Source: Candidatus Uabimicrobium amorphum
GTDB lineage: Bacteria > Planctomycetota > Uabimicrobiia > Uabimicrobiales > Uabimicrobiaceae
Reading direction: 5' to 3'
DNA: 64,000 bases
Assembly: GCF_009002475.1 (NCBI RefSeq)
Contig: NZ_AP019860.1
Coordinates: 868,001 to 932,000 of the forward strand
Made by a program: the position numbers and the translations under genes. Positions 1-64,000 of the stretch are shown here, piece by piece (the stretch's first letter is position 1; each line of letters starts with the position of its first letter). Below the pieces are notes generated by a model that had not been told where the DNA came from, ran no database searches, and saw nothing but the letters and a program-made list of their open reading frames with translations.

Positions 1-1
1 C

Positions 2-2389
2 AAAGAAGCACAAGAGCAACAACAAAAAATCGGTAAGCAATTAGAATCCTTACAAAAAATGGCGGACAACAAGTCTCTACAAAAATTGGGAGAACAAATG
101 TCTGCGAAATTACAAAAAGACCAAGCACAACTGAATGATCAAGCAAAAAAATTGCAGAAAGCTTTGGACAAAGTCAGCAAAAATGTTCCACAAAAAGACG
201 ACATGAAAGAAGCAAAAAAGTGGGCAGACGCCGCGCAAGAGAAAATGGAAGAGGCACAAAAGAAACTTGCAGAAAAAGACGCGAAGAGTGCTCAAGAGAA
301 ACAAGAGCGTGCTATTGAAAATTTAGACGCGATGAAAAGTTATTTGAAAAAATCTTTGGCAAAAATGAAGGACACACCGCAAAGCGATATGCAGCGAAAG
401 TTGGCGGCCGTGCAGAAAAAAATTGCCAATAGAATGCAAAAGCTTGGAGAAAAAGCTAAGTCACAGCAAATGCCTGAAATGAAAGACATCCTAAACGAGA
501 TGAATAAGGCAGCTCAACAGACAAAACAGGGAAACCAAGAAAAGCGTATTGCGGCACAAAAAAGTGCGTCGCAAAAGATGCAGCAGAGTATCAATAAACT
601 GCAAAAGAAGTTGGCCCAAGAAGGTAAGATGCAAGAGTTGCAAAAGCAACAGAAAAACATCGAGGACCAAGCCAAAGAGTTGGCAAAGAAATGGCAGAAG
701 AATGATCCGAAGTTAGCGGACAACATCAAAAAAGCCATGGAGAAAATGGAAAATGCACGCAAAGAAATCGCGAAGAAAGATTTTCCGCAGGCCGATAAGA
801 ATACCAAAAAGGCATTAGAAAATCTGCAAAATATGAAAAAAGATTTGCAGCAAATGATGGCCAACACCAAGAAATCAGATCTCGATATGCAAATGGCGCA
901 AGAAGATTTAGAGAATAAAGCGCGCAAAATGGCAAGTGATTTACAACGCATGTCGGAAAAAGAAAAAGGTGAACTGAAGAAGCAAGTTCAAAAAGCATTG
1001 GAAAACATGATGCAGGCAAGCCGCAAAATGAACAATGCAAACCGTAATATTGAAAGCCAGGACTTTAAAAATGCCTCGAAGAACCAAAAACAAGCTCTGG
1101 AAAATATACGCAAGACCATGCAAGAGATGCAAAAGAGTCTGAAAAAAGAAAATAAACAAAACAACGAACAGATGGCAAAACTTGGCAAAGAACAAGAGAA
1201 TTTGCAAAAGCGTACCGAAGAGATGATGAAGAACATGGAGAAGATGATGAAGTCACAAAAGATCTCTCCTGAAAACAAAAAGCGTATTGCCGAAGCAAAA
1301 AAGTCTGTGGAAAAAGCTGTTGAGAAAATGAAAAAGTCTCTAAAGAGACTGCGCAAGAAAAAGCCAAAAGACGCACAAAACGAGCAGAAAATGGCGCAGC
1401 GTGAACTTGAACAATCCAAGCGTACGCTTGACAACATGAAAAACGAACGTCTTACACAAAAGCAACAAAAACGCTTAGAGCAGCTACGCAAGCAGCAAAA
1501 AGAATTGAAAAAAGAAGCGCAACAGTTGGCGAAGCAGTTAGACTCCTTGAAGAAAAAGAAAGCGTCTAAGGCGGCAAAAGACGCCTCTCAGGACATGCAG
1601 AATGCCGACAAGAAAATGAAAGACCAAAAGACCACTCAAGCGGCCGAAGAACAAGAAAAGGCAGAGCAGCGCTTAAAACAAGCAAAACGCGAAGTGGAAA
1701 AAGAAAAGTGGAAGTACGAAAATCTACGCCAAGAAGAAATTATTTTTAACTTGAGCGGAGAATTGAAAGAGCTTGTGAAAGAGCAAACAGCGGTGTACAA
1801 TGACACCAAATCTCTAGACCAAAATACGAAGAAACACGGTATCACACGTCGTGACTTGATTGCTATTCGTCGCATTAGCAGTAGACAAAAAAAGCTTGTG
1901 GCGGAAATTGATAAGATCATGAAGAAGTTGGAAAAAGAAGATAGCCAAGTTTTCAACTGGATTTTGCGTAGAATTAGAGTGAACATGGATGAGACGGTGA
2001 AAAATCTACGCCGTCGCGACATGGGGATTTTGACTCAATCCCTACAAAAAGAAGCGATAGATCGTATGTCAAAACTTTTAGTGGCGTTAAAAGAAGAGCA
2101 AGATCGTCGCAAAAAACAAAATCAACAACAACAGCAACAGCAACAAGAACAACAAATGCAACAGCGTCCGCGAATATTGCCAACAATTGCTGAATTGAAA
2201 ATGATCAAAGATATTCAAATTGAGATCAAAAACAAAACACAGCGTTTGTTTAACAATATTAAAGACAAAAAAGTAATGGACAGTCTTACGCGTAAGCGTC
2301 TCGAACGACTTGGTTATGAAGAGGGAGACCTTGCTGAAATGACCAAGAGGTTTATCGAAAGTTTAGAAGGCAAATCCGGTGGTAACTAA
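2..2389 (+). CDS. Long coiled-coil protein, 5' end outside window
   Basis: The frame is open to the window edge (codons from base 2), so the first visible ATG at 59 is probably internal and at least 795 residues are seen. The protein is almost entirely Lys/Gln/Met/Glu-rich heptad sequence, predicted to form very long coiled coils. A short poly-Gln run (about residue 695) precedes a conserved-looking tail with the pattern P.IAELKMIKDIQIEI.NKTQ. That tail resembles C-termini of uncharacterised planctomycete proteins encoded beside BatA/VWA-type genes (family memory, not checked). No enzyme motif or membrane segment is visible. It lies 48 bases before a second coiled-coil gene and probably shares its operon. 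A structural or envelope role is only an inference; low sequence complexity makes distant matches unreliable. Confidence 0.75.
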   Translation, partial: KEAQEQQQKIGKQLESLQKMADNKSLQKLGEQMSAKLQKDQAQLNDQAKKLQKALDKVSKNVPQKDDMKEAKKWADAAQEKMEEAQKKLAEKDAKSAQEKQERAIENLDAMKSYLKKSLAKMKDTPQSDMQRKLAAVQKKIANRMQKLGEKAKSQQMPEMKDILNEMNKAAQQTKQGNQEKRIAAQKSASQKMQQSINKLQKKLAQEGKMQELQKQQKNIEDQAKELAKKWQKNDPKLADNIKKAMEKMENARKEIAKKDFPQADKNTKKALENLQNMKKDLQQMMANTKKSDLDMQMAQEDLENKARKMASDLQRMSEKEKGELKKQVQKALENMMQASRKMNNANRNIESQDFKNASKNQKQALENIRKTMQEMQKSLKKENKQNNEQMAKLGKEQENLQKRTEEMMKNMEKMMKSQKISPENKKRIAEAKKSVEKAVEKMKKSLKRLRKKKPKDAQNEQKMAQRELEQSKRTLDNMKNERLTQKQQKRLEQLRKQQKELKKEAQQLAKQLDSLKKKKASKAAKDASQDMQNADKKMKDQKTTQAAEEQEKAEQRLKQAKREVEKEKWKYENLRQEEIIFNLSGELKELVKEQTAVYNDTKSLDQNTKKHGITRRDLIAIRRISSRQKKLVAEIDKIMKKLEKEDSQVFNWILRRIRVNMDETVKNLRRRDMGILTQSLQKEAIDRMSKLLVALKEEQDRRKKQNQQQQQQQQEQQMQQRPRILPTIAELKMIKDIQIEIKNKTQRLFNNIKDKKVMDSLTRKRLERLGYEEGDLAEMTKRFIESLEGKSGGN

Positions 2390-2437
2390 TAATAATTCTG
2401 CCAGGAGAACTCTCCTGGCTTTTGAAGGAGTAAGGAT

Positions 2438-3523
2438 ATGAAAAAAACTCTGTGTATTTTATGGGTTTTGTTGTTTTCACTTGCGGTATTTGCACAAGAT
2501 GACGATGCGCCAATGCCAGGGCAAGATGACGAAAATAAACCTCCTGTACCTCGTGGACAACAACAACAAAAACCCCTCGACATGCTAAAAGATATCCAGA
2601 AAAAAATGGAATCGATTGAAAAAGACCTTCTACGCGGTGGTGTTGAAAAGAGACGTGTTTCCAAGAAAAAAATTCGCCAAGCAGTCGCAGAAGTAAAGAA
2701 TTCGGAAAAAAAGCAAAAAGAAGTGGCGGAAGATTTGGCGAAATTGTTAGAGCAAGATCAAAAGAAGCAGCAAGCTGCTGCGGAGAAAATTGAAAAATTG
2801 CTCAAGCAAAAAGACCAAGAAATCCAGAGAGAACTCATGGAGAAGAATCCACGTCGCCAGCAAGAAGTCGCAGAAAAAATAGAAGAATTTATGCGTACAC
2901 AAAAACAGCAACAAGCTGCGATCGATAAGCTGGAAAAATTGATGAAACAGTCAGGTATGGACCAAGAGAAAGTTTCGCAAGAGCTTGAGAGAATATTTGA
3001 CGATATGGAACATCAAAAAGACGTTTCGGAAACCATTGATAAATTGATTGAAAATATCAAGAGTCAAGAAGAGGCTATCTCGGAAATGGAAAGAACTTTC
3101 AAAAGTCTCGAAGAAAGCCAAGATAAAGTTGTGGATCGCATCAATAGAATTATCCAAGAGGCGAAAAAACAACAGCAAATGATGCCATCGTCTTCTAATC
3201 CTAAGCCGAAAAGTTTGAAGCAACAAAAGAGCAAAGGAAAGAAAAAAGAGAAGGAAAAAGGCAAAGGAAAGAAAAACGAAAAGAATAAGAAAAAAGGCGA
3301 CAAAGAACGCGGTAACAAGAGCAAAGATCGCGGGAAAAAACTCAACAAGAAAAATCCCGAAGATGATAATGAGCGCTGGGGAAATTTACCTCCGCACATT
3401 CGCGAGTTTATCCACGCAGACCGCAAGAAGAAAATAGAAGGTAAGTACAGCGAAGATATCTTGCGCTACTACGAAGAAATTGCTGGTGCAGGTACAAAAA
3501 AAGAAAAAGATAAAGACAAATAG
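2438..3523 (+). CDS. Secreted coiled-coil protein with Lys-rich tail
   Basis: The N-terminus (Lys-Lys followed by a hydrophobic core and VFAQ-DDD) is a clear signal peptide of about 20 residues. Residues 45-250 are Gln/Lys/Glu heptads, predicted coiled coil. Residues 255-310 form a nearly pure Lys/Gly/Asn/Glu basic tract. The last 50 residues contain WGNLPPHIREFI followed by ILRYYEEIA. This resembles the WG-LPP...YYE.L closing motif of small planctomycete secreted proteins encoded with VWA/BatA clusters (recalled, not searched). The ATG has a good AAGGAG site and follows the first coiled-coil gene by 48 bases, so the two are probably cotranscribed and may act together in the periplasm. The exact function is unknown. 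Confidence 0.8.
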   Translation: MKKTLCILWVLLFSLAVFAQDDDAPMPGQDDENKPPVPRGQQQQKPLDMLKDIQKKMESIEKDLLRGGVEKRRVSKKKIRQAVAEVKNSEKKQKEVAEDLAKLLEQDQKKQQAAAEKIEKLLKQKDQEIQRELMEKNPRRQQEVAEKIEEFMRTQKQQQAAIDKLEKLMKQSGMDQEKVSQELERIFDDMEHQKDVSETIDKLIENIKSQEEAISEMERTFKSLEESQDKVVDRINRIIQEAKKQQQMMPSSSNPKPKSLKQQKSKGKKKEKEKGKGKKNEKNKKKGDKERGNKSKDRGKKLNKKNPEDDNERWGNLPPHIREFIHADRKKKIEGKYSEDILRYYEEIAGAGTKKEKDKDK

Positions 3524-3569
3524 TCATGTGAAACATTGACTCTACTGGAAAGTCTTTATAAAATGAAAA

Positions 3570-3615
3570 CTGTTTATGTTACCATCTTATCATATGGTAG
3601 GTGGTAACATAACAG
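3570..3615. terminator. Inverted repeat after the coiled-coil operon
   Basis: The arms CTGTTTATGTTACCA and TGGTAACATAACAG pair over about 14 positions with one bulged base, around a 17-base loop. It begins 46 bases after the upstream stop. No T-run follows, so it is either a factor-dependent or mRNA-end hairpin or an operator for the next gene. Confidence 0.4.
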
Positions 3616-3654
3616 TCCTTATCCAAAACCATTTAAATCTAGTAAACACTATCC

Positions 3655-4449
3655 ATGGAAAAACGAAATAATATATTACTTATTATCACTGCAACTCTTC
3701 TGGCAACATGGGTGTTGCCATTTATTATTACTTCTGAAACAGCCACAAGTAAATCACAGGCACCAACCTTAAGCTCTTTTCTTATATTTGGTACTTACCA
3801 CAATGACAATTTACTTTTCCTAGTCCTCGAAGCGGCAAAAATATCTTTAACCATTAGTTTTTACGCGTTGGTGATCAGCGCTACTTTGTGTTTGTTAACG
3901 CTAGTGATCGATTTTTATATAAATTTTCCTTTTATGAACTACCTTTTGAAAATAGCCAACTATTTTCCACGGCTTTTCGTACTGATATTTTTTTCTGCCC
4001 TATTAAAACTACACCAAACGTCACACCTGTCTTTTTCACCTTCTTTCTATTTAATTTTAATTTTGGGAATTAGCGGAACATTTTTTTTATTGGCACAGAC
4101 CCACAAAGAAATTTCCGACGGTAAAAAAACACTGTACGTTCATTTTGCTTGTTCATTACCCATTCCCAAATATAAAATATTTTTGCGCCATGTTTTGCGC
4201 AACTCCATAACCTTTCCCATTAATATTGTAAAACAAATGCGTGACAATATTATGTTCATCGCGATTTTGCCGTTTACGGGTGTCGTTCATCTACAGCCGG
4301 AAGATTTAGGAGGACTTATCCACAAATATTTTTTACAACCAGATGCTTTTAATGAAGGATGGTGGATTTTAATTTTTCCATGTCTATTTTTAATATGGTT
4401 AATTTTTATTTTTGATTTGCTGACACAGTCTATTTTTTCTTCTCAGTAA
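3655..4449 (+). CDS. Divergent DppC/OppC-like ABC permease, orphan
   Basis: This is an inner-membrane protein of 264 residues with about five or six hydrophobic segments (near 8-27, 60-85, 95-118, 127-147, 198-215 and 232-256). Residues 148-190 resemble the cytoplasmic coupling (EAA) loop of the DppC/OppC peptide/nickel permeases: acidic start, YVHFACSL in place of YV.AARALG, then a FLRHVLRNSITFPINI helix. The C-terminal GGLIH...WWILIFPCLFLIWLIFIFDLL segment follows the DppC pattern as well. Divergence is strong and no ATPase, partner permease or binding protein lies nearby, so it may be a degenerate or repurposed remnant. Codon use is AT-rich and Phe/Leu-heavy. The fold assignment is moderately sure; transport function is not. 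Confidence 0.6.
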   Translation: MEKRNNILLIITATLLATWVLPFIITSETATSKSQAPTLSSFLIFGTYHNDNLLFLVLEAAKISLTISFYALVISATLCLLTLVIDFYINFPFMNYLLKIANYFPRLFVLIFFSALLKLHQTSHLSFSPSFYLILILGISGTFFLLAQTHKEISDGKKTLYVHFACSLPIPKYKIFLRHVLRNSITFPINIVKQMRDNIMFIAILPFTGVVHLQPEDLGGLIHKYFLQPDAFNEGWWILIFPCLFLIWLIFIFDLLTQSIFSSQ

Positions 4450-4765
4450 ACATTGTGGATGGATATACGTAATTTTGTTTATTTTTTTTCACAAAATGCA
4501 GAATATTTCACTACAATGGTATCTTGTACAAAACAAACTTGACAATTTATTTAATTCGAGTTACATTAGGTCGTGTTTGTAAACAAATTTTGCGATGAAG
4601 AAAAATTCGATAAATTGCACGCAAAATACCTACAAAATAAAATAGAAATTTAACTTGGTAAACGTTTTTTACAACACTTAAACATTCCTCGATATACCGT
4701 AAAAAATATTTGGCCATAGTTCGTTAATAGAAAGGCAAGCCTGTTACTAAGGCTAAATCTTGTAT
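4450..4765. other. AT-rich intergenic stretch, possible coding debris
   Basis: No gene is supported here. In the + frame containing 4578-4652 a short readable stretch runs to a TAA, continues in the same frame for about 27 codons (QHLNIPRYTVKNIW) and then meets a TAG. This could be decayed coding DNA, but nothing recognisable matches. It presumably also holds the promoter of the downstream synthase gene; I could not pick convincing promoter boxes. Confidence 0.25.
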
Positions 4766-6412
4766 ATGAAAGCTTCCGATTTATTTGTCAAATGTTTACA
4801 AGAAGAAGGCGTTGAATACATCTTTGGACTTCCAGGTGAAGAAAACGCCGATTTTATGATTTCGCTAAAAAAGTCCCCTATTAAGTTTATTCTTTGTCGT
4901 CATGAGCAAGCTGCCGCTTTTATGGCAGACGTCTATGGGCGATTAACGGGACGCCCGGGTGTATGTTTGGGAACCTTAGGTCCTGGAGCCACTAACTTGA
5001 TTACTGGGGTCGCAGATGCAAATATGGACCGTGCACCTCTTATTTGCCTCACCGGTCAGGCAGACTTGAAGAGAATTCACAAAGAATCTCATCAGGCGAT
5101 GGACGTTGTACAGATGTTCCGTCCTGTAACTAAGTGGAACACAACTGTTACACACCCTGACACCATACCTGAAATCGTACGTAAAGCCTTTAAAATCGCA
5201 ACAAGAGAAAAAATGGGAGCCTGCCACATTGAATTACCAGAAGATGTCGCAGCGTTAGAAACAAACGCTTCACCCATTAAGCCCGTTAAGACACGTCGAC
5301 CTTCCCCAGAGTACAAAGCTCTTGATCAAGCAATTAAACTAATCGAGACCGCTTCTCATCCAGTGATTCTTGCTGGTAACGGTTGTGTTCGTACACGTGT
5401 ATCGCAACAGCTACAATTGTTTGCCAAATACACAGGCATCGGTGTGATTAATACTTTTATGGCCAAGGGAGCTATTCCACGCAAAGATGAGCACTGTCTA
5501 TTTACTATGGGACTTCAATCTCGTGACCATATATCTATCGAAATGGAAAAAGCGGATGTTGTTATCGCCGTTGGTTTCGATATGGTTGAGTATCATCCGA
5601 GCTTGTGGAACAGAGGTAATAAAAAACAAATTATTAATATTGATTTTGAATCCGCAGAAATTGATGAAAACTATCACGTAACTGTTGATATCCATTCGGA
5701 TGTTGCAGGTGCTTTATGGTCTCTTAATGAGCACTTTAAGAATAGACCTGCTTTGCGAAAAACAGAGGATTACGCAGAAGTTCGTCAAGCAATGATTGAG
5801 GACTTTGCAGAACATAAAGACGATGATGCCGAAGGTGTCATTAAACCACAAAAGGTCTTGTGGGATGCACGAGAAGTTATGGGAGAAAACGATATCTTAC
5901 TCTCGGATGTTGGTGCCCATAAGATGTGGATTGCGCGTTATTTTCAGTGTGATCTTCCGAACACATGTCTCATTTCGAACGGATTTTGTTCAATGGGGTT
6001 TGCTCTTCCAGGAGCAATAGCTGCTAAAATTGTATATCCAAACAGCAATGTACTCGCCATTTGTGGTGATGCTGGAGTTCTAATGAATTTTCAAGACCTA
6101 GAGACTGCTGCTCGTATCAATGCCAATGTGGTAATCATGGTATGGGAAGACAGAGAATACGGTCTTATCAAATGGAAACAAATGAATCATTTTGGAGAAC
6201 ACTCCAAACTCGAATTCAACAACCCTGATTTTGTCAAGCTAGCAGAATCGTTTGGCTGTTGGGGTAAAAAAGTTACACACTCTAATCAAGTAAAATCTGT
6301 ATTAGAGGAAGCTTTTAGTGTAAATAAGCCTGCTATAATCACGTTAGATATTGACTATCGTGAAAATTTAAAACTCACCGAAAAACTTGGAAAAATCCAA
6401 GGCGTTTTGTAA
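4766..6412 (+). CDS. Acetolactate synthase-type ThDP enzyme (AlsS-like)
   Basis: This is a thiamine-diphosphate enzyme of the acetolactate synthase large-subunit family, condensing two pyruvates to acetolactate. The architecture is complete: an N-terminal PYR domain with GLPGEEN and the catalytic Glu in RHEQAAAFMAD, a central domain, and a C-terminal PP domain with GDAGVLMNFQDLETA, where the ThDP/Mg motif reads GDA instead of GDG. The ATG at 4766 (MKASDLF) fits the family start better than a TTG two codons upstream. No small regulatory subunit gene is adjacent, which favours a catabolic, overflow-type enzyme rather than a feedback-regulated IlvB. Its last 170 or so bases recur as a decayed copy at about 8009-8145. 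The 3' end also carries a short palindrome (6386-6401) that may belong to the promoter of the next gene. Confidence 0.85.
   Translation: MKASDLFVKCLQEEGVEYIFGLPGEENADFMISLKKSPIKFILCRHEQAAAFMADVYGRLTGRPGVCLGTLGPGATNLITGVADANMDRAPLICLTGQADLKRIHKESHQAMDVVQMFRPVTKWNTTVTHPDTIPEIVRKAFKIATREKMGACHIELPEDVAALETNASPIKPVKTRRPSPEYKALDQAIKLIETASHPVILAGNGCVRTRVSQQLQLFAKYTGIGVINTFMAKGAIPRKDEHCLFTMGLQSRDHISIEMEKADVVIAVGFDMVEYHPSLWNRGNKKQIINIDFESAEIDENYHVTVDIHSDVAGALWSLNEHFKNRPALRKTEDYAEVRQAMIEDFAEHKDDDAEGVIKPQKVLWDAREVMGENDILLSDVGAHKMWIARYFQCDLPNTCLISNGFCSMGFALPGAIAAKIVYPNSNVLAICGDAGVLMNFQDLETAARINANVVIMVWEDREYGLIKWKQMNHFGEHSKLEFNNPDFVKLAESFGCWGKKVTHSNQVKSVLEEAFSVNKPAIITLDIDYRENLKLTEKLGKIQGVL
6386..6401 (+). 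promoter_or_regulatory. Conserved palindrome, possible promoter element of OMP copy 1
   Basis: CTTGGAAAAATCCAAG is a 6-bp stem with a 4-base loop, inside the last codons of the acetolactate synthase gene. The matching site before the second paralogue (8120-8133) keeps TTGGA-4-TCCAA. In both copies TTGGA(A/T) is followed 17 bases later by TAAGAC, which could be weak -35/-10 boxes. The role as promoter or operator is inferred. Confidence 0.3.
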
Positions 6413-6422
6413 GACTTGATTT

Positions 6423-6516
6423 TAGGTGTTATGAGTAATCTATGTTTTTTCGGAAAAGCCAAAGTCTGAAGAATCGCAAATCACTTAATAACACCTAGAG
6501 CTATATTTTGAGGAGA
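6423..6516 (+). ncRNA. Structured 5' leader of OMP copy 1
   Basis: The perfect 10-bp outer helix TAGGTGTTAT (6423-6432) pairs with ATAACACCTA (6488-6497), enclosing a 55-base interior. Positions 6437-6470 are identical to 8170-8203 before the second paralogue and contain a small T-rich/A-rich stem around TTTTCGGAAAA and an unpaired GCCAAAGTCTG run. The helix closes about 14 bases before an AGGAGA ribosome-binding site (6511-6516). It does not match any riboswitch consensus I can recall. Confidence 0.45.
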
Positions 6517-6522
6517 ATTGGC

Positions 6523-7761
6523 ATGAATAAAGCAAAGTACTTGCTTCTAGGTTTATTGTTGTTCAGTCTAGTCTTTGCCCCTGCCCAAGAAGACAGCCTT
6601 TTAGGTGGTGATGGTGGCGACGATGCCGGCCTTTTTGGCGGTGGCGGCGACGATGATGGCGGCCTTTTTGGTGGCGGCGACAGCGGCGGCGACGACGGCG
6701 GCGACGGAGGCCTTTTTGAAGGTGGCGATGACAGTGCTGGCGACGACAGTGCTCTTGACGGCGATGACGCTCTTGACGGCGACGCTGAACTAGATGCTGC
6801 TGGCGATGACGCTGGTGATGATGCTGTAGACGCAACTTCAACAGAAGCGGAAGACTTTGAGGAAATGACTTTTACTTACCGCGATGTTCCGGTAACACCT
6901 GAAAGAAGAATCATTGATTTTTTCACTCCAGCTACCGTGGCGAGCTTCGAAGTTAACATCCTTCCTGGTATCGAAATTGAAGAAAATAACGAGGAAGAAT
7001 TTGATCTTGTTGAATACCACGTTCAATTTGGCCATATGATTGAAATGTCACCTAACCTATACGTTAGTGTAGGAGTGAAGTCTTCTATATACGATTTCAC
7101 ATTGGACAACTTTAACAATATCGTTGGCAATGACGAAAATGAAGTTTTCTACGCATTTGACCTACCACTAGCTCTTCACTTTGTGGCAAGCGATCAACTG
7201 ATGATTAGCTTAGAGGTAACTCCTGGTCTACACTCTGACCTACAAGGAGCTTTCGATGTACGTGACCTTCAAATTCGCGGTGGATTGAATGTTAGCTATG
7301 CTGTTAGTAACACCTTAGCCCTAATTCTTGGGGTTCATGTTATGCCTGACCAAACTAGCTACCGCGTAATCCCAGTTGGTGGAGTTGTATGGAGACCAGA
7401 CCCGCAATTGGAAGTTCGTGTATTGGCACCTTATGAAGCCAAGGCAATTTTTAACTTGAATAAATTCAATTTGAGCTTTATTGCTTTCTACGAAAGTATT
7501 TTCTTTGAGCATTTTCGTATAGACGATGACAATCAGTTCGCAGGTGGCCAAGATGACGATGTCAACTTTTATTCCATGCGTGCTGGACTTGGTGTTCGTT
7601 ATGAATTCACCAAAGGGTTCTTCCTAGAGCTTCTAGGTGGTGGAACTTGGGATGGTGAACTCGATTTCAACAAAAATGATGCTGCTGACCGATCTCTTGA
7701 AGGTGGACGTTTCTTCGCGAAGGTTGGTTTCACAGTCAATGCATCTATTTTTGAAGACTAA
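6523..7761 (+). CDS. Asp/Gly-rich outer-membrane-type protein, copy 1
   Basis: The start is ATG 6523, six bases after AGGAGA; a TTG upstream would place extra residues before the signal peptide. The 412-residue protein has a signal peptide (NKAKYLLLGLLLFSLVFAPAQ). It then has about 85 residues of acidic low complexity built from GGDD, GLFGGG and DD(S/A)A units, then about 300 residues of alternating hydrophobic/polar strands (for example EFDLVEYHVQFGHMIEMS, LALILGVHV, FFLELLGGG, FFAKVGFTVNASIF). The pattern suggests a secreted or outer-membrane beta-barrel with a hyperacidic, possibly cation-binding N-terminal linker. I do not recognise a named family. A close paralogue follows in tandem. Expression is probably governed by the structured leader upstream and a strong terminator downstream. 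Confidence 0.8.
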   Translation: MNKAKYLLLGLLLFSLVFAPAQEDSLLGGDGGDDAGLFGGGGDDDGGLFGGGDSGGDDGGDGGLFEGGDDSAGDDSALDGDDALDGDAELDAAGDDAGDDAVDATSTEAEDFEEMTFTYRDVPVTPERRIIDFFTPATVASFEVNILPGIEIEENNEEEFDLVEYHVQFGHMIEMSPNLYVSVGVKSSIYDFTLDNFNNIVGNDENEVFYAFDLPLALHFVASDQLMISLEVTPGLHSDLQGAFDVRDLQIRGGLNVSYAVSNTLALILGVHVMPDQTSYRVIPVGGVVWRPDPQLEVRVLAPYEAKAIFNLNKFNLSFIAFYESIFFEHFRIDDDNQFAGGQDDDVNFYSMRAGLGVRYEFTKGFFLELLGGGTWDGELDFNKNDAADRSLEGGRFFAKVGFTVNASIFED

Positions 7762-7841
7762 TCCTAAACGAGTATCATTATTTATTTGACATCCTTATAT
7801 GTGCGAATATAGTTCTTGAAATTATATTCCGAATTAAATTT

Positions 7842-7888
7842 ATTACTATTTCAATAATGCGTTTTGGTTATTGAAATAGTAATTTTTT
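7842..7888 (+). terminator. Rho-independent terminator after OMP copy 1
   Basis: The perfect 16-bp stem ATTACTATTTCAATAA (7842-7857) pairs with 7868-7883 around a 10-base loop and is followed by a T-run (7883-7888). The homologous hairpin after copy 2 keeps pairing despite base changes. Confidence 0.85.
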
Positions 7889-8008
7889 CTTACTCAAAAC
7901 AAAACATAACCACTTATACCCACACCAAAAATCTGCAACAAACTTCGCAAAATACAAAGACCTAGCCCCTTAGCTAAAAATAATTAAAGATACTCCTTCA
8001 CAATTTAA

Positions 8009-8145
8009 GTTTGCTTGGGTAAAATTACACACTCCTGTATAACAGGAAACTATAATTTAATGAGCTGCTATAATTACGTTGGGTATCAACCAACGCAAAA
8101 ATTTAAAACTCACCAAAATTTGGATAAATCCAAGGTGTTTTATAA
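8009..8145 (+). pseudogene. Decayed 3' end of an acetolactate synthase copy
   Basis: This stretch aligns base for base with the last 170 or so bases of the acetolactate synthase gene at 4766-6412. Shared blocks include TTACACACTC, CTGCTATAAT.ACGTT, AATTTAAAACTCACC and AATCCAAGG.GTTTT. The terminal codons Ile-Gln-Gly-Val-Leu-stop survive through synonymous changes, but several indels (including a 2-base loss before the terminal block) destroy the frame. Weaker resemblance may reach back to about 7940. It shows that the duplication which made the two OMP genes also included the synthase gene, whose second copy was then lost except for this end. Confidence 0.75.
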
Positions 8146-8153
8146 GACTTTAT

Positions 8154-8243
8154 TTTAGGTGTTATGAACAATCTATGTTTTTTCGGAAAAGCCAAAGTCT
8201 GAAAAATTGTACATCCAGCACCTAAAGCTATATTTTGAGGAGA
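8154..8243 (+). ncRNA. Structured 5' leader of OMP copy 2
   Basis: The outer helix TTTAGGTG (8154-8161) pairs with CACCTAAA (8219-8226); the helix register is shifted relative to copy 1 but pairing is kept. The 34-base interior core 8170-8203 is identical to copy 1 although flanking bases differ. AGGAGA (8238-8243) follows, then the start codon at 8250. Confidence 0.45.
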
Positions 8244-8249
8244 ATTGGC

Positions 8250-9479
8250 ATGAATAAAGCAAAGTATTTGCTTCTAGGTTTGTTATTGTTCAGTCTAGTC
8301 TTTGCCCCTGCCCAAGAAGACAGCCTATTAGGTGGTGACGGTGGTGACGATGCTGGTCTTTTCGGTGGCGGTGGCGACGATGACGGGGGCCTTTTTAGTA
8401 GCGGTGGCGACAGCGACAGTGGCGAAGGGGGTGATGGCGGTCTTTTCGAAGGCGACGACAGCGACGACAGTGCCCTTGATGGTGACACGGAACTAGACGC
8501 TGCTGGCGGTGACTCTGGTGACGATGTTGGTGGTGACTCCGGTAGCGCTGCTGTAGATGATTCAGCAGAAGCGGAGGACTTCGAGGAAGAAATGACTTTT
8601 ACTTACCGCGATGTCCCGGTAACACCTGAAAGAAGAATCATTGACTTTTTTATCCCATCCACTATTGCTAGCTTTGAAGCTAATATAATGCCAGGGATTG
8701 ATGTCGAAGAGATCGATGGCGCTGAGTTTGATATTGTGGAATACCATATTGAGTTCGGCCATATGATTGAAATGTCACCCAACTTATATCTTAGTGTGGG
8801 TGTCAAAACTTCCATATACGATTTCATCGTTGACATTAATGGTCTTGAAAATAGCGACGTATTTTACGCGTTCGACCTACCATTGGCACTACATTTCGTT
8901 GCCAGTGACCAACTTATGATTAGTTTTGAAGTTACCCCTGGTTTGCACTCTGACTTACAAGGTGCTTTTGATGCGCGCGATTTTCAAATTCGTGGTGGAA
9001 TGAATGTTAGCTATGCTGTTAGTAATACATTGGCCTTAATTCTAGGGGTTCATGTGATCCCTGATCAAACTAGTTATCGTGTATTTCCTGTGGGAGGGGT
9101 TATTTGGAGACCAGATCCACAGTTGGAAGTTCGCGTACTGGCTCCTTTTGATGCAAGAGCTACTTTTCACTTGAATAAGTTTAATTTAAGTTTTATTGCT
9201 TTCTACGAAAGTATTTTCTTCGAGCATTTTCGGGTAGATGACAGCACTGCATTCTCTAATATTGATGCAGATGACGACTTCAATTACTACTCAATGCGCG
9301 CAGGTCTTGGTGTGCGTTACCAATTTACCAAAGGGTTTTTCCTTGAACTTCTAGGTGGAGGAACTTTGGACGGCGAGCTGGATTTCAATAAAGATGATGC
9401 CAATGATGTTTCATTGGAAGGTGGAAGTTTCTTCGCGAAGATAGGTTTTACTGTGAACTCCTCTATCTTTGACAATTAA
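8250..9479 (+). CDS. Asp/Gly-rich outer-membrane-type protein, copy 2
   Basis: This is the tandem paralogue of the gene at 6523. The 409-residue product has the same start context (AGGAGA, then ATG 8250), an identical signal peptide, and an acidic Gly/Asp/Ser linker that has diverged in length and register (GGDDAGLF, GGDGGLFEGDDSDDSALD). A barrel-like domain follows that is clearly homologous throughout (RDVPVTPERRIIDFF, EVTPGLHSDLQGAFD, GGVIWRPDPQLEVRV). Most barrel differences are conservative while the linker tolerates indels, as expected for a disordered spacer. Both copies look intact and are probably both expressed. Function is unknown; an outer-membrane surface or porin-like role is inferred. 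Confidence 0.8.
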   Translation: MNKAKYLLLGLLLFSLVFAPAQEDSLLGGDGGDDAGLFGGGGDDDGGLFSSGGDSDSGEGGDGGLFEGDDSDDSALDGDTELDAAGGDSGDDVGGDSGSAAVDDSAEAEDFEEEMTFTYRDVPVTPERRIIDFFIPSTIASFEANIMPGIDVEEIDGAEFDIVEYHIEFGHMIEMSPNLYLSVGVKTSIYDFIVDINGLENSDVFYAFDLPLALHFVASDQLMISFEVTPGLHSDLQGAFDARDFQIRGGMNVSYAVSNTLALILGVHVIPDQTSYRVFPVGGVIWRPDPQLEVRVLAPFDARATFHLNKFNLSFIAFYESIFFEHFRVDDSTAFSNIDADDDFNYYSMRAGLGVRYQFTKGFFLELLGGGTLDGELDFNKDDANDVSLEGGSFFAKIGFTVNSSIFDN

Positions 9480-9560
9480 TTTCGCAAGATTATCATTATT
9501 TACTTGACTTCCTTATATCTGCGGATATAATTCACCAAAATCTGTATCAAAATCACATTT

Positions 9561-9609
9561 ATTACTATTTCAGTAACTCATACACTTTGTTACTGAAGTA
9601 GTAATTTTT
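9561..9609 (+). terminator. Rho-independent terminator after OMP copy 2
   Basis: The 17-bp stem 9561-9577 / 9589-9605 has one T.G wobble and is followed by TTTTT. Relative to the copy 1 terminator, an A-T pair has become G-C and a C-G pair is added, so pairing is preserved by compensatory change. It lies 20 bases before the atp operon start. Confidence 0.8.
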
Positions 9610-9624
9610 ATATATGTAGAGGTT

Positions 9625-9816
9625 ATGAGAGACTATATTCAATATTCACATGTCGGTATACTATTTATCGCCATATTTTTGCTATTTGTCTATGGAGGAA
9701 TCCAGTTAGACAAAAAGACAAATTTACAACCCTTATTTACAATTCTGGGTGTTTTACTCGGCTTTGTAATGGCATGCTACAAACTCATTAAAGAAACAGA
9801 GGTAAAAAAAAAATAG
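9625..9816 (+). CDS. atpZ: AtpZ, small membrane subunit of F-ATPase operon
   Basis: The 63-residue protein has two membrane helices (about 10-28 and 36-54) joined by a short loop with LDKKTNLQP, matching the AtpZ/ATPase gene 1 pattern (G.LDKK....P...I.G...G). AtpZ proteins sit in the membrane with AtpI and have been linked to assembly of the rotor or Mg/Ca transport. The start ATG has AGAGG seven bases upstream. It opens the complete atp operon, just after a strong terminator, so the operon promoter must lie in or near 9500-9620. Assignment rests on size, topology and position. Confidence 0.7.
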   Translation: MRDYIQYSHVGILFIAIFLLFVYGGIQLDKKTNLQPLFTILGVLLGFVMACYKLIKETEVKKK

Positions 9817-9839
9817 TTCGTGTTTTTTTTGTCTATGCC

Positions 9840-10178
9840 ATGTTGCTTATGGGAGTGTGGTTTGTCTCTTGTTGTGTCGTGTATAGTTTTTCAGATACAG
9901 AAAAGTTCTTTGACCTAAGTTTAATTATAGTTGTCATGCTGTTTATCATGACAATTGCAATCACAAGCAAAATCATATTACTACACAAATTTCCCGACAG
10001 CCTAGAATCCTTCTATTTTAGCATAATAATCCGCTTTTTTAGCATTCTCACTTCTTTACTTTATTTCCGAATGTACCATAACAAAAATTTAGAGTTAATC
10101 GTGGTTTTGTGTGTGATTATATATTTTATAACTTTGATTTACGATACTATTTACGTCGAAAGACAATTAAATGTCTGA
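9840..10178 (+). CDS. atpI: AtpI-like membrane protein
   Basis: The 112-residue product has four predicted helices (about 3-18, 24-44, 59-76, 85-105) and lies between atpZ and atpB, where AtpI is normally found. Sequence similarity to AtpI is weak and rests on topology and position. AtpI assists c-ring assembly in other bacteria. No clear ribosome-binding site is visible before ATG 9840; an in-frame ATG at 9849 is an alternative. The gene overlaps atpB by 8 bases, implying translational coupling. Confidence 0.6.
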   Translation: MLLMGVWFVSCCVVYSFSDTEKFFDLSLIIVVMLFIMTIAITSKIILLHKFPDSLESFYFSIIIRFFSILTSLLYFRMYHNKNLELIVVLCVIIYFITLIYDTIYVERQLNV

Positions 10179-10992
10179 GTCAAAAGAAGAAAAATTAGAT
10201 GTTATCCACCATCTACTTGATACTCAAACAATACAAATATTCGATTGGTCTTATACACTACCAACTTTAGAGATACCTCTAATGGGCGAAGTGTATACGC
10301 TTCCCATTACGAAAAATGTATTGATGATGTGGATAGCTGCGGGTTTAATGCTGATCATATTCCCTATCGTCTGTCGTCAAAAGTCACTAGTCCCTACCGG
10401 ATTAAGAAACTTTTTCGAAGCCATTTTGGTTTTTATTCGCGACGATATTGTTTACAGCAATATGGACAAAGAAGATGGCAAAAAGTACCTACCGTACTTG
10501 TGGACATTGTTCTTTTTCATCTTTTTCTGTAACCTATTGGGATTAGTTCCTTTCGCAGCAACTGCTACGGGAAACATTGCAGTGACAGCAACCTTAGCGT
10601 TAATAAGTTTCCTATTTGTTCACATATCTGGAATCATGAAAAACGGCTTGGTGACCTACTTGAAGTCTATCGTACCTCATGTACCCCTCGCCATTTGGCC
10701 GCTTCTGCTTATTGTCGAAATCATGGGGCACATTATTAAGCCCTTTGCGTTGGCAGTGCGTTTATTCGCAAACATGACAGCGGGTCACGTATTAATTCCA
10801 GTATTTTTAAGTTTTATCGTATCCTTGACTGGCGGACTTCCTGCATACGTAGGTTATCCTGTAGGGATACTCCCCTTGTTCATGGCAATCGCAATTACTC
10901 TCCTTGAGGTTTTGATTGCAATGATTCAAGCTTACATTTTTACGTTTTTAACTGCGGTATTTATGGGAATGGCGTTACACCCAGACCATTAA
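10171..10992 (+). CDS. atpB: ATP synthase F0 subunit a
   Basis: This is the F0 subunit a (273 residues), the stator half-channels for proton transfer against the c-ring. The protein has an N-terminal extension to about residue 45, then five or more hydrophobic helices. The essential Arg lies in VRLFANMTAGHV at about residue 197, and the C-terminal helices with E and Q/H (LLEVLIAMIQAYIFTFL) match the family. It overlaps the preceding gene and is followed by atpE after 33 bases. Confidence 0.95.
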   Translation: MSESKEEKLDVIHHLLDTQTIQIFDWSYTLPTLEIPLMGEVYTLPITKNVLMMWIAAGLMLIIFPIVCRQKSLVPTGLRNFFEAILVFIRDDIVYSNMDKEDGKKYLPYLWTLFFFIFFCNLLGLVPFAATATGNIAVTATLALISFLFVHISGIMKNGLVTYLKSIVPHVPLAIWPLLLIVEIMGHIIKPFALAVRLFANMTAGHVLIPVFLSFIVSLTGGLPAYVGYPVGILPLFMAIAITLLEVLIAMIQAYIFTFLTAVFMGMALHPDH

Positions 10993-11274
<282 letters not shown>

Positions 11275-11287
11275 TGTAGGTGTAAAC

Positions 11288-11881
11288 ATGTCTATATTGA
11301 CAAGAAATTTGGGCAAAATAATGATCATCTTAATGCTCGTTATTCCCAATACCGTATTGATGGCAAGTGGTGACGGCGCACAAATTACCAAACTTGAAAA
11401 AGGTTTGATGTTTTGGAGTCTGGTAACATTTTTCATCGTTTTCCTTATTTTGAGCAAAGTAGCTTGGAAACCGCTTATTGCGGGATTAGAGCAAAGAGAA
11501 AACACTATCCGCGGCAACATTGAAGACGCGGAGAAAAAACAAAAAGAAGCTGCTCAAAAACTACAAGAGTATGAAGAAAAATTGTCCAAGGCGGAAGATG
11601 AGGTAAAAGCAATTTTCGATTCGGCCAAGACAAACGCAGAGCAAATCAAAAAAGAAATGATTGCGGAAGCGAACAAAGAATGCGACAGTATTCGCGCTCG
11701 TGCAGAAAACGATATCAAACTAGCAAAGCAACAAGCCGTAGAAGAAGTGTTCAAAACCGCTGCTGATATATCAATAGCAATAAGTACCAAACTGATTCAA
11801 GAGTCGTTAGATGAGAAAAAGCAAGCAAAAATCATCGAAGATACACTGAAGACGTTTGAAGATTTAAAAACACTAAACTAA
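11288..11881 (+). CDS. atpF: ATP synthase F0 subunit b
   Basis: This is the peripheral-stalk subunit (197 residues). Unusually for b, a signal-peptide-like hydrophobic segment (residues 8-26, ending MASGD) precedes the normal membrane helix (about 42-60, MFWSLVTFFIVFLILSKVAW). The rest is the Lys/Glu/Ala coiled coil that dimerises and reaches subunit delta. Either the protein is processed or it has a second membrane pass. The start ATG 11288 has AGGTG upstream; a later start would remove the extra segment but no better-placed ATG is seen before the true helix. Confidence 0.9.
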   Translation: MSILTRNLGKIMIILMLVIPNTVLMASGDGAQITKLEKGLMFWSLVTFFIVFLILSKVAWKPLIAGLEQRENTIRGNIEDAEKKQKEAAQKLQEYEEKLSKAEDEVKAIFDSAKTNAEQIKKEMIAEANKECDSIRARAENDIKLAKQQAVEEVFKTAADISIAISTKLIQESLDEKKQAKIIEDTLKTFEDLKTLN

Positions 11882-11890
11882 TGTCGAAAT

Positions 11891-11914
11891 CTGAATGCTA
11901 GTATTAGCATTCAG
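11891..11914 (+). other. Hairpin between atpF and atpH
   Basis: The perfect 10-bp stem CTGAATGCTA / TAGCATTCAG closes a 4-base loop GTAT, 10 bases after the atpF stop. No T-run follows. It may stop exonucleases or partially attenuate transcription, separating F0 and F1 expression. Confidence 0.5.
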
Positions 11915-11943
11915 GTTCTGGCACCATGTAAAACGGAAAACAA

Positions 11944-12501
11944 ATGCAAAACACAATAATTGCTCGTACTTTCGCAGAAGCCTTCTACGATATTATTTGT
12001 GATAGTGAAGACAAAAAAGATTTGTTGGACCAACTGAGCTTTTTAGTGAAATGCGTTGGCGAACAACACGATTTTGCGGTTTTTTTGGCAACACCAAAGA
12101 TAAGCCGCGTGGTAAAGGTCGACTTTATCGAAAAAGTGTTTCGCGGCAAGTTACATGACAGCTTGGTCAACTTTTTGCAAGTACTCACCAATAAAGGTCA
12201 CCTCTCTGCTCTTTGCGACATTTATCGCGAAATAGAAAGTTTACAAGAACTAGAAGGTAGTAAGGTGAAGGTTTTTGTGACCACAGCAACGCCTCTTGCA
12301 GCAGATCTCAAAACCAAAGTGGTAAATGCTTTGAAGAAAAAACTTTCTGCTGACATCGTTCTCGTGGAACAGGTTAAGGCCGATATTTTAGGGGGCTTCA
12401 TCATACGTGTTGAAGACACTTTAATAGATGGCTCTATTAAACATCACCTAGAAAAGATAGGCAATTGCATTTTAGAAAGAAGTAAGACATATGGGATTTA
12501 A
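11944..12501 (+). CDS. atpH: ATP synthase F1 subunit delta
   Basis: Subunit delta (185 residues) links the b stalk to the top of the alpha3beta3 head. The N-terminal helical domain ([12 protein letters not shown]...) and the C-terminal region with the family signature ([32 protein letters not shown]) are both intact. It overlaps the atpA start by 11 bases, so the two are translationally coupled. Confidence 0.93.
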
Positions 12502-13996
12502 ACCAGAAGAAATCGCCTCTATTATACAGGAAGAGATTAAGCAGTATGGTAAAGATCTCGATGTATCAGAAGTTGGCCAAGTGATAGAGGTAGGCGACGG
12601 TATTGCCCGTATTTACGGTTTGAGAAACGCGATGGCTGGTGAAATGCTCACGTTTGAAAATGGCGTTTCCGGCCAGGTATTCAACTTAGAAGAAGACAGC
12701 ATCGGGGCAATCATTCTCGGCGAATCAACAGAAATCAAAGAAGGTTTTAGTGTTGAGTGCACAGGGAAAGTACTAAGCGTTCCTTGTGGACCTGGCATCA
12801 TTGGACGGGTTGTTGATCCTTTGGGAAACCCTCTTGATGGAAAACCTGCTATCAAAGCAGATGTCTATCGACCTGTGGAAAGTACTGCACCAGGTATCGC
12901 AGATCGTCAATCAGTTTTTGAACCTTTACAAACAGGTATTAAAGCTATTGACTCAATGATTCCCATTGGTAGAGGGCAGCGTGAGTTGATTATTGGCGAC
13001 CGTAAAACTGGTAAAACAGCTATTGCGATAGATACGATTATCAACCAAAAAGACACAGGTGTAATCTGTGTATATGTTGCGATTGGTCAAAAAGATTCTA
13101 CGGTTGCTGGGGTTATCGAAACACTCAAACAACACGGAGCACTTGACTACACAGTAGTAGTAAACGCTTCGAGTTCTGCACCTGCGCCGCAACAGTTTAT
13201 TGCGCCATACTCTGGATGTGCGATTGCTGAGTACTTTATGTACGAAGAAAATAAGCACACCTTGGTTATCTATGACGACCTTTCGAAACAAGCGGTAGCG
13301 TATCGCCAAGTTTCTCTACTACTCAACCGTCCTCCTGGACGTGAAGCTTTCCCTGGAGATGTTTTCTACCTTCACTCGCGCTTACTAGAGCGTGCAGCAA
13401 AACTTTCTGATGATTTGGGAGCCGGTTCACTAACAGCTCTTCCGATTATCGAAACGCAAGAAGGTGAAGTTTCGGCCTATATCCCTACAAACGTGATTTC
13501 AATTACCGACGGTCAGATCTATCTAGTTCCCGACCTATTCTTCAACGGTGTACGCCCCGCTGTAGACGTTGGTATCTCCGTTTCGCGTGTAGGTGGTAGT
13601 GCTCAGGTAAAGGCGATGAAAAAGATCGCTGGTAGTTTGCGTCTTGACCTCGCGGCATTTCGCGAACTAGAAGCTTTTGCACAAATGGGAACCGATCTCG
13701 ATCCCGCAGCAGCAAAACAATTAGAGCGTGGGAAACGTATGGTTGAGGTTCTAAAACAAGGCCAATACAAACCACTAAAGATTGCGGATCAAGTCATTAT
13801 CATCTATGCCGGAACCCAAGGCTACCTTGATGATGTTGATGTAAAAGATGTGGCTAAATTCGAACAAGATCTTCTTGAGTACATGCATTCATCTGAAAAA
13901 GGTGTTGTAGATGCTTTAGCAGAGAAGAAAGATTTAAGTGAGGAAGACAAGCTAAAGTCTGCAATAGAAAAATTCAAGAGCAAATGGAAATCATAG
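12491..13996 (+). CDS. atpA: ATP synthase F1 subunit alpha
   Basis: The non-catalytic nucleotide-binding subunit (501 residues, normal length) shows the N-terminal beta-barrel ([11 protein letters not shown]), the P-loop GDRKTGKT at about 169-176, the Walker B region ([16 protein letters not shown]), the [20 protein letters not shown] signature and the helical C-terminal domain. It starts inside the end of atpH and is followed 6 bases later by atpG. It is highly conserved, with no irregularities. Confidence 0.97.
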
Positions 13997-14002
13997 GTAA
14001 TC

Positions 14003-14866
14003 ATGGCTGAAATTAAAACCTTAGTAAAACGTCGCAAAAGTGCTAAAAATATCCAAAAGATAACCAAAACAATGGCGCTTATTGCTGCGGCAAAGTACAA
14101 AGTAGCTTCACGCAAAGTGACAGCTGCGAAGCCATATGCCGAGAGCTTGAATAAATTAGTTGCCGATTTAATGAGCAGAGATTCAAGTTTGTCGCATCCT
14201 CTAGCTAGTAAAAGAGAAAAAGTGCAAAATGTCTCTTTGATCGTCATCTCTTCGAATCGTGGATTTTGTGGGGCTTATAACACCAATGTTATCAGTTATG
14301 CCAAAAAAGAAATTCAGAAACTCGAAGAACAAGGCAAGAACGTATCTCTACATGTAGTCGGAAAAAAAGCATCTGTTATTTACAATGAGAGTAGTGGACC
14401 AAAGGAACTCTATCTTGAATTAGAAGATGCAAACTACGACAAGGTATATGCTCTCGCCGAATTATTGATCGATCAATATTTAAATAATGAAGTTGACGAG
14501 GTACGTGTTGTTTTTATGGAATACATATCGGCAACACAGCAAAAACCGAAGGCAACGACATTTTTGCCATTTCCTATTGATGAGTATCGCAGCGAAGAGT
14601 CTTCGGGTAACTATGAAGTCTATCCCGATGTGAACGAAGTCTTAAATTATGTTGTTCCGCAAAGTATATATTCGAACCTTTATCGCATTTTCTTAGAAGG
14701 TGCGGTGAGCGAACACATCAGTCGAATGCTGGCGATGAACAAGGCGACCGACAATGCGGCAGACATGATCAAAGACTTGACCAGGCTGTATAACAGAGCA
14801 CGTCAAGCACAAATTACTAGCGAGCTTTCGGAAATTATGGGCGCAGTTCGTTCTTTGCAAAAGTAA
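14003..14866 (+). CDS. atpG: ATP synthase F1 subunit gamma
   Basis: This is the central rotor shaft (287 residues). Long N- and C-terminal helices form the antiparallel coiled coil (KRRKSAKNIQKITKTMALIA at the start; NKATDNAADMIKDLTRLYNR near the end, the family's most conserved region). The central Rossmann-like part contains ISSNRGFCGAYN. The AGGTAAT site and the 6-base gap from atpA indicate cotranscription. Confidence 0.96.
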   Translation: MAEIKTLVKRRKSAKNIQKITKTMALIAAAKYKVASRKVTAAKPYAESLNKLVADLMSRDSSLSHPLASKREKVQNVSLIVISSNRGFCGAYNTNVISYAKKEIQKLEEQGKNVSLHVVGKKASVIYNESSGPKELYLELEDANYDKVYALAELLIDQYLNNEVDEVRVVFMEYISATQQKPKATTFLPFPIDEYRSEESSGNYEVYPDVNEVLNYVVPQSIYSNLYRIFLEGAVSEHISRMLAMNKATDNAADMIKDLTRLYNRARQAQITSELSEIMGAVRSLQK

Positions 14867-14888
14867 TCTTACATAACATATGTATTGA

Positions 14889-16382
<1,494 letters not shown>

Positions 16383-16391
16383 AAAGAAGGC

Positions 16392-16805
16392 ATGAGCGAC
16401 AAAAAAATCAAATTTCTCATCACCACACCAGAAGGTGCAGCAGTTACCGAAACTATTAATTGGTGCGTTCTTCCCGCGGTAGATGGTGAATGGGCTATAA
16501 AATATGACCACGCTCCTGTTGTTCTGTTACTCGGCCAAGGAACTCTACGTATCAACACCGATGCGTGGAAATATTTCCATGTAAGATCAGGTATTGCTCA
16601 TATTGGCAACAATGAAGTGAATATCATATGTGACTCCGCTATAGATGCTTCCAAGCTTTCGGAAGATGAATTGCAGGGACATTTAAAAGAGCTTTTAGAG
16701 CAATCTCCTACTGATGCAAAAGAAAAAAGCAAGTTGCAGAAGTCTATTACTGAGGTAAAATCAAAACTACATACCTTACAGCAAATGCAACAAGTTTCCG
16801 CCTAA
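16392..16805 (+). CDS. atpC: ATP synthase F1 subunit epsilon
   Basis: The epsilon subunit (137 residues) couples gamma to the c-ring and can inhibit ATP hydrolysis. The N-terminal beta-sandwich shows the usual P.DGEWAI...HAPVVLLLGQGTLRI pattern, and residues 90-135 form the C-terminal two-helix region. It is the last gene of the operon, 9 bases after atpD, and a strong terminator overlaps its stop codon. Confidence 0.93.
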   Translation: MSDKKIKFLITTPEGAAVTETINWCVLPAVDGEWAIKYDHAPVVLLLGQGTLRINTDAWKYFHVRSGIAHIGNNEVNIICDSAIDASKLSEDELQGHLKELLEQSPTDAKEKSKLQKSITEVKSKLHTLQQMQQVSA

Positions 16806-16849
16806 ATAACAAAAGCACCAGAAATTCTGGTGCTTTTGTTATTTTTCAT
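16804..16849. terminator. Bidirectional terminator of the atp operon
   Basis: A stem of about 19 bp (arms around AAAAGCACCAGA and TCTGGTGCTTTT) with a 3-base loop is flanked by A-runs on the left and T-runs on the right. It ends the atp operon and, read on the minus strand, the convergent gene ending at 16892. Confidence 0.9.
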
Positions 16850-16891
16850 ACCTGTATTCATATCTATCTTCATCTTAATGGAACCTCTGTT

Positions 16892-17512
16892 CTAGTAGCG
16901 AACATTTACCCAAACATAGCGTCCATTGCGAAGAACTCTTACGCGTTTTGATCTACTATTATTTCTGCGTACTCTGTGGTTGTTATTGTAGTGGTAATTT
17001 TTGCTGACTCCATGATTTCTGTGACGGAAATCTCTATTCACTCTATGATTTTTATTGTAGTGAAAGTTCCCATTCACTCTATGGTTTCTGGTATTGCGAA
17101 TGTTTCTATTGTTGCGGAAATCTTTGTTGACTCTATAATCTCTGGTATGGCGGAAATTCTTATAGACGCCGTGATGCCTAGTGTTGCGAAAGTTTCTGTT
17201 CACACCATGGTTTCTATTGTGGCGAAAATCTCTATTTACTCGATGGTTAGAGTTGTATCTGAGGTTTATATTGAAACCGCTGTTTCTCGTATTGCGGAAG
17301 TTGCGATTGTTTCTAAAATTTCGGTTGGTTTGGAAATTTCGATTGTTTCTATAATCTCTGTGTACTACACGGTCTCTATGATGTCTTGTTTGTACGTGAT
17401 AGTGGTTATTGTTAGACCATCGCTGATGGCGTGTATCATAGGTCTGACAGTTGTCGGCATAAAGTGCAGTTGTAGATAGTGTTGCGATCGCTGCAAATAA
17501 TAGCTTTTTCAT
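16892..17512 (-). CDS. Secreted Arg/His/Asn-rich 12-residue repeat protein
   Basis: The 206-residue product has a clear signal peptide (KKLLFAAIATLSTTALYA, then DNCQTYD). Residues 75-180 consist of a 12-residue repeat with consensus NH(R/G)V.(R/K)(D/N)FR(H/N)(N/T)R, about eight units with some indels. The protein is strongly basic and almost devoid of acidic residues. The C-terminus ends in RVRVLRNGRYVWVNVRY. GGGGA before ATG 17512 is a good ribosome-binding site. His clusters could bind metals, and the positive charge could bind acidic polymers such as the hyperacidic surface proteins in this window; both are inference. No family is recognised. The 36-base periodicity suggests growth by repeat duplication. 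Confidence 0.7.
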   Translation of the reverse strand: MKKLLFAAIATLSTTALYADNCQTYDTRHQRWSNNNHYHVQTRHHRDRVVHRDYRNNRNFQTNRNFRNNRNFRNTRNSGFNINLRYNSNHRVNRDFRHNRNHGVNRNFRNTRHHGVYKNFRHTRDYRVNKDFRNNRNIRNTRNHRVNGNFHYNKNHRVNRDFRHRNHGVSKNYHYNNNHRVRRNNSRSKRVRVLRNGRYVWVNVRY

Positions 17513-17758
17513 TTTTTTCCCCTTTGTTGTACTAGTCAGTTAATCATTTTATAATTTTATTAAGTGTGAATATAGCAAACGCCATGCCAAAGTCAAATTT
17601 AATCACAATTCGTATGCTGGATTATTGATAAAACAAGGTGTACGTCTGTTTTTTTTTGTAATGCGTATTTCAAAAAGCTATACTCGTATATTATATGTGT
17701 GTTAAAAATTGTGCAATTTGTGTATAAAAAAAGGGACATTATTTCAATGGGAGACACA

Positions 17759-18847
17759 ATGCTGAAAATATGGTTCATTCTCGCGCTACTGTTCACAGGC
17801 TGTTCGTATAAGCTCATTGAGAGCAAACAAATAGATGTTGTTCATCCTCAAAGTACAACGGGCATTCCTTATTATCTACCAAAAAGTATGTTCCTTGTAG
17901 ATTTGCAAATCGGTGATAAGGTTGTGGAGACAGTCAAAACCGATAAAGACAATAAAGTGATTTCAAAACAGCAAATACTACAATACGAGGCAAAAATAAA
18001 ACTAACACAAAAGGCGGTTCCTGATCCGGATCAGGTGTATCTATTAAACTACGATAGTAGTATTTGGTACAACGACAGCATTGATGTTCGCATTTCTAAA
18101 GATGGTTTTATCCAGACGTTTGTTTCCGATATCTTACCTGAAGAAGACTTTACCGCAAAAGTGGAGGGGGAGAGTAAGGACGAAAGCAGCATTGAATTGC
18201 CCAATTCCTCGATAACGTTAAACTTTACCATTACCGATGCCCCACAAAAATTTTCTTCTGAAGAGGCGCGTTTGGTGAGTGAACTCCGCGACGATTTAAA
18301 AGTTCTCAAAGGCAACCAAAATTTTTCCTTCGATGTTCGCGATAAAGAGCAGCAGGTGAGAATTAACAATCCTGTGGCCACCGGAAATTTAAAAATGACA
18401 CTGAGCGCAAAAAAATTCAGTGTGAAAAACAAAAAAAATACTACGACACAACCACCAACGACTACAGAGGAGTTCGATAACGGTATCAAATTTCGTTTAC
18501 CGTATCCTTATGTGGTCAATCTGTCTCTGTACTACGAAAATAGAGAAGGAAAGTCCGTCAAGCTCGCCAATATGAATACCATCGCTCTATTACCAGATGA
18601 TTCGCCGGTGTATACGCTACCTGCGGAACGCTACGCAATGGTCCATAGTGCCTTAGTTGCTGAATTTCGCAATGGACAATTGCAGAATTCCAAAATCAAA
18701 AAGCCGAGTCCAGTGTACTCAATATTAAATTTGCCGAAAACGATTTTAGGTGAGGTAAAAGAACTATTAGAGGCGATCGGACAGGCCATTGATTCCAAGA
18801 TCGGCGCTATATTGGGCGTGGGTGGTGCCGCCGCGGGTGGAGCATAA
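17759..18847 (+). CDS. Lipoprotein of unknown function
   Basis: ATG 17759 is chosen because GGAG lies six bases upstream and it yields a compact signal with lipobox LFTGC, placing the lipidated Cys at residue 15; upstream in-frame codons would give an implausible extension. The mature part (about 345 residues) is predicted beta-rich with no recognisable domain. Residues near 225-235 carry a Thr/Pro run, and the C-terminus ends in a Gly/Ala-rich tail (GVGGAAAGGA) after an amphipathic helix. It is monocistronic, with a strong terminator after the stop. A periplasmic or outer-membrane location is expected. Confidence 0.7.
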   Translation: MLKIWFILALLFTGCSYKLIESKQIDVVHPQSTTGIPYYLPKSMFLVDLQIGDKVVETVKTDKDNKVISKQQILQYEAKIKLTQKAVPDPDQVYLLNYDSSIWYNDSIDVRISKDGFIQTFVSDILPEEDFTAKVEGESKDESSIELPNSSITLNFTITDAPQKFSSEEARLVSELRDDLKVLKGNQNFSFDVRDKEQQVRINNPVATGNLKMTLSAKKFSVKNKKNTTTQPPTTTEEFDNGIKFRLPYPYVVNLSLYYENREGKSVKLANMNTIALLPDDSPVYTLPAERYAMVHSALVAEFRNGQLQNSKIKKPSPVYSILNLPKTILGEVKELLEAIGQAIDSKIGAILGVGGAAAGGA

Positions 18848-18863
18848 ATTATCGTTGTATTGA

Positions 18864-18900
18864 TTTTGAGACCTTCAATTTGAAGGTCTCAAAAGTCTTT
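18864..18900. terminator. Terminator hairpin, first copy of a repeated element
   Basis: The 14-bp stem TTTTGAGACCTTCA / TGAAGGTCTCAAAA closes loop ATT (18864-18894) and is followed by GTCTTTTTA. It serves the lipoprotein gene and, in reverse, the convergent mini-FloA gene. A near-identical hairpin recurs at 19271-19301. Confidence 0.8.
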
Positions 18901-18930
18901 TTATACCAAGGACTTAAGGTTTTCTTTGGT

Positions 18931-19242
18931 TTATTTCGTCAAATCTTTTGCACATGCTTGTTGAAAGGTCAAAGTTTCGCCTTCCATTTTTGCGGCGATC
19001 ATCGAGGTGACGACATTGGCAATGTCTCCGCCAGCGTGGCGATGAATCTCTAAATCGGTCACCGTAATATCGATTCCCTGCGCTTCGGCCATCGCTTTGT
19101 GAGCGAGGATTTCGCTATCTATTCTGTTGAGCATACCCTTGCGAAATGTAAACATTAACCACGCAAATACGACAAGAATAACGATCCATACCGCAGCGAC
19201 AAAAGCGCCGGTGAAAGAAGCGATAAATAAAAATTCCATCAT
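18931..19242 (-). CDS. Mini-FloA: flotillin-like protein lacking SPFH domain
   Basis: This short protein (about 103 residues) has one hydrophobic helix (residues 3-30) followed by a segment closely resembling the N-terminal part of FloA/YqfA flotillins: AEAQGIDITVTDLEIHRHAGG, then VTSMIAAKMEGETLTFQQACAKDL. In FloA this region precedes the DLAGRDV start of the SPFH domain, and here the protein ends exactly there. The nearest SD (AGGA) abuts ATG 19248, so ATG 19242 with six-base spacing is the more likely start. It could be a standalone membrane-microdomain adaptor or a truncated flotillin relic. Clean ends and intact signals favour a functional gene. The family match is from memory. Confidence 0.65.
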   Translation of the reverse strand: MMEFLFIASFTGAFVAAVWIVILVVFAWLMFTFRKGMLNRIDSEILAHKAMAEAQGIDITVTDLEIHRHAGGDIANVVTSMIAAKMEGETLTFQQACAKDLTK

Positions 19243-19270
19243 TTTCATTCCTAATAAAACGTGAATACAA

Positions 19271-19301
19271 TTTTGAGACCTTCAATTTGAAGGCCTCAAA
19301 A
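19271..19301. repeat. Second copy of the 14-bp hairpin element
   Basis: The same arms and loop as 18864-18894, with one G.T wobble (GGCCTC for GGTCTC). It lies about 30 bases upstream of the mini-FloA start rather than at a gene end, so it is not an ordinary terminator here. Confidence 0.7.
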
Positions 19302-19390
19302 GTTATTTTAAAATAAAGACTTACGTTATTTGATGTTTTTTTAATTGCTTTGAAACAACTCAAAACATTCATAAAAGTATGTAAAATATC

Positions 19391-19418
19391 TTGAAAAGAT
19401 ATGTTATCATAATAAAAT
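19391..19418 (+). promoter_or_regulatory. Possible sigma-70-type promoter for the LRR gene
   Basis: TTGAAA (19391-19396), a 16-base spacer and TAAAAT (19413-19418) lie 45 bases before the LRR start codon. This is pattern recognition only. Confidence 0.3.
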
Positions 19419-19462
19419 CATGTCAAACCATTGCTGTGTAAATTTTAGTTGTTGGGAAAAGT

Positions 19463-20470
19463 ATGGCTGTTTATAAAAAAACCGTAATAGAAGAACTCGA
19501 AGACAATGCACAATACTTTGGGTGTACGCTACACCTAGAAAATCCGATTTCACAAGTAAAAGATTGTGAATTTGACAATTGTAGTTTCCGCAGCAAACTC
19601 GTCGAAATAGACACGATTGAAAATACGGTTTTTCGCAATTGTAATTTTTCACAGTTGCGCCTCAAAAACATGGAGAACTCGCGTATCGAAGGCGGACACA
19701 TTCAACGTTTGGATGTGAGTTCTGCAAGATCCATTGACCTCATAGATATCCAAAATGTAAACATCCATGAACTAAACCTGGACAACAACAAACTGCGCGA
19801 AATTCCCAAAGAGGTTTTTGCCATGAAATCGCTGCGTTCTTTGAGTTTATCGACAAACTTTTTGACAGAAATCCCTGCGCAAATAAAGCAACTCTGTGGA
19901 TTAATGTGTCTGCGCGTTTCGGAAAACAATATCGAGGATTTACCCGAAGATTTCTCCGCACTCAAAGAATTGCGAGAGTTGCGGTTATGTATGAACAATT
20001 TCAAAAGCTTTCCCATGCAAATTACCCACTTAACACAATTGCGCAATTTGAGTTTGTGGGGAAATTCCATCGGTGAGATACCCGAAGAAATTGAAAAACT
20101 ACATACACTGAACGAATTATGTCTATGGAAAACAGATATTGAAACGATTCCACATTCCATTGCAAATCTCAAAGATCTTCACAACCTCAACTTGTCAGAA
20201 AACAAAATACAAAACGTCCCTAGTTGCTTGTGGGAGTTACACAGTTTGACGAATTTGGATTTGTCGTACAACTACATTGGGGAAATTCCAAGTTTGATTC
20301 ACAATTTGCCCAATCTGTTTGAACTTAATGTTGCCTACAATCACATTCGCGAGGTTCCTTTTGAACTTGCCGAACTTGCCAAACTTTCTTACCTAGACCT
20401 ATCGGGCAACAAAATAGAAAATAGTGACTTTTTGTATCACTACCTAAAAGACTGCACCATTGAAATCTAG
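19463..20470 (+). CDS. Leucine-rich repeat protein with pentapeptide-like N-terminus
   Basis: The 335-residue protein has no signal peptide, so it is presumably cytoplasmic. Residues 30-95 show an irregular pentapeptide-like pattern (CEFDNCSFRS, FRNCNFSQLRLKNM). From about residue 100 there are about nine 23-residue leucine-rich repeats of the bacterial/plant-intracellular type (consensus L..L.LS.N....IP..I..L..), ending in LSYLDLSGNKI. Such solenoids mediate protein-protein contacts and are common in planctomycete genomes. The start has only a weak upstream GGGAAA site. It is unlinked to an obvious partner; the next gene is convergent. Confidence 0.8.
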   Translation: MAVYKKTVIEELEDNAQYFGCTLHLENPISQVKDCEFDNCSFRSKLVEIDTIENTVFRNCNFSQLRLKNMENSRIEGGHIQRLDVSSARSIDLIDIQNVNIHELNLDNNKLREIPKEVFAMKSLRSLSLSTNFLTEIPAQIKQLCGLMCLRVSENNIEDLPEDFSALKELRELRLCMNNFKSFPMQITHLTQLRNLSLWGNSIGEIPEEIEKLHTLNELCLWKTDIETIPHSIANLKDLHNLNLSENKIQNVPSCLWELHSLTNLDLSYNYIGEIPSLIHNLPNLFELNVAYNHIREVPFELAELAKLSYLDLSGNKIENSDFLYHYLKDCTIEI

Positions 20471-20491
20471 TGACACAGGACGAACCCTTTT

Positions 20492-21058
20492 CTATTTTTT
20501 TTGATTATTGCGCAAATATACCTTCAAATCCTCGGTCGATTCGGCCAATTTATCCATCGCTTTATTTGCTTTTGCCAAAGATTCGACGATCGCGTTTTTT
20601 AGTTCAATGGCGTCGTCGCGTAGTCCAGCGGATTGCGCTAATTCCTCCAATTGTTTTTGTAAATGATCTGAGGCACTTTGCAATTCTTTGCGCCACTCGT
20701 CGGACTGTACAAATTGACGCGAAGCCTCCAGTGTTTCTTCGAGGCTTTTCATCGTGGCATTTATTTTGTCAATACTCACAATGATCGCGTCACTTAGGTC
20801 TTTACTTTGGCTTTTCAAATCGTTGAGAAACGGAGCCAATGATTTCATCATCACATTGCGTGTATAACCCAAGTAGGCAAGTATGATGAGCATAAGTATA
20901 ATGTTTCCCCAAGCGTCTACTAAAGTGTTTGTCAGTGCAAAAAACGTTTTCCAATCCACGCGATCGGGGAACATCATCTCAAAAGTATACAAAATAACAA
21001 TGATGCCAAAAATAACGGCACCGACTTTTGTCAACAGGCGTTTCCAATAATTTTTCAT
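20492..21058 (-). CDS. Two-helix membrane protein with C-terminal coiled coil
   Basis: The 188-residue protein has hydrophobic segments at about 11-29 and 50-68, then a long amphipathic region (75-180) rich in Lys, Glu, Ser and Ala with heptad character (LNDLKSQSKDLSDAIIVSID, LEELAQSAGL). The topology suggests two inner-membrane helices with a cytoplasmic or periplasmic coiled-coil domain. No named family is recognised. It is convergent with the LRR gene and probably monocistronic. AAGAAAGAA precedes the ATG. Confidence 0.7.
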   Translation of the reverse strand: MKNYWKRLLTKVGAVIFGIIVILYTFEMMFPDRVDWKTFFALTNTLVDAWGNIILMLIILAYLGYTRNVMMKSLAPFLNDLKSQSKDLSDAIIVSIDKINATMKSLEETLEASRQFVQSDEWRKELQSASDHLQKQLEELAQSAGLRDDAIELKNAIVESLAKANKAMDKLAESTEDLKVYLRNNQKK

Positions 21059-21148
21059 AAAAATTCTTTCTTTTCATAAACCCAAAAGATTTAGACAGGA
21101 TTTACAGGAGTAAAAAAGGTCTTTTGATCATCGAAAAGTTAAACCGGT

Positions 21149-22156
21149 CTAAATTTTTTTATAAGCAATAATGAGTGATCGTCCTCCGACATGCTCTTTT
21201 ACTTCAATGTCGCGAAATCCATTTTGTTGTAGGCGCTCACAGTACTGTGATTGAGTACTTTCGCCACCGCCATCGGTGGACACTAGCATATCAAGAGATA
21301 GTAGTGAAGTAAACAGTGGTCCGCTTCCATCTTCGGCGAGGAAGTTTTCGGTAATAAGAAGCATTCCTCCCTCAGGTAGAGCCTCATAGCACTTTTCGAT
21401 TAATTGTAACTGAATTTCCGTGGACCAATCGTGTAGTACCCAACCGAGATAAATGACATCGAATCCTGATGGCAATTGTTCTTCTAAGAAATTTCCGCTG
21501 TGAAAGGCAATATTGGTGTCATATTTTTCGGTAAATTCTCGGGAGATTTGGCACACTTCTTCTAGATCGTAAACTGTGGTTTGCATGTGTGGATATTTTT
21601 TGTGAATAATATCACATAAAATCCCTGTCGCTCCCCCAACATCGAGAATGGCTTTACGTGAAGAAAAATCGACCACCTCGGCAAGTGCTTTGGCGACTTG
21701 TTCATTAAAAAAATGCATCGTTTCCATAAATTTTCGCAAACGTTGTGGGTCTTTATAAAGCGTAGCGAAGTGCCCCTCGGCAGAACCAGTGGTTTGTAAC
21801 CAGCGATTGCTATTTTCGCGAATAGCGTCTGTCAAGTTGAGCCACAGTGGGTTGACATCGCACACATGGTGAAACAAGTTTCCCATGAACGCAGGGCTAC
21901 TTTCTACTAAAAGGGCATTGGTCGCAGGGGTGTTTGCGTATTGTTCGTTTTCTTTATGCAGTAGGCCCAAAGCCACACTCGCGGTGAGTATTTTTTGGGT
22001 CGACTCCTCGGGGGCAGATATTTGTGTCGCCACTTCCTGCAAAGTTGCAGACTGTTGTAGTTTTTCGAATATCTTTAGTTGTAAGCATGTTACGACGACT
22101 TGAAATTTCCAACTACCAATCAAAAGGTCTTGAACCAAAGCAAACGACTTATCCAT
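21149..22156 (-). CDS. SAM-dependent O-methyltransferase of the PKS cluster
   Basis: The 335-residue protein has the small-molecule O-methyltransferase layout (PF00891-type): an N-terminal winged-helix dimerisation domain (VTCLQLKIFEKLQQ...) and a C-terminal Rossmann domain. The SAM motif is ILDVGGATGILCDII at about 165, the acidic YDLEEV loop follows, and GWVLHDWS supplies the usual catalytic-region His. Its start overlaps the PKS stop by 8 bases, with AGGAGAGG inside the PKS end, so it is translationally coupled. In prodiginine pathways a similar enzyme (PigF/RedF) methylates the hydroxypyrrole made by KS plus PLP release, which fits the neighbour's domain set (inference). Confidence 0.85.
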   Translation of the reverse strand: MDKSFALVQDLLIGSWKFQVVVTCLQLKIFEKLQQSATLQEVATQISAPEESTQKILTASVALGLLHKENEQYANTPATNALLVESSPAFMGNLFHHVCDVNPLWLNLTDAIRENSNRWLQTTGSAEGHFATLYKDPQRLRKFMETMHFFNEQVAKALAEVVDFSSRKAILDVGGATGILCDIIHKKYPHMQTTVYDLEEVCQISREFTEKYDTNIAFHSGNFLEEQLPSGFDVIYLGWVLHDWSTEIQLQLIEKCYEALPEGGMLLITENFLAEDGSGPLFTSLLSLDMLVSTDGGGESTQSQYCERLQQNGFRDIEVKEHVGGRSLIIAYKKI

Positions 22157-25100
22157 ATTCCTCTCCTAATTTTATTAAAATTTCAATGGTTTTTTGTATC
22201 TGTTGCGTAGAATGGTTGGTGTTGACAAAGAAACGCAGGCGCGCTTGCGTTTTGGGAACTGCAGGATAACCGATGGGCATGACGTTAATACCTTGTTCTA
22301 GTAGCTTTTGTGAAATGTGGATACATTTTTCGATAGATCCGAGAATGATAGGTATCACCGGAGAGTCCTGTGAGGGACCTGTATTCAAGCCTGCCTCTTT
22401 GGCCAATCGTAAAAAGAGAGCAGCATTTTCCTGTAGCTGTGCCACGCGTCGCGGTTGTTTCTTAATTGTGCGTATAGCACTCAAGGCCGCCATCGTATTG
22501 GCCGGTGAAATCGTTGCGGCAAAAATGTACCCAGGAACAGTGAATTTCAAATAACGCATCAAATCGCTTTGTCCTGCCAAGTAGCCTCCACAACTGGCAA
22601 GAGCTTTGCTAATGGAACTCATCCACAAATCGACTTCTAAAGGATCTATGGCAAAGTATTCACTAATGCCACGTCCTGTTTTCCCTAAGGTACCCATCGA
22701 GTGCGCTTCATCGACGAGTAGCCACGCGCGATGTTTGCGTTTGACTTCGAGTATCTGTGGTAGAGGGGCAATATCTCCGTCTTGGCTATATACTCCTTCA
22801 ATCGCGATGAGAACACGACGATACTGATGGCGAATAGTGGTTAAAATTTTGTCGAGCATTTGCCAATCGTTATGTGGAAAAGAACGATATTTCGCTCCGG
22901 AGAGTATCGCACCTTGGGCAACGCTGTTGTGAATCAGTTGATCGTGGATAATTAAATCTTCTGTAGAAAACAAATGTCCTACCGCGGTAACATTTGTCGC
23001 ATGTCCGCTGGGAAAAACCATGGCGTCGTGTGTACCAATAAAGCTTGCGATTTCGTTCTCTAACTGACGATGAATAGGAGTATCTCCCATCAACAACGGA
23101 GATGCAGAAGCCGAAGTTCCATAGAGCGCAACGGTTTGTTGCACATCGTTGATAATTTCTGACTCACCGGTTAATGACAGATAATCGTAGCTGGCAAAGT
23201 TGATCACCTCTTTACCGTTGACTGTGGTGGTGATTCCGTGTTGCGATTCGTGAATACGCCGGTAGGGATTTTCTCCTTGTGGAAAAAAAGGCGACTTTTG
23301 CAAAGATTTGTATTCTGGCCAGTTTTTAAAGTCGCTATCCTCATGAGAAACGTTTTGTTTTGCGACAAGGATTTTTTGTGGCGTAGGGTTGTCGTTTGTG
23401 AGCTGTTTATACAAAATACCAACAGTAGTTGCCGTAGCTAGGTCCTTTATTTTGATATTTTTAAATGGTGTCAGACTCATTATTTTATTCTGTAAATTTA
23501 CGATCATAAGCGAGTCAAAACCCAAATTCTCCATGAAATGGTCGTTTTCATATATTTCATCGACAGGAAAACCACTCACCTCCGAAATCGCACCAATAAG
23601 TAAGGTATATTTATCCTGTCCATCCTGTAAATCCTGTCCAATATTTACATCCCGTAAATCTCCCCCCACATCCCGTAAATCTCTCTTTACAGAAACGCTT
23701 TGATGAATATCGCGAATCAAAGCATTTTGTTGTTCGATCATTCCTAGCATCTTACTGTAAGAGTCGACGCTCTCTGTAGAAGAGTCACCAATACTCTTTA
23801 ACCAATAAGAGGAATGGTGAAAAGAATAGTGCGGAATGGGCACTAGATTATTTTCATGCGCTCGGTAAATATTTGACCACTGTAGATGGAGTCCGTGACG
23901 ATATAGATGTCTCAATGTAGACGCAAGCGTTCTCCATGAATTTTTATGATGATAATATAGTGACAACGCGTGTGGTATACTCTTTTTTACAAGTGCTGAT
24001 AGCACCGGGCGTGGTCCAATCTCTAAAAATATATTTGTACCTTGTTGTCGCAAAAATTGCACACCGTCGCTAAAACGAACCGTTTCACGTAAATGTTTTC
24101 TCCAATAACTAGCGTCCATTTGCGTTGCAGACTGTCCCGTAACATTCGAGACAATATTTATTTGTGGCGCATGGTAAGTAATCGCGGCTATTTGCTGTTC
24201 AAAAGAGTCGAGTATGGAGTCTAAAATAGGTGAATGAAAACCATGGGTTACTTGTAGCCATTTGTATGGTAATTGTGGGTGATGCGCGAGGTAATCGCGC
24301 AAGTGTTGTTCACTGCCGGACAGAACGGTATTTTGTGGACCATTGATCGCTGCAATGGAAATATGTTCGTTTATCGTAATTTTTTCATGGGGTTTTTCGA
24401 TCGCCACCATTGTACCACAATCTTTTAGGTCCTTCATGAGTTGCGCGCGCACCGCGATGATTTTTAACGCATCCTCTAAGGAAAATACTCCAGCAACATA
24501 GGCGGCAGCATATTCACCTAGGCTATGTCCCATCACCCACGAAGGTTTTATTCCCCAGCTTTGCCACAAAGAAAAAAGCGCCACTTCAAAAGAGAAAAGA
24601 GCTAGTTGCGCACACACAGCGTCTTGCTGTAAATAGTGATCGTTGTCGGCGTTGGTCAATAAATCGACAAGCGATACATCGGTGTATTGCTTGCAAATTT
24701 GCGCGCATGCATCTATTTCCGTGCGGAATACCTGATGGTTTTCATAGAGGTCTTGTCCCATACCAGGAGCCGTGCTCGCTTGTCCGGTGAATAATAGAGA
24801 CACTTGCGCATTGTCTTGTGTTGCGCAAATACTTTCTGTATTTATATCGCATATTTTGTGGTGCAAGTCTTCGCAACTCTTGGCAGTGGTTGCCCAACGA
24901 TAAATAAAATGGTTGCGACCAGAATTGGCGGAGTAACAAATATCCCGTAGAGAATCTGTGGTATCTTGCAAATAGGCTTGCCACTTTTGTAGTAATTGAC
25001 GTAGGGCATTTTTGTCGCGTGCAGAAACACAAAAAACTTCGTGTTCGCGTGGACTTGATGGCAATGATGACGTGGCCGAATTACTTAAAACAATGTGAGC

Positions 25101-28100
25101 ATTGGCTCCGCCAAAACCAAGAGAACTTACCCCTGCACAGCGCTTTTCGTTTTTCCACGGTTCGGACTGCTGGGGAATGGTAAACGTTGTTAAGGCGTCT
25201 TGCAATAACGGATTTAGATTTGTGGCATACATTTGTGGAGGTATTCGTCGATGGTGAATGCACAGTACCGTTTTGATAAGTCCCGCAACGCCGGCCGCAG
25301 CCTCCAGGTGACCAATGTTTGCTTTGACAGCACCTAAAAAACAAGGTGTGTTGCGTTGTTGGTATATTTCGTGAAGAGCATTTATTTCAATGGGATCTCC
25401 CAAGGGAGTACCTGTGCCATGAGTTTCGATGTAATCAATGTCTTGTGCGCGAATGTTGGCAAAACGCAAAGCGCGGTTCACCACATGTTGTTGCGAATGT
25501 GGATTGGGGGCGGTTAGGCCATTGCTTTGCCCATCCTGGTTGACGGCCGAACCACGAATCACGGCAAGAATGTTATCCTGATGGCGAATGGCGTCATCTA
25601 GGCGTTTTAAGACAACCATTCCACAACCTTCTCCTCTAACATAGCCATCGGCTTCGGCGCTGAAGGTTTGGCACTTGAAATGAGGAGAAAGCATGTTTTT
25701 ATGTTGCAAGGCGTGATGAAAAGAGCCACTCAGAATTACGTTAACTCCGCCTGCGATTGCCATCGAGCATTCTGCGTTACGCAGGTTTTGACATGCAATA
25801 TGGATGGCGGTTAAAGACGAAGAACACGCTGTGTCAATTGCCATGCTCGGACCATGCAGGTCCAATAAATATGAAATGCGATTTGCGGCGATACTGAGAG
25901 CATTACCGGTAAGAGAATGTTCGTTAATCGTAGAAGACAATGGCATGTGCAATTGAGAATAGTCCCAACTACTGATACCAATAAAAATGCCAACATCTGT
26001 GCCGCGAATTTTTTTGGGAGGAATTCCCGCACTTTCCAACGCTTGCCACGTTACTTCGAGGAGTATTCTTTGTTGTGGATCAATAAATGGCACTTCTTTG
26101 GGGGCAATTCCCCAAAATACCGGGTCAAACTGATCCACATCGTCAATAAATCCTCCGGAAAATGACGATAGAGATTTGGCGGCAAAACGCTGTTGCGGAT
26201 ACTTCCTAATGGCATTTTGTCCGTTCATTAGAAATTGCCAGTACTCATCGACATTGTTAGAACCGGGAAAACGACACCCCATTCCGACGACGGCTATGGG
26301 TTGTTGCGTAATCGTTGGTGTTGCCTCTCGTGATATTGGACGATATTCTAATGCCGATGAATTGTTGGCGGATAAAAAAGAGGCGAGTGATGCAATTGTC
26401 GGGTATTCCCACATGACTGTTGAATTCAATGTGCAATTGAGCCAGTTTTGCAATTCACCTGACAACTCGATGAGCCTTGAAGATCCTAAACCATAACGGG
26501 AAAAGGGGGCGTGGGAATCTATACGTGTATCAATCCCCCAACTTTGCAACTTGGCGATCAACCATTGTTCAATTTCACCAGCGGATTTCTGGCTATTCGT
26601 TTGTATTATGGGATTTTTCCACGAATGCAAAGTGGTTAATTTGCCCTCAATAAAAAGTGTGCGGCATAAAGAACGCTGAATTTTGCCGCTGGAAGTTTTG
26701 GGGATGGTTTGCGGTGCGATTAACACGATTGCCGCAACCTCAATTTCATAATAACTGCTGACTTGTTGGAGAATCTTGTCTATGATATCGGTGTACGCGA
26801 ACTCAGTGGAATTGATTTCTTGTAGAATAACGAGATGTTCTTCGTCGTCTACTTCAATGGAAAACGCTGCGCCACAACCACTACGTAAAGAGGGATCACT
26901 TTCTTCGACAACATACTCGATATCTTGTGGATAAAAATTACTTCCGCGAACAATGATCATATCTTTGTAACGACCAGTGATGTAAAGTTCTCCGTCCTTA
27001 ATAAAGCCAAGGTCACCACTACGAAAAAATGGTCCTTTTTTGGTGTCCGCAGTATATTGTTCAAACTTTTCGGTATTTGCGGCACTATTATTCCAATATC
27101 CAGGAGATACGCTTGCATTTTTTATCCAGATTTCTCCTTCATGCTGTTCGTTGCATTCTTTCATGGTTTGTGGATGGACAATGATGACTTCTCCACGAGG
27201 CGTACCACCACTGATGACTTGTTTTTGTGTTGTCGCGTTTTGTCCACGATAATCTTTGAGAAAATGAGCGCGTCGATATTTCTCTTTAGGATTACCACCA
27301 CTGACAATGAGGGTCGCTTCTGCCATGCCATAGGCTGGAGACAGTGCTTGTTGTGAAAATTCACATTCTTTGAAGGCTTGGTAAAAGTCATCCATAGTTT
27401 TTTGGCGAACTGGCTCGGCAGCGTTTGCCGCGATGCGCCACGTTTTAAGCGAAATTTGCTTTTTTTGTGCGGCATTAATTTTTTTTACACACATTACATA
27501 AGCAAAATTGGGCGCATAAGAGGTTGTACCGCCATACCTATAGATTGCTTGTAACCACCGGAAAGGCTTTTGTACAAAACTTTCCGGTGACATTAAAATT
27601 TGGGTATATCCATTGAAAATTGGGTGGATAATCCCCGTAAACAGCCCCATGTCATGAAACATTGGTAGCCAACTCACTCCGATATCTTGCTCTGTTTTTG
27701 GAAAAATATCTTTTTCAATACTTGCATTGTGTATAATGTTGTTATGAGTGACCATAACTCCTCGCGGGTTACCTGTAGAACCAGAGGTATACTGCAAAAA
27801 GGCAACGTCTGCCTGTATTTGTGGTGAATTTTGTAAGTCTTTTTCTATGATAATCGTATCGATCGCTATTGGGTTCGAAATGTGAATGTTTGTGTCGTTA
27901 AAAACGCGATTTATTGTTTGTATATGTTGACTATTTGTTAGAATAATCTTTGACCGTGAATTTTCAATAATGGATTTGAGTCGTGGCAAGGTTCGCTTCA
28001 TACGATGAGGTTGAGGCGGGTATGCTGGAACCGCAATTACTTCGGCGTATAAACAACCTAAAAAACCACATATATAATCTATTCCTGAAGGAAATAATAA

Positions 28101-28283
28101 CAGCGCTGTTTCATTTTTATAGTTAGATAAAGATTTAGCGATAGATTGGACGCGAAGACACAGCTCATGGTATGTCAGGCGCGTTTCTTGTTGCTCTCCA
28201 TCTTCTAGGAAGATAAAGGCCGTCTTACGCGGTGTTTTTTGTGCTCGGGAAAAAAGAATATCTATGATGTTTGTTGTTGTCAT
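22149..28283 (-). CDS. FAAL-ACP-KS-AT-ACP-AONS polyketide synthase
   Basis: This is a single-module synthase of 2044 residues. Domains (approximate residues): fatty-acyl-AMP ligase 5-565 (QYTSGSTGNPRG); ACP1 with GLGSS at 599; KS 661-1066 with Cys in DTACSSSL (818), ETHGTGT and NIGHLEAAAG, all intact; AT 1158-1440 with GHSLGE (1253) and HGFHS, suggesting malonyl; ACP2 with GFDSL at 1589; and a C-terminal alpha-oxoamine synthase 1690-2040 with the PLP Lys in SSISKALASCGG (1891). KR, DH, ER and TE are absent. Predicted action: an acyl starter is activated, extended once by malonyl, and released by decarboxylative condensation with an amino acid, giving an aminodiketone able to cyclise to a hydroxypyrrole. 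This merges the roles of PigI, PigG, PigJ and PigH. The start has GGAAAGAG upstream. Confidence 0.9.
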   Translation of the reverse strand: MTTTNIIDILFSRAQKTPRKTAFIFLEDGEQQETRLTYHELCLRVQSIAKSLSNYKNETALLLFPSGIDYICGFLGCLYAEVIAVPAYPPQPHRMKRTLPRLKSIIENSRSKIILTNSQHIQTINRVFNDTNIHISNPIAIDTIIIEKDLQNSPQIQADVAFLQYTSGSTGNPRGVMVTHNNIIHNASIEKDIFPKTEQDIGVSWLPMFHDMGLFTGIIHPIFNGYTQILMSPESFVQKPFRWLQAIYRYGGTTSYAPNFAYVMCVKKINAAQKKQISLKTWRIAANAAEPVRQKTMDDFYQAFKECEFSQQALSPAYGMAEATLIVSGGNPKEKYRRAHFLKDYRGQNATTQKQVISGGTPRGEVIIVHPQTMKECNEQHEGEIWIKNASVSPGYWNNSAANTEKFEQYTADTKKGPFFRSGDLGFIKDGELYITGRYKDMIIVRGSNFYPQDIEYVVEESDPSLRSGCGAAFSIEVDDEEHLVILQEINSTEFAYTDIIDKILQQVSSYYEIEVAAIVLIAPQTIPKTSSGKIQRSLCRTLFIEGKLTTLHSWKNPIIQTNSQKSAGEIEQWLIAKLQSWGIDTRIDSHAPFSRYGLGSSRLIELSGELQNWLNCTLNSTVMWEYPTIASLASFLSANNSSALEYRPISREATPTITQQPIAVVGMGCRFPGSNNVDEYWQFLMNGQNAIRKYPQQRFAAKSLSSFSGGFIDDVDQFDPVFWGIAPKEVPFIDPQQRILLEVTWQALESAGIPPKKIRGTDVGIFIGISSWDYSQLHMPLSSTINEHSLTGNALSIAANRISYLLDLHGPSMAIDTACSSSLTAIHIACQNLRNAECSMAIAGGVNVILSGSFHHALQHKNMLSPHFKCQTFSAEADGYVRGEGCGMVVLKRLDDAIRHQDNILAVIRGSAVNQDGQSNGLTAPNPHSQQHVVNRALRFANIRAQDIDYIETHGTGTPLGDPIEINALHEIYQQRNTPCFLGAVKANIGHLEAAAGVAGLIKTVLCIHHRRIPPQMYATNLNPLLQDALTTFTIPQQSEPWKNEKRCAGVSSLGFGGANAHIVLSNSATSSLPSSPREHEVFCVSARDKNALRQLLQKWQAYLQDTTDSLRDICYSANSGRNHFIYRWATTAKSCEDLHHKICDINTESICATQDNAQVSLLFTGQASTAPGMGQDLYENHQVFRTEIDACAQICKQYTDVSLVDLLTNADNDHYLQQDAVCAQLALFSFEVALFSLWQSWGIKPSWVMGHSLGEYAAAYVAGVFSLEDALKIIAVRAQLMKDLKDCGTMVAIEKPHEKITINEHISIAAINGPQNTVLSGSEQHLRDYLAHHPQLPYKWLQVTHGFHSPILDSILDSFEQQIAAITYHAPQINIVSNVTGQSATQMDASYWRKHLRETVRFSDGVQFLRQQGTNIFLEIGPRPVLSALVKKSIPHALSLYYHHKNSWRTLASTLRHLYRHGLHLQWSNIYRAHENNLVPIPHYSFHHSSYWLKSIGDSSTESVDSYSKMLGMIEQQNALIRDIHQSVSVKRDLRDVGGDLRDVNIGQDLQDGQDKYTLLIGAISEVSGFPVDEIYENDHFMENLGFDSLMIVNLQNKIMSLTPFKNIKIKDLATATTVGILYKQLTNDNPTPQKILVAKQNVSHEDSDFKNWPEYKSLQKSPFFPQGENPYRRIHESQHGITTTVNGKEVINFASYDYLSLTGESEIINDVQQTVALYGTSASASPLLMGDTPIHRQLENEIASFIGTHDAMVFPSGHATNVTAVGHLFSTEDLIIHDQLIHNSVAQGAILSGAKYRSFPHNDWQMLDKILTTIRHQYRRVLIAIEGVYSQDGDIAPLPQILEVKRKHRAWLLVDEAHSMGTLGKTGRGISEYFAIDPLEVDLWMSSISKALASCGGYLAGQSDLMRYLKFTVPGYIFAATISPANTMAALSAIRTIKKQPRRVAQLQENAALFLRLAKEAGLNTGPSQDSPVIPIILGSIEKCIHISQKLLEQGINVMPIGYPAVPKTQARLRFFVNTNHSTQQIQKTIEILIKLGEEYG

Positions 28284-28322
28284 TTTACTCTTTCCACTTA
28301 ATGTTAAAAAAGGACCAGCGAA
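28284..28322. promoter_or_regulatory. 39-base divergent intergenic region
   Basis: The PKS and oxidoreductase start codons are only 39 bases apart on opposite strands. It holds GGAAAGAG (minus strand) and AAAAAGGA (plus strand) as ribosome-binding sites, leaving no room for two separate promoters, so promoters probably lie inside the coding regions. Confidence 0.35.
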
Positions 28323-29426
28323 ATGAAATCATTGAAAAATAGATTACACAACGCTATTGATCTTGCTGCCACAGCGCCATCTTCACACAATAGTCAACCA
28401 TGGGAAATTGTTTTATTTGACAGTCGCGAAGCTCTTTCGTCCCTTGAATGTTTCGGAATCAATTTGTCTTCCTCGGCACTTTATATTGCCGTTTGTTTGA
28501 ATAAAGAACGTCAACTACGTTCTTTAGATTGTCACCATCTAGAAATGGCGTTGAGTATTGGTATTTTTCTAGAAAACCTAAGTTTGGCATTACATTCTCA
28601 GAGGTGCTGTGCCACGTTTTGCTGGGCAAATTCACAAAATGTTGTTATTAAGGGTATTTCTTCAAATTGGAAACCGTTGGCCATTATTGCCGTTTCTGAT
28701 AGCGATCACGACTTTGATACGGCATTTTTGGACAAACGTATCACCAATCGCGGTCCATATCAGCAACAACGCATTTCTTCCGATGTCCAGCAACAACTTA
28801 TCAATAGCAATTCTCTGTTGTTTAACGATGCCAAGGAGCATTGTCGCATCTGTTTTGTCGAAGATAGCGAAAAAATTTCACGTATAGCAAATTTTGTCTC
28901 TACTCACGCTAAGTTGGAATTCACACATAGTAAAGCGTGGCGCGAAACATATAAATTCGTTAGCTTTGGTGCACAAAAAGAAATAGGTCTACCCATTACC
29001 CAATTATTTGGGCCATTGTCCACGTTGAAAAAATATTGGTACCGCGTATTGTTTTCACCTTTTGTAATGAGTTTTTTAAAACACACGAAATTTCCAGAGA
29101 CAATCGCTGCACAGTTTGGACAACTCGTGGCAACAACCCCCGCTCTTTTGTATGTAAATTTTCATGAAGAGAACCCGGATACTCTTACCCTACTCAAAGG
29201 CGGAGCGCTGTTATTTCAATTGTGGTTGAACGCAGCCAAAGAAGGGATTAGTTTTCACCCCATGAGTATTGTTTTGCAACACACTGATATTTGCAAAGCA
29301 TTTGTTAAGGACCACGGTCTTCCTCGTGGGCGTTCCATGTTTTTTAGTCGTGTAGGATACCCACAATTTGAATTTCCTCCCGCACCAAAAAGAAAAAATC
29401 TATCACGTGAAATACACACTATATAA
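28323..29426 (+). CDS. Nitroreductase-family oxidoreductase
   Basis: The 367-residue protein has the nitroreductase/Acg-like pattern: ATAPSSHNSQPW near residues 16-27 (flavin-site segment), a middle RxTNRGPY, a QLVATTPALLYV strand and LLKGGALLFQLWLNAAKEGISFHPMS at 290-320, matching the FMN-binding helix G.A...L.L.A...G....P. FMN-dependent oxidation or reduction is expected. It is divergent from the PKS gene. The prodiginine oxidases PigM/RedV are, as I recall, from a related fold, and dehydrogenation of a pyrroline or of a hydroxymethyl-pyrrole would fit the cluster. Substrate and direction of the reaction are inferred. Confidence 0.75.
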   Translation: MKSLKNRLHNAIDLAATAPSSHNSQPWEIVLFDSREALSSLECFGINLSSSALYIAVCLNKERQLRSLDCHHLEMALSIGIFLENLSLALHSQRCCATFCWANSQNVVIKGISSNWKPLAIIAVSDSDHDFDTAFLDKRITNRGPYQQQRISSDVQQQLINSNSLLFNDAKEHCRICFVEDSEKISRIANFVSTHAKLEFTHSKAWRETYKFVSFGAQKEIGLPITQLFGPLSTLKKYWYRVLFSPFVMSFLKHTKFPETIAAQFGQLVATTPALLYVNFHEENPDTLTLLKGGALLFQLWLNAAKEGISFHPMSIVLQHTDICKAFVKDHGLPRGRSMFFSRVGYPQFEFPPAPKRKNLSREIHTI

Positions 29427-29435
29427 TTTTATAAA

Positions 29436-29488
29436 CGATCCCGTTCCCGATCCCGTTCCCGATCCCGTTCCCGTTCCCGATCCCGTAA
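29436..29488. repeat. 12-bp tandem repeat GATCCCGTTCCC
   Basis: About four imperfect units of GATCCCGTTCCC, mixed with a 6-bp subunit, lie directly after the oxidoreductase stop. No coding or structural role is visible. Confidence 0.8.
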
Positions 29489-29599
29489 GAGAACAAAGTT
29501 ATTTCAGTGTTACTGAGACGGAACTACACGAGTGTGTCATTCCCGCGTAAGCGCATACACGTCAAGCTAAGCGTGAAAGCTTCTTAATAAACACTCACA

Positions 29600-29688
29600 A
29601 ATCCATGTCATTCCCGCATAAGCGGGAAACCAGCAATGTAAAGTGGACTTGTAAACGCTGGATCCCTGATCAAGTCAGGGATGACACC
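29600..29688 (-). repeat. Dispersed palindromic repeat, copy A (reverse orientation)
   Basis: Two hairpin modules, TCCCGCATAAGCGGGA and ATCCCTGATCAAGTCAGGGAT, are separated by a TTGTAAACGCTGG-type spacer. In reverse complement it aligns with 43176-43256 and 56301-56382 across both hairpins and spacer. It lies between convergent genes. Confidence 0.8.
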
Positions 29689-29704
29689 TAGGGGCAGAGA
29701 TAAC

Positions 29705-29752
29705 ACCCGAGGTCAGGGACGACACCCGAGGTCAGGGACGACACCCGGGGTA
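29705..29752. repeat. 19-bp tandem repeat next to palindromic element
   Basis: AGGTCAGGGACGACACCCG is repeated about twice, with partial units each side; it shares GGGA-GACACC with the end of the neighbouring palindromic element and may have grown from it. Confidence 0.6.
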
Positions 29753-29809
29753 GATTTATAGTTTCATGCAACACCCCTCGGTTTCAAACGCTTTTATCAC
29801 ATAAGCAAC

Positions 29810-30397
29810 TTACTCTTCCGCAGTGTACGGTTCCTCTTTCACCATATGTCCTACAATCAATTTTAGAAAAAGGATAGGAATAAACCACTCAAACCCTGGA
29901 GTAAGTGTGAAAATATAACTATCGATAAAGATAGCACCGCATAAGATGAGAACGGCCACACAGCGTTGTAGATAGAGTGCTGTAAAAGCCACAATGACAG
30001 CGCTAAAACACAAATATCCGTAAACAACGCAAAAGTATTTCCAGTCCATGGCGCGAAATAACCACGCGACGAGAAAGGGATATGCTGCATGCCCAACGAC
30101 AAAGAGAATGCGACTTTGACGACTACTTTGTGCACGATGGTACCAGCGTTTTGTCGGGGAAGTCGCATTGCATACGGCTCCTCCTACCAAGTCAAAGACC
30201 AACAACGTTGCGATGATGGTCTGCAAAAGTGACCACTGTGGATCTTTGTATACGCTAAATGCAATCATCATTGTTGCAGCAACAGTCCCTGAAGCGAAAA
30301 CGACAACTAGTTCGGTTTTGCTCATTCCTGGTCCGACGACTTTTTCTATTTTCCCCATGATTCCAGGTCTAAACTGTGGATAATTCCAACGTTGCAT
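29810..30397 (-). CDS. Polytopic membrane protein of the biosynthetic cluster
   Basis: ATG 30397 is chosen, with AAGGA nine bases upstream; an upstream in-frame codon would overlap the preceding gene. The 195-residue product has about six hydrophobic helices. A polar conserved-looking stretch, VFDLVGGAVCNATSPTKRWYH (from about residue 68), carries Asp, Asn, Arg and His in or near the membrane, suggesting a small membrane enzyme or a ligand-binding integral protein. I do not recognise the family. It is the last gene of the minus-strand operon with the ligase, KASIII and kinase-aminotransferase, so tailoring, export or membrane retention of the product are possible roles. Confidence 0.65.
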   Translation of the reverse strand: MQRWNYPQFRPGIMGKIEKVVGPGMSKTELVVVFASGTVAATMMIAFSVYKDPQWSLLQTIIATLLVFDLVGGAVCNATSPTKRWYHRAQSSRQSRILFVVGHAAYPFLVAWLFRAMDWKYFCVVYGYLCFSAVIVAFTALYLQRCVAVLILCGAIFIDSYIFTLTPGFEWFIPILFLKLIVGHMVKEEPYTAEE

Positions 30398-30408
30398 GCC
30401 TTTTTCCT

Positions 30409-33033
30409 TTATAAAACAAAAATACCATCTGCTGTCATTTCGCAAAGGCTTTTTTCAAATGCAGCGGTTATTTTTTCCAAGTCCTCCATGTTGTGCGCGG
30501 CATTGAGCATTAAAGTATGTAGCTCCGGCATGTAAATTCCGTGTTTGCGCATGTAGTAAGCTAGGGCTAAATTAGCCTTAAAGTTACTACCAGACTGTTT
30601 TTCTCGGTAAAATTTACTTTTTTTATGACTGAAGGTGAAAGAAAAAATGGAACCGTAGCCGCTCACTTGTAGAGAGATTTTATTGTTTTGGGCAATTTCT
30701 TCTAGTTGTGTTGTGAGCCAATTTGTTTGCTCATGTAGTTGTTCGTATATGTGTTTGTTTTCTCTTAAGTAGGACAACGTCGCCAGTCCTGCCGCACAAG
30801 ATAGCGAATTTCCACTCATCGTTCCGCCAACAAAAGTCTTTTGTTCGTAATCAATAAACGGATCTCCAGAGCTTTTGGCCACATCAATAAGCTCTTTTTT
30901 CCCGGTGACAGCACCACATGGTAATCCACCACCGATGATTTTTCCCAGGCATGTCAAATCTGGTTCTACGTCTGCGACTACCTGAGCTCCGCCATAGTGA
31001 ACGCGAAAGCCAGAGACGACTTCATCGAAAATGAGAGGGATGTCATGTGTGGAACAAAATTCGCGAAGTTGTTGTAAAAATTCGTGGTCGATTTTCGCCA
31101 TGGATGTCGGTAGCGGTTCACATATGATCGCGGCAAGCTCGTCTTTACGCAAGAGTAATTGTTCCAATGCCCCAGGATCTCCATATTGCAAAACCAGAGT
31201 ATTGTTCACCACACTTTTTACACTACCCAATGTTCCGGCGATGGGGTCGGGATTTTTTTTCTGTCCGCTAAAGCGAAACCACGAACTGACCATTCCTTGG
31301 TCGGAAAAACCATGGTAGTGACCTTCAAATTTGGCAATCATATCTTTTTTACGGTAGGCGCGGCAAATTCGCAGGGCCTGAATAACCGCTTCGGTTCCCG
31401 AGTTCGAGAAAATAACCTTTTCGGCACTTGGAAAGGCCTCGCTAATGATTTTGGCGAGCTCTATTTCCGGAAAATGCCCCAAAGCATTAATGCTTCCCTG
31501 TTGCGAAGCTTTTTGTAGAGCTTCGTTAATGACGGGATGCGCATAGCCGAGTATGTGTGGACCATAACCACAAGAAACATCGATATAGGTGTTGTTGTCG
31601 ATATCTTCTATTTTGCAGCCGTAAGCTTTTTTCACTACCAATGGGTAAGTACTGGGAAAAAAGTAGCGGTCAAAATGTGTGGGAGCGACAAGATGTTGTT
31701 TCGCGGACTTTGTTACCTGCAAAGAACGCGGTATGGTTTCTTGAAAATAACGATCGAATTTTTGCTTGACCTCATCACTCATGTAAGGAGAGAAACGGTC
31801 AGTAAATTTTCGTGCGTTTCCCCATATGTCTATTTGCGGATCTATCTGGCAGGCAAATCCTTCGCATGATAAGAACACCAGTTCGACCTTGGTAAAATTG
31901 GTGGTATAGCAAGCATTATATTTTTGTAGTACTTGGTTGACGTCTTTGAAGTACTCCATCGTCGACCAACGATTTGTTTTGTCGTGAAAATGATACTTTA
32001 ATGTATTGTACAAATCTTGGCGGTATTGTTGTATTTTCGCGTGTATATCTTGTTTGTCGGTGACAAAGTGTTCGGTAAATCTGTCAACGGCGATGTCCCA
32101 TTCATTGCGTGTACAGGCATAATAAAAAGAAGATAGCCCCCATTTCTCACGCTCGCTTAGGATGGTGACTATGCCAAAGTCCAAAAAGATTAGCTTTCCG
32201 TCTTCCGTAAAAAATATGTTCCCTGGATGAGGATCTCCATGGCTGAAACCATCTAAATACAACATGGTATAAACAGAATCTTGTAAACGTCTTGCAAGTT
32301 GGTCTTTTGGAAAGTTAACGCGGGAAAATTCTTGGCCGCGAATTGCAGTAATATATTCCAACACAAGTATGTTTTGTGAGCAAAATTCATCGTATGCTTT
32401 GGGAATGACGATATATGGATGCCCTATGAAGTTTTTGTATAGAACTTTTTGATGCGCCAACTCTCGCACCATATCCGTTTGCTCTACGAGTAATTTTTTG
32501 ATTTCGTTGTAGCGTTCACGCAAACGCATTTTTTTCAAAATAGGAAAAAAAAGTAGTAACCACCACAACAGAATGTTGAGTAGGAAAAAGTTTCCGGTGA
32601 GTTGCTGCTTTACATTTTTTTTAACTATTTTTACGGCAACAGTTTCACCACTTTGTAAAGTGGCTTTGTGAACTTGGGCAATGGAAGCACTTGCCAGAGC
32701 TTCGAAGTCAAAATCACTAAATATTTTTGGGTAGTCGTTGCCCAATTCGCGGATGAGTAATTTCTTGACATACGCTTTGTTATCTCCGGGAACATTGTCC
32801 TGTAAAATGGCGAGCTTACTGGTAATGTTTTGGGGAATTAAGTCGCTACGGGTGGCTAAAATTTGCCCCATTTTTATATAAAATGGTCCCAATGATTGCA
32901 AACAATTGCAAATATGGTGGCCAAAACGATCTAAGCGCTCATCACGTTTGCGTATAAAAAAGTACACAAAAATTAACTTTGTCGCTACCCACGGAACTAT
33001 TATGAAAAATTTGCAAAGGTGTAGTATTCTCAT
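30409..33033 (-). CDS. ABC1/UbiB-type kinase fused to class III aminotransferase
   Basis: Start ATG 33033 lies 4 bases after the KASIII stop; upstream codons would overlap that gene. The product is 874 residues. Residues 1-400 are an ABC1/AarF/UbiB atypical kinase: a membrane-prone N-terminus, IKMGQILATRSDLIP near 55, ALASASIAQVHKA, HGDPHPGN near 267 and LDFG near 283, all key motifs intact. Residues 440-874 are a glutamate-1-semialdehyde-type aminotransferase: SNSGTEA near 543, HYHG, DEVVSGFR near 671 and the PLP Lys in CLGKIIGGGLP near 696. UbiB proteins support lipid-soluble quinone synthesis; the aminotransferase could make a long-chain amine (compare PigE/TamH). I know of no described fusion of these two domains. 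Confidence 0.85.
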   Translation of the reverse strand: MRILHLCKFFIIVPWVATKLIFVYFFIRKRDERLDRFGHHICNCLQSLGPFYIKMGQILATRSDLIPQNITSKLAILQDNVPGDNKAYVKKLLIRELGNDYPKIFSDFDFEALASASIAQVHKATLQSGETVAVKIVKKNVKQQLTGNFFLLNILLWWLLLFFPILKKMRLRERYNEIKKLLVEQTDMVRELAHQKVLYKNFIGHPYIVIPKAYDEFCSQNILVLEYITAIRGQEFSRVNFPKDQLARRLQDSVYTMLYLDGFSHGDPHPGNIFFTEDGKLIFLDFGIVTILSEREKWGLSSFYYACTRNEWDIAVDRFTEHFVTDKQDIHAKIQQYRQDLYNTLKYHFHDKTNRWSTMEYFKDVNQVLQKYNACYTTNFTKVELVFLSCEGFACQIDPQIDIWGNARKFTDRFSPYMSDEVKQKFDRYFQETIPRSLQVTKSAKQHLVAPTHFDRYFFPSTYPLVVKKAYGCKIEDIDNNTYIDVSCGYGPHILGYAHPVINEALQKASQQGSINALGHFPEIELAKIISEAFPSAEKVIFSNSGTEAVIQALRICRAYRKKDMIAKFEGHYHGFSDQGMVSSWFRFSGQKKNPDPIAGTLGSVKSVVNNTLVLQYGDPGALEQLLLRKDELAAIICEPLPTSMAKIDHEFLQQLREFCSTHDIPLIFDEVVSGFRVHYGGAQVVADVEPDLTCLGKIIGGGLPCGAVTGKKELIDVAKSSGDPFIDYEQKTFVGGTMSGNSLSCAAGLATLSYLRENKHIYEQLHEQTNWLTTQLEEIAQNNKISLQVSGYGSIFSFTFSHKKSKFYREKQSGSNFKANLALAYYMRKHGIYMPELHTLMLNAAHNMEDLEKITAAFEKSLCEMTADGIFVL

Positions 33034-33037
33034 AATT

Positions 33038-34081
33038 TTACTCGTATATAAAGCTGTAACAAGCAAAAGACATACCAGCACTACCTACCCAACAAACAAT
33101 TCTATCTCCAGGGACAAGGGTGTTGTCTTTTTTTGCTAAATACATTGCGGCGGGAACAGAAGCCGAAACGAGGTTGCCGTGTTCCGCGTATATGTGATAT
33201 ATTTTATCTTGAATACCTACGACTTCTCCAAACTTATCCCATGCTTTTTGCGAAGAAGCGTGCGGAAATACACACTTGATTTCCTGTGGCGGGACACTCA
33301 ATTTTTTAAATAGTTCAACCACTTCTGGGAATCCCTCTTTGTGCAGTTCTCTTCCATAAGAGGTAAAACAATAGGCACCGTTTTTACCGATTCTTTCGCA
33401 TTCTTTTGAGTACAATTTGTAACCGACAGAAGGAATTGTACACAAATCAGCGAGGTCTGGTCGTGAAGAGAAATGCCATTCCCATTCTTGGGAAGAGGGC
33501 TCAAGTAGTGTTGCTACTGCAGCATTACCTACGGTATAGTTAGGTATGGTCCACTTTGTCTGCTCGGGGGTGTACAAACGATAATTACCTGGAAACAGTG
33601 CATCACCTGTTACGTTGACAAACTCTCCGTTGACAACAAGGATGCGTTTGTAGGTATTTGTTTTAAAAAAACTATAAGCGGTTTGAAGGGCTCTTGTCCA
33701 GCTCATGCATGCGTCGAGAATGTCAAAACACTGTACGCGTTTCATGTCCATCATGTGGGCGACCATGTATGATTGGCCCGGTTCGAGAAAACCTTTTCCC
33801 ACCCCCACATATATCAGAAGCTCTATGTCGTCTTTGTGGCAGTTACCTTTCTCAAGTGCTTCGTCGATGGCATTTTTAATGTGATCTATTGGCTTTTCGT
33901 TGGGTTGTAGCCATCTTCTTTTCTGTGCCCCAGAGCCATACAATTTGGTTTCTATTTCATTTAAGGTTTCGGACAAATTCCCGCGAAAAGTATAACGACT
34001 GTGCTCTTCAATGAGCGCAACGGTCTCTTTGACTGTAATTTCTTGTTGGGGAAATGATGTTCCTATTGATGTGATTCTCAT
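33038..34081 (-). CDS. KASIII-type beta-ketoacyl synthase
   Basis: The 347-residue thiolase-fold enzyme has the FabH-like triad: Cys in LDACMSW (about 123), His in FPHASS (about 271) and Asn in EHGNLVSASVP (about 301). Residues after the Cys (TRALQTAY) differ from housekeeping FabH, so a specialised substrate is likely: acyl chain initiation (as RedP in undecylprodigiosin), or ester or C-C bond formation. It overlaps the upstream ligase by 4 bases (ATGA) and the downstream fusion gene follows 4 bases after its stop, so the three are tightly coupled. Confidence 0.85.
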   Translation of the reverse strand: MRITSIGTSFPQQEITVKETVALIEEHSRYTFRGNLSETLNEIETKLYGSGAQKRRWLQPNEKPIDHIKNAIDEALEKGNCHKDDIELLIYVGVGKGFLEPGQSYMVAHMMDMKRVQCFDILDACMSWTRALQTAYSFFKTNTYKRILVVNGEFVNVTGDALFPGNYRLYTPEQTKWTIPNYTVGNAAVATLLEPSSQEWEWHFSSRPDLADLCTIPSVGYKLYSKECERIGKNGAYCFTSYGRELHKEGFPEVVELFKKLSVPPQEIKCVFPHASSQKAWDKFGEVVGIQDKIYHIYAEHGNLVSASVPAAMYLAKKDNTLVPGDRIVCWVGSAGMSFACYSFIYE

Positions 34082-36723
34082 GCGTTGTTCCTCTCGAGAT
34101 ATACTTTTCCGTTATTGCCATCTACCGTTATGATGTCACCTGTTTTGATGGTTTGTGTCGCAATTTCTGTATTTACAACCGCTGGAATACCTAGCTCACG
34201 AGCAACAATCGAGCTATGCGAAAGTACAGAACCTATATCGGTGACAACAGCCGTTGCCAAGTTAAAAAGAGGTGTCCAGGCGGTGTCCGTAAAATGGGTG
34301 ACTAAGATTTCTCCTTTGGTAAATTCGTCTATTTGTTGCTCTAAATCTAAAATAATTCTTGCTTTGCCTTTGATGTATCCTACGCTCGTTCCAAGACCGG
34401 TAATGGTTTTGCCGCTAAAACTTTTCACTTGTTGTTGTGCAGGGTGCCAACTGCCGATGATGGTTAGGGGCGGTGCTGGTATTTTTTGGTTGTTGATATG
34501 ATTTTTGTGACTTTTTTCTATTTTTTCGGGTGTGAAAATGTTTTTGGCTGAATTTTTCTCGGCGACATAGTCCAATATATCCTCGTAATCAATGAATATA
34601 CCTTGTTCTTCACTTTTCAGAACATGCTCTTCGCTCACCAAACGCCGTATTACCTCATGAACGAGAGTGCGTATCATCCATATTCCTTGGATATAACCCA
34701 TACGCGTCGCTTCGCGCCAGTGGCTCATTTTAAGATAACTGTTGATGAGAAATTTCAACATTTTGCGTTTAAACCACGACAAGTCTTTGAGTACATCTTT
34801 GGTGACTTGTTCTCTTTCACGACGCCTTTTTTGAACCTCGCCCACATGGTCTTCCTTGATGTAGGTTTTCATCATGTAAAATGCATAACTAGGATCGTCT
34901 AGCCATCGCGGAGTTGCAAGATCCATTTCTCTTTGACCACGCACGCCATGTGCACGTAGAAACGCTTGTACTTTGTTTAAAAATTTCTCAGCGGAAGGGA
35001 TTTTACACAAGGCGGGATAAATTTCTCGCGGCTCTTTGTCGAGAATAATGTCACTAACCTCTGCAACTTTTTGTGCTTCTGTCGCTAAATCAGCGAGGGC
35101 AAACGAAACTTCTAGGGTGCGCAAGTCAGAGGCTCCAGCCTTTATTTTTTGTTTGATATCAGCCCCGCGACTATCATCAATCCATTGATCGCATAATAGG
35201 GAAACAATGTCGTAGATGATAAAACTGTTGAAGTAAGGTGGTCCCATCAATTCGCTACTTTTGTGAAAATATTCATACGCCTCTTTAAAGGCGCTGTGTA
35301 GCTGTGGTAGAGAAAGGGTGGTTAAATCTACAGCGCGAAACTTATCGAGGACTTCTAAACGGCGAGCGATGGCTTTTTTGGCACGACGTTTATACACAAG
35401 CATTAGCCGCGATTGATAACCAAAGTAAAACAGATTGGTAAATAAATTTTTGAGTCCTGTTGGCCCCGCTCCATATGGGCCTTTGTAGTTGGATAAATCC
35501 ATTTCGGCACTGGCATAACGACATACAAATTTACTTTGGTCACGAAATATTGCGGATTGTGTATAGAGCCATGCCCAATACGATGCGTTGACGTAGGGGC
35601 GTCCGTACAATGTCAACATATATTTTTGTGGCTCCCCTGTGTCGTAAAGTCCAAGTGTTCGCAATAGTTTTCCGTGGGTATGATATTGATAGTGTTTGGC
35701 AAAAGACATGCCCAGTGGCGAAAACATTCCCGTCCACGATTCGCCAATGTCAACCATCGTGTATACGGCCTTAGTATCTTCTTGTTGTTGTTGAAAACTT
35801 TGGTGTTCTATTGCGGTAATCGGCCTAGTTTGTAAAATGTAAAACTTTTGATTGGCAGAGGCCCATTCTATATCCTGAGGAGAGTTGTAAATATCACGGA
35901 TATTTTTGGCAATTTTTGCGAGTTCCAAAGCCTCTGTGTCACTCAGAGATGGTAAACTTCTTTGGTCTTCAGGTATTTTTACCGTGTGCATAGTGTTTTC
36001 TACTGCGGAAGACATCATGAGTTTGTAGCGAATGGTTTTGTGTGTAATGTGATCGTTACTGACGACAAATGAATCTGTTGCGGTTTTGCCAGAAACAACG
36101 GCTTCTCCCAATCCCCAACAAGATTCGACAAGTGTCTCTTGGTCGTTTCCGGTGATGGGGTTTTGTGTGAAAACAACACCGGCTTTTTGCGCTGGAACCA
36201 TTTGTTGTACAATAACCGCCATTTCTCCTGGGTCATAAGACTCGTGCATTTTCATTCGGTAACTAAGTGCACGATAAGACCACAGTGACGCCCAGCATTT
36301 AAGAATTGCGGCGCTAATTTTTTCCTCACCCACCACGTTCAAAATGGTTTGGTATTGACCAGCAAAAGATAGGCTTTGGGTGTCTTCATTGATTGCGGAT
36401 GATCTTACGGCGACGGCTTTGTTTTGCAATAAATCATTATGTTTTTTTATTTCACTTGTTACCGAGAGTGGTAGGGCTTCTTGGGAAATCTTATGTTGAA
36501 TGGATTGGCAAAAATCTTGAATGGTGTTACTATCGTATTTATACTCTTTGATGATGGTGTCAATGCCTGTAGTTTTCATAAATTCACGATAGCAGTCACA
36601 TGTAATGACGAATCCACTGGGAACGGTGAAACCTTCTTTCAATAGACAACTCAATTGAAAGGCTTTGTTGCCCACAATAGGTTGATCTTTTTTGGTAATA
36701 TTTTGTAGGTTTAAAATAGTCAT
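34078..36723 (-). CDS. PEP-synthase-like ligase resembling PigC/RedH
   Basis: The 881-residue protein has an N-terminal ATP-grasp domain (1-330; NKAFQLSCLLKEGFTVPSGF, AVRSSAINEDTQSLSFAGQY, WGLGEAVVSG, IEWA...ILQTRPIT). The middle domain has MVDIGESWTGMFSPLG and FVCRYASAEMDLSNYKGPYG. The C-terminal swivelling domain has the phospho-His in SVLSHSSIVARELGIPAVV (His about 834). Length and middle-domain motifs match, as I recall them, the prodiginine/tambjamine condensing enzymes PigC/RedH/TamQ better than PEP synthase or rifampin phosphotransferase. Predicted role: ATP-dependent condensation of an aldehyde-bearing pyrrole with an amine or second pyrrole. It is first gene of its operon, with a 316-base upstream region. 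Confidence 0.75.
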   Translation of the reverse strand: MTILNLQNITKKDQPIVGNKAFQLSCLLKEGFTVPSGFVITCDCYREFMKTTGIDTIIKEYKYDSNTIQDFCQSIQHKISQEALPLSVTSEIKKHNDLLQNKAVAVRSSAINEDTQSLSFAGQYQTILNVVGEEKISAAILKCWASLWSYRALSYRMKMHESYDPGEMAVIVQQMVPAQKAGVVFTQNPITGNDQETLVESCWGLGEAVVSGKTATDSFVVSNDHITHKTIRYKLMMSSAVENTMHTVKIPEDQRSLPSLSDTEALELAKIAKNIRDIYNSPQDIEWASANQKFYILQTRPITAIEHQSFQQQQEDTKAVYTMVDIGESWTGMFSPLGMSFAKHYQYHTHGKLLRTLGLYDTGEPQKYMLTLYGRPYVNASYWAWLYTQSAIFRDQSKFVCRYASAEMDLSNYKGPYGAGPTGLKNLFTNLFYFGYQSRLMLVYKRRAKKAIARRLEVLDKFRAVDLTTLSLPQLHSAFKEAYEYFHKSSELMGPPYFNSFIIYDIVSLLCDQWIDDSRGADIKQKIKAGASDLRTLEVSFALADLATEAQKVAEVSDIILDKEPREIYPALCKIPSAEKFLNKVQAFLRAHGVRGQREMDLATPRWLDDPSYAFYMMKTYIKEDHVGEVQKRRREREQVTKDVLKDLSWFKRKMLKFLINSYLKMSHWREATRMGYIQGIWMIRTLVHEVIRRLVSEEHVLKSEEQGIFIDYEDILDYVAEKNSAKNIFTPEKIEKSHKNHINNQKIPAPPLTIIGSWHPAQQQVKSFSGKTITGLGTSVGYIKGKARIILDLEQQIDEFTKGEILVTHFTDTAWTPLFNLATAVVTDIGSVLSHSSIVARELGIPAVVNTEIATQTIKTGDIITVDGNNGKVYLERNNA

Positions 36724-37039
36724 AAAGTACCTGCAGATATTGTGTTATAGCGGAGAGCAGTTTTTCATTGTTTTCCAAAAATTTTAGCATATAATTGAAA
36801 TTTATCAACAACATTAGGATTTATTTTGCAAACATTTCGCACGCTTTTTATAATCCATTTAGGAAGTTTTAAAATTTTAATTTAGTATGTTGGTTTTTGT
36901 ACCGTTAACTTTCATAAGCGTACTAAAACTTTTTTAACTTCAGATCTTTAAAAATACGCGGTAATTTACAGAAAGGATGCGGGGAACAACTCTTCATGAA
37001 CAAAACTTGTCGTATTGACATTTCCTCGCGCAACAAAAG
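36724..37039. promoter_or_regulatory. Divergent intergenic region, AT-rich
   Basis: The 316 bases between the biosynthetic operon (minus) and the envelope locus (plus) should hold both promoters. It is AT-rich, and I could not identify a convincing operator. An overlapping 32-codon ATG frame starting at 36995 runs into the next gene but has no support as a gene beyond GAAAGGA upstream. Confidence 0.4.
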
Positions 37040-38683
37040 ATGGAAAACAATGAAGATTATAAAGCGTTGGATTCGTCTTTTCAAGACGTGCTAGAAGACA
37101 GTCAGTACGAAATTGTAAATGACAATTTGTTTCTTGAGGGAAAACAAGTAACGCACGAAGATCTACTGAGAGACTACCAACGACTTCAAACCAAATATAA
37201 AGAACTCGCCAGTGTCGCAGAAGGCTCATTGGCCATGACTCTGGAAAGAGTTGTCGAAAAAGAAAAATCACAGCGTGTGGTTTTATATGCAACTCTTTTT
37301 GTCACCATCCTTGTTTTAACGCTCATCACGACTCTATTTTTTCTTGATCGCAATCAACAAAATAATTCGCAAAAAGACAATACAGCTTCTATCAACGCAA
37401 TTATTGATAAGCAGAAAACCACGATGAAAAACATGTTAAACGCCATAGAGGAAAAAAAAGAGTTAGAGAAGCAAGCTCTAGTTTTAAAACTAGAGCAAGA
37501 AAAACAGAAGGAGCTGAACGATTTAAAACTACAACTGGCAAAAAATGATACGTTGTCCAATAAAGAAAAACAAGCATCACTGGATAAATTAGAAAATAAG
37601 TATGATAAACGTTACAAACGAATTATCGACAAGCTTACTGCGCAAATCAGTGAGGAAAAGAAATTGCGTCGTGAGGAAATAAAAAAAATAGCGGACCTTT
37701 CGCAGAAGATTAATGAACAGAAAACTAAGTCGGACGAAAGTAAAGGCCAGTTGGTGGAAGACTTAGTGAGTGCTCGCCAAGAATTGGTAAAAATGCAGCA
37801 AGAAATACAAAAAATGCAAAAGGAAATACAAAAAGAACGCGAGGCAGCGATCTCTGCGCAGCAGAACACCCCGCAGAATATTACGGCGAAAAAAACAACA
37901 ACTCCAAAATCTCCACGTCTTAGATCTTCAAAGACAGAAAATCGCGTGGACGAATCTCTACAAGAACTCGATTTTACGAAGAATACAAATGCCGCAGCGA
38001 TTATTCGCAAGTACCGCATGCGACATTATGCACCTACAGAACAAATAAAAGCTGTGATTATTGATAACAATACACAAATGGATGTGGAAATATTTGTGCA
38101 AAACAACATTGTTACGAATGCGACAAAGCAACTGATTAAAGTCAATATGCCAAAAGCAATGCGCGGCAATGCCTATTTGTCTAAAATCGATTGGCCAAGC
38201 AATGTCATCGATTTTTCGTATTATGATGTGAATGAAAACCGTATTTTCACAAAAACACATAACCTACGAGATCGAATTCTCGATACGGAATTTTCCTACA
38301 CAGATTGGCTACCTGGAGATTTGAACCGCTATGATTATACTTATGTGAAAAAAGCGGTGTTACGTGGTAGAAATACACATATTATTTTGTCAACACCCAA
38401 AGAAAATTTTCGTGGGGCAAACTACGCAAAAAGATACTACTGGATAGATGCGCAGGTTTTTTATCCTTTGCAAATAAAATATTTTGCCGCAGATGGTAAG
38501 TTGACAAAGATATTTGCCGTGAAAAAAATGATTCGTGTTAGCGAAAACATATGGCGACCAAACAGCCTTTTTATTGTAAATGCGCTTACCAAGAAAAAAA
38601 CGCTGATCAATATTAAAGGTTGGAAAGTTGGAGTTGCGTTCCCTTCGCAAACTTTTAACATTCAATATCTAATTGACAAATAA
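37040..38683 (+). CDS. Membrane-anchored coiled-coil protein with LolA-like domain
   Basis: The 547-residue product has a cytoplasmic N-terminus with a short coiled coil (to about 75), one membrane helix (about 79-102), a long Lys/Glu/Gln coiled coil (105-285), a Pro/Thr linker and a C-terminal domain (315-547). The C-terminal domain follows the LolA-like/outer-membrane-lipoprotein-sorting pattern: KVNMPKAMRGN, DTEFSYTDWL (compare LGSDFSYDD), RYYWIDAQVFYPLQIKYF, KMIRVSENIWRPNSL, and a closing GWKVGVAFPSQTFNIQYL. It begins the operon with two FtsX-type permeases and their ATPase, so it probably holds a lipid or lipoprotein-binding cup in the periplasm next to the transporter. Fusing the carrier fold to a membrane stalk is unusual; LolA itself is soluble. 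Confidence 0.75.
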   Translation: MENNEDYKALDSSFQDVLEDSQYEIVNDNLFLEGKQVTHEDLLRDYQRLQTKYKELASVAEGSLAMTLERVVEKEKSQRVVLYATLFVTILVLTLITTLFFLDRNQQNNSQKDNTASINAIIDKQKTTMKNMLNAIEEKKELEKQALVLKLEQEKQKELNDLKLQLAKNDTLSNKEKQASLDKLENKYDKRYKRIIDKLTAQISEEKKLRREEIKKIADLSQKINEQKTKSDESKGQLVEDLVSARQELVKMQQEIQKMQKEIQKEREAAISAQQNTPQNITAKKTTTPKSPRLRSSKTENRVDESLQELDFTKNTNAAAIIRKYRMRHYAPTEQIKAVIIDNNTQMDVEIFVQNNIVTNATKQLIKVNMPKAMRGNAYLSKIDWPSNVIDFSYYDVNENRIFTKTHNLRDRILDTEFSYTDWLPGDLNRYDYTYVKKAVLRGRNTHIILSTPKENFRGANYAKRYYWIDAQVFYPLQIKYFAADGKLTKIFAVKKMIRVSENIWRPNSLFIVNALTKKKTLINIKGWKVGVAFPSQTFNIQYLIDK

Positions 38684-38702
38684 TACTGCAGAAAGGGCAG
38701 AT

Positions 38703-40373
38703 ATGTTTTTTGCAAAAATGGCATGGCGCAATGTATGGCGTAACAAAACGAGAACTGTGATTACCATAGCTGTGATGAGTTTTAGCTATTTCTTTATTCT
38801 TACTACATTGTGTCTTGCCATTGGGTATCACGATGGTATTATTACAAATTCGGTAAAAGCGGGTAGTAGCCATATTCAGGTTCACAAAAATGAATTTGCA
38901 TCTTTGTTTAATCCTCATTACTACATGGAACACAGCGAAGATGTACTCAATGTGGTGAAAGAAAACCCTGATGTTCTCGATTATACCTTGCGCATCAAGG
39001 GGGCAGGACTTGTCAATTATACATCAAAGGCGCAAAATGTGACGATTGTTGGAGTGAATCCTACTACTGAAGTCAAGGTGAGTATACTACACAAAAAAAA
39101 TACGCCTGAAAGTAAAGGACCCATTGTTTCGGGAGAGTACTTAACCGATAAAGATTGGCAGGAAGGATATCCAAAAGACGCTGATGGAATTGCGATTACC
39201 AGTGAAGAATTTCGTTTACCAGGTATTTTGCTCGGTGCTAAGATTGCCGAAAAATTTAATGTGCGCGTAGGGCATAAAGTGGTACTCACTCTACAAAGTT
39301 TATCTGGAGAAATAAAACAGCATCTTTTTCGCGTAAATGGTATTTTTAAGACACTTGTCCCAGAGTATGATAAAAGAACGGTTTTTATCCACTACAAAAC
39401 GGCACATAAGCTTTTTGATTACACCGCAAAATCTCCTCTCTCAAAAAATGATATCGATATCCCCGAACTTGTGCACCATTTACAGGAGCCACAAAATGAT
39501 AAATATCGATTTTTATATGAAAAGTTGTCAAAGGAGCTACGCCGACAAATCCAAAGTAAACAACAAAAAAACGCGGAGTTTGTGTCAGATCTCAAGAGAG
39601 AGTTCAACAAACTGTTAAAAAGTACTTTTTTACCAGAGGAAAAAATCTTTTCCCATATCAAAATACCCCAAGAAATGTCCTCTTTGGACAAAAATGCGAC
39701 ACAAGATTTAATACAAATAAATCGCCACATCTTGGAGCAATCCTTTGCTGAGATTAAATCGCGTCCGCAACAAGGCTACTTTTCAGAAATCGCCATTATC
39801 TGTAAGAACAACGATGTCATTGATGCGGTGGCGAAAGATTTAAAGAAGAGTTTACAAGGAAAAGATTTTGAAATTTTAACATGGTCGCAAATCAATCCCC
39901 ATTTAGTCGAATTTATCACCCTCGACAATATTTTTATGTATTTCAGTATTTTTGTACTGATTGTGGTTGCGGCAATTGGAATACTTATCGTTGTTTTGAT
40001 GGCTATTTTTGAAAGAATTTATGAGTTTGGAATTATGCGTGCCATGGGAATGACCCCTAGCCGTTTGATTCGACTTATTCTTATTGAATCTATATGGATT
40101 GCAACCATTAGTTGTGTCATTGGAGCCATAATCGCGGGACCAGCGCTATACTACTTGCAAGTATATGGTTTTGACGCCGCTTTACTCGCTGGTGGAGAAG
40201 AAGGGGCATCTTTTTTTGCCATATCTATTGATACGGTGATTTATTCCAAAGCGGAGTTTATTCCTATTGTGTTGAGTTGGATTTTTATCATGTTGCTTAC
40301 GGTGGTCGTTAGTTTGTATCCCGCAATAAAAGCAACAAAAATCAAAGTTATTGAAGCAATTCGTTTCGTGTAA
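38703..40373 (+). CDS. FtsX/MacB-type ABC permease 1
   Basis: Start ATG 38703 has AGAAAGGG eight bases upstream and gives the family start MFFAKMAWRNVWRNKTRT; an in-frame TTG at 38673 overlaps the previous gene and is rejected. The 556 residues hold the first helix (about 14-37), a large periplasmic domain and three C-terminal helices with the conserved FERIYEFGIMRAMGMTPSRLIRLI coupling helix. The layout is that of LolC/LolE/MacB type VII exporters. Residues about 237-355 form a helical insert related to two inserts in permease 2 (LKREFNKLL...KIFSHIKIP...INRHILEQSFAEI). It is likely a subunit of a heterodimeric lipid or lipoprotein transporter with the next two genes. Confidence 0.9.
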   Translation: MFFAKMAWRNVWRNKTRTVITIAVMSFSYFFILTTLCLAIGYHDGIITNSVKAGSSHIQVHKNEFASLFNPHYYMEHSEDVLNVVKENPDVLDYTLRIKGAGLVNYTSKAQNVTIVGVNPTTEVKVSILHKKNTPESKGPIVSGEYLTDKDWQEGYPKDADGIAITSEEFRLPGILLGAKIAEKFNVRVGHKVVLTLQSLSGEIKQHLFRVNGIFKTLVPEYDKRTVFIHYKTAHKLFDYTAKSPLSKNDIDIPELVHHLQEPQNDKYRFLYEKLSKELRRQIQSKQQKNAEFVSDLKREFNKLLKSTFLPEEKIFSHIKIPQEMSSLDKNATQDLIQINRHILEQSFAEIKSRPQQGYFSEIAIICKNNDVIDAVAKDLKKSLQGKDFEILTWSQINPHLVEFITLDNIFMYFSIFVLIVVAAIGILIVVLMAIFERIYEFGIMRAMGMTPSRLIRLILIESIWIATISCVIGAIIAGPALYYLQVYGFDAALLAGGEEGASFFAISIDTVIYSKAEFIPIVLSWIFIMLLTVVVSLYPAIKATKIKVIEAIRFV

Positions 40374-40384
40374 GGAGAAGAAGA

Positions 40385-42412
40385 ATGATTTTAGACATGG
40401 CTTGGCGAAACGTATGGCGCAATAGAAGAAGAACGATACTTAGTATCATCGTAATCGCTTTTAGTACAGCCGCATTGTTGCTGTTTATGGCAATTATTAA
40501 CGGTTTTCATGAACAAATTATCGAATCAAGTGTCAATACCTTTAACGGTTACATTCAAATCAATCGCGAAGGCTTTTTTGGTAACGAAACTATCGACGGT
40601 TATATCGAAAACCACGACCTCATCACCCAAGAGTTGGAGTCAATCGAGGGAGTTAAAGCATATACAACGCGCGTTGTGTGTGGAGGTTTAGTGAGTTATC
40701 GCGATTTGTCTTTTGGTGCTGTTTTGGTAGGAATTGATCCACAGAACGAACCGCAAGTTACTGTCTTCCATCGAGGAATTTCAAGAGGCCGAGGACGTTT
40801 TTTGCTACCAGAGGATAGCAACAAAAGCGCTGGGCGTCTATTGAAGATGGATCACTTCAAGGAAAGAAAATCTTTTATAAAGAAAGTTCAAGAAGAGGTG
40901 GGAAATCCGATTGTCGCGTCGTTACGCAAATCTTTTTCGCCTTCTCTTTTAAAACGCATTGATTCTTTTGATGAATTTATTCCGATGGATAGTGATTTGC
41001 CCTCTGTACTCGTGAAGGAAATGAACTCTGTTCTCGACAAAGAAAGTTTGTTAACCACTGCTCAACTTGCCAAAATGCAAATAAATAGCAAATTTATTGT
41101 GCAAGACATCAACAACAAAAATTTTCTACGTGCTAACCGCGAGCTACTCGAAGAAGTCTATCCAGAACACTTTATCAAAATATACCCTATTATCATAGGC
41201 TCGAAAATGGCGTTACGCCTCAATGCAGACATTGATACAGAGTTAACAATTGTACTACAAGGTTTATCCGGATCTATGGAGGCGGCCATCTTTAAGGTTG
41301 TTGGAATTTTTGATGTGGGAAACCCCGAATTCAACGGGGGTATGGTTGTGGTACCGGAGAAAGTAGTTGCAGAACTTGTGGGTTACGGGCAAAACAAGAC
41401 ATCGCAAATTATCGTTCGTCTTGACTATTCTTATGACGTTGACGAAGTCGTGCGCAAAATTAAAGATAAACTGCAACCCTACAAAACATTTTACCAACGT
41501 TCGCAGGATACAACTTTTGCTGTCACACAAGATTCGTTTCTTGATATCGCTTCCTTTGTGTATAAATTAAAATTTACCATGGATACAGCCTCCGTACATA
41601 TCGCAAAATTTTTATCCGCGGAAACCTTGAAAATGTTAGATGAGTATGACGAAATCGATATGCCATCCCCTCAGCTAAAAGAAAGTTTAATTAAAGACAT
41701 CAATGTGCTTCTTGGCAAAGAATCCTTTTTCGATGATAAGGTATTTTCGCATGTGCGAAAGCCAGATTTTTCGAAAAAAAGCGGCTTGCGAAAATTTAAT
41801 TATGAACTGTTGGCGTTTTCGTACAATGAGATTGATTCTCTGGAAAGTGATTTTGTAGTCGATGAACAGTTCCGCGATGAGTTTGTTGAGAGCAAGGAGG
41901 GAATCGAAACGCAAGAAAACTTTGAAGTTCTCGCCTGGAAAGACATGCTTATTGGTGTTATTCAATTTATCAAAATTGAGAATATTATCATTGAAACTTT
42001 TTTGAGTGCGATATTTCTCGCGGTGTTTATCATTATTTTTAACGTAATGACGATGTCGGTAATGGAGCGCAAGAAGGAGTTTGGGGTAATGAAGGCGATA
42101 GGAGTTACTTCAAAAAGAATCACATATATGATTTTACTCGAATCTTTTTTTCTTACGGGAGTTGCTTTGATTGTAGGTTGCATTGTTGGGTTGGCGGCAT
42201 GTAGTTATTTATATTTTTCACCTATTTTCATCGAATCTTTTGTGGATGTATTTCGCCAAGGTATGTTAAAACCAAGCATTATCGCAATTGTGAATGCTGA
42301 TGTTTTAATGCAACCTATTTCTTTAGTTATTTTCACGGCGCTAGTCGCCCCTCTGTACCCTATTTGGAAAATATCGCGAATGGCTCCTGTCGATGCTATT
42401 CATAATCCGTAG
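40385..42412 (+). CDS. FtsX/MacB-type ABC permease 2
   Basis: The 675-residue partner of the upstream permease has the same AWRNVWRNRRRT start, first helix, periplasmic domain and three C-terminal helices (VMERKKEFGVMKAIGVTSKRI). It is about 120 residues longer than its partner because the helical insert occurs twice: at about 145-264 (LVKEMNSVLDKESLL...ANRELLEEVYPEHF) and 379-490 (LIKDINVLLGKESFFDDKVFSHVRKP...FNYELLAFSYNEI). AAGGAG precedes the ATG and the gap from permease 1 is 11 bases. Confidence 0.9.
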   Translation: MILDMAWRNVWRNRRRTILSIIVIAFSTAALLLFMAIINGFHEQIIESSVNTFNGYIQINREGFFGNETIDGYIENHDLITQELESIEGVKAYTTRVVCGGLVSYRDLSFGAVLVGIDPQNEPQVTVFHRGISRGRGRFLLPEDSNKSAGRLLKMDHFKERKSFIKKVQEEVGNPIVASLRKSFSPSLLKRIDSFDEFIPMDSDLPSVLVKEMNSVLDKESLLTTAQLAKMQINSKFIVQDINNKNFLRANRELLEEVYPEHFIKIYPIIIGSKMALRLNADIDTELTIVLQGLSGSMEAAIFKVVGIFDVGNPEFNGGMVVVPEKVVAELVGYGQNKTSQIIVRLDYSYDVDEVVRKIKDKLQPYKTFYQRSQDTTFAVTQDSFLDIASFVYKLKFTMDTASVHIAKFLSAETLKMLDEYDEIDMPSPQLKESLIKDINVLLGKESFFDDKVFSHVRKPDFSKKSGLRKFNYELLAFSYNEIDSLESDFVVDEQFRDEFVESKEGIETQENFEVLAWKDMLIGVIQFIKIENIIIETFLSAIFLAVFIIIFNVMTMSVMERKKEFGVMKAIGVTSKRITYMILLESFFLTGVALIVGCIVGLAACSYLYFSPIFIESFVDVFRQGMLKPSIIAIVNADVLMQPISLVIFTALVAPLYPIWKISRMAPVDAIHNP

Positions 42413-42424
42413 AAAGGCATTGTT

Positions 42425-43111
42425 ATGAGTTCTGTTGTAAAGGCCGAAAAAATAACAAAAACATACACAGGCAAAGGTATACCGGTCACTGCTGTAAACG
42501 AATTTAGTCTTGAAGTACAAGAAGGGGATTTTATTGCGATTGCCGGTCCTTCTGGCTCAGGAAAAACAACTATCTTAAATATGATTGGAACACTCGACAA
42601 TCCTTCTAGCGGTAAAGTTTTTATTGGCAACGAAGACGCATCGACTCTTCCCCAAAAAAAATTAGCAGAACTGCGTTTGCAAAACATTGGATTTATCTTC
42701 CAGTCATACAATTTAATTCCGGTGCTCACCTGTCAGGAAAATACGGAATTCGTGCTTTTATTGCAAGGCGTTCCTGCGGCAGAAAGACAAAAAAGAGTGA
42801 ACGAAATTTTAGAAATTGTGGGATTGGGCGGGATGAATAACCGTTTTCCACGTGAGTTATCAGGTGGACAACAACAACGTGTGGCCGTTGCGCGTGCCAT
42901 TGTTAGCAAGCCTAAATTGGTTTTGGCCGACGAACCTACGGCGAATCTTGACTCTAAAACCGGGCAAGCACTGATTGATTTGATGTTACAACTCAACAAA
43001 GAACACAACGTCACATTTTTGTTTTCCACTCACGATTCCATGGTAATGGACGCCGCGAAAAAGTTAATTCGTCTCAAAGATGGTGAAATTGAAAAGATAG
43101 AGGAACATTAG
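42425..43111 (+). CDS. LolD/MacB-type ABC ATPase
   Basis: The 228-residue ATPase has Walker A GPSGSGKT near residue 40, a Q-loop in FIFQSYNLIPVLT, the signature LSGGQQQRVAVARAI, Walker B LVLADEPTANLD and the switch His in FSTHDS. The NLIPVLT and ANLDS features are typical of the LolD/MacB (MJ0796) subfamily that pairs with FtsX-type permeases. It lies 12 bases after permease 2 and energises it. A palindromic repeat region follows. Confidence 0.95.
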   Translation: MSSVVKAEKITKTYTGKGIPVTAVNEFSLEVQEGDFIAIAGPSGSGKTTILNMIGTLDNPSSGKVFIGNEDASTLPQKKLAELRLQNIGFIFQSYNLIPVLTCQENTEFVLLLQGVPAAERQKRVNEILEIVGLGGMNNRFPRELSGGQQQRVAVARAIVSKPKLVLADEPTANLDSKTGQALIDLMLQLNKEHNVTFLFSTHDSMVMDAAKKLIRLKDGEIEKIEEH

Positions 43112-43175
43112 AGATAATCGCACGGTCATCCCTACAAAAGCACATGGCTGTCAAGCTAAGATATAAACTCCTTAT

Positions 43176-43256
43176 GGTGTCATCCCTGCAAAAGCAGGGA
43201 TCCAGCATTTACAAGTTAACTTTATATTGCTGGTTTCCCGCTTGCGCGGGAATGAC
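43176..43256 (+). repeat. Dispersed palindromic repeat, copy B1
   Basis: Hairpin modules ATCCCTGCAAAAGCAGGGAT and TTCCCGCTTGCGCGGGAA are separated by a 37-base spacer containing TTTACAAGTTAACTTTATAT. It is the most complete copy of the family also seen at 29600-29688 and 56301-56382. Confidence 0.8.
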
Positions 43257-43282
43257 ATGGATTTGCAAGTCTTTTTCATTTG

Positions 43283-43360
43283 TAATCCCTTTTTTGACTA
43301 GGGATCGAGGCGTTTGCAAGTCGATTTTATATTGTGGATTCCTGCGAAAGCAGGAATGAC
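43283..43360 (+). repeat. Dispersed palindromic repeat, copy B2
   Basis: A degenerate first hairpin (AATCCC...GGGAT), the same spacer type (CGTTTGCAAGTCGATTTTAT) and a good second hairpin ATTCCTGCGAAAGCAGGAAT. It lies in tandem with B1 between convergent genes. Confidence 0.75.
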
Positions 43361-43389
43361 ACTCCTGGGGCAGTTTTAGTTTGAAAAAT

Positions 43390-44886
43390 CTACTTCCAAA
43401 CAGCTTGTGGTGGCTCTGCAAGAGAACGTTGTTCAAATGTACTGTCCTTCATATCTTCGTTGTACTTTGCGTTTTGGATGTTATACAAAGTGTAGTTTCC
43501 TTTTTTCTGTACATCGAACATTACCCACTTTGTTGGGATGGAGCGTCCACCAACTTCGCGAATGTCCGTCAAGTCCATAATTCTTGTCACTTGTAAGTCA
43601 TCATTGTAATATTGAACGCGTACCATATTACCATCGAGTTCACGAATCCACATACGTAGTTGACGATAAGCAATTGCTCTTCCCGGTAGAGGAGTTAGCT
43701 CTAGAACGTATACAGTGCCGTATTTTTTGGCGAAGGCTTTTGATGTTCCGATAATCTTGTGAGAATAATCGTCGGTAAAGGTCGACTCACGCATAATGTC
43801 ATCGTAAGTAAAGTCACTTCCCAAAACAGATTCGTGCATTTGTGCTACCGGAATACGGATTTGTTTGCGAATTTTTGGTGTGTAGGTCCACATATCTTGG
43901 TGACGTTTTAAGATGGTGATATCACGATCTTTAATGGGAGCAAGAACATGAGTGAAACTGTAGTCTCTCCCCTTTAAATACACGCCCATCTTACGTTTTA
44001 CTGGATCTTTTCCTGAACGACGAACTTCGAAATTGACATATTGATTTGATGACTTTTCACCTCTAATTAATAGGTCGGCTTTTTTCACTAAAGCTGTCGC
44101 ATCGGGAAGTTTTTCCGCTTGCGTATCCAAAGTTGGATTAGGGGGAGATAGAATAGAGCGTTTGTTGAAAATATCTTCGTTTTCCATTTTGTTGTAGCGA
44201 GCACCCAAAATGCGATAAACGGTCATATTTCCTTTTACGCTATTGTCTACCATTGTCCATTTTGTAGGAATAGAACGATCACCCACACTGGCGATATCTT
44301 CTAGTGAAAGAATTCTCTGGACTTTTAAGTCGTCGTTGTAATACTGAACGCGTAACATATTTCCATCGCTAGTGCGAATCCACATACGCAATTTTTTGTA
44401 CGCTACCGCTCTTCCAGGAAGAGGAGCGAGATCTATGATGTAGACTGTCCCGTGGGTTTTTTCCATGGACGGAGATTTACCGACGAGTTTGTGTGAGTAG
44501 TCGTCTGTAAAAGTAGACTCGCGCATGATGTCGTCGTAGGTAAAGTCACTCCCTAAAACAGATTCGTGCATCATCGATACAGGGATTTTGATTTCTTTAC
44601 GTACGGCAGGTGTGTACATCCACATATCAGAATTGCGTTTTAGAATGACGGTGTTCTTATCTTTAATAGGTTTTAAAATGTGTGTAAAACTGTAGTTTTT
44701 TCCTTTTAGGTATACCATCATTGTCCGGTCGACTTTTTTATTGGCGCGTATGACCGAAAAGCTCACGTGCTGTTCAGAACTTTTTTCTCCGCGTATCAAT
44801 AAGTCGGCTTTTTTGACAAGGGCTGTGGCATTCGGAGCCGCAAAGGTAAGAGTTGTACACAACAAAACAAACAGAAAACTTCTCAT
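43390..44886 (-). CDS. Secreted protein with two tandem LolA-like domains
   Basis: The 498-residue protein starts with a signal peptide (RSFLFVLLCTTLTFA). It then has two homologous halves (about 20-250 and 262-495), each beginning ATALVKKADLLIRGEKSS and containing the family hallmark ESVLGSDFTYDDIMRESTF and a PLPGRA.AY..LRMWIR...GNM.RVQYY strand pair. This is the LolA-like outer-membrane lipoprotein-sorting fold (PF17131-type pattern from memory). It is transcribed toward the ABC operon and is presumably the soluble periplasmic carrier that accepts cargo from the transporter. Internal duplication with high similarity suggests a fairly recent event. GGGAGAA precedes the ATG. Confidence 0.85.
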   Translation of the reverse strand: MRSFLFVLLCTTLTFAAPNATALVKKADLLIRGEKSSEQHVSFSVIRANKKVDRTMMVYLKGKNYSFTHILKPIKDKNTVILKRNSDMWMYTPAVRKEIKIPVSMMHESVLGSDFTYDDIMRESTFTDDYSHKLVGKSPSMEKTHGTVYIIDLAPLPGRAVAYKKLRMWIRTSDGNMLRVQYYNDDLKVQRILSLEDIASVGDRSIPTKWTMVDNSVKGNMTVYRILGARYNKMENEDIFNKRSILSPPNPTLDTQAEKLPDATALVKKADLLIRGEKSSNQYVNFEVRRSGKDPVKRKMGVYLKGRDYSFTHVLAPIKDRDITILKRHQDMWTYTPKIRKQIRIPVAQMHESVLGSDFTYDDIMRESTFTDDYSHKIIGTSKAFAKKYGTVYVLELTPLPGRAIAYRQLRMWIRELDGNMVRVQYYNDDLQVTRIMDLTDIREVGGRSIPTKWVMFDVQKKGNYTLYNIQNAKYNEDMKDSTFEQRSLAEPPQAVWK

Positions 44887-45343
44887 TGTTTTCTCCCAAT
44901 AGATATATCGTGTTTTGAATTAGTTAAGAGGTTTCCCTCCCCTATATTATGCCTTTTTCTTACGGCTTGTTAGCAAATAAATAAGAATTTGTACATCTTT
45001 GATGTAAAAGAACTTAAGCACAGTGATTTATTTTCGTAATATAGATGTCGAGGAGGTTTTTGCAAAAATTTTTTCTGTTTACACTACGAGTGATTTCATG
45101 TAGTATAGGGCGTGTTATCAATCAATCTTTATCTGGTCTCTGCCTCATAAAATACGGGCATTATTACTCTATATATTTATTATTTGTTTGTATATTTGTA
45201 GTTGTATTTCGTTTAGAGTTTACAAGTTTTATGTTGATAACATGCCCAAGTAAAATAAAGAAATATAGCTATTTACGAATAAAGAACATAAATGTTTTGT
45301 ATTTAATTTGCAATCCTAAAAAGTATTTTTTTGATGTTGTAAA
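44887..45343. other. 457-base divergent region, mostly non-coding
   Basis: AT-rich DNA between divergent envelope genes. Promoters for both must lie here. The only sizeable frame on the plus strand is the doubtful 45045-45347. GAGGAGG at 45049-45055 is a strong Shine-Dalgarno-like sequence but no start codon sits at proper spacing after it. Confidence 0.4.
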
Positions 45344-45347
45344 ATGA
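45045..45347 (+). CDS. Doubtful small hydrophobic protein
   Basis: A 100-residue open frame whose TGA overlaps the next ATG (ATGA), which would fit translational coupling. One or two hydrophobic segments are present (about 44-58). Composition is Ile/Tyr/Cys-rich as expected from random AT-rich DNA, no ribosome-binding site precedes it, and nothing is recognisable. It is kept only because of the overlap. Confidence 0.2.
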   Translation: MSRRFLQKFFLFTLRVISCSIGRVINQSLSGLCLIKYGHYYSIYLLFVCIFVVVFRLEFTSFMLITCPSKIKKYSYLRIKNINVLYLICNPKKYFFDVVK

Positions 45348-47410
45348 AAAAAACAATTCTTTTCCTCTTGTGCCTTGTATGCATATGTGTAAATTCTCAA
45401 GAAGATGAAACGCTAACAGGCAATGACCTGTTAGATGATGAGTTTGAGTCAGATATAACGTTTAACGAAAAAGACGGAACTCCCTCCGAAGGTTATGTGG
45501 AAGATGAGTTTGATGTTGCCCCGGCAACGGAAAACTATGTGGAAGATGAATTCGACGTTTCGCCGTCCGAAAGTTATGTAGAGGACGAATTTGGCGAATC
45601 TTCTCCTGGAGAAGGTTATGTGGAGGATGAATTTGGCGAATCTTCTGCCGGAGAAGAATATGTGGAAGATGAATTTGGCGAATCTTCCCCTGAAGGAAAC
45701 TATGTCGAAGACGAGTTCGATGTGTCGCCGTCGAAGGAATATGTACAAGATGAATTCGGGGATTCCCAAAGTAGCGAAGAATTCGAAACGGGAAATGAAC
45801 TGGTCGCTGACGAATTTGAAACAGGTGATGATCTTGTTGCCGATGAATTTGAAACGGGTTATATCCAAGACGAATTTTCCTCTACAGAAGATTCTTCCGA
45901 AACCCAAACGTCTTTTGTTGAGGATGAGTTCGGTGTGGGGAACGATCTCCTAGACGATGAATTTGGTGTTGTTATTGATGAAGACATACAAGAAATCGAT
46001 AAAGGCAACTTAATTGCCGAAGCGGCTTACGAAGAAGAGGAAGAAGAAAAGTTAGACTTTACCACAGCACTTCTCGATCTCGATGGTTACATAAGACGTA
46101 AATACTTCATGAATTCGTTTGAGTATTTTCGTTTTACATATTATAGCCGCACGCAATACTTTTGGAAAAACAACGACCAAAATGGTAATGAGAGACGTTT
46201 TCAAAACGAATTTACCACACGCATAGAGTTTGAATACAAATTCAATGAAAACTTGCGTTTCTTCGCTGCCCCTGAAGTCAATTTTGATGACTTTAATGCC
46301 GCAGAGGGTTACTTTGCATTGGAAAACCTAGAAGACAATGGTACGCGACGTAGTTACTTAAACTACAACGAAATGTACTTGTTTTTCCGGGTAAATGATA
46401 TCGATATTTCCTTTGGCAAAAGAGTCTACGCATGGGGAAAGGCATTTGGCCCTAATCCCACCGATGTGATCAATCCTTACGATTTAATCGACCCGATCGA
46501 GGGATTTAACATCGACAGTAGTCGCAAAATGGGAGTATGGTCGGGCATGGTGAAGTATTATCTCCCTAACTTTGGTGATGTGGAATTTCCTACATTGGAA
46601 TTCATCTTTGTTCCCCGTTTTACAAGGAATCGCGAAGCCTTTGAAGGTTCGAAGTGGTTTATCGATACGCCAGCTGCTGTAGAAGAGTTATTGGGACTAG
46701 CTCCTGACACAGTGAGCCAAGTCAATGAACTTGATGCGCATAATTTTCAAAATTCACAGTTTGCATTTCGCTTTTCAGCAACAGTGAAGGGGTGGGACTT
46801 TTCCCTCAGTTACTACGAGGGGGTGAACCGATTTTCCGATTTTCGTTTTGATCCCAATAATTTTTTGCTGACGCGATTTCATGATCAATTGCGCATTATT
46901 GGCGCAGATTTTGTTACCACCTTTGGTCAATGGCGGGTATTTTTTGAAGGCGTTCTCGTCGATTCAAAAACCGGAGACAGTGATGACTTTTTTGCGGTTA
47001 TATTTGGATCTAGTCGTCGCTATATCAATGTATTTCGCGAAGGAGATTCCTTAGAAGGGGTGTTGCAACTCTTTTTTAATCGTTTGGTGGTCAATGAGCT
47101 AGACGCAAACCTAAATAACGGAGAGCAAATACTTGGTTTTCCAGAAGAGTCAGGTGATCGTGGCTTTACTATTTTTTCCGAATATAAATACAATACGACA
47201 TTGAGCTTTCAATTATTGTTTTCGATGAATTTGAATCAGGACTATCGTTGGGCAAGTGACTTTTTCGAAGCACGTGTGGCATATAAGGTACACCCCAATT
47301 TGATTGTAAGTCTTAAAACACAATTTCTTAATGGTTTACGCGAAGACATCATTTATGGCGTTCACCGCGATAATGACAATGTTTCTTTTATCCTGGATTA
47401 CACATTTTAA
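45344..47410 (+). CDS. Outer-membrane barrel with acidic VEDEF repeats
   Basis: The 688-residue product has a signal peptide (KKTILFLLCLVCICVNS). A hyperacidic segment (about 50-220) follows, of at least ten 10-15-residue repeats built on YVEDEFG, VADEFETG and LLDDEFG. A beta-strand-rich domain (235-688) ends in SFILDYTF, the aromatic C-terminal signature of outer-membrane barrels. FGKRVYAWGKAFGPNPTDVI followed by NPYDLIDP near residue 365 resembles the DUF1302/alginate-export barrel pattern. DUF1302-type proteins commonly occur with LolA-like proteins, so this is probably the outer-membrane end of the adjacent transport locus. The acidic arm may bind cations or basic partners (inference). 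Confidence 0.75.
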   Translation: MKKTILFLLCLVCICVNSQEDETLTGNDLLDDEFESDITFNEKDGTPSEGYVEDEFDVAPATENYVEDEFDVSPSESYVEDEFGESSPGEGYVEDEFGESSAGEEYVEDEFGESSPEGNYVEDEFDVSPSKEYVQDEFGDSQSSEEFETGNELVADEFETGDDLVADEFETGYIQDEFSSTEDSSETQTSFVEDEFGVGNDLLDDEFGVVIDEDIQEIDKGNLIAEAAYEEEEEEKLDFTTALLDLDGYIRRKYFMNSFEYFRFTYYSRTQYFWKNNDQNGNERRFQNEFTTRIEFEYKFNENLRFFAAPEVNFDDFNAAEGYFALENLEDNGTRRSYLNYNEMYLFFRVNDIDISFGKRVYAWGKAFGPNPTDVINPYDLIDPIEGFNIDSSRKMGVWSGMVKYYLPNFGDVEFPTLEFIFVPRFTRNREAFEGSKWFIDTPAAVEELLGLAPDTVSQVNELDAHNFQNSQFAFRFSATVKGWDFSLSYYEGVNRFSDFRFDPNNFLLTRFHDQLRIIGADFVTTFGQWRVFFEGVLVDSKTGDSDDFFAVIFGSSRRYINVFREGDSLEGVLQLFFNRLVVNELDANLNNGEQILGFPEESGDRGFTIFSEYKYNTTLSFQLLFSMNLNQDYRWASDFFEARVAYKVHPNLIVSLKTQFLNGLREDIIYGVHRDNDNVSFILDYTF

Positions 47411-47421
47411 TAGGTAAGACT

Positions 47422-48366
47422 TTGCAAGCACTGTATATGTCAAATGGCAAGTTATCGCTAAAAAAAATTGCCGTTCCACAACCAAAACCTCACCATTCAC
47501 TGGTGAAAATACAATTGGCGGGGATTTGTTCCACAGACATACATCTTCTGCATGGTTATAAAAAATTCAGTGGAATTCCTGGACATGAATTTGTTGGTGT
47601 TGTTGCAGAATCTGATGATCACTCTCTTGTCGGAAAGCGCGTAGTTGCTGCAATTAATATTGTATGTCAAAACTGTGATATGTGTCTACGGCAAATGACA
47701 AGTCACTGCCGTAAGCGCAGGGTGCTGGGAATTTTGAATTGCGATGGTGTTCATGCGCAGTATGCGGTAATCCCCAACGAAAATTTGTATGTAGTTCCAC
47801 AACATATTTGCAATGAGCAAGCGGTCTTTATCGAACCTCTTGCGGCAGCATGCCGTATACTTCGTCAAGTGGAAATCTCATCGGAGTCTCGTATTGCGAT
47901 TGTTGGTGATGGCAAGCTAGGTTTTATGATCGCTACGGTGTTATCTGCGAAGAAGTTTGCGTTACAAGTTTTAGGTAAATACACCGAGAAACTAAAAATA
48001 TTTCGCGATTTGGGCATCGCTATTTGCGAAGGGGAACGCGACTTTGATGTAGTCGTGGAATGTACCGGAAGCAAGTCGGGTATAACAACGGCATTACAAA
48101 TGTTGCGCCCCCAAGGCACTCTAATTTTGAAAAGCACATACGCTGACATGGCAGAAATTTGTCTGTCAGATGTTGTGGTGAATGAAATTCGCATTATCGG
48201 TTCTCGTTGTGGTTCGTTTGCGGATGCCTTTCAATTTATCGACGAATACAATAGCGATTTTTCGCCCGTAATAGAAAAAATTTATCCTTTAACAGAGGGT
48301 ACAAAAGCATACGAAGCAGCAAGTACTAGGGGCGCAAAGAAGATACTATTAGACTGTACTTCATGA
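47422..48366 (+). CDS. Zinc-dependent medium-chain alcohol dehydrogenase
   Basis: The TTG start at 47422 is chosen: TAGGTA precedes it and the product begins MQALYMSNGKLSLKKI, the usual family N-terminus, whereas ATG 47437 would remove the first strand. The 314 residues carry catalytic zinc ligands Cys36 (GICSTD) and His55-Glu56 (GHEF), structural zinc Cys82/85/88/96, and a Rossmann domain (IAIVGDGKLGF). This is a threonine/sorbitol/alcohol dehydrogenase-type MDR enzyme, NAD(P)-dependent, substrate unknown. It is somewhat short for the family (typically 340-350). It follows the barrel gene by 11 bases and overlaps the convergent gene end by 6 bases. Confidence 0.85.
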   Translation: MQALYMSNGKLSLKKIAVPQPKPHHSLVKIQLAGICSTDIHLLHGYKKFSGIPGHEFVGVVAESDDHSLVGKRVVAAINIVCQNCDMCLRQMTSHCRKRRVLGILNCDGVHAQYAVIPNENLYVVPQHICNEQAVFIEPLAAACRILRQVEISSESRIAIVGDGKLGFMIATVLSAKKFALQVLGKYTEKLKIFRDLGIAICEGERDFDVVVECTGSKSGITTALQMLRPQGTLILKSTYADMAEICLSDVVVNEIRIIGSRCGSFADAFQFIDEYNSDFSPVIEKIYPLTEGTKAYEAASTRGAKKILLDCTS

Positions 48367-49524
48367 TTGCTGTTGACGTCGCAGTTTTACTTTTTCTATG
48401 ATGATTTTCCAGTCTTTTTTCGTGGTAAAGGTGTAAATATATTGCAGTAAAAAAGAGATTGCTTTGCTGAAGTATGATCGACGCTTTTTGTATAAAGATT
48501 TCGTAATATTTACTTTTACACTTTCTTCCGAAAAACCACCCCACTCTCCAGCAACGGAAAGCAAATTGACGTGATAAACGGGAGCAACTTCATAAGTGTA
48601 AATGTGATTTAATGTACGTAAATCATAGGGAGAATTTGCTAGCACTTGAGCAATAGGTTCATACAAAAGTTCAATTTCGGTATCAAGGAACAAATCAGCG
48701 ATTGCTTTCCAAACAGGAAGGCGCTCTTCCATTGCAAAGGAATTGGCAAAGTTTCTCTCTTCGTTGCTAAGAGCAAACTCGCGAATAAATCCTTGCCCTG
48801 GGTGCTGTTGCGCAAGTTTACCCTGGGATTGCAACATAACTTTTATATGAGAAAAAGTAAGTGGAGAAACTTGACGATTATTGAGATGTATATGGTGCAC
48901 AAAATGATGTTTGGTTAACAAAAATATCGCTTGCAAACAAAGCTTCTTAAAGCTAAAAGGGCGTAGCGAAAGGCAGGATAGATTTTTAATTTCTACGGCG
49001 ATTTGTTTTTGAGAACCCAAGTCGAGAATGTGTATTTTTTGAATGTTTTCCCAAGAAATAAAGCCCATGTGATGACTATAATCGTATAAACCATTGTCGT
49101 TTAGTACGAATGCAGGATGTGCAAATTTCATAAGATGATCGATGATAACTAAAAAATAAAAAAATGCGCTGAATGTTGCGAATACAGCAACAAGAAAAGT
49201 GCCGATATATATAAGAACATCTAACCAATCGTCGATGAGATTTCCAAAAAACTCATAACCGATTAAAGCAAACAAAAATGAAGAGAAGAAGCTGATTAGG
49301 ATCGTTTTCCATAACGACCGATAATAAATAAAAACAGTGAACGTAAAAAGCAATGTTCCCACTGAAATAAACCAGCATTCACGATGGGACGCAGAAAAAC
49401 GTGCATAGTTTTTCTGTAAATCGAAAGGCAATAAGTAGCTAATAGCACTTGCAAGTGCAAAAAAAGAGATGTACCATAATAGAGTAGTAATATAACGGTA
49501 ATCTTTATTAATTTTAATATCCAT
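48361..49524 (-). CDS. Membrane protein with C-terminal DUF7079-like domain
   Basis: ATG 49524 (MDIKINKDY) is preferred because AAAGGGACG lies upstream and the longer form would approach the divergent gene. The 387 residues have four helices in the first 140. A soluble PH-like region follows with LNDNGLYDYSHHMGFISWENIQKI (split: LNDNGLYDYS, GFISWENIQKI), similar to STM3941-type proteins. The C-terminus has RLPVWKAIADLFLDTE near 268 and NLLSVAGEWGGF near 321, which fits the small DUF7079 family. Both assignments are from memory. Function unknown. Confidence 0.6.
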   Translation of the reverse strand: MDIKINKDYRYITTLLWYISFFALASAISYLLPFDLQKNYARFSASHRECWFISVGTLLFTFTVFIYYRSLWKTILISFFSSFLFALIGYEFFGNLIDDWLDVLIYIGTFLVAVFATFSAFFYFLVIIDHLMKFAHPAFVLNDNGLYDYSHHMGFISWENIQKIHILDLGSQKQIAVEIKNLSCLSLRPFSFKKLCLQAIFLLTKHHFVHHIHLNNRQVSPLTFSHIKVMLQSQGKLAQQHPGQGFIREFALSNEERNFANSFAMEERLPVWKAIADLFLDTEIELLYEPIAQVLANSPYDLRTLNHIYTYEVAPVYHVNLLSVAGEWGGFSEESVKVNITKSLYKKRRSYFSKAISFLLQYIYTFTTKKDWKIIIEKVKLRRQQQS

Positions 49525-49571
49525 TTTGACACGACGAGATGTCTCGTCCCTTTCTGCTGTAGAGAACAATT

Positions 49572-49880
49572 ATGAAAAAAATAATACTTTATACAATTAT
49601 GATAACACTTTGTGGTTGTGGTACAATGACAAATCTTGGACGACCAGCTTCTCTTAGTGCCGATTACGATAATACCACAGAAAAATATATTGAATATTAC
49701 GGTGGAGTTGGCTTTGATATTGATCTCTTGGATGAAAGTATTGCTCTAGGTATTATTGACATGCCATTCAGTTTGGTTTTTGATACCGCAACACTACCTG
49801 TTGTTTTTTTCATAAAGAGTTCTGCGCAGTTCGCCGCGTATGAAAAAGAAACTGTTCATCCTCAGGCAACTCAGTATTGA
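49572..49880 (+). CDS. YceK-like small lipoprotein
   Basis: The 102-residue product has a lipobox at ITLCGC, with Cys16 or so as lipid anchor. The core contains YYGGVGFDIDLL and IIDMPFSLVFDTATLP, the YceK/YidQ (DUF1375) pattern of iDlPfSlvlDT.lLP. These are outer-membrane lipoproteins of unknown function in enterobacteria and others. Divergent from the membrane protein gene, 47 bases apart. Confidence 0.75.
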   Translation: MKKIILYTIMITLCGCGTMTNLGRPASLSADYDNTTEKYIEYYGGVGFDIDLLDESIALGIIDMPFSLVFDTATLPVVFFIKSSAQFAAYEKETVHPQATQY

Positions 49881-50211
49881 TTATATTCGCATATTTTGTA
49901 AAGCTTAAATATTGAACAACACCAAAAAACTGGTAAAATTGATAGTAAGCCTGTTTGTCGCGCGAAAAAGTGTACCGTTATAAACTTTGCGGTTTTTAAA
50001 TTTATAACCCTGGTTGTGAACTTTATTCTTTTAGAAGAGAACCACTGAGGCTCAGAGAAAAATAAAAAATTCATCATTATGTGTTTTGACTTTATTGTTG
50101 GATGAAGGCTTAACGGTTTGTTTTTGTAATTTTCTCTTAGATCTCTGTGGTTATTTTTCTTTACTTTCCACTAGCAATTTGGGTATTTATATTATTTTAT
50201 AGGTTGATTTC
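49881..50211. other. 331-base intergenic region with inverted repeat
   Basis: No gene. It contains imperfect inverted repeat arms at 50039-50062 and 50129-50152 (AACCACTGAGG and its counterpart CTCTGTGGTT), spaced by about 66 bases. The rest is AT-rich and presumably includes the glycosyltransferase promoter. Confidence 0.5.
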
Positions 50212-50913
50212 GTGTTATCTATAGTTTGCCCTGTTTACAATGAAGCCGACAATATTGAGAAGTTAGTAGAAGAGGTGGATAAAAAAATACAATCACCGTT
50301 AGAGTTGATTGTGGTATATGATTTTGCAGAAGACAATACGTTGCCCGTGTTAAAAAAAATAGTACACAGCTACGAATTTGAAATTCGTTCCGAGCAAAAC
50401 CATTTTGGGCGTGGCGCTCTTAATGCGATAAAAACGGGTTTTGAGTGTGCAAGAGGTGAAACAGTACTTGTAACTATGGCAGACTTGTCTGATGACCTTG
50501 GTATTGTAGATGCGATGTATCGAAAAATTCACGAGGACGGTTTTGACATAGTTTGCGGATCGCGCTACATGCGCGGGGGAAAACAGGTGGGTGGCCCCCT
50601 TTTAAAGAAATTTTTGTCATCGTTGGCGGGAAAGTCATTGTATCTGTTGCGTCGATTCCCCACCCATGATGTTACAAATAGTTTTAAGATGTATCGAAAA
50701 CAAATTCTTGAACAAATTGCAGTACAAAGTCAAGGTGGTTTTGAAATTGGCATGGAGTTAGTTGTCAAAGCCTTTTTACAAAACTGTAAGATAACGGAAA
50801 TTCCAACAACGTGGATTGATCGAACAAGCGGCTCGTCTAAATTCCAAATGTGGAAGTGGATGCCTAGTTATTTACGGTGGTACATACATGCCTTCAATAG
50901 GCGAAAAAAATAA
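50212..50913 (+). CDS. Family 2 glycosyltransferase (DPM1-like)
   Basis: The 233-residue GT-A enzyme starts with GTG 50212 preceded by AGGTTG, giving the family start LSIVCPVYNEADNIEKLV. Features are the nucleotide-binding VVYDFAEDNT, the metal-binding MADLSDD in place of DxD, FDIVCGSRYM, and the acceptor-region GGFEIGMELVVKAF. It resembles dolichol/undecaprenyl-phosphate sugar transferases but lacks C-terminal membrane helices. It would transfer a sugar from a nucleotide donor to a lipid phosphate or glycan. The kinase gene follows after 22 bases and may be cotranscribed. Confidence 0.85.
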   Translation: MLSIVCPVYNEADNIEKLVEEVDKKIQSPLELIVVYDFAEDNTLPVLKKIVHSYEFEIRSEQNHFGRGALNAIKTGFECARGETVLVTMADLSDDLGIVDAMYRKIHEDGFDIVCGSRYMRGGKQVGGPLLKKFLSSLAGKSLYLLRRFPTHDVTNSFKMYRKQILEQIAVQSQGGFEIGMELVVKAFLQNCKITEIPTTWIDRTSGSSKFQMWKWMPSYLRWYIHAFNRRKK

Positions 50914-50935
50914 CTTAGAAAAAGTAGGTTGAATT

Positions 50936-52693
50936 ATGGATGAGAACATACTTTTTGCTCATATTGCTATCTCTAAAAAATATCTAACAGAGAACCAAGT
51001 ACGTGGTGCTATTGGAAAATTACAGCAAAATCCAACAATGAATCTTTCAATGATTTGTATCAAAAATGAGTGGATTACTCGCGAAATGTTAGATGAGATA
51101 AATCGCGAAATTCAGCAAAAGTTAAAATCAGAGAATGAGCAATTAGAACAATCGGTAAAAGATCTCAAGGTTCGGGTAACACAACAAATGAAGGTGATGG
51201 ACAAAAAACCTGAGATTTTGAAAAAAGTGGCTCTTATGCAAGATCGTCCTACGCAGGTTATTCGCAAAGACGAAATTGGTAGCAATACCAACATATCAGA
51301 AAATATCATCAATGCAGATAATGTAGTTGTTCCGCGGAATATTCATAAAAAAGTAGAATCTATGCAGGATCAACCTACCCAAGAAATGAATGTTGTCGAT
51401 GTGGACTCTGCTGACGAGTTGCTTGCCGATAACATCGTTGTGCGCCGCCCAACTCCCATGCGTACACCAGTGCAAAGTGTGCCTCAAGACCTGACTTTGG
51501 AAAGTAATGTCGAAGTCTCAGAAAATGAAACTCCAGAACCTGATATCCCGTCAGAAATTGTCCGTAAAGTAGAAGCGATGCAAAATCGCGCGACCCAGGT
51601 TATCAAAAAATCTGATGTCGAAAATAAGGTGAATATTTTGGGAAGTGAAGTCGACAATAGTCCTCTGGTCATTCCTCAGACAAAAATAGTCCCTCCACAA
51701 AAAAAAGAAGCCAAAAAAGCCATTCCGGGCAATAATTTTTTACAAATGTTTGATAACTACGAAATCCTTGGAGAAATTGCTCGTGGTGGGATGGGAATCG
51801 TATACAAGGCAAAACAAAAAGATAACGAACGCCTTGTTGCCATTAAAGTCATGAAAAGATTTGACGCGACAAATCCTAAGTATGTTGCACGTTTTCACCG
51901 TGAAATAGAGGCGGCAGGGAAACTGAATCACCCCAATATAGTTGCCATATACGATGCCGGGGAGATTGATGGCACGCCATACTTTACCATGGAGTATGTA
52001 GAAGGTCTAACTTTATCTGAGTATCGCAAAAAGAAACGTATTGGAGTAAACGAATCTATACGTATTATGAAAAAAGTGGCTCTCGCAATTTCTCATGCAC
52101 ACCGCCATCATATTATTCACCGCGATTTAAAACCAGCAAATATTATCATCGATAGCAAAGGTGAACCACATATTACCGACTTTGGGCTGGCTAAAGATAC
52201 ATCTATGGCGATTGATCTAACGCAAAGCGGAATTGTGCTCGGTACGCCATACTACATGTCTCCCGAACAAGCACTTGCAAATAAAAATCAAATTGGGGCG
52301 CCAAGTGATGTATTTGCCATGGGGGTGATGCTCTATGAGTTACTGTCAGAGAAGTTGCCGTTTATTGCAGATGATGTTTCGAAATTATATCAAAAAATTG
52401 CTTATGAAAGACCACGTAAGATTAAAAAAATCAACCGGCGTATCTCTCCAAATTTGGAAATAATTGTTGAAAAAGCAATGGCAAAAAAACCAGGACGTCG
52501 TTACCTTTCTGCAAAAGCATTTGCTGAAGATTTAGAACGATATTTAAACAACGAGCCCGTTGTGGCAAAACCTCCTTCATTCCTTCATATCGCCATGGAT
52601 GAACTAGAACGTCATCAGTTTTTGGTTTTGGGTGTTCTGTTTGTCTTTCTGTTGATATGCGCTTTTTATGTCATTGTTATTTGGAAACCTTAG
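50936..52693 (+). CDS. Membrane-anchored Ser/Thr kinase with repeated TQVI motifs
   Basis: The 585-residue protein has an N-terminal helical domain (1-65; ISKKYLTENQVRGAIGKL...) of the type found in planctomycete kinases. A linker (80-260) holds three repeats of K(K/R)V..MQ.(R/Q).TQ(V/E) around 100, 140 and 220. The Hanks kinase domain (273-540) has GRGGMG-type loop IARGGMG, VAIKVMK, HRDLKPAN, DFGLA and GTPYYMSPEQ. A C-terminal helix (560-582) puts the kinase in the cytoplasm with almost no exterior domain. All catalytic residues are present. TQVI is a T-x-x-I site that, when phosphorylated, could bind FHA domains (inference from the known FHA rule). Confidence 0.9.
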   Translation: MDENILFAHIAISKKYLTENQVRGAIGKLQQNPTMNLSMICIKNEWITREMLDEINREIQQKLKSENEQLEQSVKDLKVRVTQQMKVMDKKPEILKKVALMQDRPTQVIRKDEIGSNTNISENIINADNVVVPRNIHKKVESMQDQPTQEMNVVDVDSADELLADNIVVRRPTPMRTPVQSVPQDLTLESNVEVSENETPEPDIPSEIVRKVEAMQNRATQVIKKSDVENKVNILGSEVDNSPLVIPQTKIVPPQKKEAKKAIPGNNFLQMFDNYEILGEIARGGMGIVYKAKQKDNERLVAIKVMKRFDATNPKYVARFHREIEAAGKLNHPNIVAIYDAGEIDGTPYFTMEYVEGLTLSEYRKKKRIGVNESIRIMKKVALAISHAHRHHIIHRDLKPANIIIDSKGEPHITDFGLAKDTSMAIDLTQSGIVLGTPYYMSPEQALANKNQIGAPSDVFAMGVMLYELLSEKLPFIADDVSKLYQKIAYERPRKIKKINRRISPNLEIIVEKAMAKKPGRRYLSAKAFAEDLERYLNNEPVVAKPPSFLHIAMDELERHQFLVLGVLFVFLLICAFYVIVIWKP

Positions 52694-52813
52694 AACGTTT
52701 GCTTTTTGACGTATTATTTGTTATGATATAGTAAGATGTTTTTAACGTAGGGCCTTGTATTTCGACGTACTTTTAGAGGGGGTGGTAGCGATCTTTTTTG
52801 TTGCCAAATTTTT

Positions 52814-55800
52814 ATGAATAATACAATAGAACAAGAAATAGAAAAACTAGAAAAAAACTATATTCGAATTCTACAACAACAAAAATTTGTAGAACCCCAA
52901 GTTTTAGAAAATGTATTGCAAGAATATAAAAATCTTAAAAGTCAAAATCCCAAACTAGAACTTCCCGATTTTTTATTGGAAAAAAATGTCATCAATAAAA
53001 TGCAGCATCGCGCTATTGTAAAAAAGCTGCGCGATTATGTGAAGAATGACCAAAGCTCTAATTTTACCCCTGTAAAGAAAAAGTCATACAAATCCTATGG
53101 GCCTTATAAAATTATGGAACGCGTTGCCAGTGGGGCAATGGGGGTGATTTACAAAGCCGAAGATACCCGTGATGGTGGTATTGTGGCCCTCAAAATTATA
53201 CGTGACGGTGGAGATGCCAAAAAAATTAGAAAAGAACGTTTTGATCGTGAAGCGCGCTCGGCTCTGATGGTAAAATCTCCAGGAGTTGTTACTATTCGCG
53301 ACTCAGGAGAAATCAATAATATCCCCTTTATTGCGATGGATTTTGTCGAAGGCTCTACTCTCGATGAGTATTGGGAAGAGTTGGAAAACAAAGATATTAA
53401 TGAAGCTGTTCGCATAGGTATTATTATTGCTAGAGCACTTGCCCATATCCACAAGGCGGGAATTATTCACCGCGATGTCAAACCAGCAAACGTATTAATG
53501 GATTGCACTATTGATCCTCCTTTTCCAATGATTACTGACTTTTCGTTGGCGATGATCACCGATCCTTTGGAAAAGAAACTTACACAAACAGGTGTTGCGG
53601 TTGGAACACCCTACTACATGTCTCCCGAACAAACTTTTGGAATACGTGAAGACATAGGACCACATACTGACACGTATTCTCTGGGAGCGGTACTTTACGA
53701 AATGCTGTGTAACAATCCGCCGTTCAAAGCGAAATCCATACGCGAACTATATCACAAAATTCAAAAACAACAGCCAACCTCTTTAATGAAGAGAAATCCG
53801 AAAATACCACCGATTTTAGAACAAATTATTTTCAAAGCCCTAGAAAAGAAAACGACAACACGCTACAAAAGTTGCGATGACTTTGCCGATGTAATGGAGA
53901 AATACTTAAAAGGCGAAGATGTTGTCCTTGAAAAACCTGGTTTTTCAACGCAAGTGAACAAATTTATCAACAGTCACTATCGGGTAATACGCAAAGGTAC
54001 CTTGGCGGCAATGGTATTTGCGATCATCACTATGTCGGCGATTCTAATTTTTGGGAAAAAAAATAATGGTGGTACCCATGTTTTTGTGAATAAAAAATCA
54101 CAAGTTCAAGAAAAGCTTTTCTCTGAAGAGGTTGTGAAGGCAAAAAGATTTTTATCCTTCCCGTCTTTGAACGAGAAAGAGAGCAGTGATTATTTGGACC
54201 AGGCTCTTAGCACCGTTAACAATGCTTTTGATATCTACAACCCACCGCTACGCCTAGAGAATTTAGTGTGGCAAGCCAATGAATATTGGGTAAATGAAGA
54301 TCCTGTTAAGTTTTGGTCTCAAGTCGAAAAATGGCAAAAGCTACCTGTCGATGATTTTTTAATTGCGATTAGCAAATCGAACGAGAAAGATCATTTTTCA
54401 CGCGCCTTGGCATTTTTCCACATTGGTTATTTAAACAAAGCTTTGCAAGCGACAGAAAAATACCATTTCGAGGATGAGTTGGCCAAGTCTCTCCGTGCTC
54501 GTTTACAATGGTCGATAGGTCTTCGCCACAAGCAGGCCAAAGCAAAACTTGCGTCGCTAAAAAACAAAATATTTACCAATTCAAAAGGAAATTTTCCACT
54601 TATTCTAGCCGCGAATAGTCATTTTGCCGAAGCGCACAATTTGGCATTGAAGTTAGTGGAAGAGAATCCAGAGAATGCGCTGTGGAAATTGATATTGGGA
54701 GTGATTTACAAAGAAATAGGACTTTTTCGTCTTGCTGAAGAAAAACTAGGACAAATCGATTCTCCTGTGGCATTGAAAAATGCCGCTTTGTTCCATAAGG
54801 GTTTGTGTTTGAAAAAACAAGCGTTGTATCAGGAGGCCATAGACGAATTTCGCAGTATACTACAAGAACAACCACACTCACCGCAGGCATTTTATGAGTT
54901 ATTGGCATGTGGAATTGAATTGGGCGACGGACAGCTAAGTGAAGGAATTAAAAATAGCGTACAGCGCTACGCGGCGAAAAATTTGTCGAAGATATCAGAT
55001 CATCTAACGTATGAGCAAGCCTCCCTGGTTTACCAATTTTTGCATAACGAACATGGTGAATACTTTACGGGTTTTCAAAAGATCGAAAATGAATCGAGTA
55101 ATCTTTACTATCTCAAAGGTCTTATGGCTTTAAATCATGCTAAAAGAGGTCAGCCTCATCTTTTTAATAAGGCTTTTCTGAATTTTATTAGTGCGCTCGA
55201 AATGGAACCATCTCATTACAAAGCGGCCTATGAAGCGGCACGAATAAAAAAAATGCAGAAAAAATATGAAGAAGCCTTTAACTACTACAGTCATGCATTT
55301 TGGTGTGCCCCTAACTGGAAAAAGCGCAAAGGAATTTATGAAGAATGGATGATTCTTGCTTTTCAGGAACAGCAGTATTGGCACTTGGGGCAATTTCTAC
55401 ATATTTTGAGAAATGAGCTTGTGGCAAATAAAGCGAGCAATTTTAAGCAAAATTGGATTCGCTTGTGTAAGAAAGCGCAGCACGAATTAAATGATACACT
55501 AGATTTAAACAATATTTTACCAGATAAATGGTTGTATCTACAAAATCGCGCAATCTCTTATTTTTTAAGCACCGCAAGTGTAGGAAGTGTCAATAGCAAG
55601 ACACTCTCTGACTTTCTCGTTAGAGATCGACAAAATACCGCAGAAGCAATGTTATTAAAAGCGATGCTTCTTTATTTAGCGGGCAATCATGACGAAGCTC
55701 TTAAACATATTGATCGAGTGTCCCCCGAAGCTCTCGCGAGCAAGGGACGTTTCTTGAAAGATGAAGTTGCCTTTTTAAAAATAAGAATACTGCAGCAGAA

Positions 55801-56266
55801 GAAAGATGCATCGGTATATGAAAAATACAAAAATATTTCTGCTGAAAATCCATTGTACCAACAACGCACATCATACTTGATTAGTGTAAATGAACTAGCG
55901 AACAAAATCAAACAGACCGATCCTAACAAGGCAATCGAGATGCTAGAAGATGCACTGCGTTCTAGTAGTAACAATGCTTTGAAACAAAAAGCAAAAGGGC
56001 ATTTACTTCTAAGTGAAATTTACCGCAACAAAGATGAACACGAAAAAGCAATTGAAAATTGTAAGTATGCCATAAGTGAAGCCCCTTCTTGGTATCGACC
56101 ATACTTAATTTTAGGTGAAATTTACGAACAACAAAAAAATTACACCGAAGCTCTAAAATATTACAGTTTTGCTTGGCCTCTTGTTGCTGAAAACGCAAAT
56201 GACAAAGAAGATTTTGTGAGCGCTAAGATCAAAGAAATTGAGAGAAAACTCGATTCCGTTGATTAA
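52814..56266 (+). CDS. Ser/Thr kinase with TPR exterior and DFS motif
   Basis: The 1150-residue protein has an N-terminal helical domain (1-80) and a kinase domain (97-370) with ASGAMG loop, VALKII, HRDVKPAN (219) and GTPYYMSPEQ. The Mg-binding motif reads DFS (242) instead of DFG. One membrane helix lies at about 396-416, then a large periplasmic or paryphoplasmic region (430-1150) of TPR-like helical pairs (FHKGLCLKKQALYQEAIDEF, KYEEAFNYYSHAFW, KAIENCKYAISEAPSWYRPY). TPRs probably sense or scaffold partner proteins. The Gly-to-Ser change may slow or alter activation but the catalytic Asp is kept. It follows the previous kinase by 120 bases with a weak ribosome-binding site. Confidence 0.9.
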   Translation: MNNTIEQEIEKLEKNYIRILQQQKFVEPQVLENVLQEYKNLKSQNPKLELPDFLLEKNVINKMQHRAIVKKLRDYVKNDQSSNFTPVKKKSYKSYGPYKIMERVASGAMGVIYKAEDTRDGGIVALKIIRDGGDAKKIRKERFDREARSALMVKSPGVVTIRDSGEINNIPFIAMDFVEGSTLDEYWEELENKDINEAVRIGIIIARALAHIHKAGIIHRDVKPANVLMDCTIDPPFPMITDFSLAMITDPLEKKLTQTGVAVGTPYYMSPEQTFGIREDIGPHTDTYSLGAVLYEMLCNNPPFKAKSIRELYHKIQKQQPTSLMKRNPKIPPILEQIIFKALEKKTTTRYKSCDDFADVMEKYLKGEDVVLEKPGFSTQVNKFINSHYRVIRKGTLAAMVFAIITMSAILIFGKKNNGGTHVFVNKKSQVQEKLFSEEVVKAKRFLSFPSLNEKESSDYLDQALSTVNNAFDIYNPPLRLENLVWQANEYWVNEDPVKFWSQVEKWQKLPVDDFLIAISKSNEKDHFSRALAFFHIGYLNKALQATEKYHFEDELAKSLRARLQWSIGLRHKQAKAKLASLKNKIFTNSKGNFPLILAANSHFAEAHNLALKLVEENPENALWKLILGVIYKEIGLFRLAEEKLGQIDSPVALKNAALFHKGLCLKKQALYQEAIDEFRSILQEQPHSPQAFYELLACGIELGDGQLSEGIKNSVQRYAAKNLSKISDHLTYEQASLVYQFLHNEHGEYFTGFQKIENESSNLYYLKGLMALNHAKRGQPHLFNKAFLNFISALEMEPSHYKAAYEAARIKKMQKKYEEAFNYYSHAFWCAPNWKKRKGIYEEWMILAFQEQQYWHLGQFLHILRNELVANKASNFKQNWIRLCKKAQHELNDTLDLNNILPDKWLYLQNRAISYFLSTASVGSVNSKTLSDFLVRDRQNTAEAMLLKAMLLYLAGNHDEALKHIDRVSPEALASKGRFLKDEVAFLKIRILQQKKDASVYEKYKNISAENPLYQQRTSYLISVNELANKIKQTDPNKAIEMLEDALRSSSNNALKQKAKGHLLLSEIYRNKDEHEKAIENCKYAISEAPSWYRPYLILGEIYEQQKNYTEALKYYSFAWPLVAENANDKEDFVSAKIKEIERKLDSVD

Positions 56267-56300
56267 TGACATACGTGTCAATAAGATACAAAACTCTTAT

Positions 56301-56382
56301 GGTGTCATCCCTGACTTGATCAGGGACCCAGGCGTTTACAAATTGAATTTATATTGTGGATTTCTGCTTTCGCAGGAATGAC
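56301..56382 (+). repeat. Dispersed palindromic repeat, copy C
   Basis: Hairpins ATCCCTGACTTGATCAGGGA and TTCTGCTTTCGCAGGAA with the shared TTTACAAATTGAATTTATAT spacer. It starts 35 bases after the kinase stop, between codirectional genes. Confidence 0.8.
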
Positions 56383-56444
56383 GGCGCTCTAGGAAATTTC
56401 CGTCTTGATAAAACAACAGCGAGTTGTTGGGCACAACCAGTCTT

Positions 56445-57785
56445 ATGGAAAATATATATCACAAACTGTTAGGAGTCTCCAGTGAAATCACGGCTCCTAA
56501 CTACTACGAAATACTGGATATTCGGCCGCAAAATTTTACCGTAGAAGTGCTACAACAGAATTACAAACAGCAGCTACAAAAATTACAACGTCTGGGGAAT
56601 AACCCTAAATACAAAGAAGCTATTTTATTTCTCAAAAGTGAATTGCGCAAAGCGCGTAGCCAGCTCGAAAACATCGAGTCGCGAAATGCATATGATGCCA
56701 TCTTGCAGCAAAAAAAAATCGCAGAGCTTTCGCAAAAAATAGCTCTTTTCCGTATAAAAGGCTACATTGCTCCATCAGAATTTCGCTATTTGCAAAAAAT
56801 AGCACGCGAAGAGAAAATTCCTCAAAAGCAACTGAGCAATTTAGTAGGAAAAACATCAAAACCAAAAACGCATTTTAAATACAAAGATGTGTTGTATGTG
56901 TTTCTGTTACTGGGAACATTGTTGTTTTATAATAGGGAATATATTTTCCAGTGGAACGACGTGACAGAAACAAAAGCCAAACAAAAAGTTAAACAACAAC
57001 AGAAGAGTTTTCCCGATCCTTCGAATATTCCTCCGCATATGATATATATACCAGGCGGTTATTTTTATATGGGGTATTCCGAAGGAAATTACGATGAAAG
57101 GCCGTCACGGAAAGTTTACTTAGATGCTTTTTACATAAGTAAATATGAAGTGACAAACGCTGATTATTATAACTTTGTGAAAGACACAAATTATTCAATA
57201 CCATATACAAAAAAACGAGAATCAATATATCAAAACTTTAATTGGAACCCTCTTACCAGCAAATATCCGCGTGGAAAAAAAGATCATCCTGTGGTTTTGG
57301 TAAGTTGGGAAGAAGCAAATTCTTATTGTAAGTGGTTATCACAAAAATTGCATTTAAATGTAGCTCTGCCAACAGAAGCTCAATGGGAAAAAGCAGCTAG
57401 AGGTGAAGCGGAGCTTTCGCAGTATCCTTGGGGACCTTTTGCCGAATCTGACACATTTTACGCAAACTATAGCGTTCATGAAGATGGTTTTGCACAAACA
57501 GCTCCCGTGAATTCATTTGTTCGCGGTTGCTCTCCATTTGGTTGTTATAATATGTCCGGTAATGTCGCTGAATGGTGTTTGGATGACTATAATCCTACAG
57601 CATACAGTACATTAAAAAATACTAATCCATTGTATGTAAACCACAATTCACAAAGAAAAGTGGTTCGTGGAGGTTCATGGGAAAACAAAATACACCAACT
57701 CCGAGTATCTAGTCGTAAATATCGCGCAAAGAACGAACGCAATATTCACACTGGATTTCGGTATGTCATTTTAATTTCGAAATGA
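56445..57785 (+). CDS. J-like plus SUMF1-domain membrane protein
   Basis: ATG 56445 (MENIYHKLLG) is chosen over an upstream TTG; no strong ribosome-binding site is visible for either. The 446 residues comprise a J-like domain (17-85; NYYEILDIRP...RNAYD, lacking the HPD tripeptide), a helical spacer, one membrane helix (about 148-165) and a C-terminal formylglycine-enzyme/SUMF1 domain (195-446; IPGGYFYMG, VSWEEANSYCKWLS, LPTEAQWEKAARG, GNVAEW, VVRGGSW). In true FGE the copper/active-site Cys pair follows RGGS; here the segment is ENKIHQLRVSSRKYRA without Cys, so it is not a sulfatase activator. Such domains appear as exterior sensors or ligand-binding modules, often with Hanks kinases. Confidence 0.85.
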   Translation: MENIYHKLLGVSSEITAPNYYEILDIRPQNFTVEVLQQNYKQQLQKLQRLGNNPKYKEAILFLKSELRKARSQLENIESRNAYDAILQQKKIAELSQKIALFRIKGYIAPSEFRYLQKIAREEKIPQKQLSNLVGKTSKPKTHFKYKDVLYVFLLLGTLLFYNREYIFQWNDVTETKAKQKVKQQQKSFPDPSNIPPHMIYIPGGYFYMGYSEGNYDERPSRKVYLDAFYISKYEVTNADYYNFVKDTNYSIPYTKKRESIYQNFNWNPLTSKYPRGKKDHPVVLVSWEEANSYCKWLSQKLHLNVALPTEAQWEKAARGEAELSQYPWGPFAESDTFYANYSVHEDGFAQTAPVNSFVRGCSPFGCYNMSGNVAEWCLDDYNPTAYSTLKNTNPLYVNHNSQRKVVRGGSWENKIHQLRVSSRKYRAKNERNIHTGFRYVILISK

Positions 57786-57794
57786 GGTTATCAT

Positions 57795-59309
57795 ATGAGC
57801 AAATTTACAGAACTATTAAATGTTCTTACCGAAAAACACTTGTTAGGGTCGAGTGTCGAGGTATTATGGTGGGACCAAGAAACATACCTACCTGAAAATG
57901 CCTTTGCATTTCGCGGCGAACAAGTGTCTTTGCTTTCTAAACTAAAGCACGAGCGTTTTACAAGCAAAGCAACGGGAGACATAATAAATAGGTTATACGA
58001 AGAGTTACAAAGTAAACCCGAAAATTTTGATCATGAACAAAGTGTGATCATTCGATGTGCGCATCGCGATTACACCAAGTTGACAAAGTTACCTGCTAGT
58101 TTTATTGCCGAGCAAAGTCAGGCAATTTCAAAATCAATGAGCGCGTGGCTAAAAGCAAGAGAGCAAAAAGATTTTGCTATTTTTGCCCCACATTTAGAAA
58201 AAGTAATTGAGTTAGCTATTCAAAAGTCAAGATATATTGATAGTTCTCAACATCCATATGACGTAGCCCTGGATGAATATGAACCTGGATTTACCGTAAA
58301 CAAGTTGGATGTATTGTTTGCGGGAATAAAAAAAGCTTTGATTCCTACTTTGCCGAAAGTTTTGGCACATCAAAACGAGCAAAAAAGCGTTACGCTTACT
58401 GGTTGTTTTGATGTAGAAAAGCAAAAACAATTCGTCAATGAAGTTCTCAAAGATCTTGGTTTTGATTTTTCTTCGGGACGAATGGATTTATCTGTTCATC
58501 CTTTTGCGATCACTCTAGGTCCTGAAGATGTTCGCGTTACAAGTCGTTTTAACAATACTGGTATCGAAGGTATATACTCAAGTATACATGAGTGTGGTCA
58601 CGGACTTTATGAACAAGGTCTAAACAAGAAATACCCAGGCACGGGGCTTGCAGAAGCAACTTCCATAGGTGTGCATGAATCACAGTCGCGTTTTTGGGAA
58701 GTTTTTGTTGGTCGTGAAAAACCTTTTATTACCAGATATTTACCACGTCTTCAAGAACTATTTCCTCACTTGAAGCATTTGTCGGAACAAGATTTTTACC
58801 GCGCAATAAACCATGTAAATGCTAGTCCGACACGCATTGGTGCTGATGAAATAAGCTATCACTTACACATTACCTTGCGTTATGAGATGGAGCGCGATTT
58901 ATTCAATGGAGACATCAAGGTCAAAGATGTTCCTGAAGTATGGAGTGGCAAAATTAGAGACTATCTCGGTGTAGAAGTCAAAGACGATCTCCAAGGCGCT
59001 TTACAAGATATCCACTGGGCTCAATCACTTCTTGGATATTTCCCAACCTATACGATAGGTAGTATGTACGCAGCACAGTTTCTGACAACAATGTATAAGG
59101 AAATTAGTGATTTTGACCAAAATATCACCAGCGGAAATTTCCATCCGTTGTACAACTGGTTGGCAAAAAACATATTTAGCGCTGGTCGTTCAGTAAACGG
59201 TCCGGAACTCATCGAAAATGTAACAGGGGAAGAGGTATCCGAAAAATATCTCCTTGGACATTTACAAAGAAAATGGTCTGATGATATGGAAGTTAGCTGT
59301 GCCGGTTGA
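57795..59309 (+). CDS. M32 metallocarboxypeptidase (Taq type)
   Basis: The 504-residue cytoplasmic enzyme removes C-terminal residues from peptides. It matches the thermostable carboxypeptidase Taq family in length and motifs: the zinc site HECGH at 265-269 in SSIHECGHGLYEQG, the HESQSR motif at 294, an N-terminal helical lid (LWWDQETYLP) and DEISYHLHI/RYEMERDLF near 360-375. The GAGG site lies 8 bases before ATG 57795. It follows the SUMF1 gene after 9 bases but its metabolic role seems independent. Confidence 0.93.
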   Translation: MSKFTELLNVLTEKHLLGSSVEVLWWDQETYLPENAFAFRGEQVSLLSKLKHERFTSKATGDIINRLYEELQSKPENFDHEQSVIIRCAHRDYTKLTKLPASFIAEQSQAISKSMSAWLKAREQKDFAIFAPHLEKVIELAIQKSRYIDSSQHPYDVALDEYEPGFTVNKLDVLFAGIKKALIPTLPKVLAHQNEQKSVTLTGCFDVEKQKQFVNEVLKDLGFDFSSGRMDLSVHPFAITLGPEDVRVTSRFNNTGIEGIYSSIHECGHGLYEQGLNKKYPGTGLAEATSIGVHESQSRFWEVFVGREKPFITRYLPRLQELFPHLKHLSEQDFYRAINHVNASPTRIGADEISYHLHITLRYEMERDLFNGDIKVKDVPEVWSGKIRDYLGVEVKDDLQGALQDIHWAQSLLGYFPTYTIGSMYAAQFLTTMYKEISDFDQNITSGNFHPLYNWLAKNIFSAGRSVNGPELIENVTGEEVSEKYLLGHLQRKWSDDMEVSCAG

Positions 59310-59334
59310 TAAATACACTGTTTTAGATAAAAAT

Positions 59335-59832
59335 ATGACAAAAGAGGAGCTCTCTAATTTAGAGAGGGCTCCTCTTTATTTTGTGCTAGACAATATACGT
59401 AGTGCCTTCAATGTCGGCTCGGCTTTTCGTACGGCAGATGCAGGTAGCATAGCGCAAATATGTATTTGTGGTATTTCCGCATATCCCCCAAATCGCAAAC
59501 TAGCCAAAACAGCATTGGGAGCTACAGATTCGGTCCCCTGGAAATATTATGATACAACAACCGAGGCCATTAAGGATTTAAAGTCTCAAGGGATAAATAT
59601 TTGTATTGTTGAATTGACAAGTCGTAGTGAGAATTTTTGGGAACACTCGTTTTCCAAACCCACAGCCCTTGTTTTTGGGCATGAAGTAACGGGAGTCAGT
59701 GAAGAAGCTTTAGAATTAGCGGATCATTTTGTTCACATTCCAATGCATGGCAAAAAATCCACGCTGAATGTTGCAACTTCTGTTGGAGTTGTAATGTTTG
59801 AAGTATTGCGACAGTGGAATGGTCCGAAGTAA
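59335..59832 (+). CDS. SpoU/TrmH-family RNA 2'-O-methyltransferase
   Basis: The SPOUT-fold methyltransferase acts on tRNA or rRNA ribose. ATG 59335 gives 165 residues starting shortly before the first motif (FVLDNIRSAFNVGSAFRTADA). Motif 2 (LVFGHEVTGVSEEAL) and motif 3 (HIPMHGKKSTLNVATSVGVVMFE), which form the knotted SAM site, are intact. A longer frame from 59254 would overlap the carboxypeptidase gene by 56 bases and is less likely. The first 16 codons contain a terminator-like hairpin (59341-59377). Confidence 0.88.
   Translation: MTKEELSNLERAPLYFVLDNIRSAFNVGSAFRTADAGSIAQICICGISAYPPNRKLAKTALGATDSVPWKYYDTTTEAIKDLKSQGINICIVELTSRSENFWEHSFSKPTALVFGHEVTGVSEEALELADHFVHIPMHGKKSTLNVATSVGVVMFEVLRQWNGPK
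59341..59377 (+). terminator. Terminator-like hairpin inside start of SpoU gene
   Basis: The arms AAAGAGGAGCTCTCT and AGAGAGGGCTCCTCTTT pair with a 2-base bulge around loop AATTT and are followed by ATTTTG. It lies in codons 3-15 of the methyltransferase gene and 32 bases after the carboxypeptidase stop, so it could terminate that gene's transcript. Confidence 0.5.
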
Positions 59833-59853
59833 GAAATATGAGGAGCACGCAAA

Positions 59854-62800
59854 ATGGTAGATTTTCATCCACAGAAAGTCGGCAGCGTATTTCATCTACA
59901 ACCTGGGCAGGAGATTGATGGCTATACAATTTTATCTGAGGTTAGTCGTGGTGGAATGGGAATTGTTTTTAAAGCCGAGGAAAAGAACTCGCAGCGGATA
60001 GTTGCCATCAAAATTATTTTTCAAAATCAAAGTAAAATTGCCAAAAGAAGGTTTCTTCGCGAAGCAGAGTTAGCAGCAAAACTACAACACAAAAGCATTG
60101 TTGAGGTTTACAATGCCGGAACTTTAGAGGGAAACTTGTATCTAGTGATGGAATATGTCGAAGGGGTCACCCTGGAAGACTGGAGTGAAAATCGCGACTG
60201 TTCTATGGAAGACGCTGTTGGTATTGTCTCACAGATCGCCGATGCCCTTGAATATGCACATCGCAAAAAAGTAGTCCACCGCGATGTAAAACCGTCAAAT
60301 ATAATGATCCAAAGAGATGGTACGGCAAAAATTATGGATTTTGGTTTGGCGAAAAGCGTCCATATTGGGGACTACAGCCTAACAAAAACCGGTGACATCA
60401 TCGGCACTCCAAGTTATATGGCACCAGAACTGCTCAAGCCTTCGCGATCGCGAGAAATAAATTATCAAGCGGATATATATTCTTTGGGAACGATTCTCTA
60501 TGAATTGCTGAGTGGACAGCAGATGATCCCGGGAAGGTCTGCCATGGAGATTATTTTTAATTTAGAACGTGCTGAAATTGTACCTCTGCGAAATTACATT
60601 CCCGAGTTGTCCGATGAGCTAGAAATTATTCAAAAGAAAGCGGTGGCTACCAAAGCGCAGCGCTACGAAACTATGCAGCTATTTGCTCACGATTTACATT
60701 GTTTCAAAGAAGGAAAAAAAGTAGGTACAAAACTACCCTTTGCGTGGAATAAACTGTATTTCCCTGTCGCGGTATTCAGTGCGTTGTTACTTCTTTTTGT
60801 CGTATATCGTGTCGTTTTTAGCTCGCAGAGCGTGGAAGTTGTCAATGTCGATAATACGTATTTTGAGGGGGCTGTGGCTTTTGAGAACAAACAATACCAA
60901 AAAGCCTTTGGTCTTTTTAAATCCATAGATAAGAAGCGTCCGATATTGCTATTTTACTTAGGAGCTTCTCTATACGAGCACGAAAAAAATAAGCGCAAAA
61001 TTACGGGGAAGGCTTACGACATAAAGCGAATTTTACAATATTTGCAAGGAGCATATACAAAAATCCCGCAACATTTAGAAACAAATTATTACTTAGCGCA
61101 GTTACATGGAGAAAACAAGAATTCCTCTCAAGCAAAACAACATTTGCAAAATTGCATTGAGATTGCTCCCAACGATCCACGTTACTATATAGATTTTGCA
61201 AAAATTTGTTATACAAATACCCTCGAAGATCCCGGTGAGGCTTTGCCGTGTTTTGAAAATTTGAAAAAAGCATTGAATCTAGATCCTGGTAATCTGGAGG
61301 CTGCGGATTTATTATTTCGTTTGTCGTTACGTGCGCCTCATTTTCAGGGATATAATTGGATGATTCTCGAGGAAATGTTTTTTTCACTAGAAAGCATAAA
61401 GCGACCGTTACTTTTCAGACCGTATGCCCAAAAAACAAAAGTGGAAACTTATCCCAAATACATAGAAGGATTAGTAAGATTAGACGAGCGTAGTGATGAT
61501 TTTTACTTGTACTTGGCTTCTGTTGCCTATATTGAAAACAAGCCGATAAATTCATCGCAAGCTACAGAAGGTATGAATAGTTTTTCGAAAGTATTGGCTG
61601 ATCGAGAACGCGATGCTTTTGTGCGCTTTTTGGCCGCTCGCTCCCTTGGTGATTTAGGTAAATTTGAGTTACTCGCTTCGCACTTTGATAAAATGGACGG
61701 AGATACGGTTGGAAAAATAGTGGTGAGTAACATACTCAGCCAACATCAAATTTCCATAGATATGGATAAAGTTCTAAGTGGTTTTAAAGAGATTATGTTG
61801 CGTAAAGAACAAGAGCATTCGTTGCTGATGTCTCTCGTGGGACAAAGTTGTTACATTTACCATACGAAGTATGTTTCTCCTGTAAATGCAAAAAACAATG
61901 TGGAAACGATGCTTTTTAAGCTAATGGCAAGTAACATTCCAGATAATGCAAGACTGGCGGCGGCAGCAAGTGCCTTCTCTTTTGCTGCGGTAAATAATGA
62001 TCTAGGGCGGAAAGGGTACCGCACTTTAAAGAAGTTTTTGCAAGATAAAAACCCTACAAGGCGTCACTATGCTCACAGTTATTTGTGGAATAACAGCAAG
62101 TTCATAAAAGATAAAGATGAGTTTGTCAATCTATACAAAAGCGGCCTAAACGATAATGACGAAAACGTTAATATGATATGTCTTTCTTTTTTCGATAAGT
62201 ACATAAAAAAGGCTTCGATAAATAGAATTGCTCTGGATTTAAAAAGATTAGGATTAAGTCAAAAATCGCAAGAACTGACGTTGCGCGCCCTGTGCTTGTG
62301 GAATATTTCTCTACAGCCTGTCGAAGCGATTATCTCCATATTGGAAGAAAATCCACAAATGTCTCCTCTTACGCAGTGTATGATCGTGCGCTATTTTTCC
62401 ATTTGCGAATACATGAAAAAAAATCGTCCGGGAAGCTTTCCTCCTGGGTTAATGAAACTGTTGGCATATACTGCACGTAGCCAAAATCATTTTTTTCAAG
62501 CAAATATGTATTTCCTCATGGCGCTTTTTGTTCCTCAGTTGGTTATGGACGGAACAAGAAAGCATCCTGACACACAGGCAGGACTAATTAACGGATTGGG
62601 CTACTCTATGGGGTTATCGCGACAGGGACAATTTTTAAAAGACAACCTTGCGCGATACCTGTACGAACCACAGCCAACCATACGCCAAGCCGCCAATACC
62701 ATGATGGTCATGATATTAAATGACAACGAGAGAGCACAGTTTTGCAACTCATTGCAAAATAATCAGGATGCATTTGTACTTGCAGGAGCGAGCGATGGTT

Positions 62801-63522
62801 TTCACCGCATTATGCAATTGCGTTTGTCGTTGATGGATCTCAAGGATCCCGTCAAAATGCAAATGAAGATGATGAGGGTGGTAAATCCACAGCGTTATCG
62901 ACCGTATACGTTTGAAAAGAAATATGACAAATACGAAGTTGCTCTTCGAACAAGAAGCCGCTCGACTGAGAGCTATTTACAAAAAATGTATCAAGCAAAA
63001 AAGCTATACGAGCGACCTGTTTATCTATATGAAGAAGCTTTGCTTCTCATGGCGTCGAATCGAGATGCAAAGCCGAGCTTGCGTAGAGCAATTGACTTGG
63101 TACCAGACTTTTACCGGGCACGAGTCACCCTTGCAGGAATTTTACAAAAAGAAGGGCGTGGTAAAGAAGCTTTTCTTTTGGTCGAAAACATTGTTGCAAA
63201 AATAGATAATCCTTATACATTACAGAAAATAGCACAACTTTTTAAGAAGCTAAGAAAGTACTCTCATGCGGAGATCGCTTACAAGAAACTTTGGGACTTA
63301 GACCCATATAAAAAAGAACGATTTTTAGATATTGTTCGTATCTTTTGTTTGCAAAAAAAACGTCAAGAAGCCCTTCGTTACGTAAGTTGGGGCGTAAAGA
63401 TGTTTAAGCGTAAGTACGCCACTACGGCAAGTTACGATGATATTATCGCACAAAGTGACTTTGCTGAAGACGAATTTAAGCTGATCTACAAGAGTTCTCA
63501 AATACAAAGGTTGCCCGAGTAA
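59854..63522 (+). CDS. Ser/Thr kinase with TPR and HEAT-like exterior
   Basis: The 1222-residue protein has the kinase domain near the N-terminus (23-285; VSRGGMG, VAIKII, HRDVKPSN at 142, DFGLA at 163, GTPSYMAPELL), one membrane helix (about 300-320) and a 900-residue exterior. Residues 335-480 look TPR-like (YLAQLHGENKNSSQAKQHLQ), 560-1000 consist of short helical repeats with HEAT/ARM flavour (RDAFVRFLAARSLGDLGKFE, DNARLAAAASAFSFAAV, PTIRQAANTMMVMI), and the end returns to TPR-like pairs. The architecture fits a receptor kinase whose alpha-solenoid binds proteins outside the inner membrane. GAGGAG precedes the ATG. Its TAA overlaps the next ATG. Confidence 0.92.
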   Translation: MVDFHPQKVGSVFHLQPGQEIDGYTILSEVSRGGMGIVFKAEEKNSQRIVAIKIIFQNQSKIAKRRFLREAELAAKLQHKSIVEVYNAGTLEGNLYLVMEYVEGVTLEDWSENRDCSMEDAVGIVSQIADALEYAHRKKVVHRDVKPSNIMIQRDGTAKIMDFGLAKSVHIGDYSLTKTGDIIGTPSYMAPELLKPSRSREINYQADIYSLGTILYELLSGQQMIPGRSAMEIIFNLERAEIVPLRNYIPELSDELEIIQKKAVATKAQRYETMQLFAHDLHCFKEGKKVGTKLPFAWNKLYFPVAVFSALLLLFVVYRVVFSSQSVEVVNVDNTYFEGAVAFENKQYQKAFGLFKSIDKKRPILLFYLGASLYEHEKNKRKITGKAYDIKRILQYLQGAYTKIPQHLETNYYLAQLHGENKNSSQAKQHLQNCIEIAPNDPRYYIDFAKICYTNTLEDPGEALPCFENLKKALNLDPGNLEAADLLFRLSLRAPHFQGYNWMILEEMFFSLESIKRPLLFRPYAQKTKVETYPKYIEGLVRLDERSDDFYLYLASVAYIENKPINSSQATEGMNSFSKVLADRERDAFVRFLAARSLGDLGKFELLASHFDKMDGDTVGKIVVSNILSQHQISIDMDKVLSGFKEIMLRKEQEHSLLMSLVGQSCYIYHTKYVSPVNAKNNVETMLFKLMASNIPDNARLAAAASAFSFAAVNNDLGRKGYRTLKKFLQDKNPTRRHYAHSYLWNNSKFIKDKDEFVNLYKSGLNDNDENVNMICLSFFDKYIKKASINRIALDLKRLGLSQKSQELTLRALCLWNISLQPVEAIISILEENPQMSPLTQCMIVRYFSICEYMKKNRPGSFPPGLMKLLAYTARSQNHFFQANMYFLMALFVPQLVMDGTRKHPDTQAGLINGLGYSMGLSRQGQFLKDNLARYLYEPQPTIRQAANTMMVMILNDNERAQFCNSLQNNQDAFVLAGASDGFHRIMQLRLSLMDLKDPVKMQMKMMRVVNPQRYRPYTFEKKYDKYEVALRTRSRSTESYLQKMYQAKKLYERPVYLYEEALLLMASNRDAKPSLRRAIDLVPDFYRARVTLAGILQKEGRGKEAFLLVENIVAKIDNPYTLQKIAQLFKKLRKYSHAEIAYKKLWDLDPYKKERFLDIVRIFCLQKKRQEALRYVSWGVKMFKRKYATTASYDDIIAQSDFAEDEFKLIYKSSQIQRLPE

Positions 63523-64000
63523 TGTATGATACCAAAATGGATATGGTGATGGAAAACTGTCGTGTGGCGTTGCAAAAAGACCAAGAAAATGGCAATAAAA
63601 TCGATGGTTATCTCAAAATTGACGAACCGTATATCGAAGAAGACGATCTCAAAACGTTTTTTTCCGCATATGAAAATTTACTGCAAAACGGGGTTGTCGT
63701 CTGGGGACACTTAATCCAAGCCAATTTTGAATTGTATTCTTCTGGAAAATGTGATCGTCCAGGCGAAGTGGTGTATTGTAAGAATCCTTTGCTGCGTTGT
63801 GATGTGGGTAGACTAGAATGGATTGCTGCGGAAATTTTTAATCTAAAAGGAACAACCCCTGAAGATCCGTCTTTAAAAGAAATCGCAGATTATCTCACCG
63901 ATGGGTACATTCGCGTTTTTGGTTTGCCAGTGCCTCCTGCCATATCACGTAAAGATATATATCAAATTTCCACGGTATATTTCGCACGACACCACCTGCC
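63522..64000 (+). CDS. Unknown protein, 3' end outside window
   Basis: ATG 63522 overlaps the kinase stop (TAATG), a typical coupled start. At least 159 codons are open to the window end. The visible part is soluble, acidic and contains Cys residues (ENCRVAL, SGKCDRP, VYCKN, LLRCDVG) that could bind a metal, plus YLKIDEPYIEEDDLKTFFSA. No family is recognised. Coupling suggests a role tied to the kinase, for example a substrate or regulator (inference). Confidence 0.65.
   Translation, partial: MYDTKMDMVMENCRVALQKDQENGNKIDGYLKIDEPYIEEDDLKTFFSAYENLLQNGVVVWGHLIQANFELYSSGKCDRPGEVVYCKNPLLRCDVGRLEWIAAEIFNLKGTTPEDPSLKEIADYLTDGYIRVFGLPVPPAISRKDIYQISTVYFARHHL

Follow-up and report, generated by a model that had tools for sequence, protein, structure and literature searches.

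A candidate seven-gene cluster with tambjamine/prodiginine-like logic and a predicted alkyl-methoxypyrrole product in a planctomycete genome

Gene content of the locus

Seven open reading frames were confirmed at positions 21149..36723 of the window, the 64,000-nucleotide stretch of Candidatus Uabimicrobium amorphum DNA analysed here (Table 1). Pfam and NCBIfam searches assigned domains to six of the encoded proteins, the seventh being the hydrophobic protein. The same six were checked for expected motifs, and all had them. The gene inventory of the original prediction was borne out.

Two minus-strand units, separated by about 1.5 kb, make up the set; the interval contains the oxidase gene, which is divergently oriented, and a repeat-rich stretch of about 0.4 kb. 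The ligase and KASIII reading frames overlap by 4 bp, the KASIII and UbiB-aminotransferase genes are spaced by 4 bp, and the frames of the synthase (PKS) and the methyltransferase overlap by 8 bp. The ATG start of the UbiB-aminotransferase gene at 33033 is free of overlap, whereas a GTG start at 33081 would overlap.

Table 1. Genes of the candidate cluster and its flank, with positions in the window
Feature	Position	Strand	Evidence
PigF-like O-methyltransferase, 335 aa	21149..22156	-	Best solved relative 7clf; conserved residues
FAAL-ACP-KS-AT-ACP-AONS synthase, 2044 aa, predicted 5-alkyl-3-hydroxypyrrole maker	22149..28283	-	Pfam order; motifs; trees
Acg/nitroreductase-family FMN enzyme, RedV-position relative, predicted hydroxymethylpyrrole-to-aldehyde oxidase	28323..29426	+	NCBIfam; gene context
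Hydrophobic accessory protein, 195 aa	29810..30397	-	No Pfam match; homologues near ligase genes
Fusion of a UbiB/ABC1 kinase-like domain and a GSAM-type class III aminotransferase, 874 aa	30409..33033	-	Pfam ABC1 and Aminotran_3; motifs
KASIII-type ketosynthase, 347 aa	33038..34081	-	Pfam ACP_syn_III and ACP_syn_III_C; active-site residues
ATP-dependent ligase related to RedH/PigC, 881 aa, predicted to carry out the final coupling	34078..36723	-	PPDK_N and PEP-utilizers; NCBIfam; tree
LolA-like, FtsX, MacB/FtsX and ABC ATPase genes, divergent from the cluster, possible exporter	37040..43111	+	Pfam

Relationship of the ligase to RedH and PigC

The ligase scored 818 bits with the NCBIfam model for RedH (NF052632) and 808 bits with that for PigC (NF052631), and 448 bits with the best PEP synthase model. 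Because the two former scores lie below the curated cut-offs of 1350 and 1300 bits, the protein was assigned to a sister group rather than to RedH or PigC itself. The protein search for ligase relatives covered the best 120 of 2284 matches. In a quick tree of 50 hand-picked rows, with SH-aLRT support only and without a verified Serratia PigC or TamQ row, the ligase grouped with the RedH-type prodiginine ligases (support 100) and belonged to a separate clade of six members (99). None of the rows named 'rifampicin phosphotransferase' by JGI and few of the PEP-synthase-like ones joined this grouping. Two long-branched rows (L031 and L062) fell next to the ligase/RedH group with weak support. The swivelling-domain motif SVLSHSS was located at residue 832.

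The original prediction had staked the pathway on affinity of this protein with PigC-type enzymes rather than with PEP synthases or rifampin phosphotransferases (RPH), and the model scores and the tree came out in favour of that affinity. The opposite reading, in which the protein is an ordinary PEP synthase or RPH and its prodiginine likeness accidental, can draw on the PPDK_N and PEP-utilizers domains held in common and on a search of PDB sequences, in which the full-length matches carry the name PEP synthase and none of the 19 entries is PigC or RedH. It is nevertheless scarcely credible, since the RedH and PigC models are ahead of the PEP synthase models by more than 350 bits, the neighbouring genes are PigF-like and RedV-like, and the tree refutes it as far as sequence allows; both identities were ruled out by scores and tree.

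The synthase, the methyltransferase and the oxidase

The Pfam domain order of the synthase (AMP-binding, ACP, KS, AT, ACP, AONS) upheld the architecture originally predicted. It is also the order of RedL, a match overlooked at that time, as judged from the known arrangement FAAL-ACP-KS-AT-ACP-AONS of RedL and from Pfam assignments for proteins encoded at RedL loci, P0301 for example (among the best 120 of 3043 matches). In the KS tree the window KS grouped with P0257, P0269 and P0321 (98), apart from RedL, and the window and Microcystis PKSs stood together in the KS tree (85) and separately in the AONS tree. The synthase was nested within the RedL clade in neither tree, and both trees led us to reject it as an ortholog of RedL proper or of the large PKS that the genome also encodes.

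For the methyltransferase, the best match among PDB sequences was 7clf, which is PigF (177.5 bits, E 3.7e-51), and all three residues essential in PigF (His98, His247 and Asp248) are His, His and Asp in the window protein. It had no match to the methyltransferase beside RedH in N. altamirensis, which is presumably RedI.

The oxidase reached 112 of 199 bits with the NCBIfam model for the Acg subfamily, and its PSSHN motif is kept in all seven aligned sequences. In all five RedH genomes searched for both, a relative is encoded no more than 2 kb from RedW, and likewise in a sixth (G1408). The nitroreductase-type oxidase proposed earlier therefore stands as to family, and its RedV-position relationship had been missed; it is predicted to be a relative of the HBM oxidase in the RedV/PigM position, a function assigned by gene position only.

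KASIII, the UbiB-aminotransferase fusion and the hydrophobic protein

The KASIII motifs with Cys125, His274 and Asn303 are present, and the protein is 48% identical to its Microcystis homologue and 42% identical to that of N. altamirensis. The idea that it starts the PKS chain in the manner of RedP was rejected because KASIII travels with FAAL and the UbiB-aminotransferase in loci in which RedL was not seen.

The fusion protein carries the motifs KMGQ, HGDPHPGN, LDFG and LGKIIGGG. The class III aminotransferase first predicted is indeed there, but its N-terminal UbiB/ABC1 kinase-like domain had escaped notice. The aminotransferase reached 128 of 850 bits with the PigE model. The protein search for the fusion family covered the best 120 of 1001 matches, and a tree was built without L112. 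In this tree the six Nocardia fusions linked to red genes formed one clade (99) and so count as about one event, and the window, Microcystis and P0126 fusions branched separately from one another, each amid proteins with no known gene context.

Homologues of the hydrophobic protein occur near ligase genes at L016 (34%), L149 (36%) and L017 (weak). The AlphaFold models of this protein (six helices, low confidence, mean pLDDT 52.1) and of KASIII (mean pLDDT 50.9) were too poor for use.

Proline starter and MBC core genes

RedW was not found by score in the whole genome (completeness 86.65%), where the best score was 230 bits against a cut-off of 650; the best score in the Microcystis genome was 119 bits, and all five positive genomes gave 679-703 bits. 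Genes for RedM, RedO, RedX and RedN are not in the window cluster, nor is a double ketosynthase of the PigJ/RedX type, its KS domains being the single KS of the PKS and KASIII. Traits of the MBC core are therefore represented by the relative of the RedV/PigM-position oxidase and the PigF-type O-methyltransferase, without the RedW/PigA starter. The aminotransferase has ABC1/UbiB as its partner and not a thioester reductase as in TamH/PigE-type fusions.

Related loci in other genomes

The named-genome scan covered at least 80 loci. A single contig of a Microcystis aeruginosa MAG (SFBL01000205.1, L016/L104) carries relatives of all seven genes in a span of about 18 kb, which makes it unlikely that the seven genes are grouped by chance. 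Identity to the window proteins was 47% for the ligase and 59% overall for the UbiB-aminotransferase; the PKS is in two frames, cut by the contig end, and a second FAAL-ACP and a 180 aa protein are additionally encoded. The gene order there mixes both sub-operons, with FAAL, KASIII, methyltransferase, oxidase, ligase and UbiB genes in one strand run, and the synteny of the sub-operons in relatives, on which the original prediction was also made to depend, was thus observed. Two further metagenomic pairs of ligase and UbiB-aminotransferase relatives share the same longest-contig size (P0002/P0129, 19125; P0003/P0126, 20636).

In Nocardia, 13 of 18 places besides N. altamirensis were surveyed, in 11 of 16 positive genomes, the five omitted being of a more distant class or a fragment. 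FAAL, KASIII and UbiB-aminotransferase genes occurred together at eight of the 13 fetched loci and in N. altamirensis, i.e., at nine loci, six of which (one clade) adjoin prodiginine-core genes; RedV-like and RedW genes lie in the same 20 kb at five of the eight. In N. altamirensis the three genes are accompanied by RedH and RedW, which score above cut-off at 1542 and 678 bits, respectively. A RedL-type PKS was not seen in the Nocardia stretches read (N. altamirensis and the five RedW-bearing loci). Three other cyanobacterial loci have the same three genes, and the 20 kb covered at each gave no match to the ligase; FMO, methyltransferase and Rieske genes lie alongside at the one of them that is annotated. 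FAAL, KASIII and the UbiB-aminotransferase are thus a separable module.

A FAAL accompanies the KASIII/aminotransferase pair at the Microcystis, Nocardia and three cyanobacterial loci but not in the window; outside the PKS, the closest FAAL-like frame in the genome is far off, at 6678337 (455 bits, open frame of 1015 aa). Among Streptomyces with RedH, a match to the window PKS was found within 20 kb of RedH in at least 13 of 15, and an AONS was seen in all six with coverage (G102, G1184, G1390, G1392, G1314 and G1408).

That the module occurs apart from the ligase and PKS elsewhere, and that two separate strand units flank the oxidase gene and the repeat-rich DNA in the window, might suggest two unrelated neighbouring pathways, one of FAAL-PKS and methyltransferase and the other of ligase, KASIII and UbiB-aminotransferase. 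Such a division is very improbable, since the Microcystis locus (L016) interleaves both units.

Proposed pathway

On the sequence evidence, it appears somewhat probable that the seven genes make a monopyrrole analogue of the tambjamines in which a fatty acid takes the place of proline. The FAAL domain would activate the fatty acid, KS-AT would extend the acyl chain with one malonate, and the AONS would release the chain with serine, after which ring closure would give a 5-alkyl-3-hydroxy-2-(hydroxymethyl)pyrrole. Oxidation of its CH2OH to CHO by the RedV-type enzyme and methylation of the ring OH by the PigF-type enzyme would lead to a 5-alkyl-3-methoxypyrrole-2-carbaldehyde, which corresponds to the bipyrrole aldehyde MBC with one ring in place of two. 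For the amine, KASIII would condense an activated acyl chain and the UbiB-aminotransferase would turn the keto product into a 2-aminoalkane or a beta-amino acid as the lipid amine, and the UbiB domain may help to present the greasy substrate. The ligase would activate the aldehyde with ATP and couple it to the amine as an enamine. The core idea first put forward, with an acyl starter for proline, AONS release, an O-methyl cap and amine coupling, fits the findings, except that the AONS has RedL-type (glycine) ancestry.

Serine is accordingly the weakest point of this proposal, as it is needed for the predicted reactions and the nearest relatives of the AONS, the RedL domains, use glycine. The window AONS matched 11 RedL AONS domains at 48-52% and four RedN domains at 30-32%, fell just outside the RedL group (94) in a tree built from a selection of AONS matches, and has the PLL loop motif in common with RedL. 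If glycine were used, the oxidase would find no CH2OH to act on; the PKS and methyltransferase would yield a 5-alkyl-3-methoxypyrrole whose free C2 is the nucleophile, like 2-undecylpyrrole for RedH, and the ligase would join to it an aldehyde or imine from the oxidase or the KASIII/aminotransferase branch in a prodiginine-like C-C coupling. We consider this unlikely, because the RedV-position oxidase would be left without its usual hydroxymethyl substrate, the aldehyde partner has no evident gene, no RedK-like reductase is among the seven annotated genes (Pfam), and the AONS active-site loop has Ser where RedL has Thr. This loop position is linked to amino-acid choice in ALAS enzymes, but Ser is also found in 23 of 25 other AONS proteins of the set, so that it is only a hint of serine use and was graded weak as a marker. 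The glycine use of RedL, and the roles of RedL, RedN, RedV, PigF and RedH, are as described in PMC11188435.

A variant of the same pathway class, in which the KASIII/aminotransferase branch gives a beta-aminoacyl or aminoketone unit and a second ring is closed before coupling, seems improbable. In its favour, the mycosubtilin synthase domain 6kfm, which aminates a beta-ketoacyl carrier protein, is among the matches of the GSAM-type domain (E 1.7e-55), and the module stands without a ligase match in the 20 kb covered at the three cyanobacterial loci; however, GSAM entries score higher than 6kfm and no cyclising enzyme is evident.

Comparison with known systems

Like the Streptomyces undecylprodiginine (red) cluster, the window cluster, with its predicted monopyrrole aldehyde and lipid amine, has the RedL domain order, a relative of the RedV-position oxidase and a RedH-related ligase. 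Unlike it, the window cluster lacks RedM, RedO, RedX and RedN, its genome lacks RedW by score, its methyltransferase is PigF-like and not like the one beside RedH, and it adds the KASIII-UbiB/aminotransferase unit, whose fusion was found in none of the 15 RedH Streptomyces. In outline, the predicted chemistry resembles that of the tambjamine YP1 (tam) cluster of Pseudoalteromonas tunicata, with a methoxypyrrole aldehyde, a fatty-acid-derived amine and a PigC-type ligase. Both clusters encode an aminotransferase fusion; TamH joins the aminotransferase to a thioester reductase, according to PMC9594044, whereas the window fusion joins it to a UbiB kinase, with KASIII in addition, and a monopyrrole is predicted for the ring portion. 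The Nocardia prodiginine-core clusters (N. altamirensis and five loci) share with the window the oxidase family and the FAAL-KASIII-UbiB/aminotransferase unit, together with a RedH-type ligase confirmed in N. altamirensis. They differ in that each of the six has RedW, and N. altamirensis has RedX-, RedM- and RedN-like genes as well, which points to a bipyrrole core.

We tentatively propose, while holding it to be rather less secure than the pathway itself, a new tambjamine/prodiginine branch that would combine a fatty-acid-built alkyl-methoxypyrrole aldehyde with a lipid amine from a hitherto unassigned FAAL-KASIII-UbiB/aminotransferase module. This amine module would have been acquired separately by Nocardia bipyrrole clusters and by monopyrrole clusters of Microcystis and of a planctomycete from the cell-engulfing Uabimicrobium lineage, and its coupling enzymes would form their own sister clade. 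A literature search, with most subscription journals outside its coverage, found no description of such a pathway and nothing on UbiB-aminotransferase clusters. BE-18591 is a Streptomyces tambjamine (PMC10960970). The cluster for it was reportedly described by Grenade et al. in 2023; should its amine genes be of the FAAL-KASIII-UbiB/aminotransferase kind, that unit would not be new. Tambjamine BE-18591 carries an alkylamine tail.

If the proposal is true, prodiginine/tambjamine logic would extend to a new scaffold of one lipid-bearing methoxypyrrole and a lipid amine, and the PigC/RedH fold would couple non-bipyrrole aldehydes. The product would be expected, by analogy, to be a membrane-active anion carrier, present in a planctomycete and a bloom-forming cyanobacterium, and the UbiB-aminotransferase fusion, found in many bacteria, would gain a testable function.

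The divergent genes beyond the ligase gene possibly encode an exporter, an assignment that is the weakest part of the cluster. HlyD, MacB/FtsX and ABC genes also come after the Microcystis cluster (L016).

Gene content and setting of the cluster

Seven open reading frames were found within 21149-36723 of the window, which spans positions 868001-932000 of one 9,503,417-base contig, and their Pfam and NCBIfam assignments bore out the gene set claimed for this interval. All motifs sought in the cluster proteins were found, in the six proteins other than the hydrophobic one. Among the ligase, KASIII and fusion genes, neighbours either overlap or are 4 bp apart; the PKS and MT genes share 8 bp. The GC content of the cluster is 42.5% vs 39.9% in the left flank and 38.7% in the right flank. 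The earlier interpretation is supported at the gene level, with the product being a prediction from sequence.

Genes of the candidate cluster, in window coordinates
Gene	Position	Strand	Assignment	Source
MT	21149..22156	-	O-methyltransferase	Pfam, NCBIfam
PKS	22149..28283	-	FAAL-ACP-KS-AT-ACP-AONS, in this order	Pfam, NCBIfam
Oxidase	28323..29426	+	Acg-type nitroreductase	Pfam, NCBIfam
Seventh protein	29810..30397	-	Hydrophobic; zero Pfam matches	
Fusion	30409..33033	-	N-terminal UbiB/ABC1 kinase-like domain and class III aminotransferase	Pfam, NCBIfam
KASIII	33038..34081	-	KASIII	Pfam, NCBIfam
Ligase	34078..36723	-	PPDK_N/PEP-utilizers	Pfam, NCBIfam

By eye, short tandem repeats resembling CCCGTT/CCGATC and longer repeat-like stretches were seen at 29430-29750, in the gap that separates the oxidase gene from the end of the other operon. 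Genes for ATP synthase gamma, beta and delta/epsilon-type subunits are located at 14003-16805. The same genome has a large modular PKS cluster (G000:C1:7240532-7281229), in which the FAAL-KS stretch at 7276529-7281229 is, in the match as reported, crossed by seven stop codons.

Ancestry of the ligase

The window ligase scored 818 bits against the RedH model and 808 against the PigC model, each below its curated cut-off (1350 and 1300 bits, respectively). The highest score with a PEP synthase model was 448 bits. A quick maximum-likelihood analysis of 50 hand-chosen rows placed it in a six-row clade (support 99) together with the ligase of Microcystis and four proteins from metagenomes; at 100, this clade joins 13 rows of RedH type and a single planctomycete row (G041). 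PEP-synthase-like rows and rows named 'rifampicin phosphotransferase' by JGI were placed apart from this group; two long-branched rows (L031 and L062) adjoin it with weak support. Tree and scores both agree with the original prediction that the ligase groups with prodiginine ligases rather than with PEP synthases or rifampin phosphotransferases. RedH-model scores were 773-886 bits within the six-ligase clade vs 1271-1377 in three other near relatives.

Genome G041, from the window's phylum, has RedN-like (52%), RedW-like (49%), RedX-like (40%) and RedM-like (46%) genes and a partial ligase match at one locus (L150, G041:C50:8000-21339). On a second contig (L149, G041:C99), a ligase is found next to a PTase_Orf2 aromatic prenyltransferase, DUF6041 and the hydrophobic protein known from the window. 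Judged by gene content, these loci likely represent a prodiginine- or tambjamine-type cluster.

Conservation of the cluster

The best match among those listed in a scan of named genomes was a Microcystis aeruginosa MAG contig, which has relatives of all seven cluster genes, so that the expected synteny of both sub-operons was found on one contig. Identities to the window were 50% (KS), 39% (AT) and 50% (AONS) for the PKS parts, 48% for KASIII, 48% for MT, 37% for the oxidase, 47% for the ligase, 54% and 64% for the UbiB and aminotransferase parts of the fusion, and 32% for the hydrophobic protein; the FAAL is truncated at the contig end (41%), and there is a separate stand-alone FAAL-ACP (42%). 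HlyD, MacB/FtsX and ABC genes come after the Microcystis cluster, much as a divergent MacB/FtsX/ABC set adjoins the cluster of the window. Nostoc and Scytonema proteins group with the Microcystis fusion protein (98, fusion-protein tree), which argues against a mis-binned non-cyanobacterial contig. For ligase and fusion, the longest contig was identical in size in two metagenomic cases (19125; 20636).

Predicted ring formation and choice of amino acid

According to excerpts of PMC11188435 and PMC6667630, Streptomyces RedL builds 4-keto-2-undecylpyrroline by joining malonate and glycine to a fatty acyl chain; RedN/PigH uses serine to form HBM, which RedV/PigM converts to the aldehyde by oxidation; PigF and RedH carry out methylation and coupling. 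The window PKS shares its domain order with RedL, and its AONS shares 48-52% identity with 11 RedL domains vs 30-32% with four RedN domains. Equally similar AONS domains also occur in FAAL-ACP-AONS proteins, the majority among the matches listed, and the KS domain lies outside the RedL group in the KS tree. Three FAAL-KS-AT-AONS proteins of 2146-2174 aa (P0257, P0269 and P0321) have the KS closest to the window's (98) among the matches listed.

The best solved relative of the MT (177.5 bits) is PigF, as identified via excerpts of PMC8895007, followed by 8tji (153.7 bits), named RedM by its depositors; the essential PigF residues His98, His247 and Asp248 are all kept. The oxidase has one match only within its own genome. 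Its relatives lie less than 2 kb from RedW in all five RedH genomes searched for both; one is about 1.4 kb from RedW in genome G1408, and another about 18 kb from RedH in genome G1235. RedW had no adequate match in the window genome (best 230 bits, cut-off 650) or the Microcystis genome (119 bits). Capping and aldehyde-forming steps are therefore represented, and the proline starter is not.

The amino acid chosen by the AONS decides between two readings of the product. With serine, the AONS would lead to an aldehyde carried on the pyrrole, and coupling of this ring half to an amine half would give a monopyrrole tambjamine analogue; we lean towards this reading, a fatty-acid-derived monopyrrole aldehyde joined by the ligase to a lipid amine. 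With glycine, the pyrrole would be free at C2 and act as the nucleophile, an unlikely route. The RedL ancestry of the AONS, the weak point of the serine reading, speaks for glycine, and the RedV-type oxidase in the cluster for serine. At one loop position of the AONS, the 11 RedL rows all carry Thr, and both the window and Microcystis carry Ser. Three of four RedN and 23 of the 25 further AONS proteins compared also have Ser there, so that the position is no more than a hint of serine use.

Predicted amine formation

RedH was above cut-off in 15 of 343 Streptomyces genomes. Among the matches listed, at least 13 of these carried, no more than 20 kb from RedH, a region matching the window PKS, with an AONS in all six where that part was covered; in the other two, RedH lies near a contig start. 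The fusion was found in none of the 15, which gave three aminotransferase-only matches. From this gene content, together with that of the Nocardia loci described below, we infer that the FAAL-KASIII-fusion unit would provide the coupling partner of the ligase in place of RedL.

The protein search indicated that the fusion belongs to a broad yet patchy family. At E 1e-150 or better, it was present in 4/386 genomes of the Microcystis phylum (seed included), 1/396 of the N. altamirensis phylum (the seed itself), 1/392 of the window's phylum (its own genome) and 17/118 Nocardia (seed included). N. altamirensis has the unit together with RedH (1542 bits) and RedW (678 bits), both above cut-off, and a PigJ-like double KS (387 of 900 bits); RedL was not seen in the stretches read. 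Eight of 13 further Nocardia loci fetched have the unit, five of these eight also with RedV-like and RedW genes. The remaining five (L168-L172) have a more distant fusion class (aminotransferase part 50-51%), and the 20 kb read there showed neither the FAAL nor a close KASIII. Six red-linked Nocardia fusion proteins form a single clade (99) and thus count as about one event.

In three cyanobacterial loci (L111-L113), FAAL, KASIII and fusion occur together with no ligase match within the 20 kb read, and these loci represent a candidate lipid-amine pathway. Neighbours in L111 include FMO, a PEMT/ICMT-type methyltransferase, an ARD/cupin protein, a Rieske protein and DUF3419. Among the solved relatives of KASIII by sequence are FabH, OleA-like entries and two ketosynthases, 4v2p and CorB.
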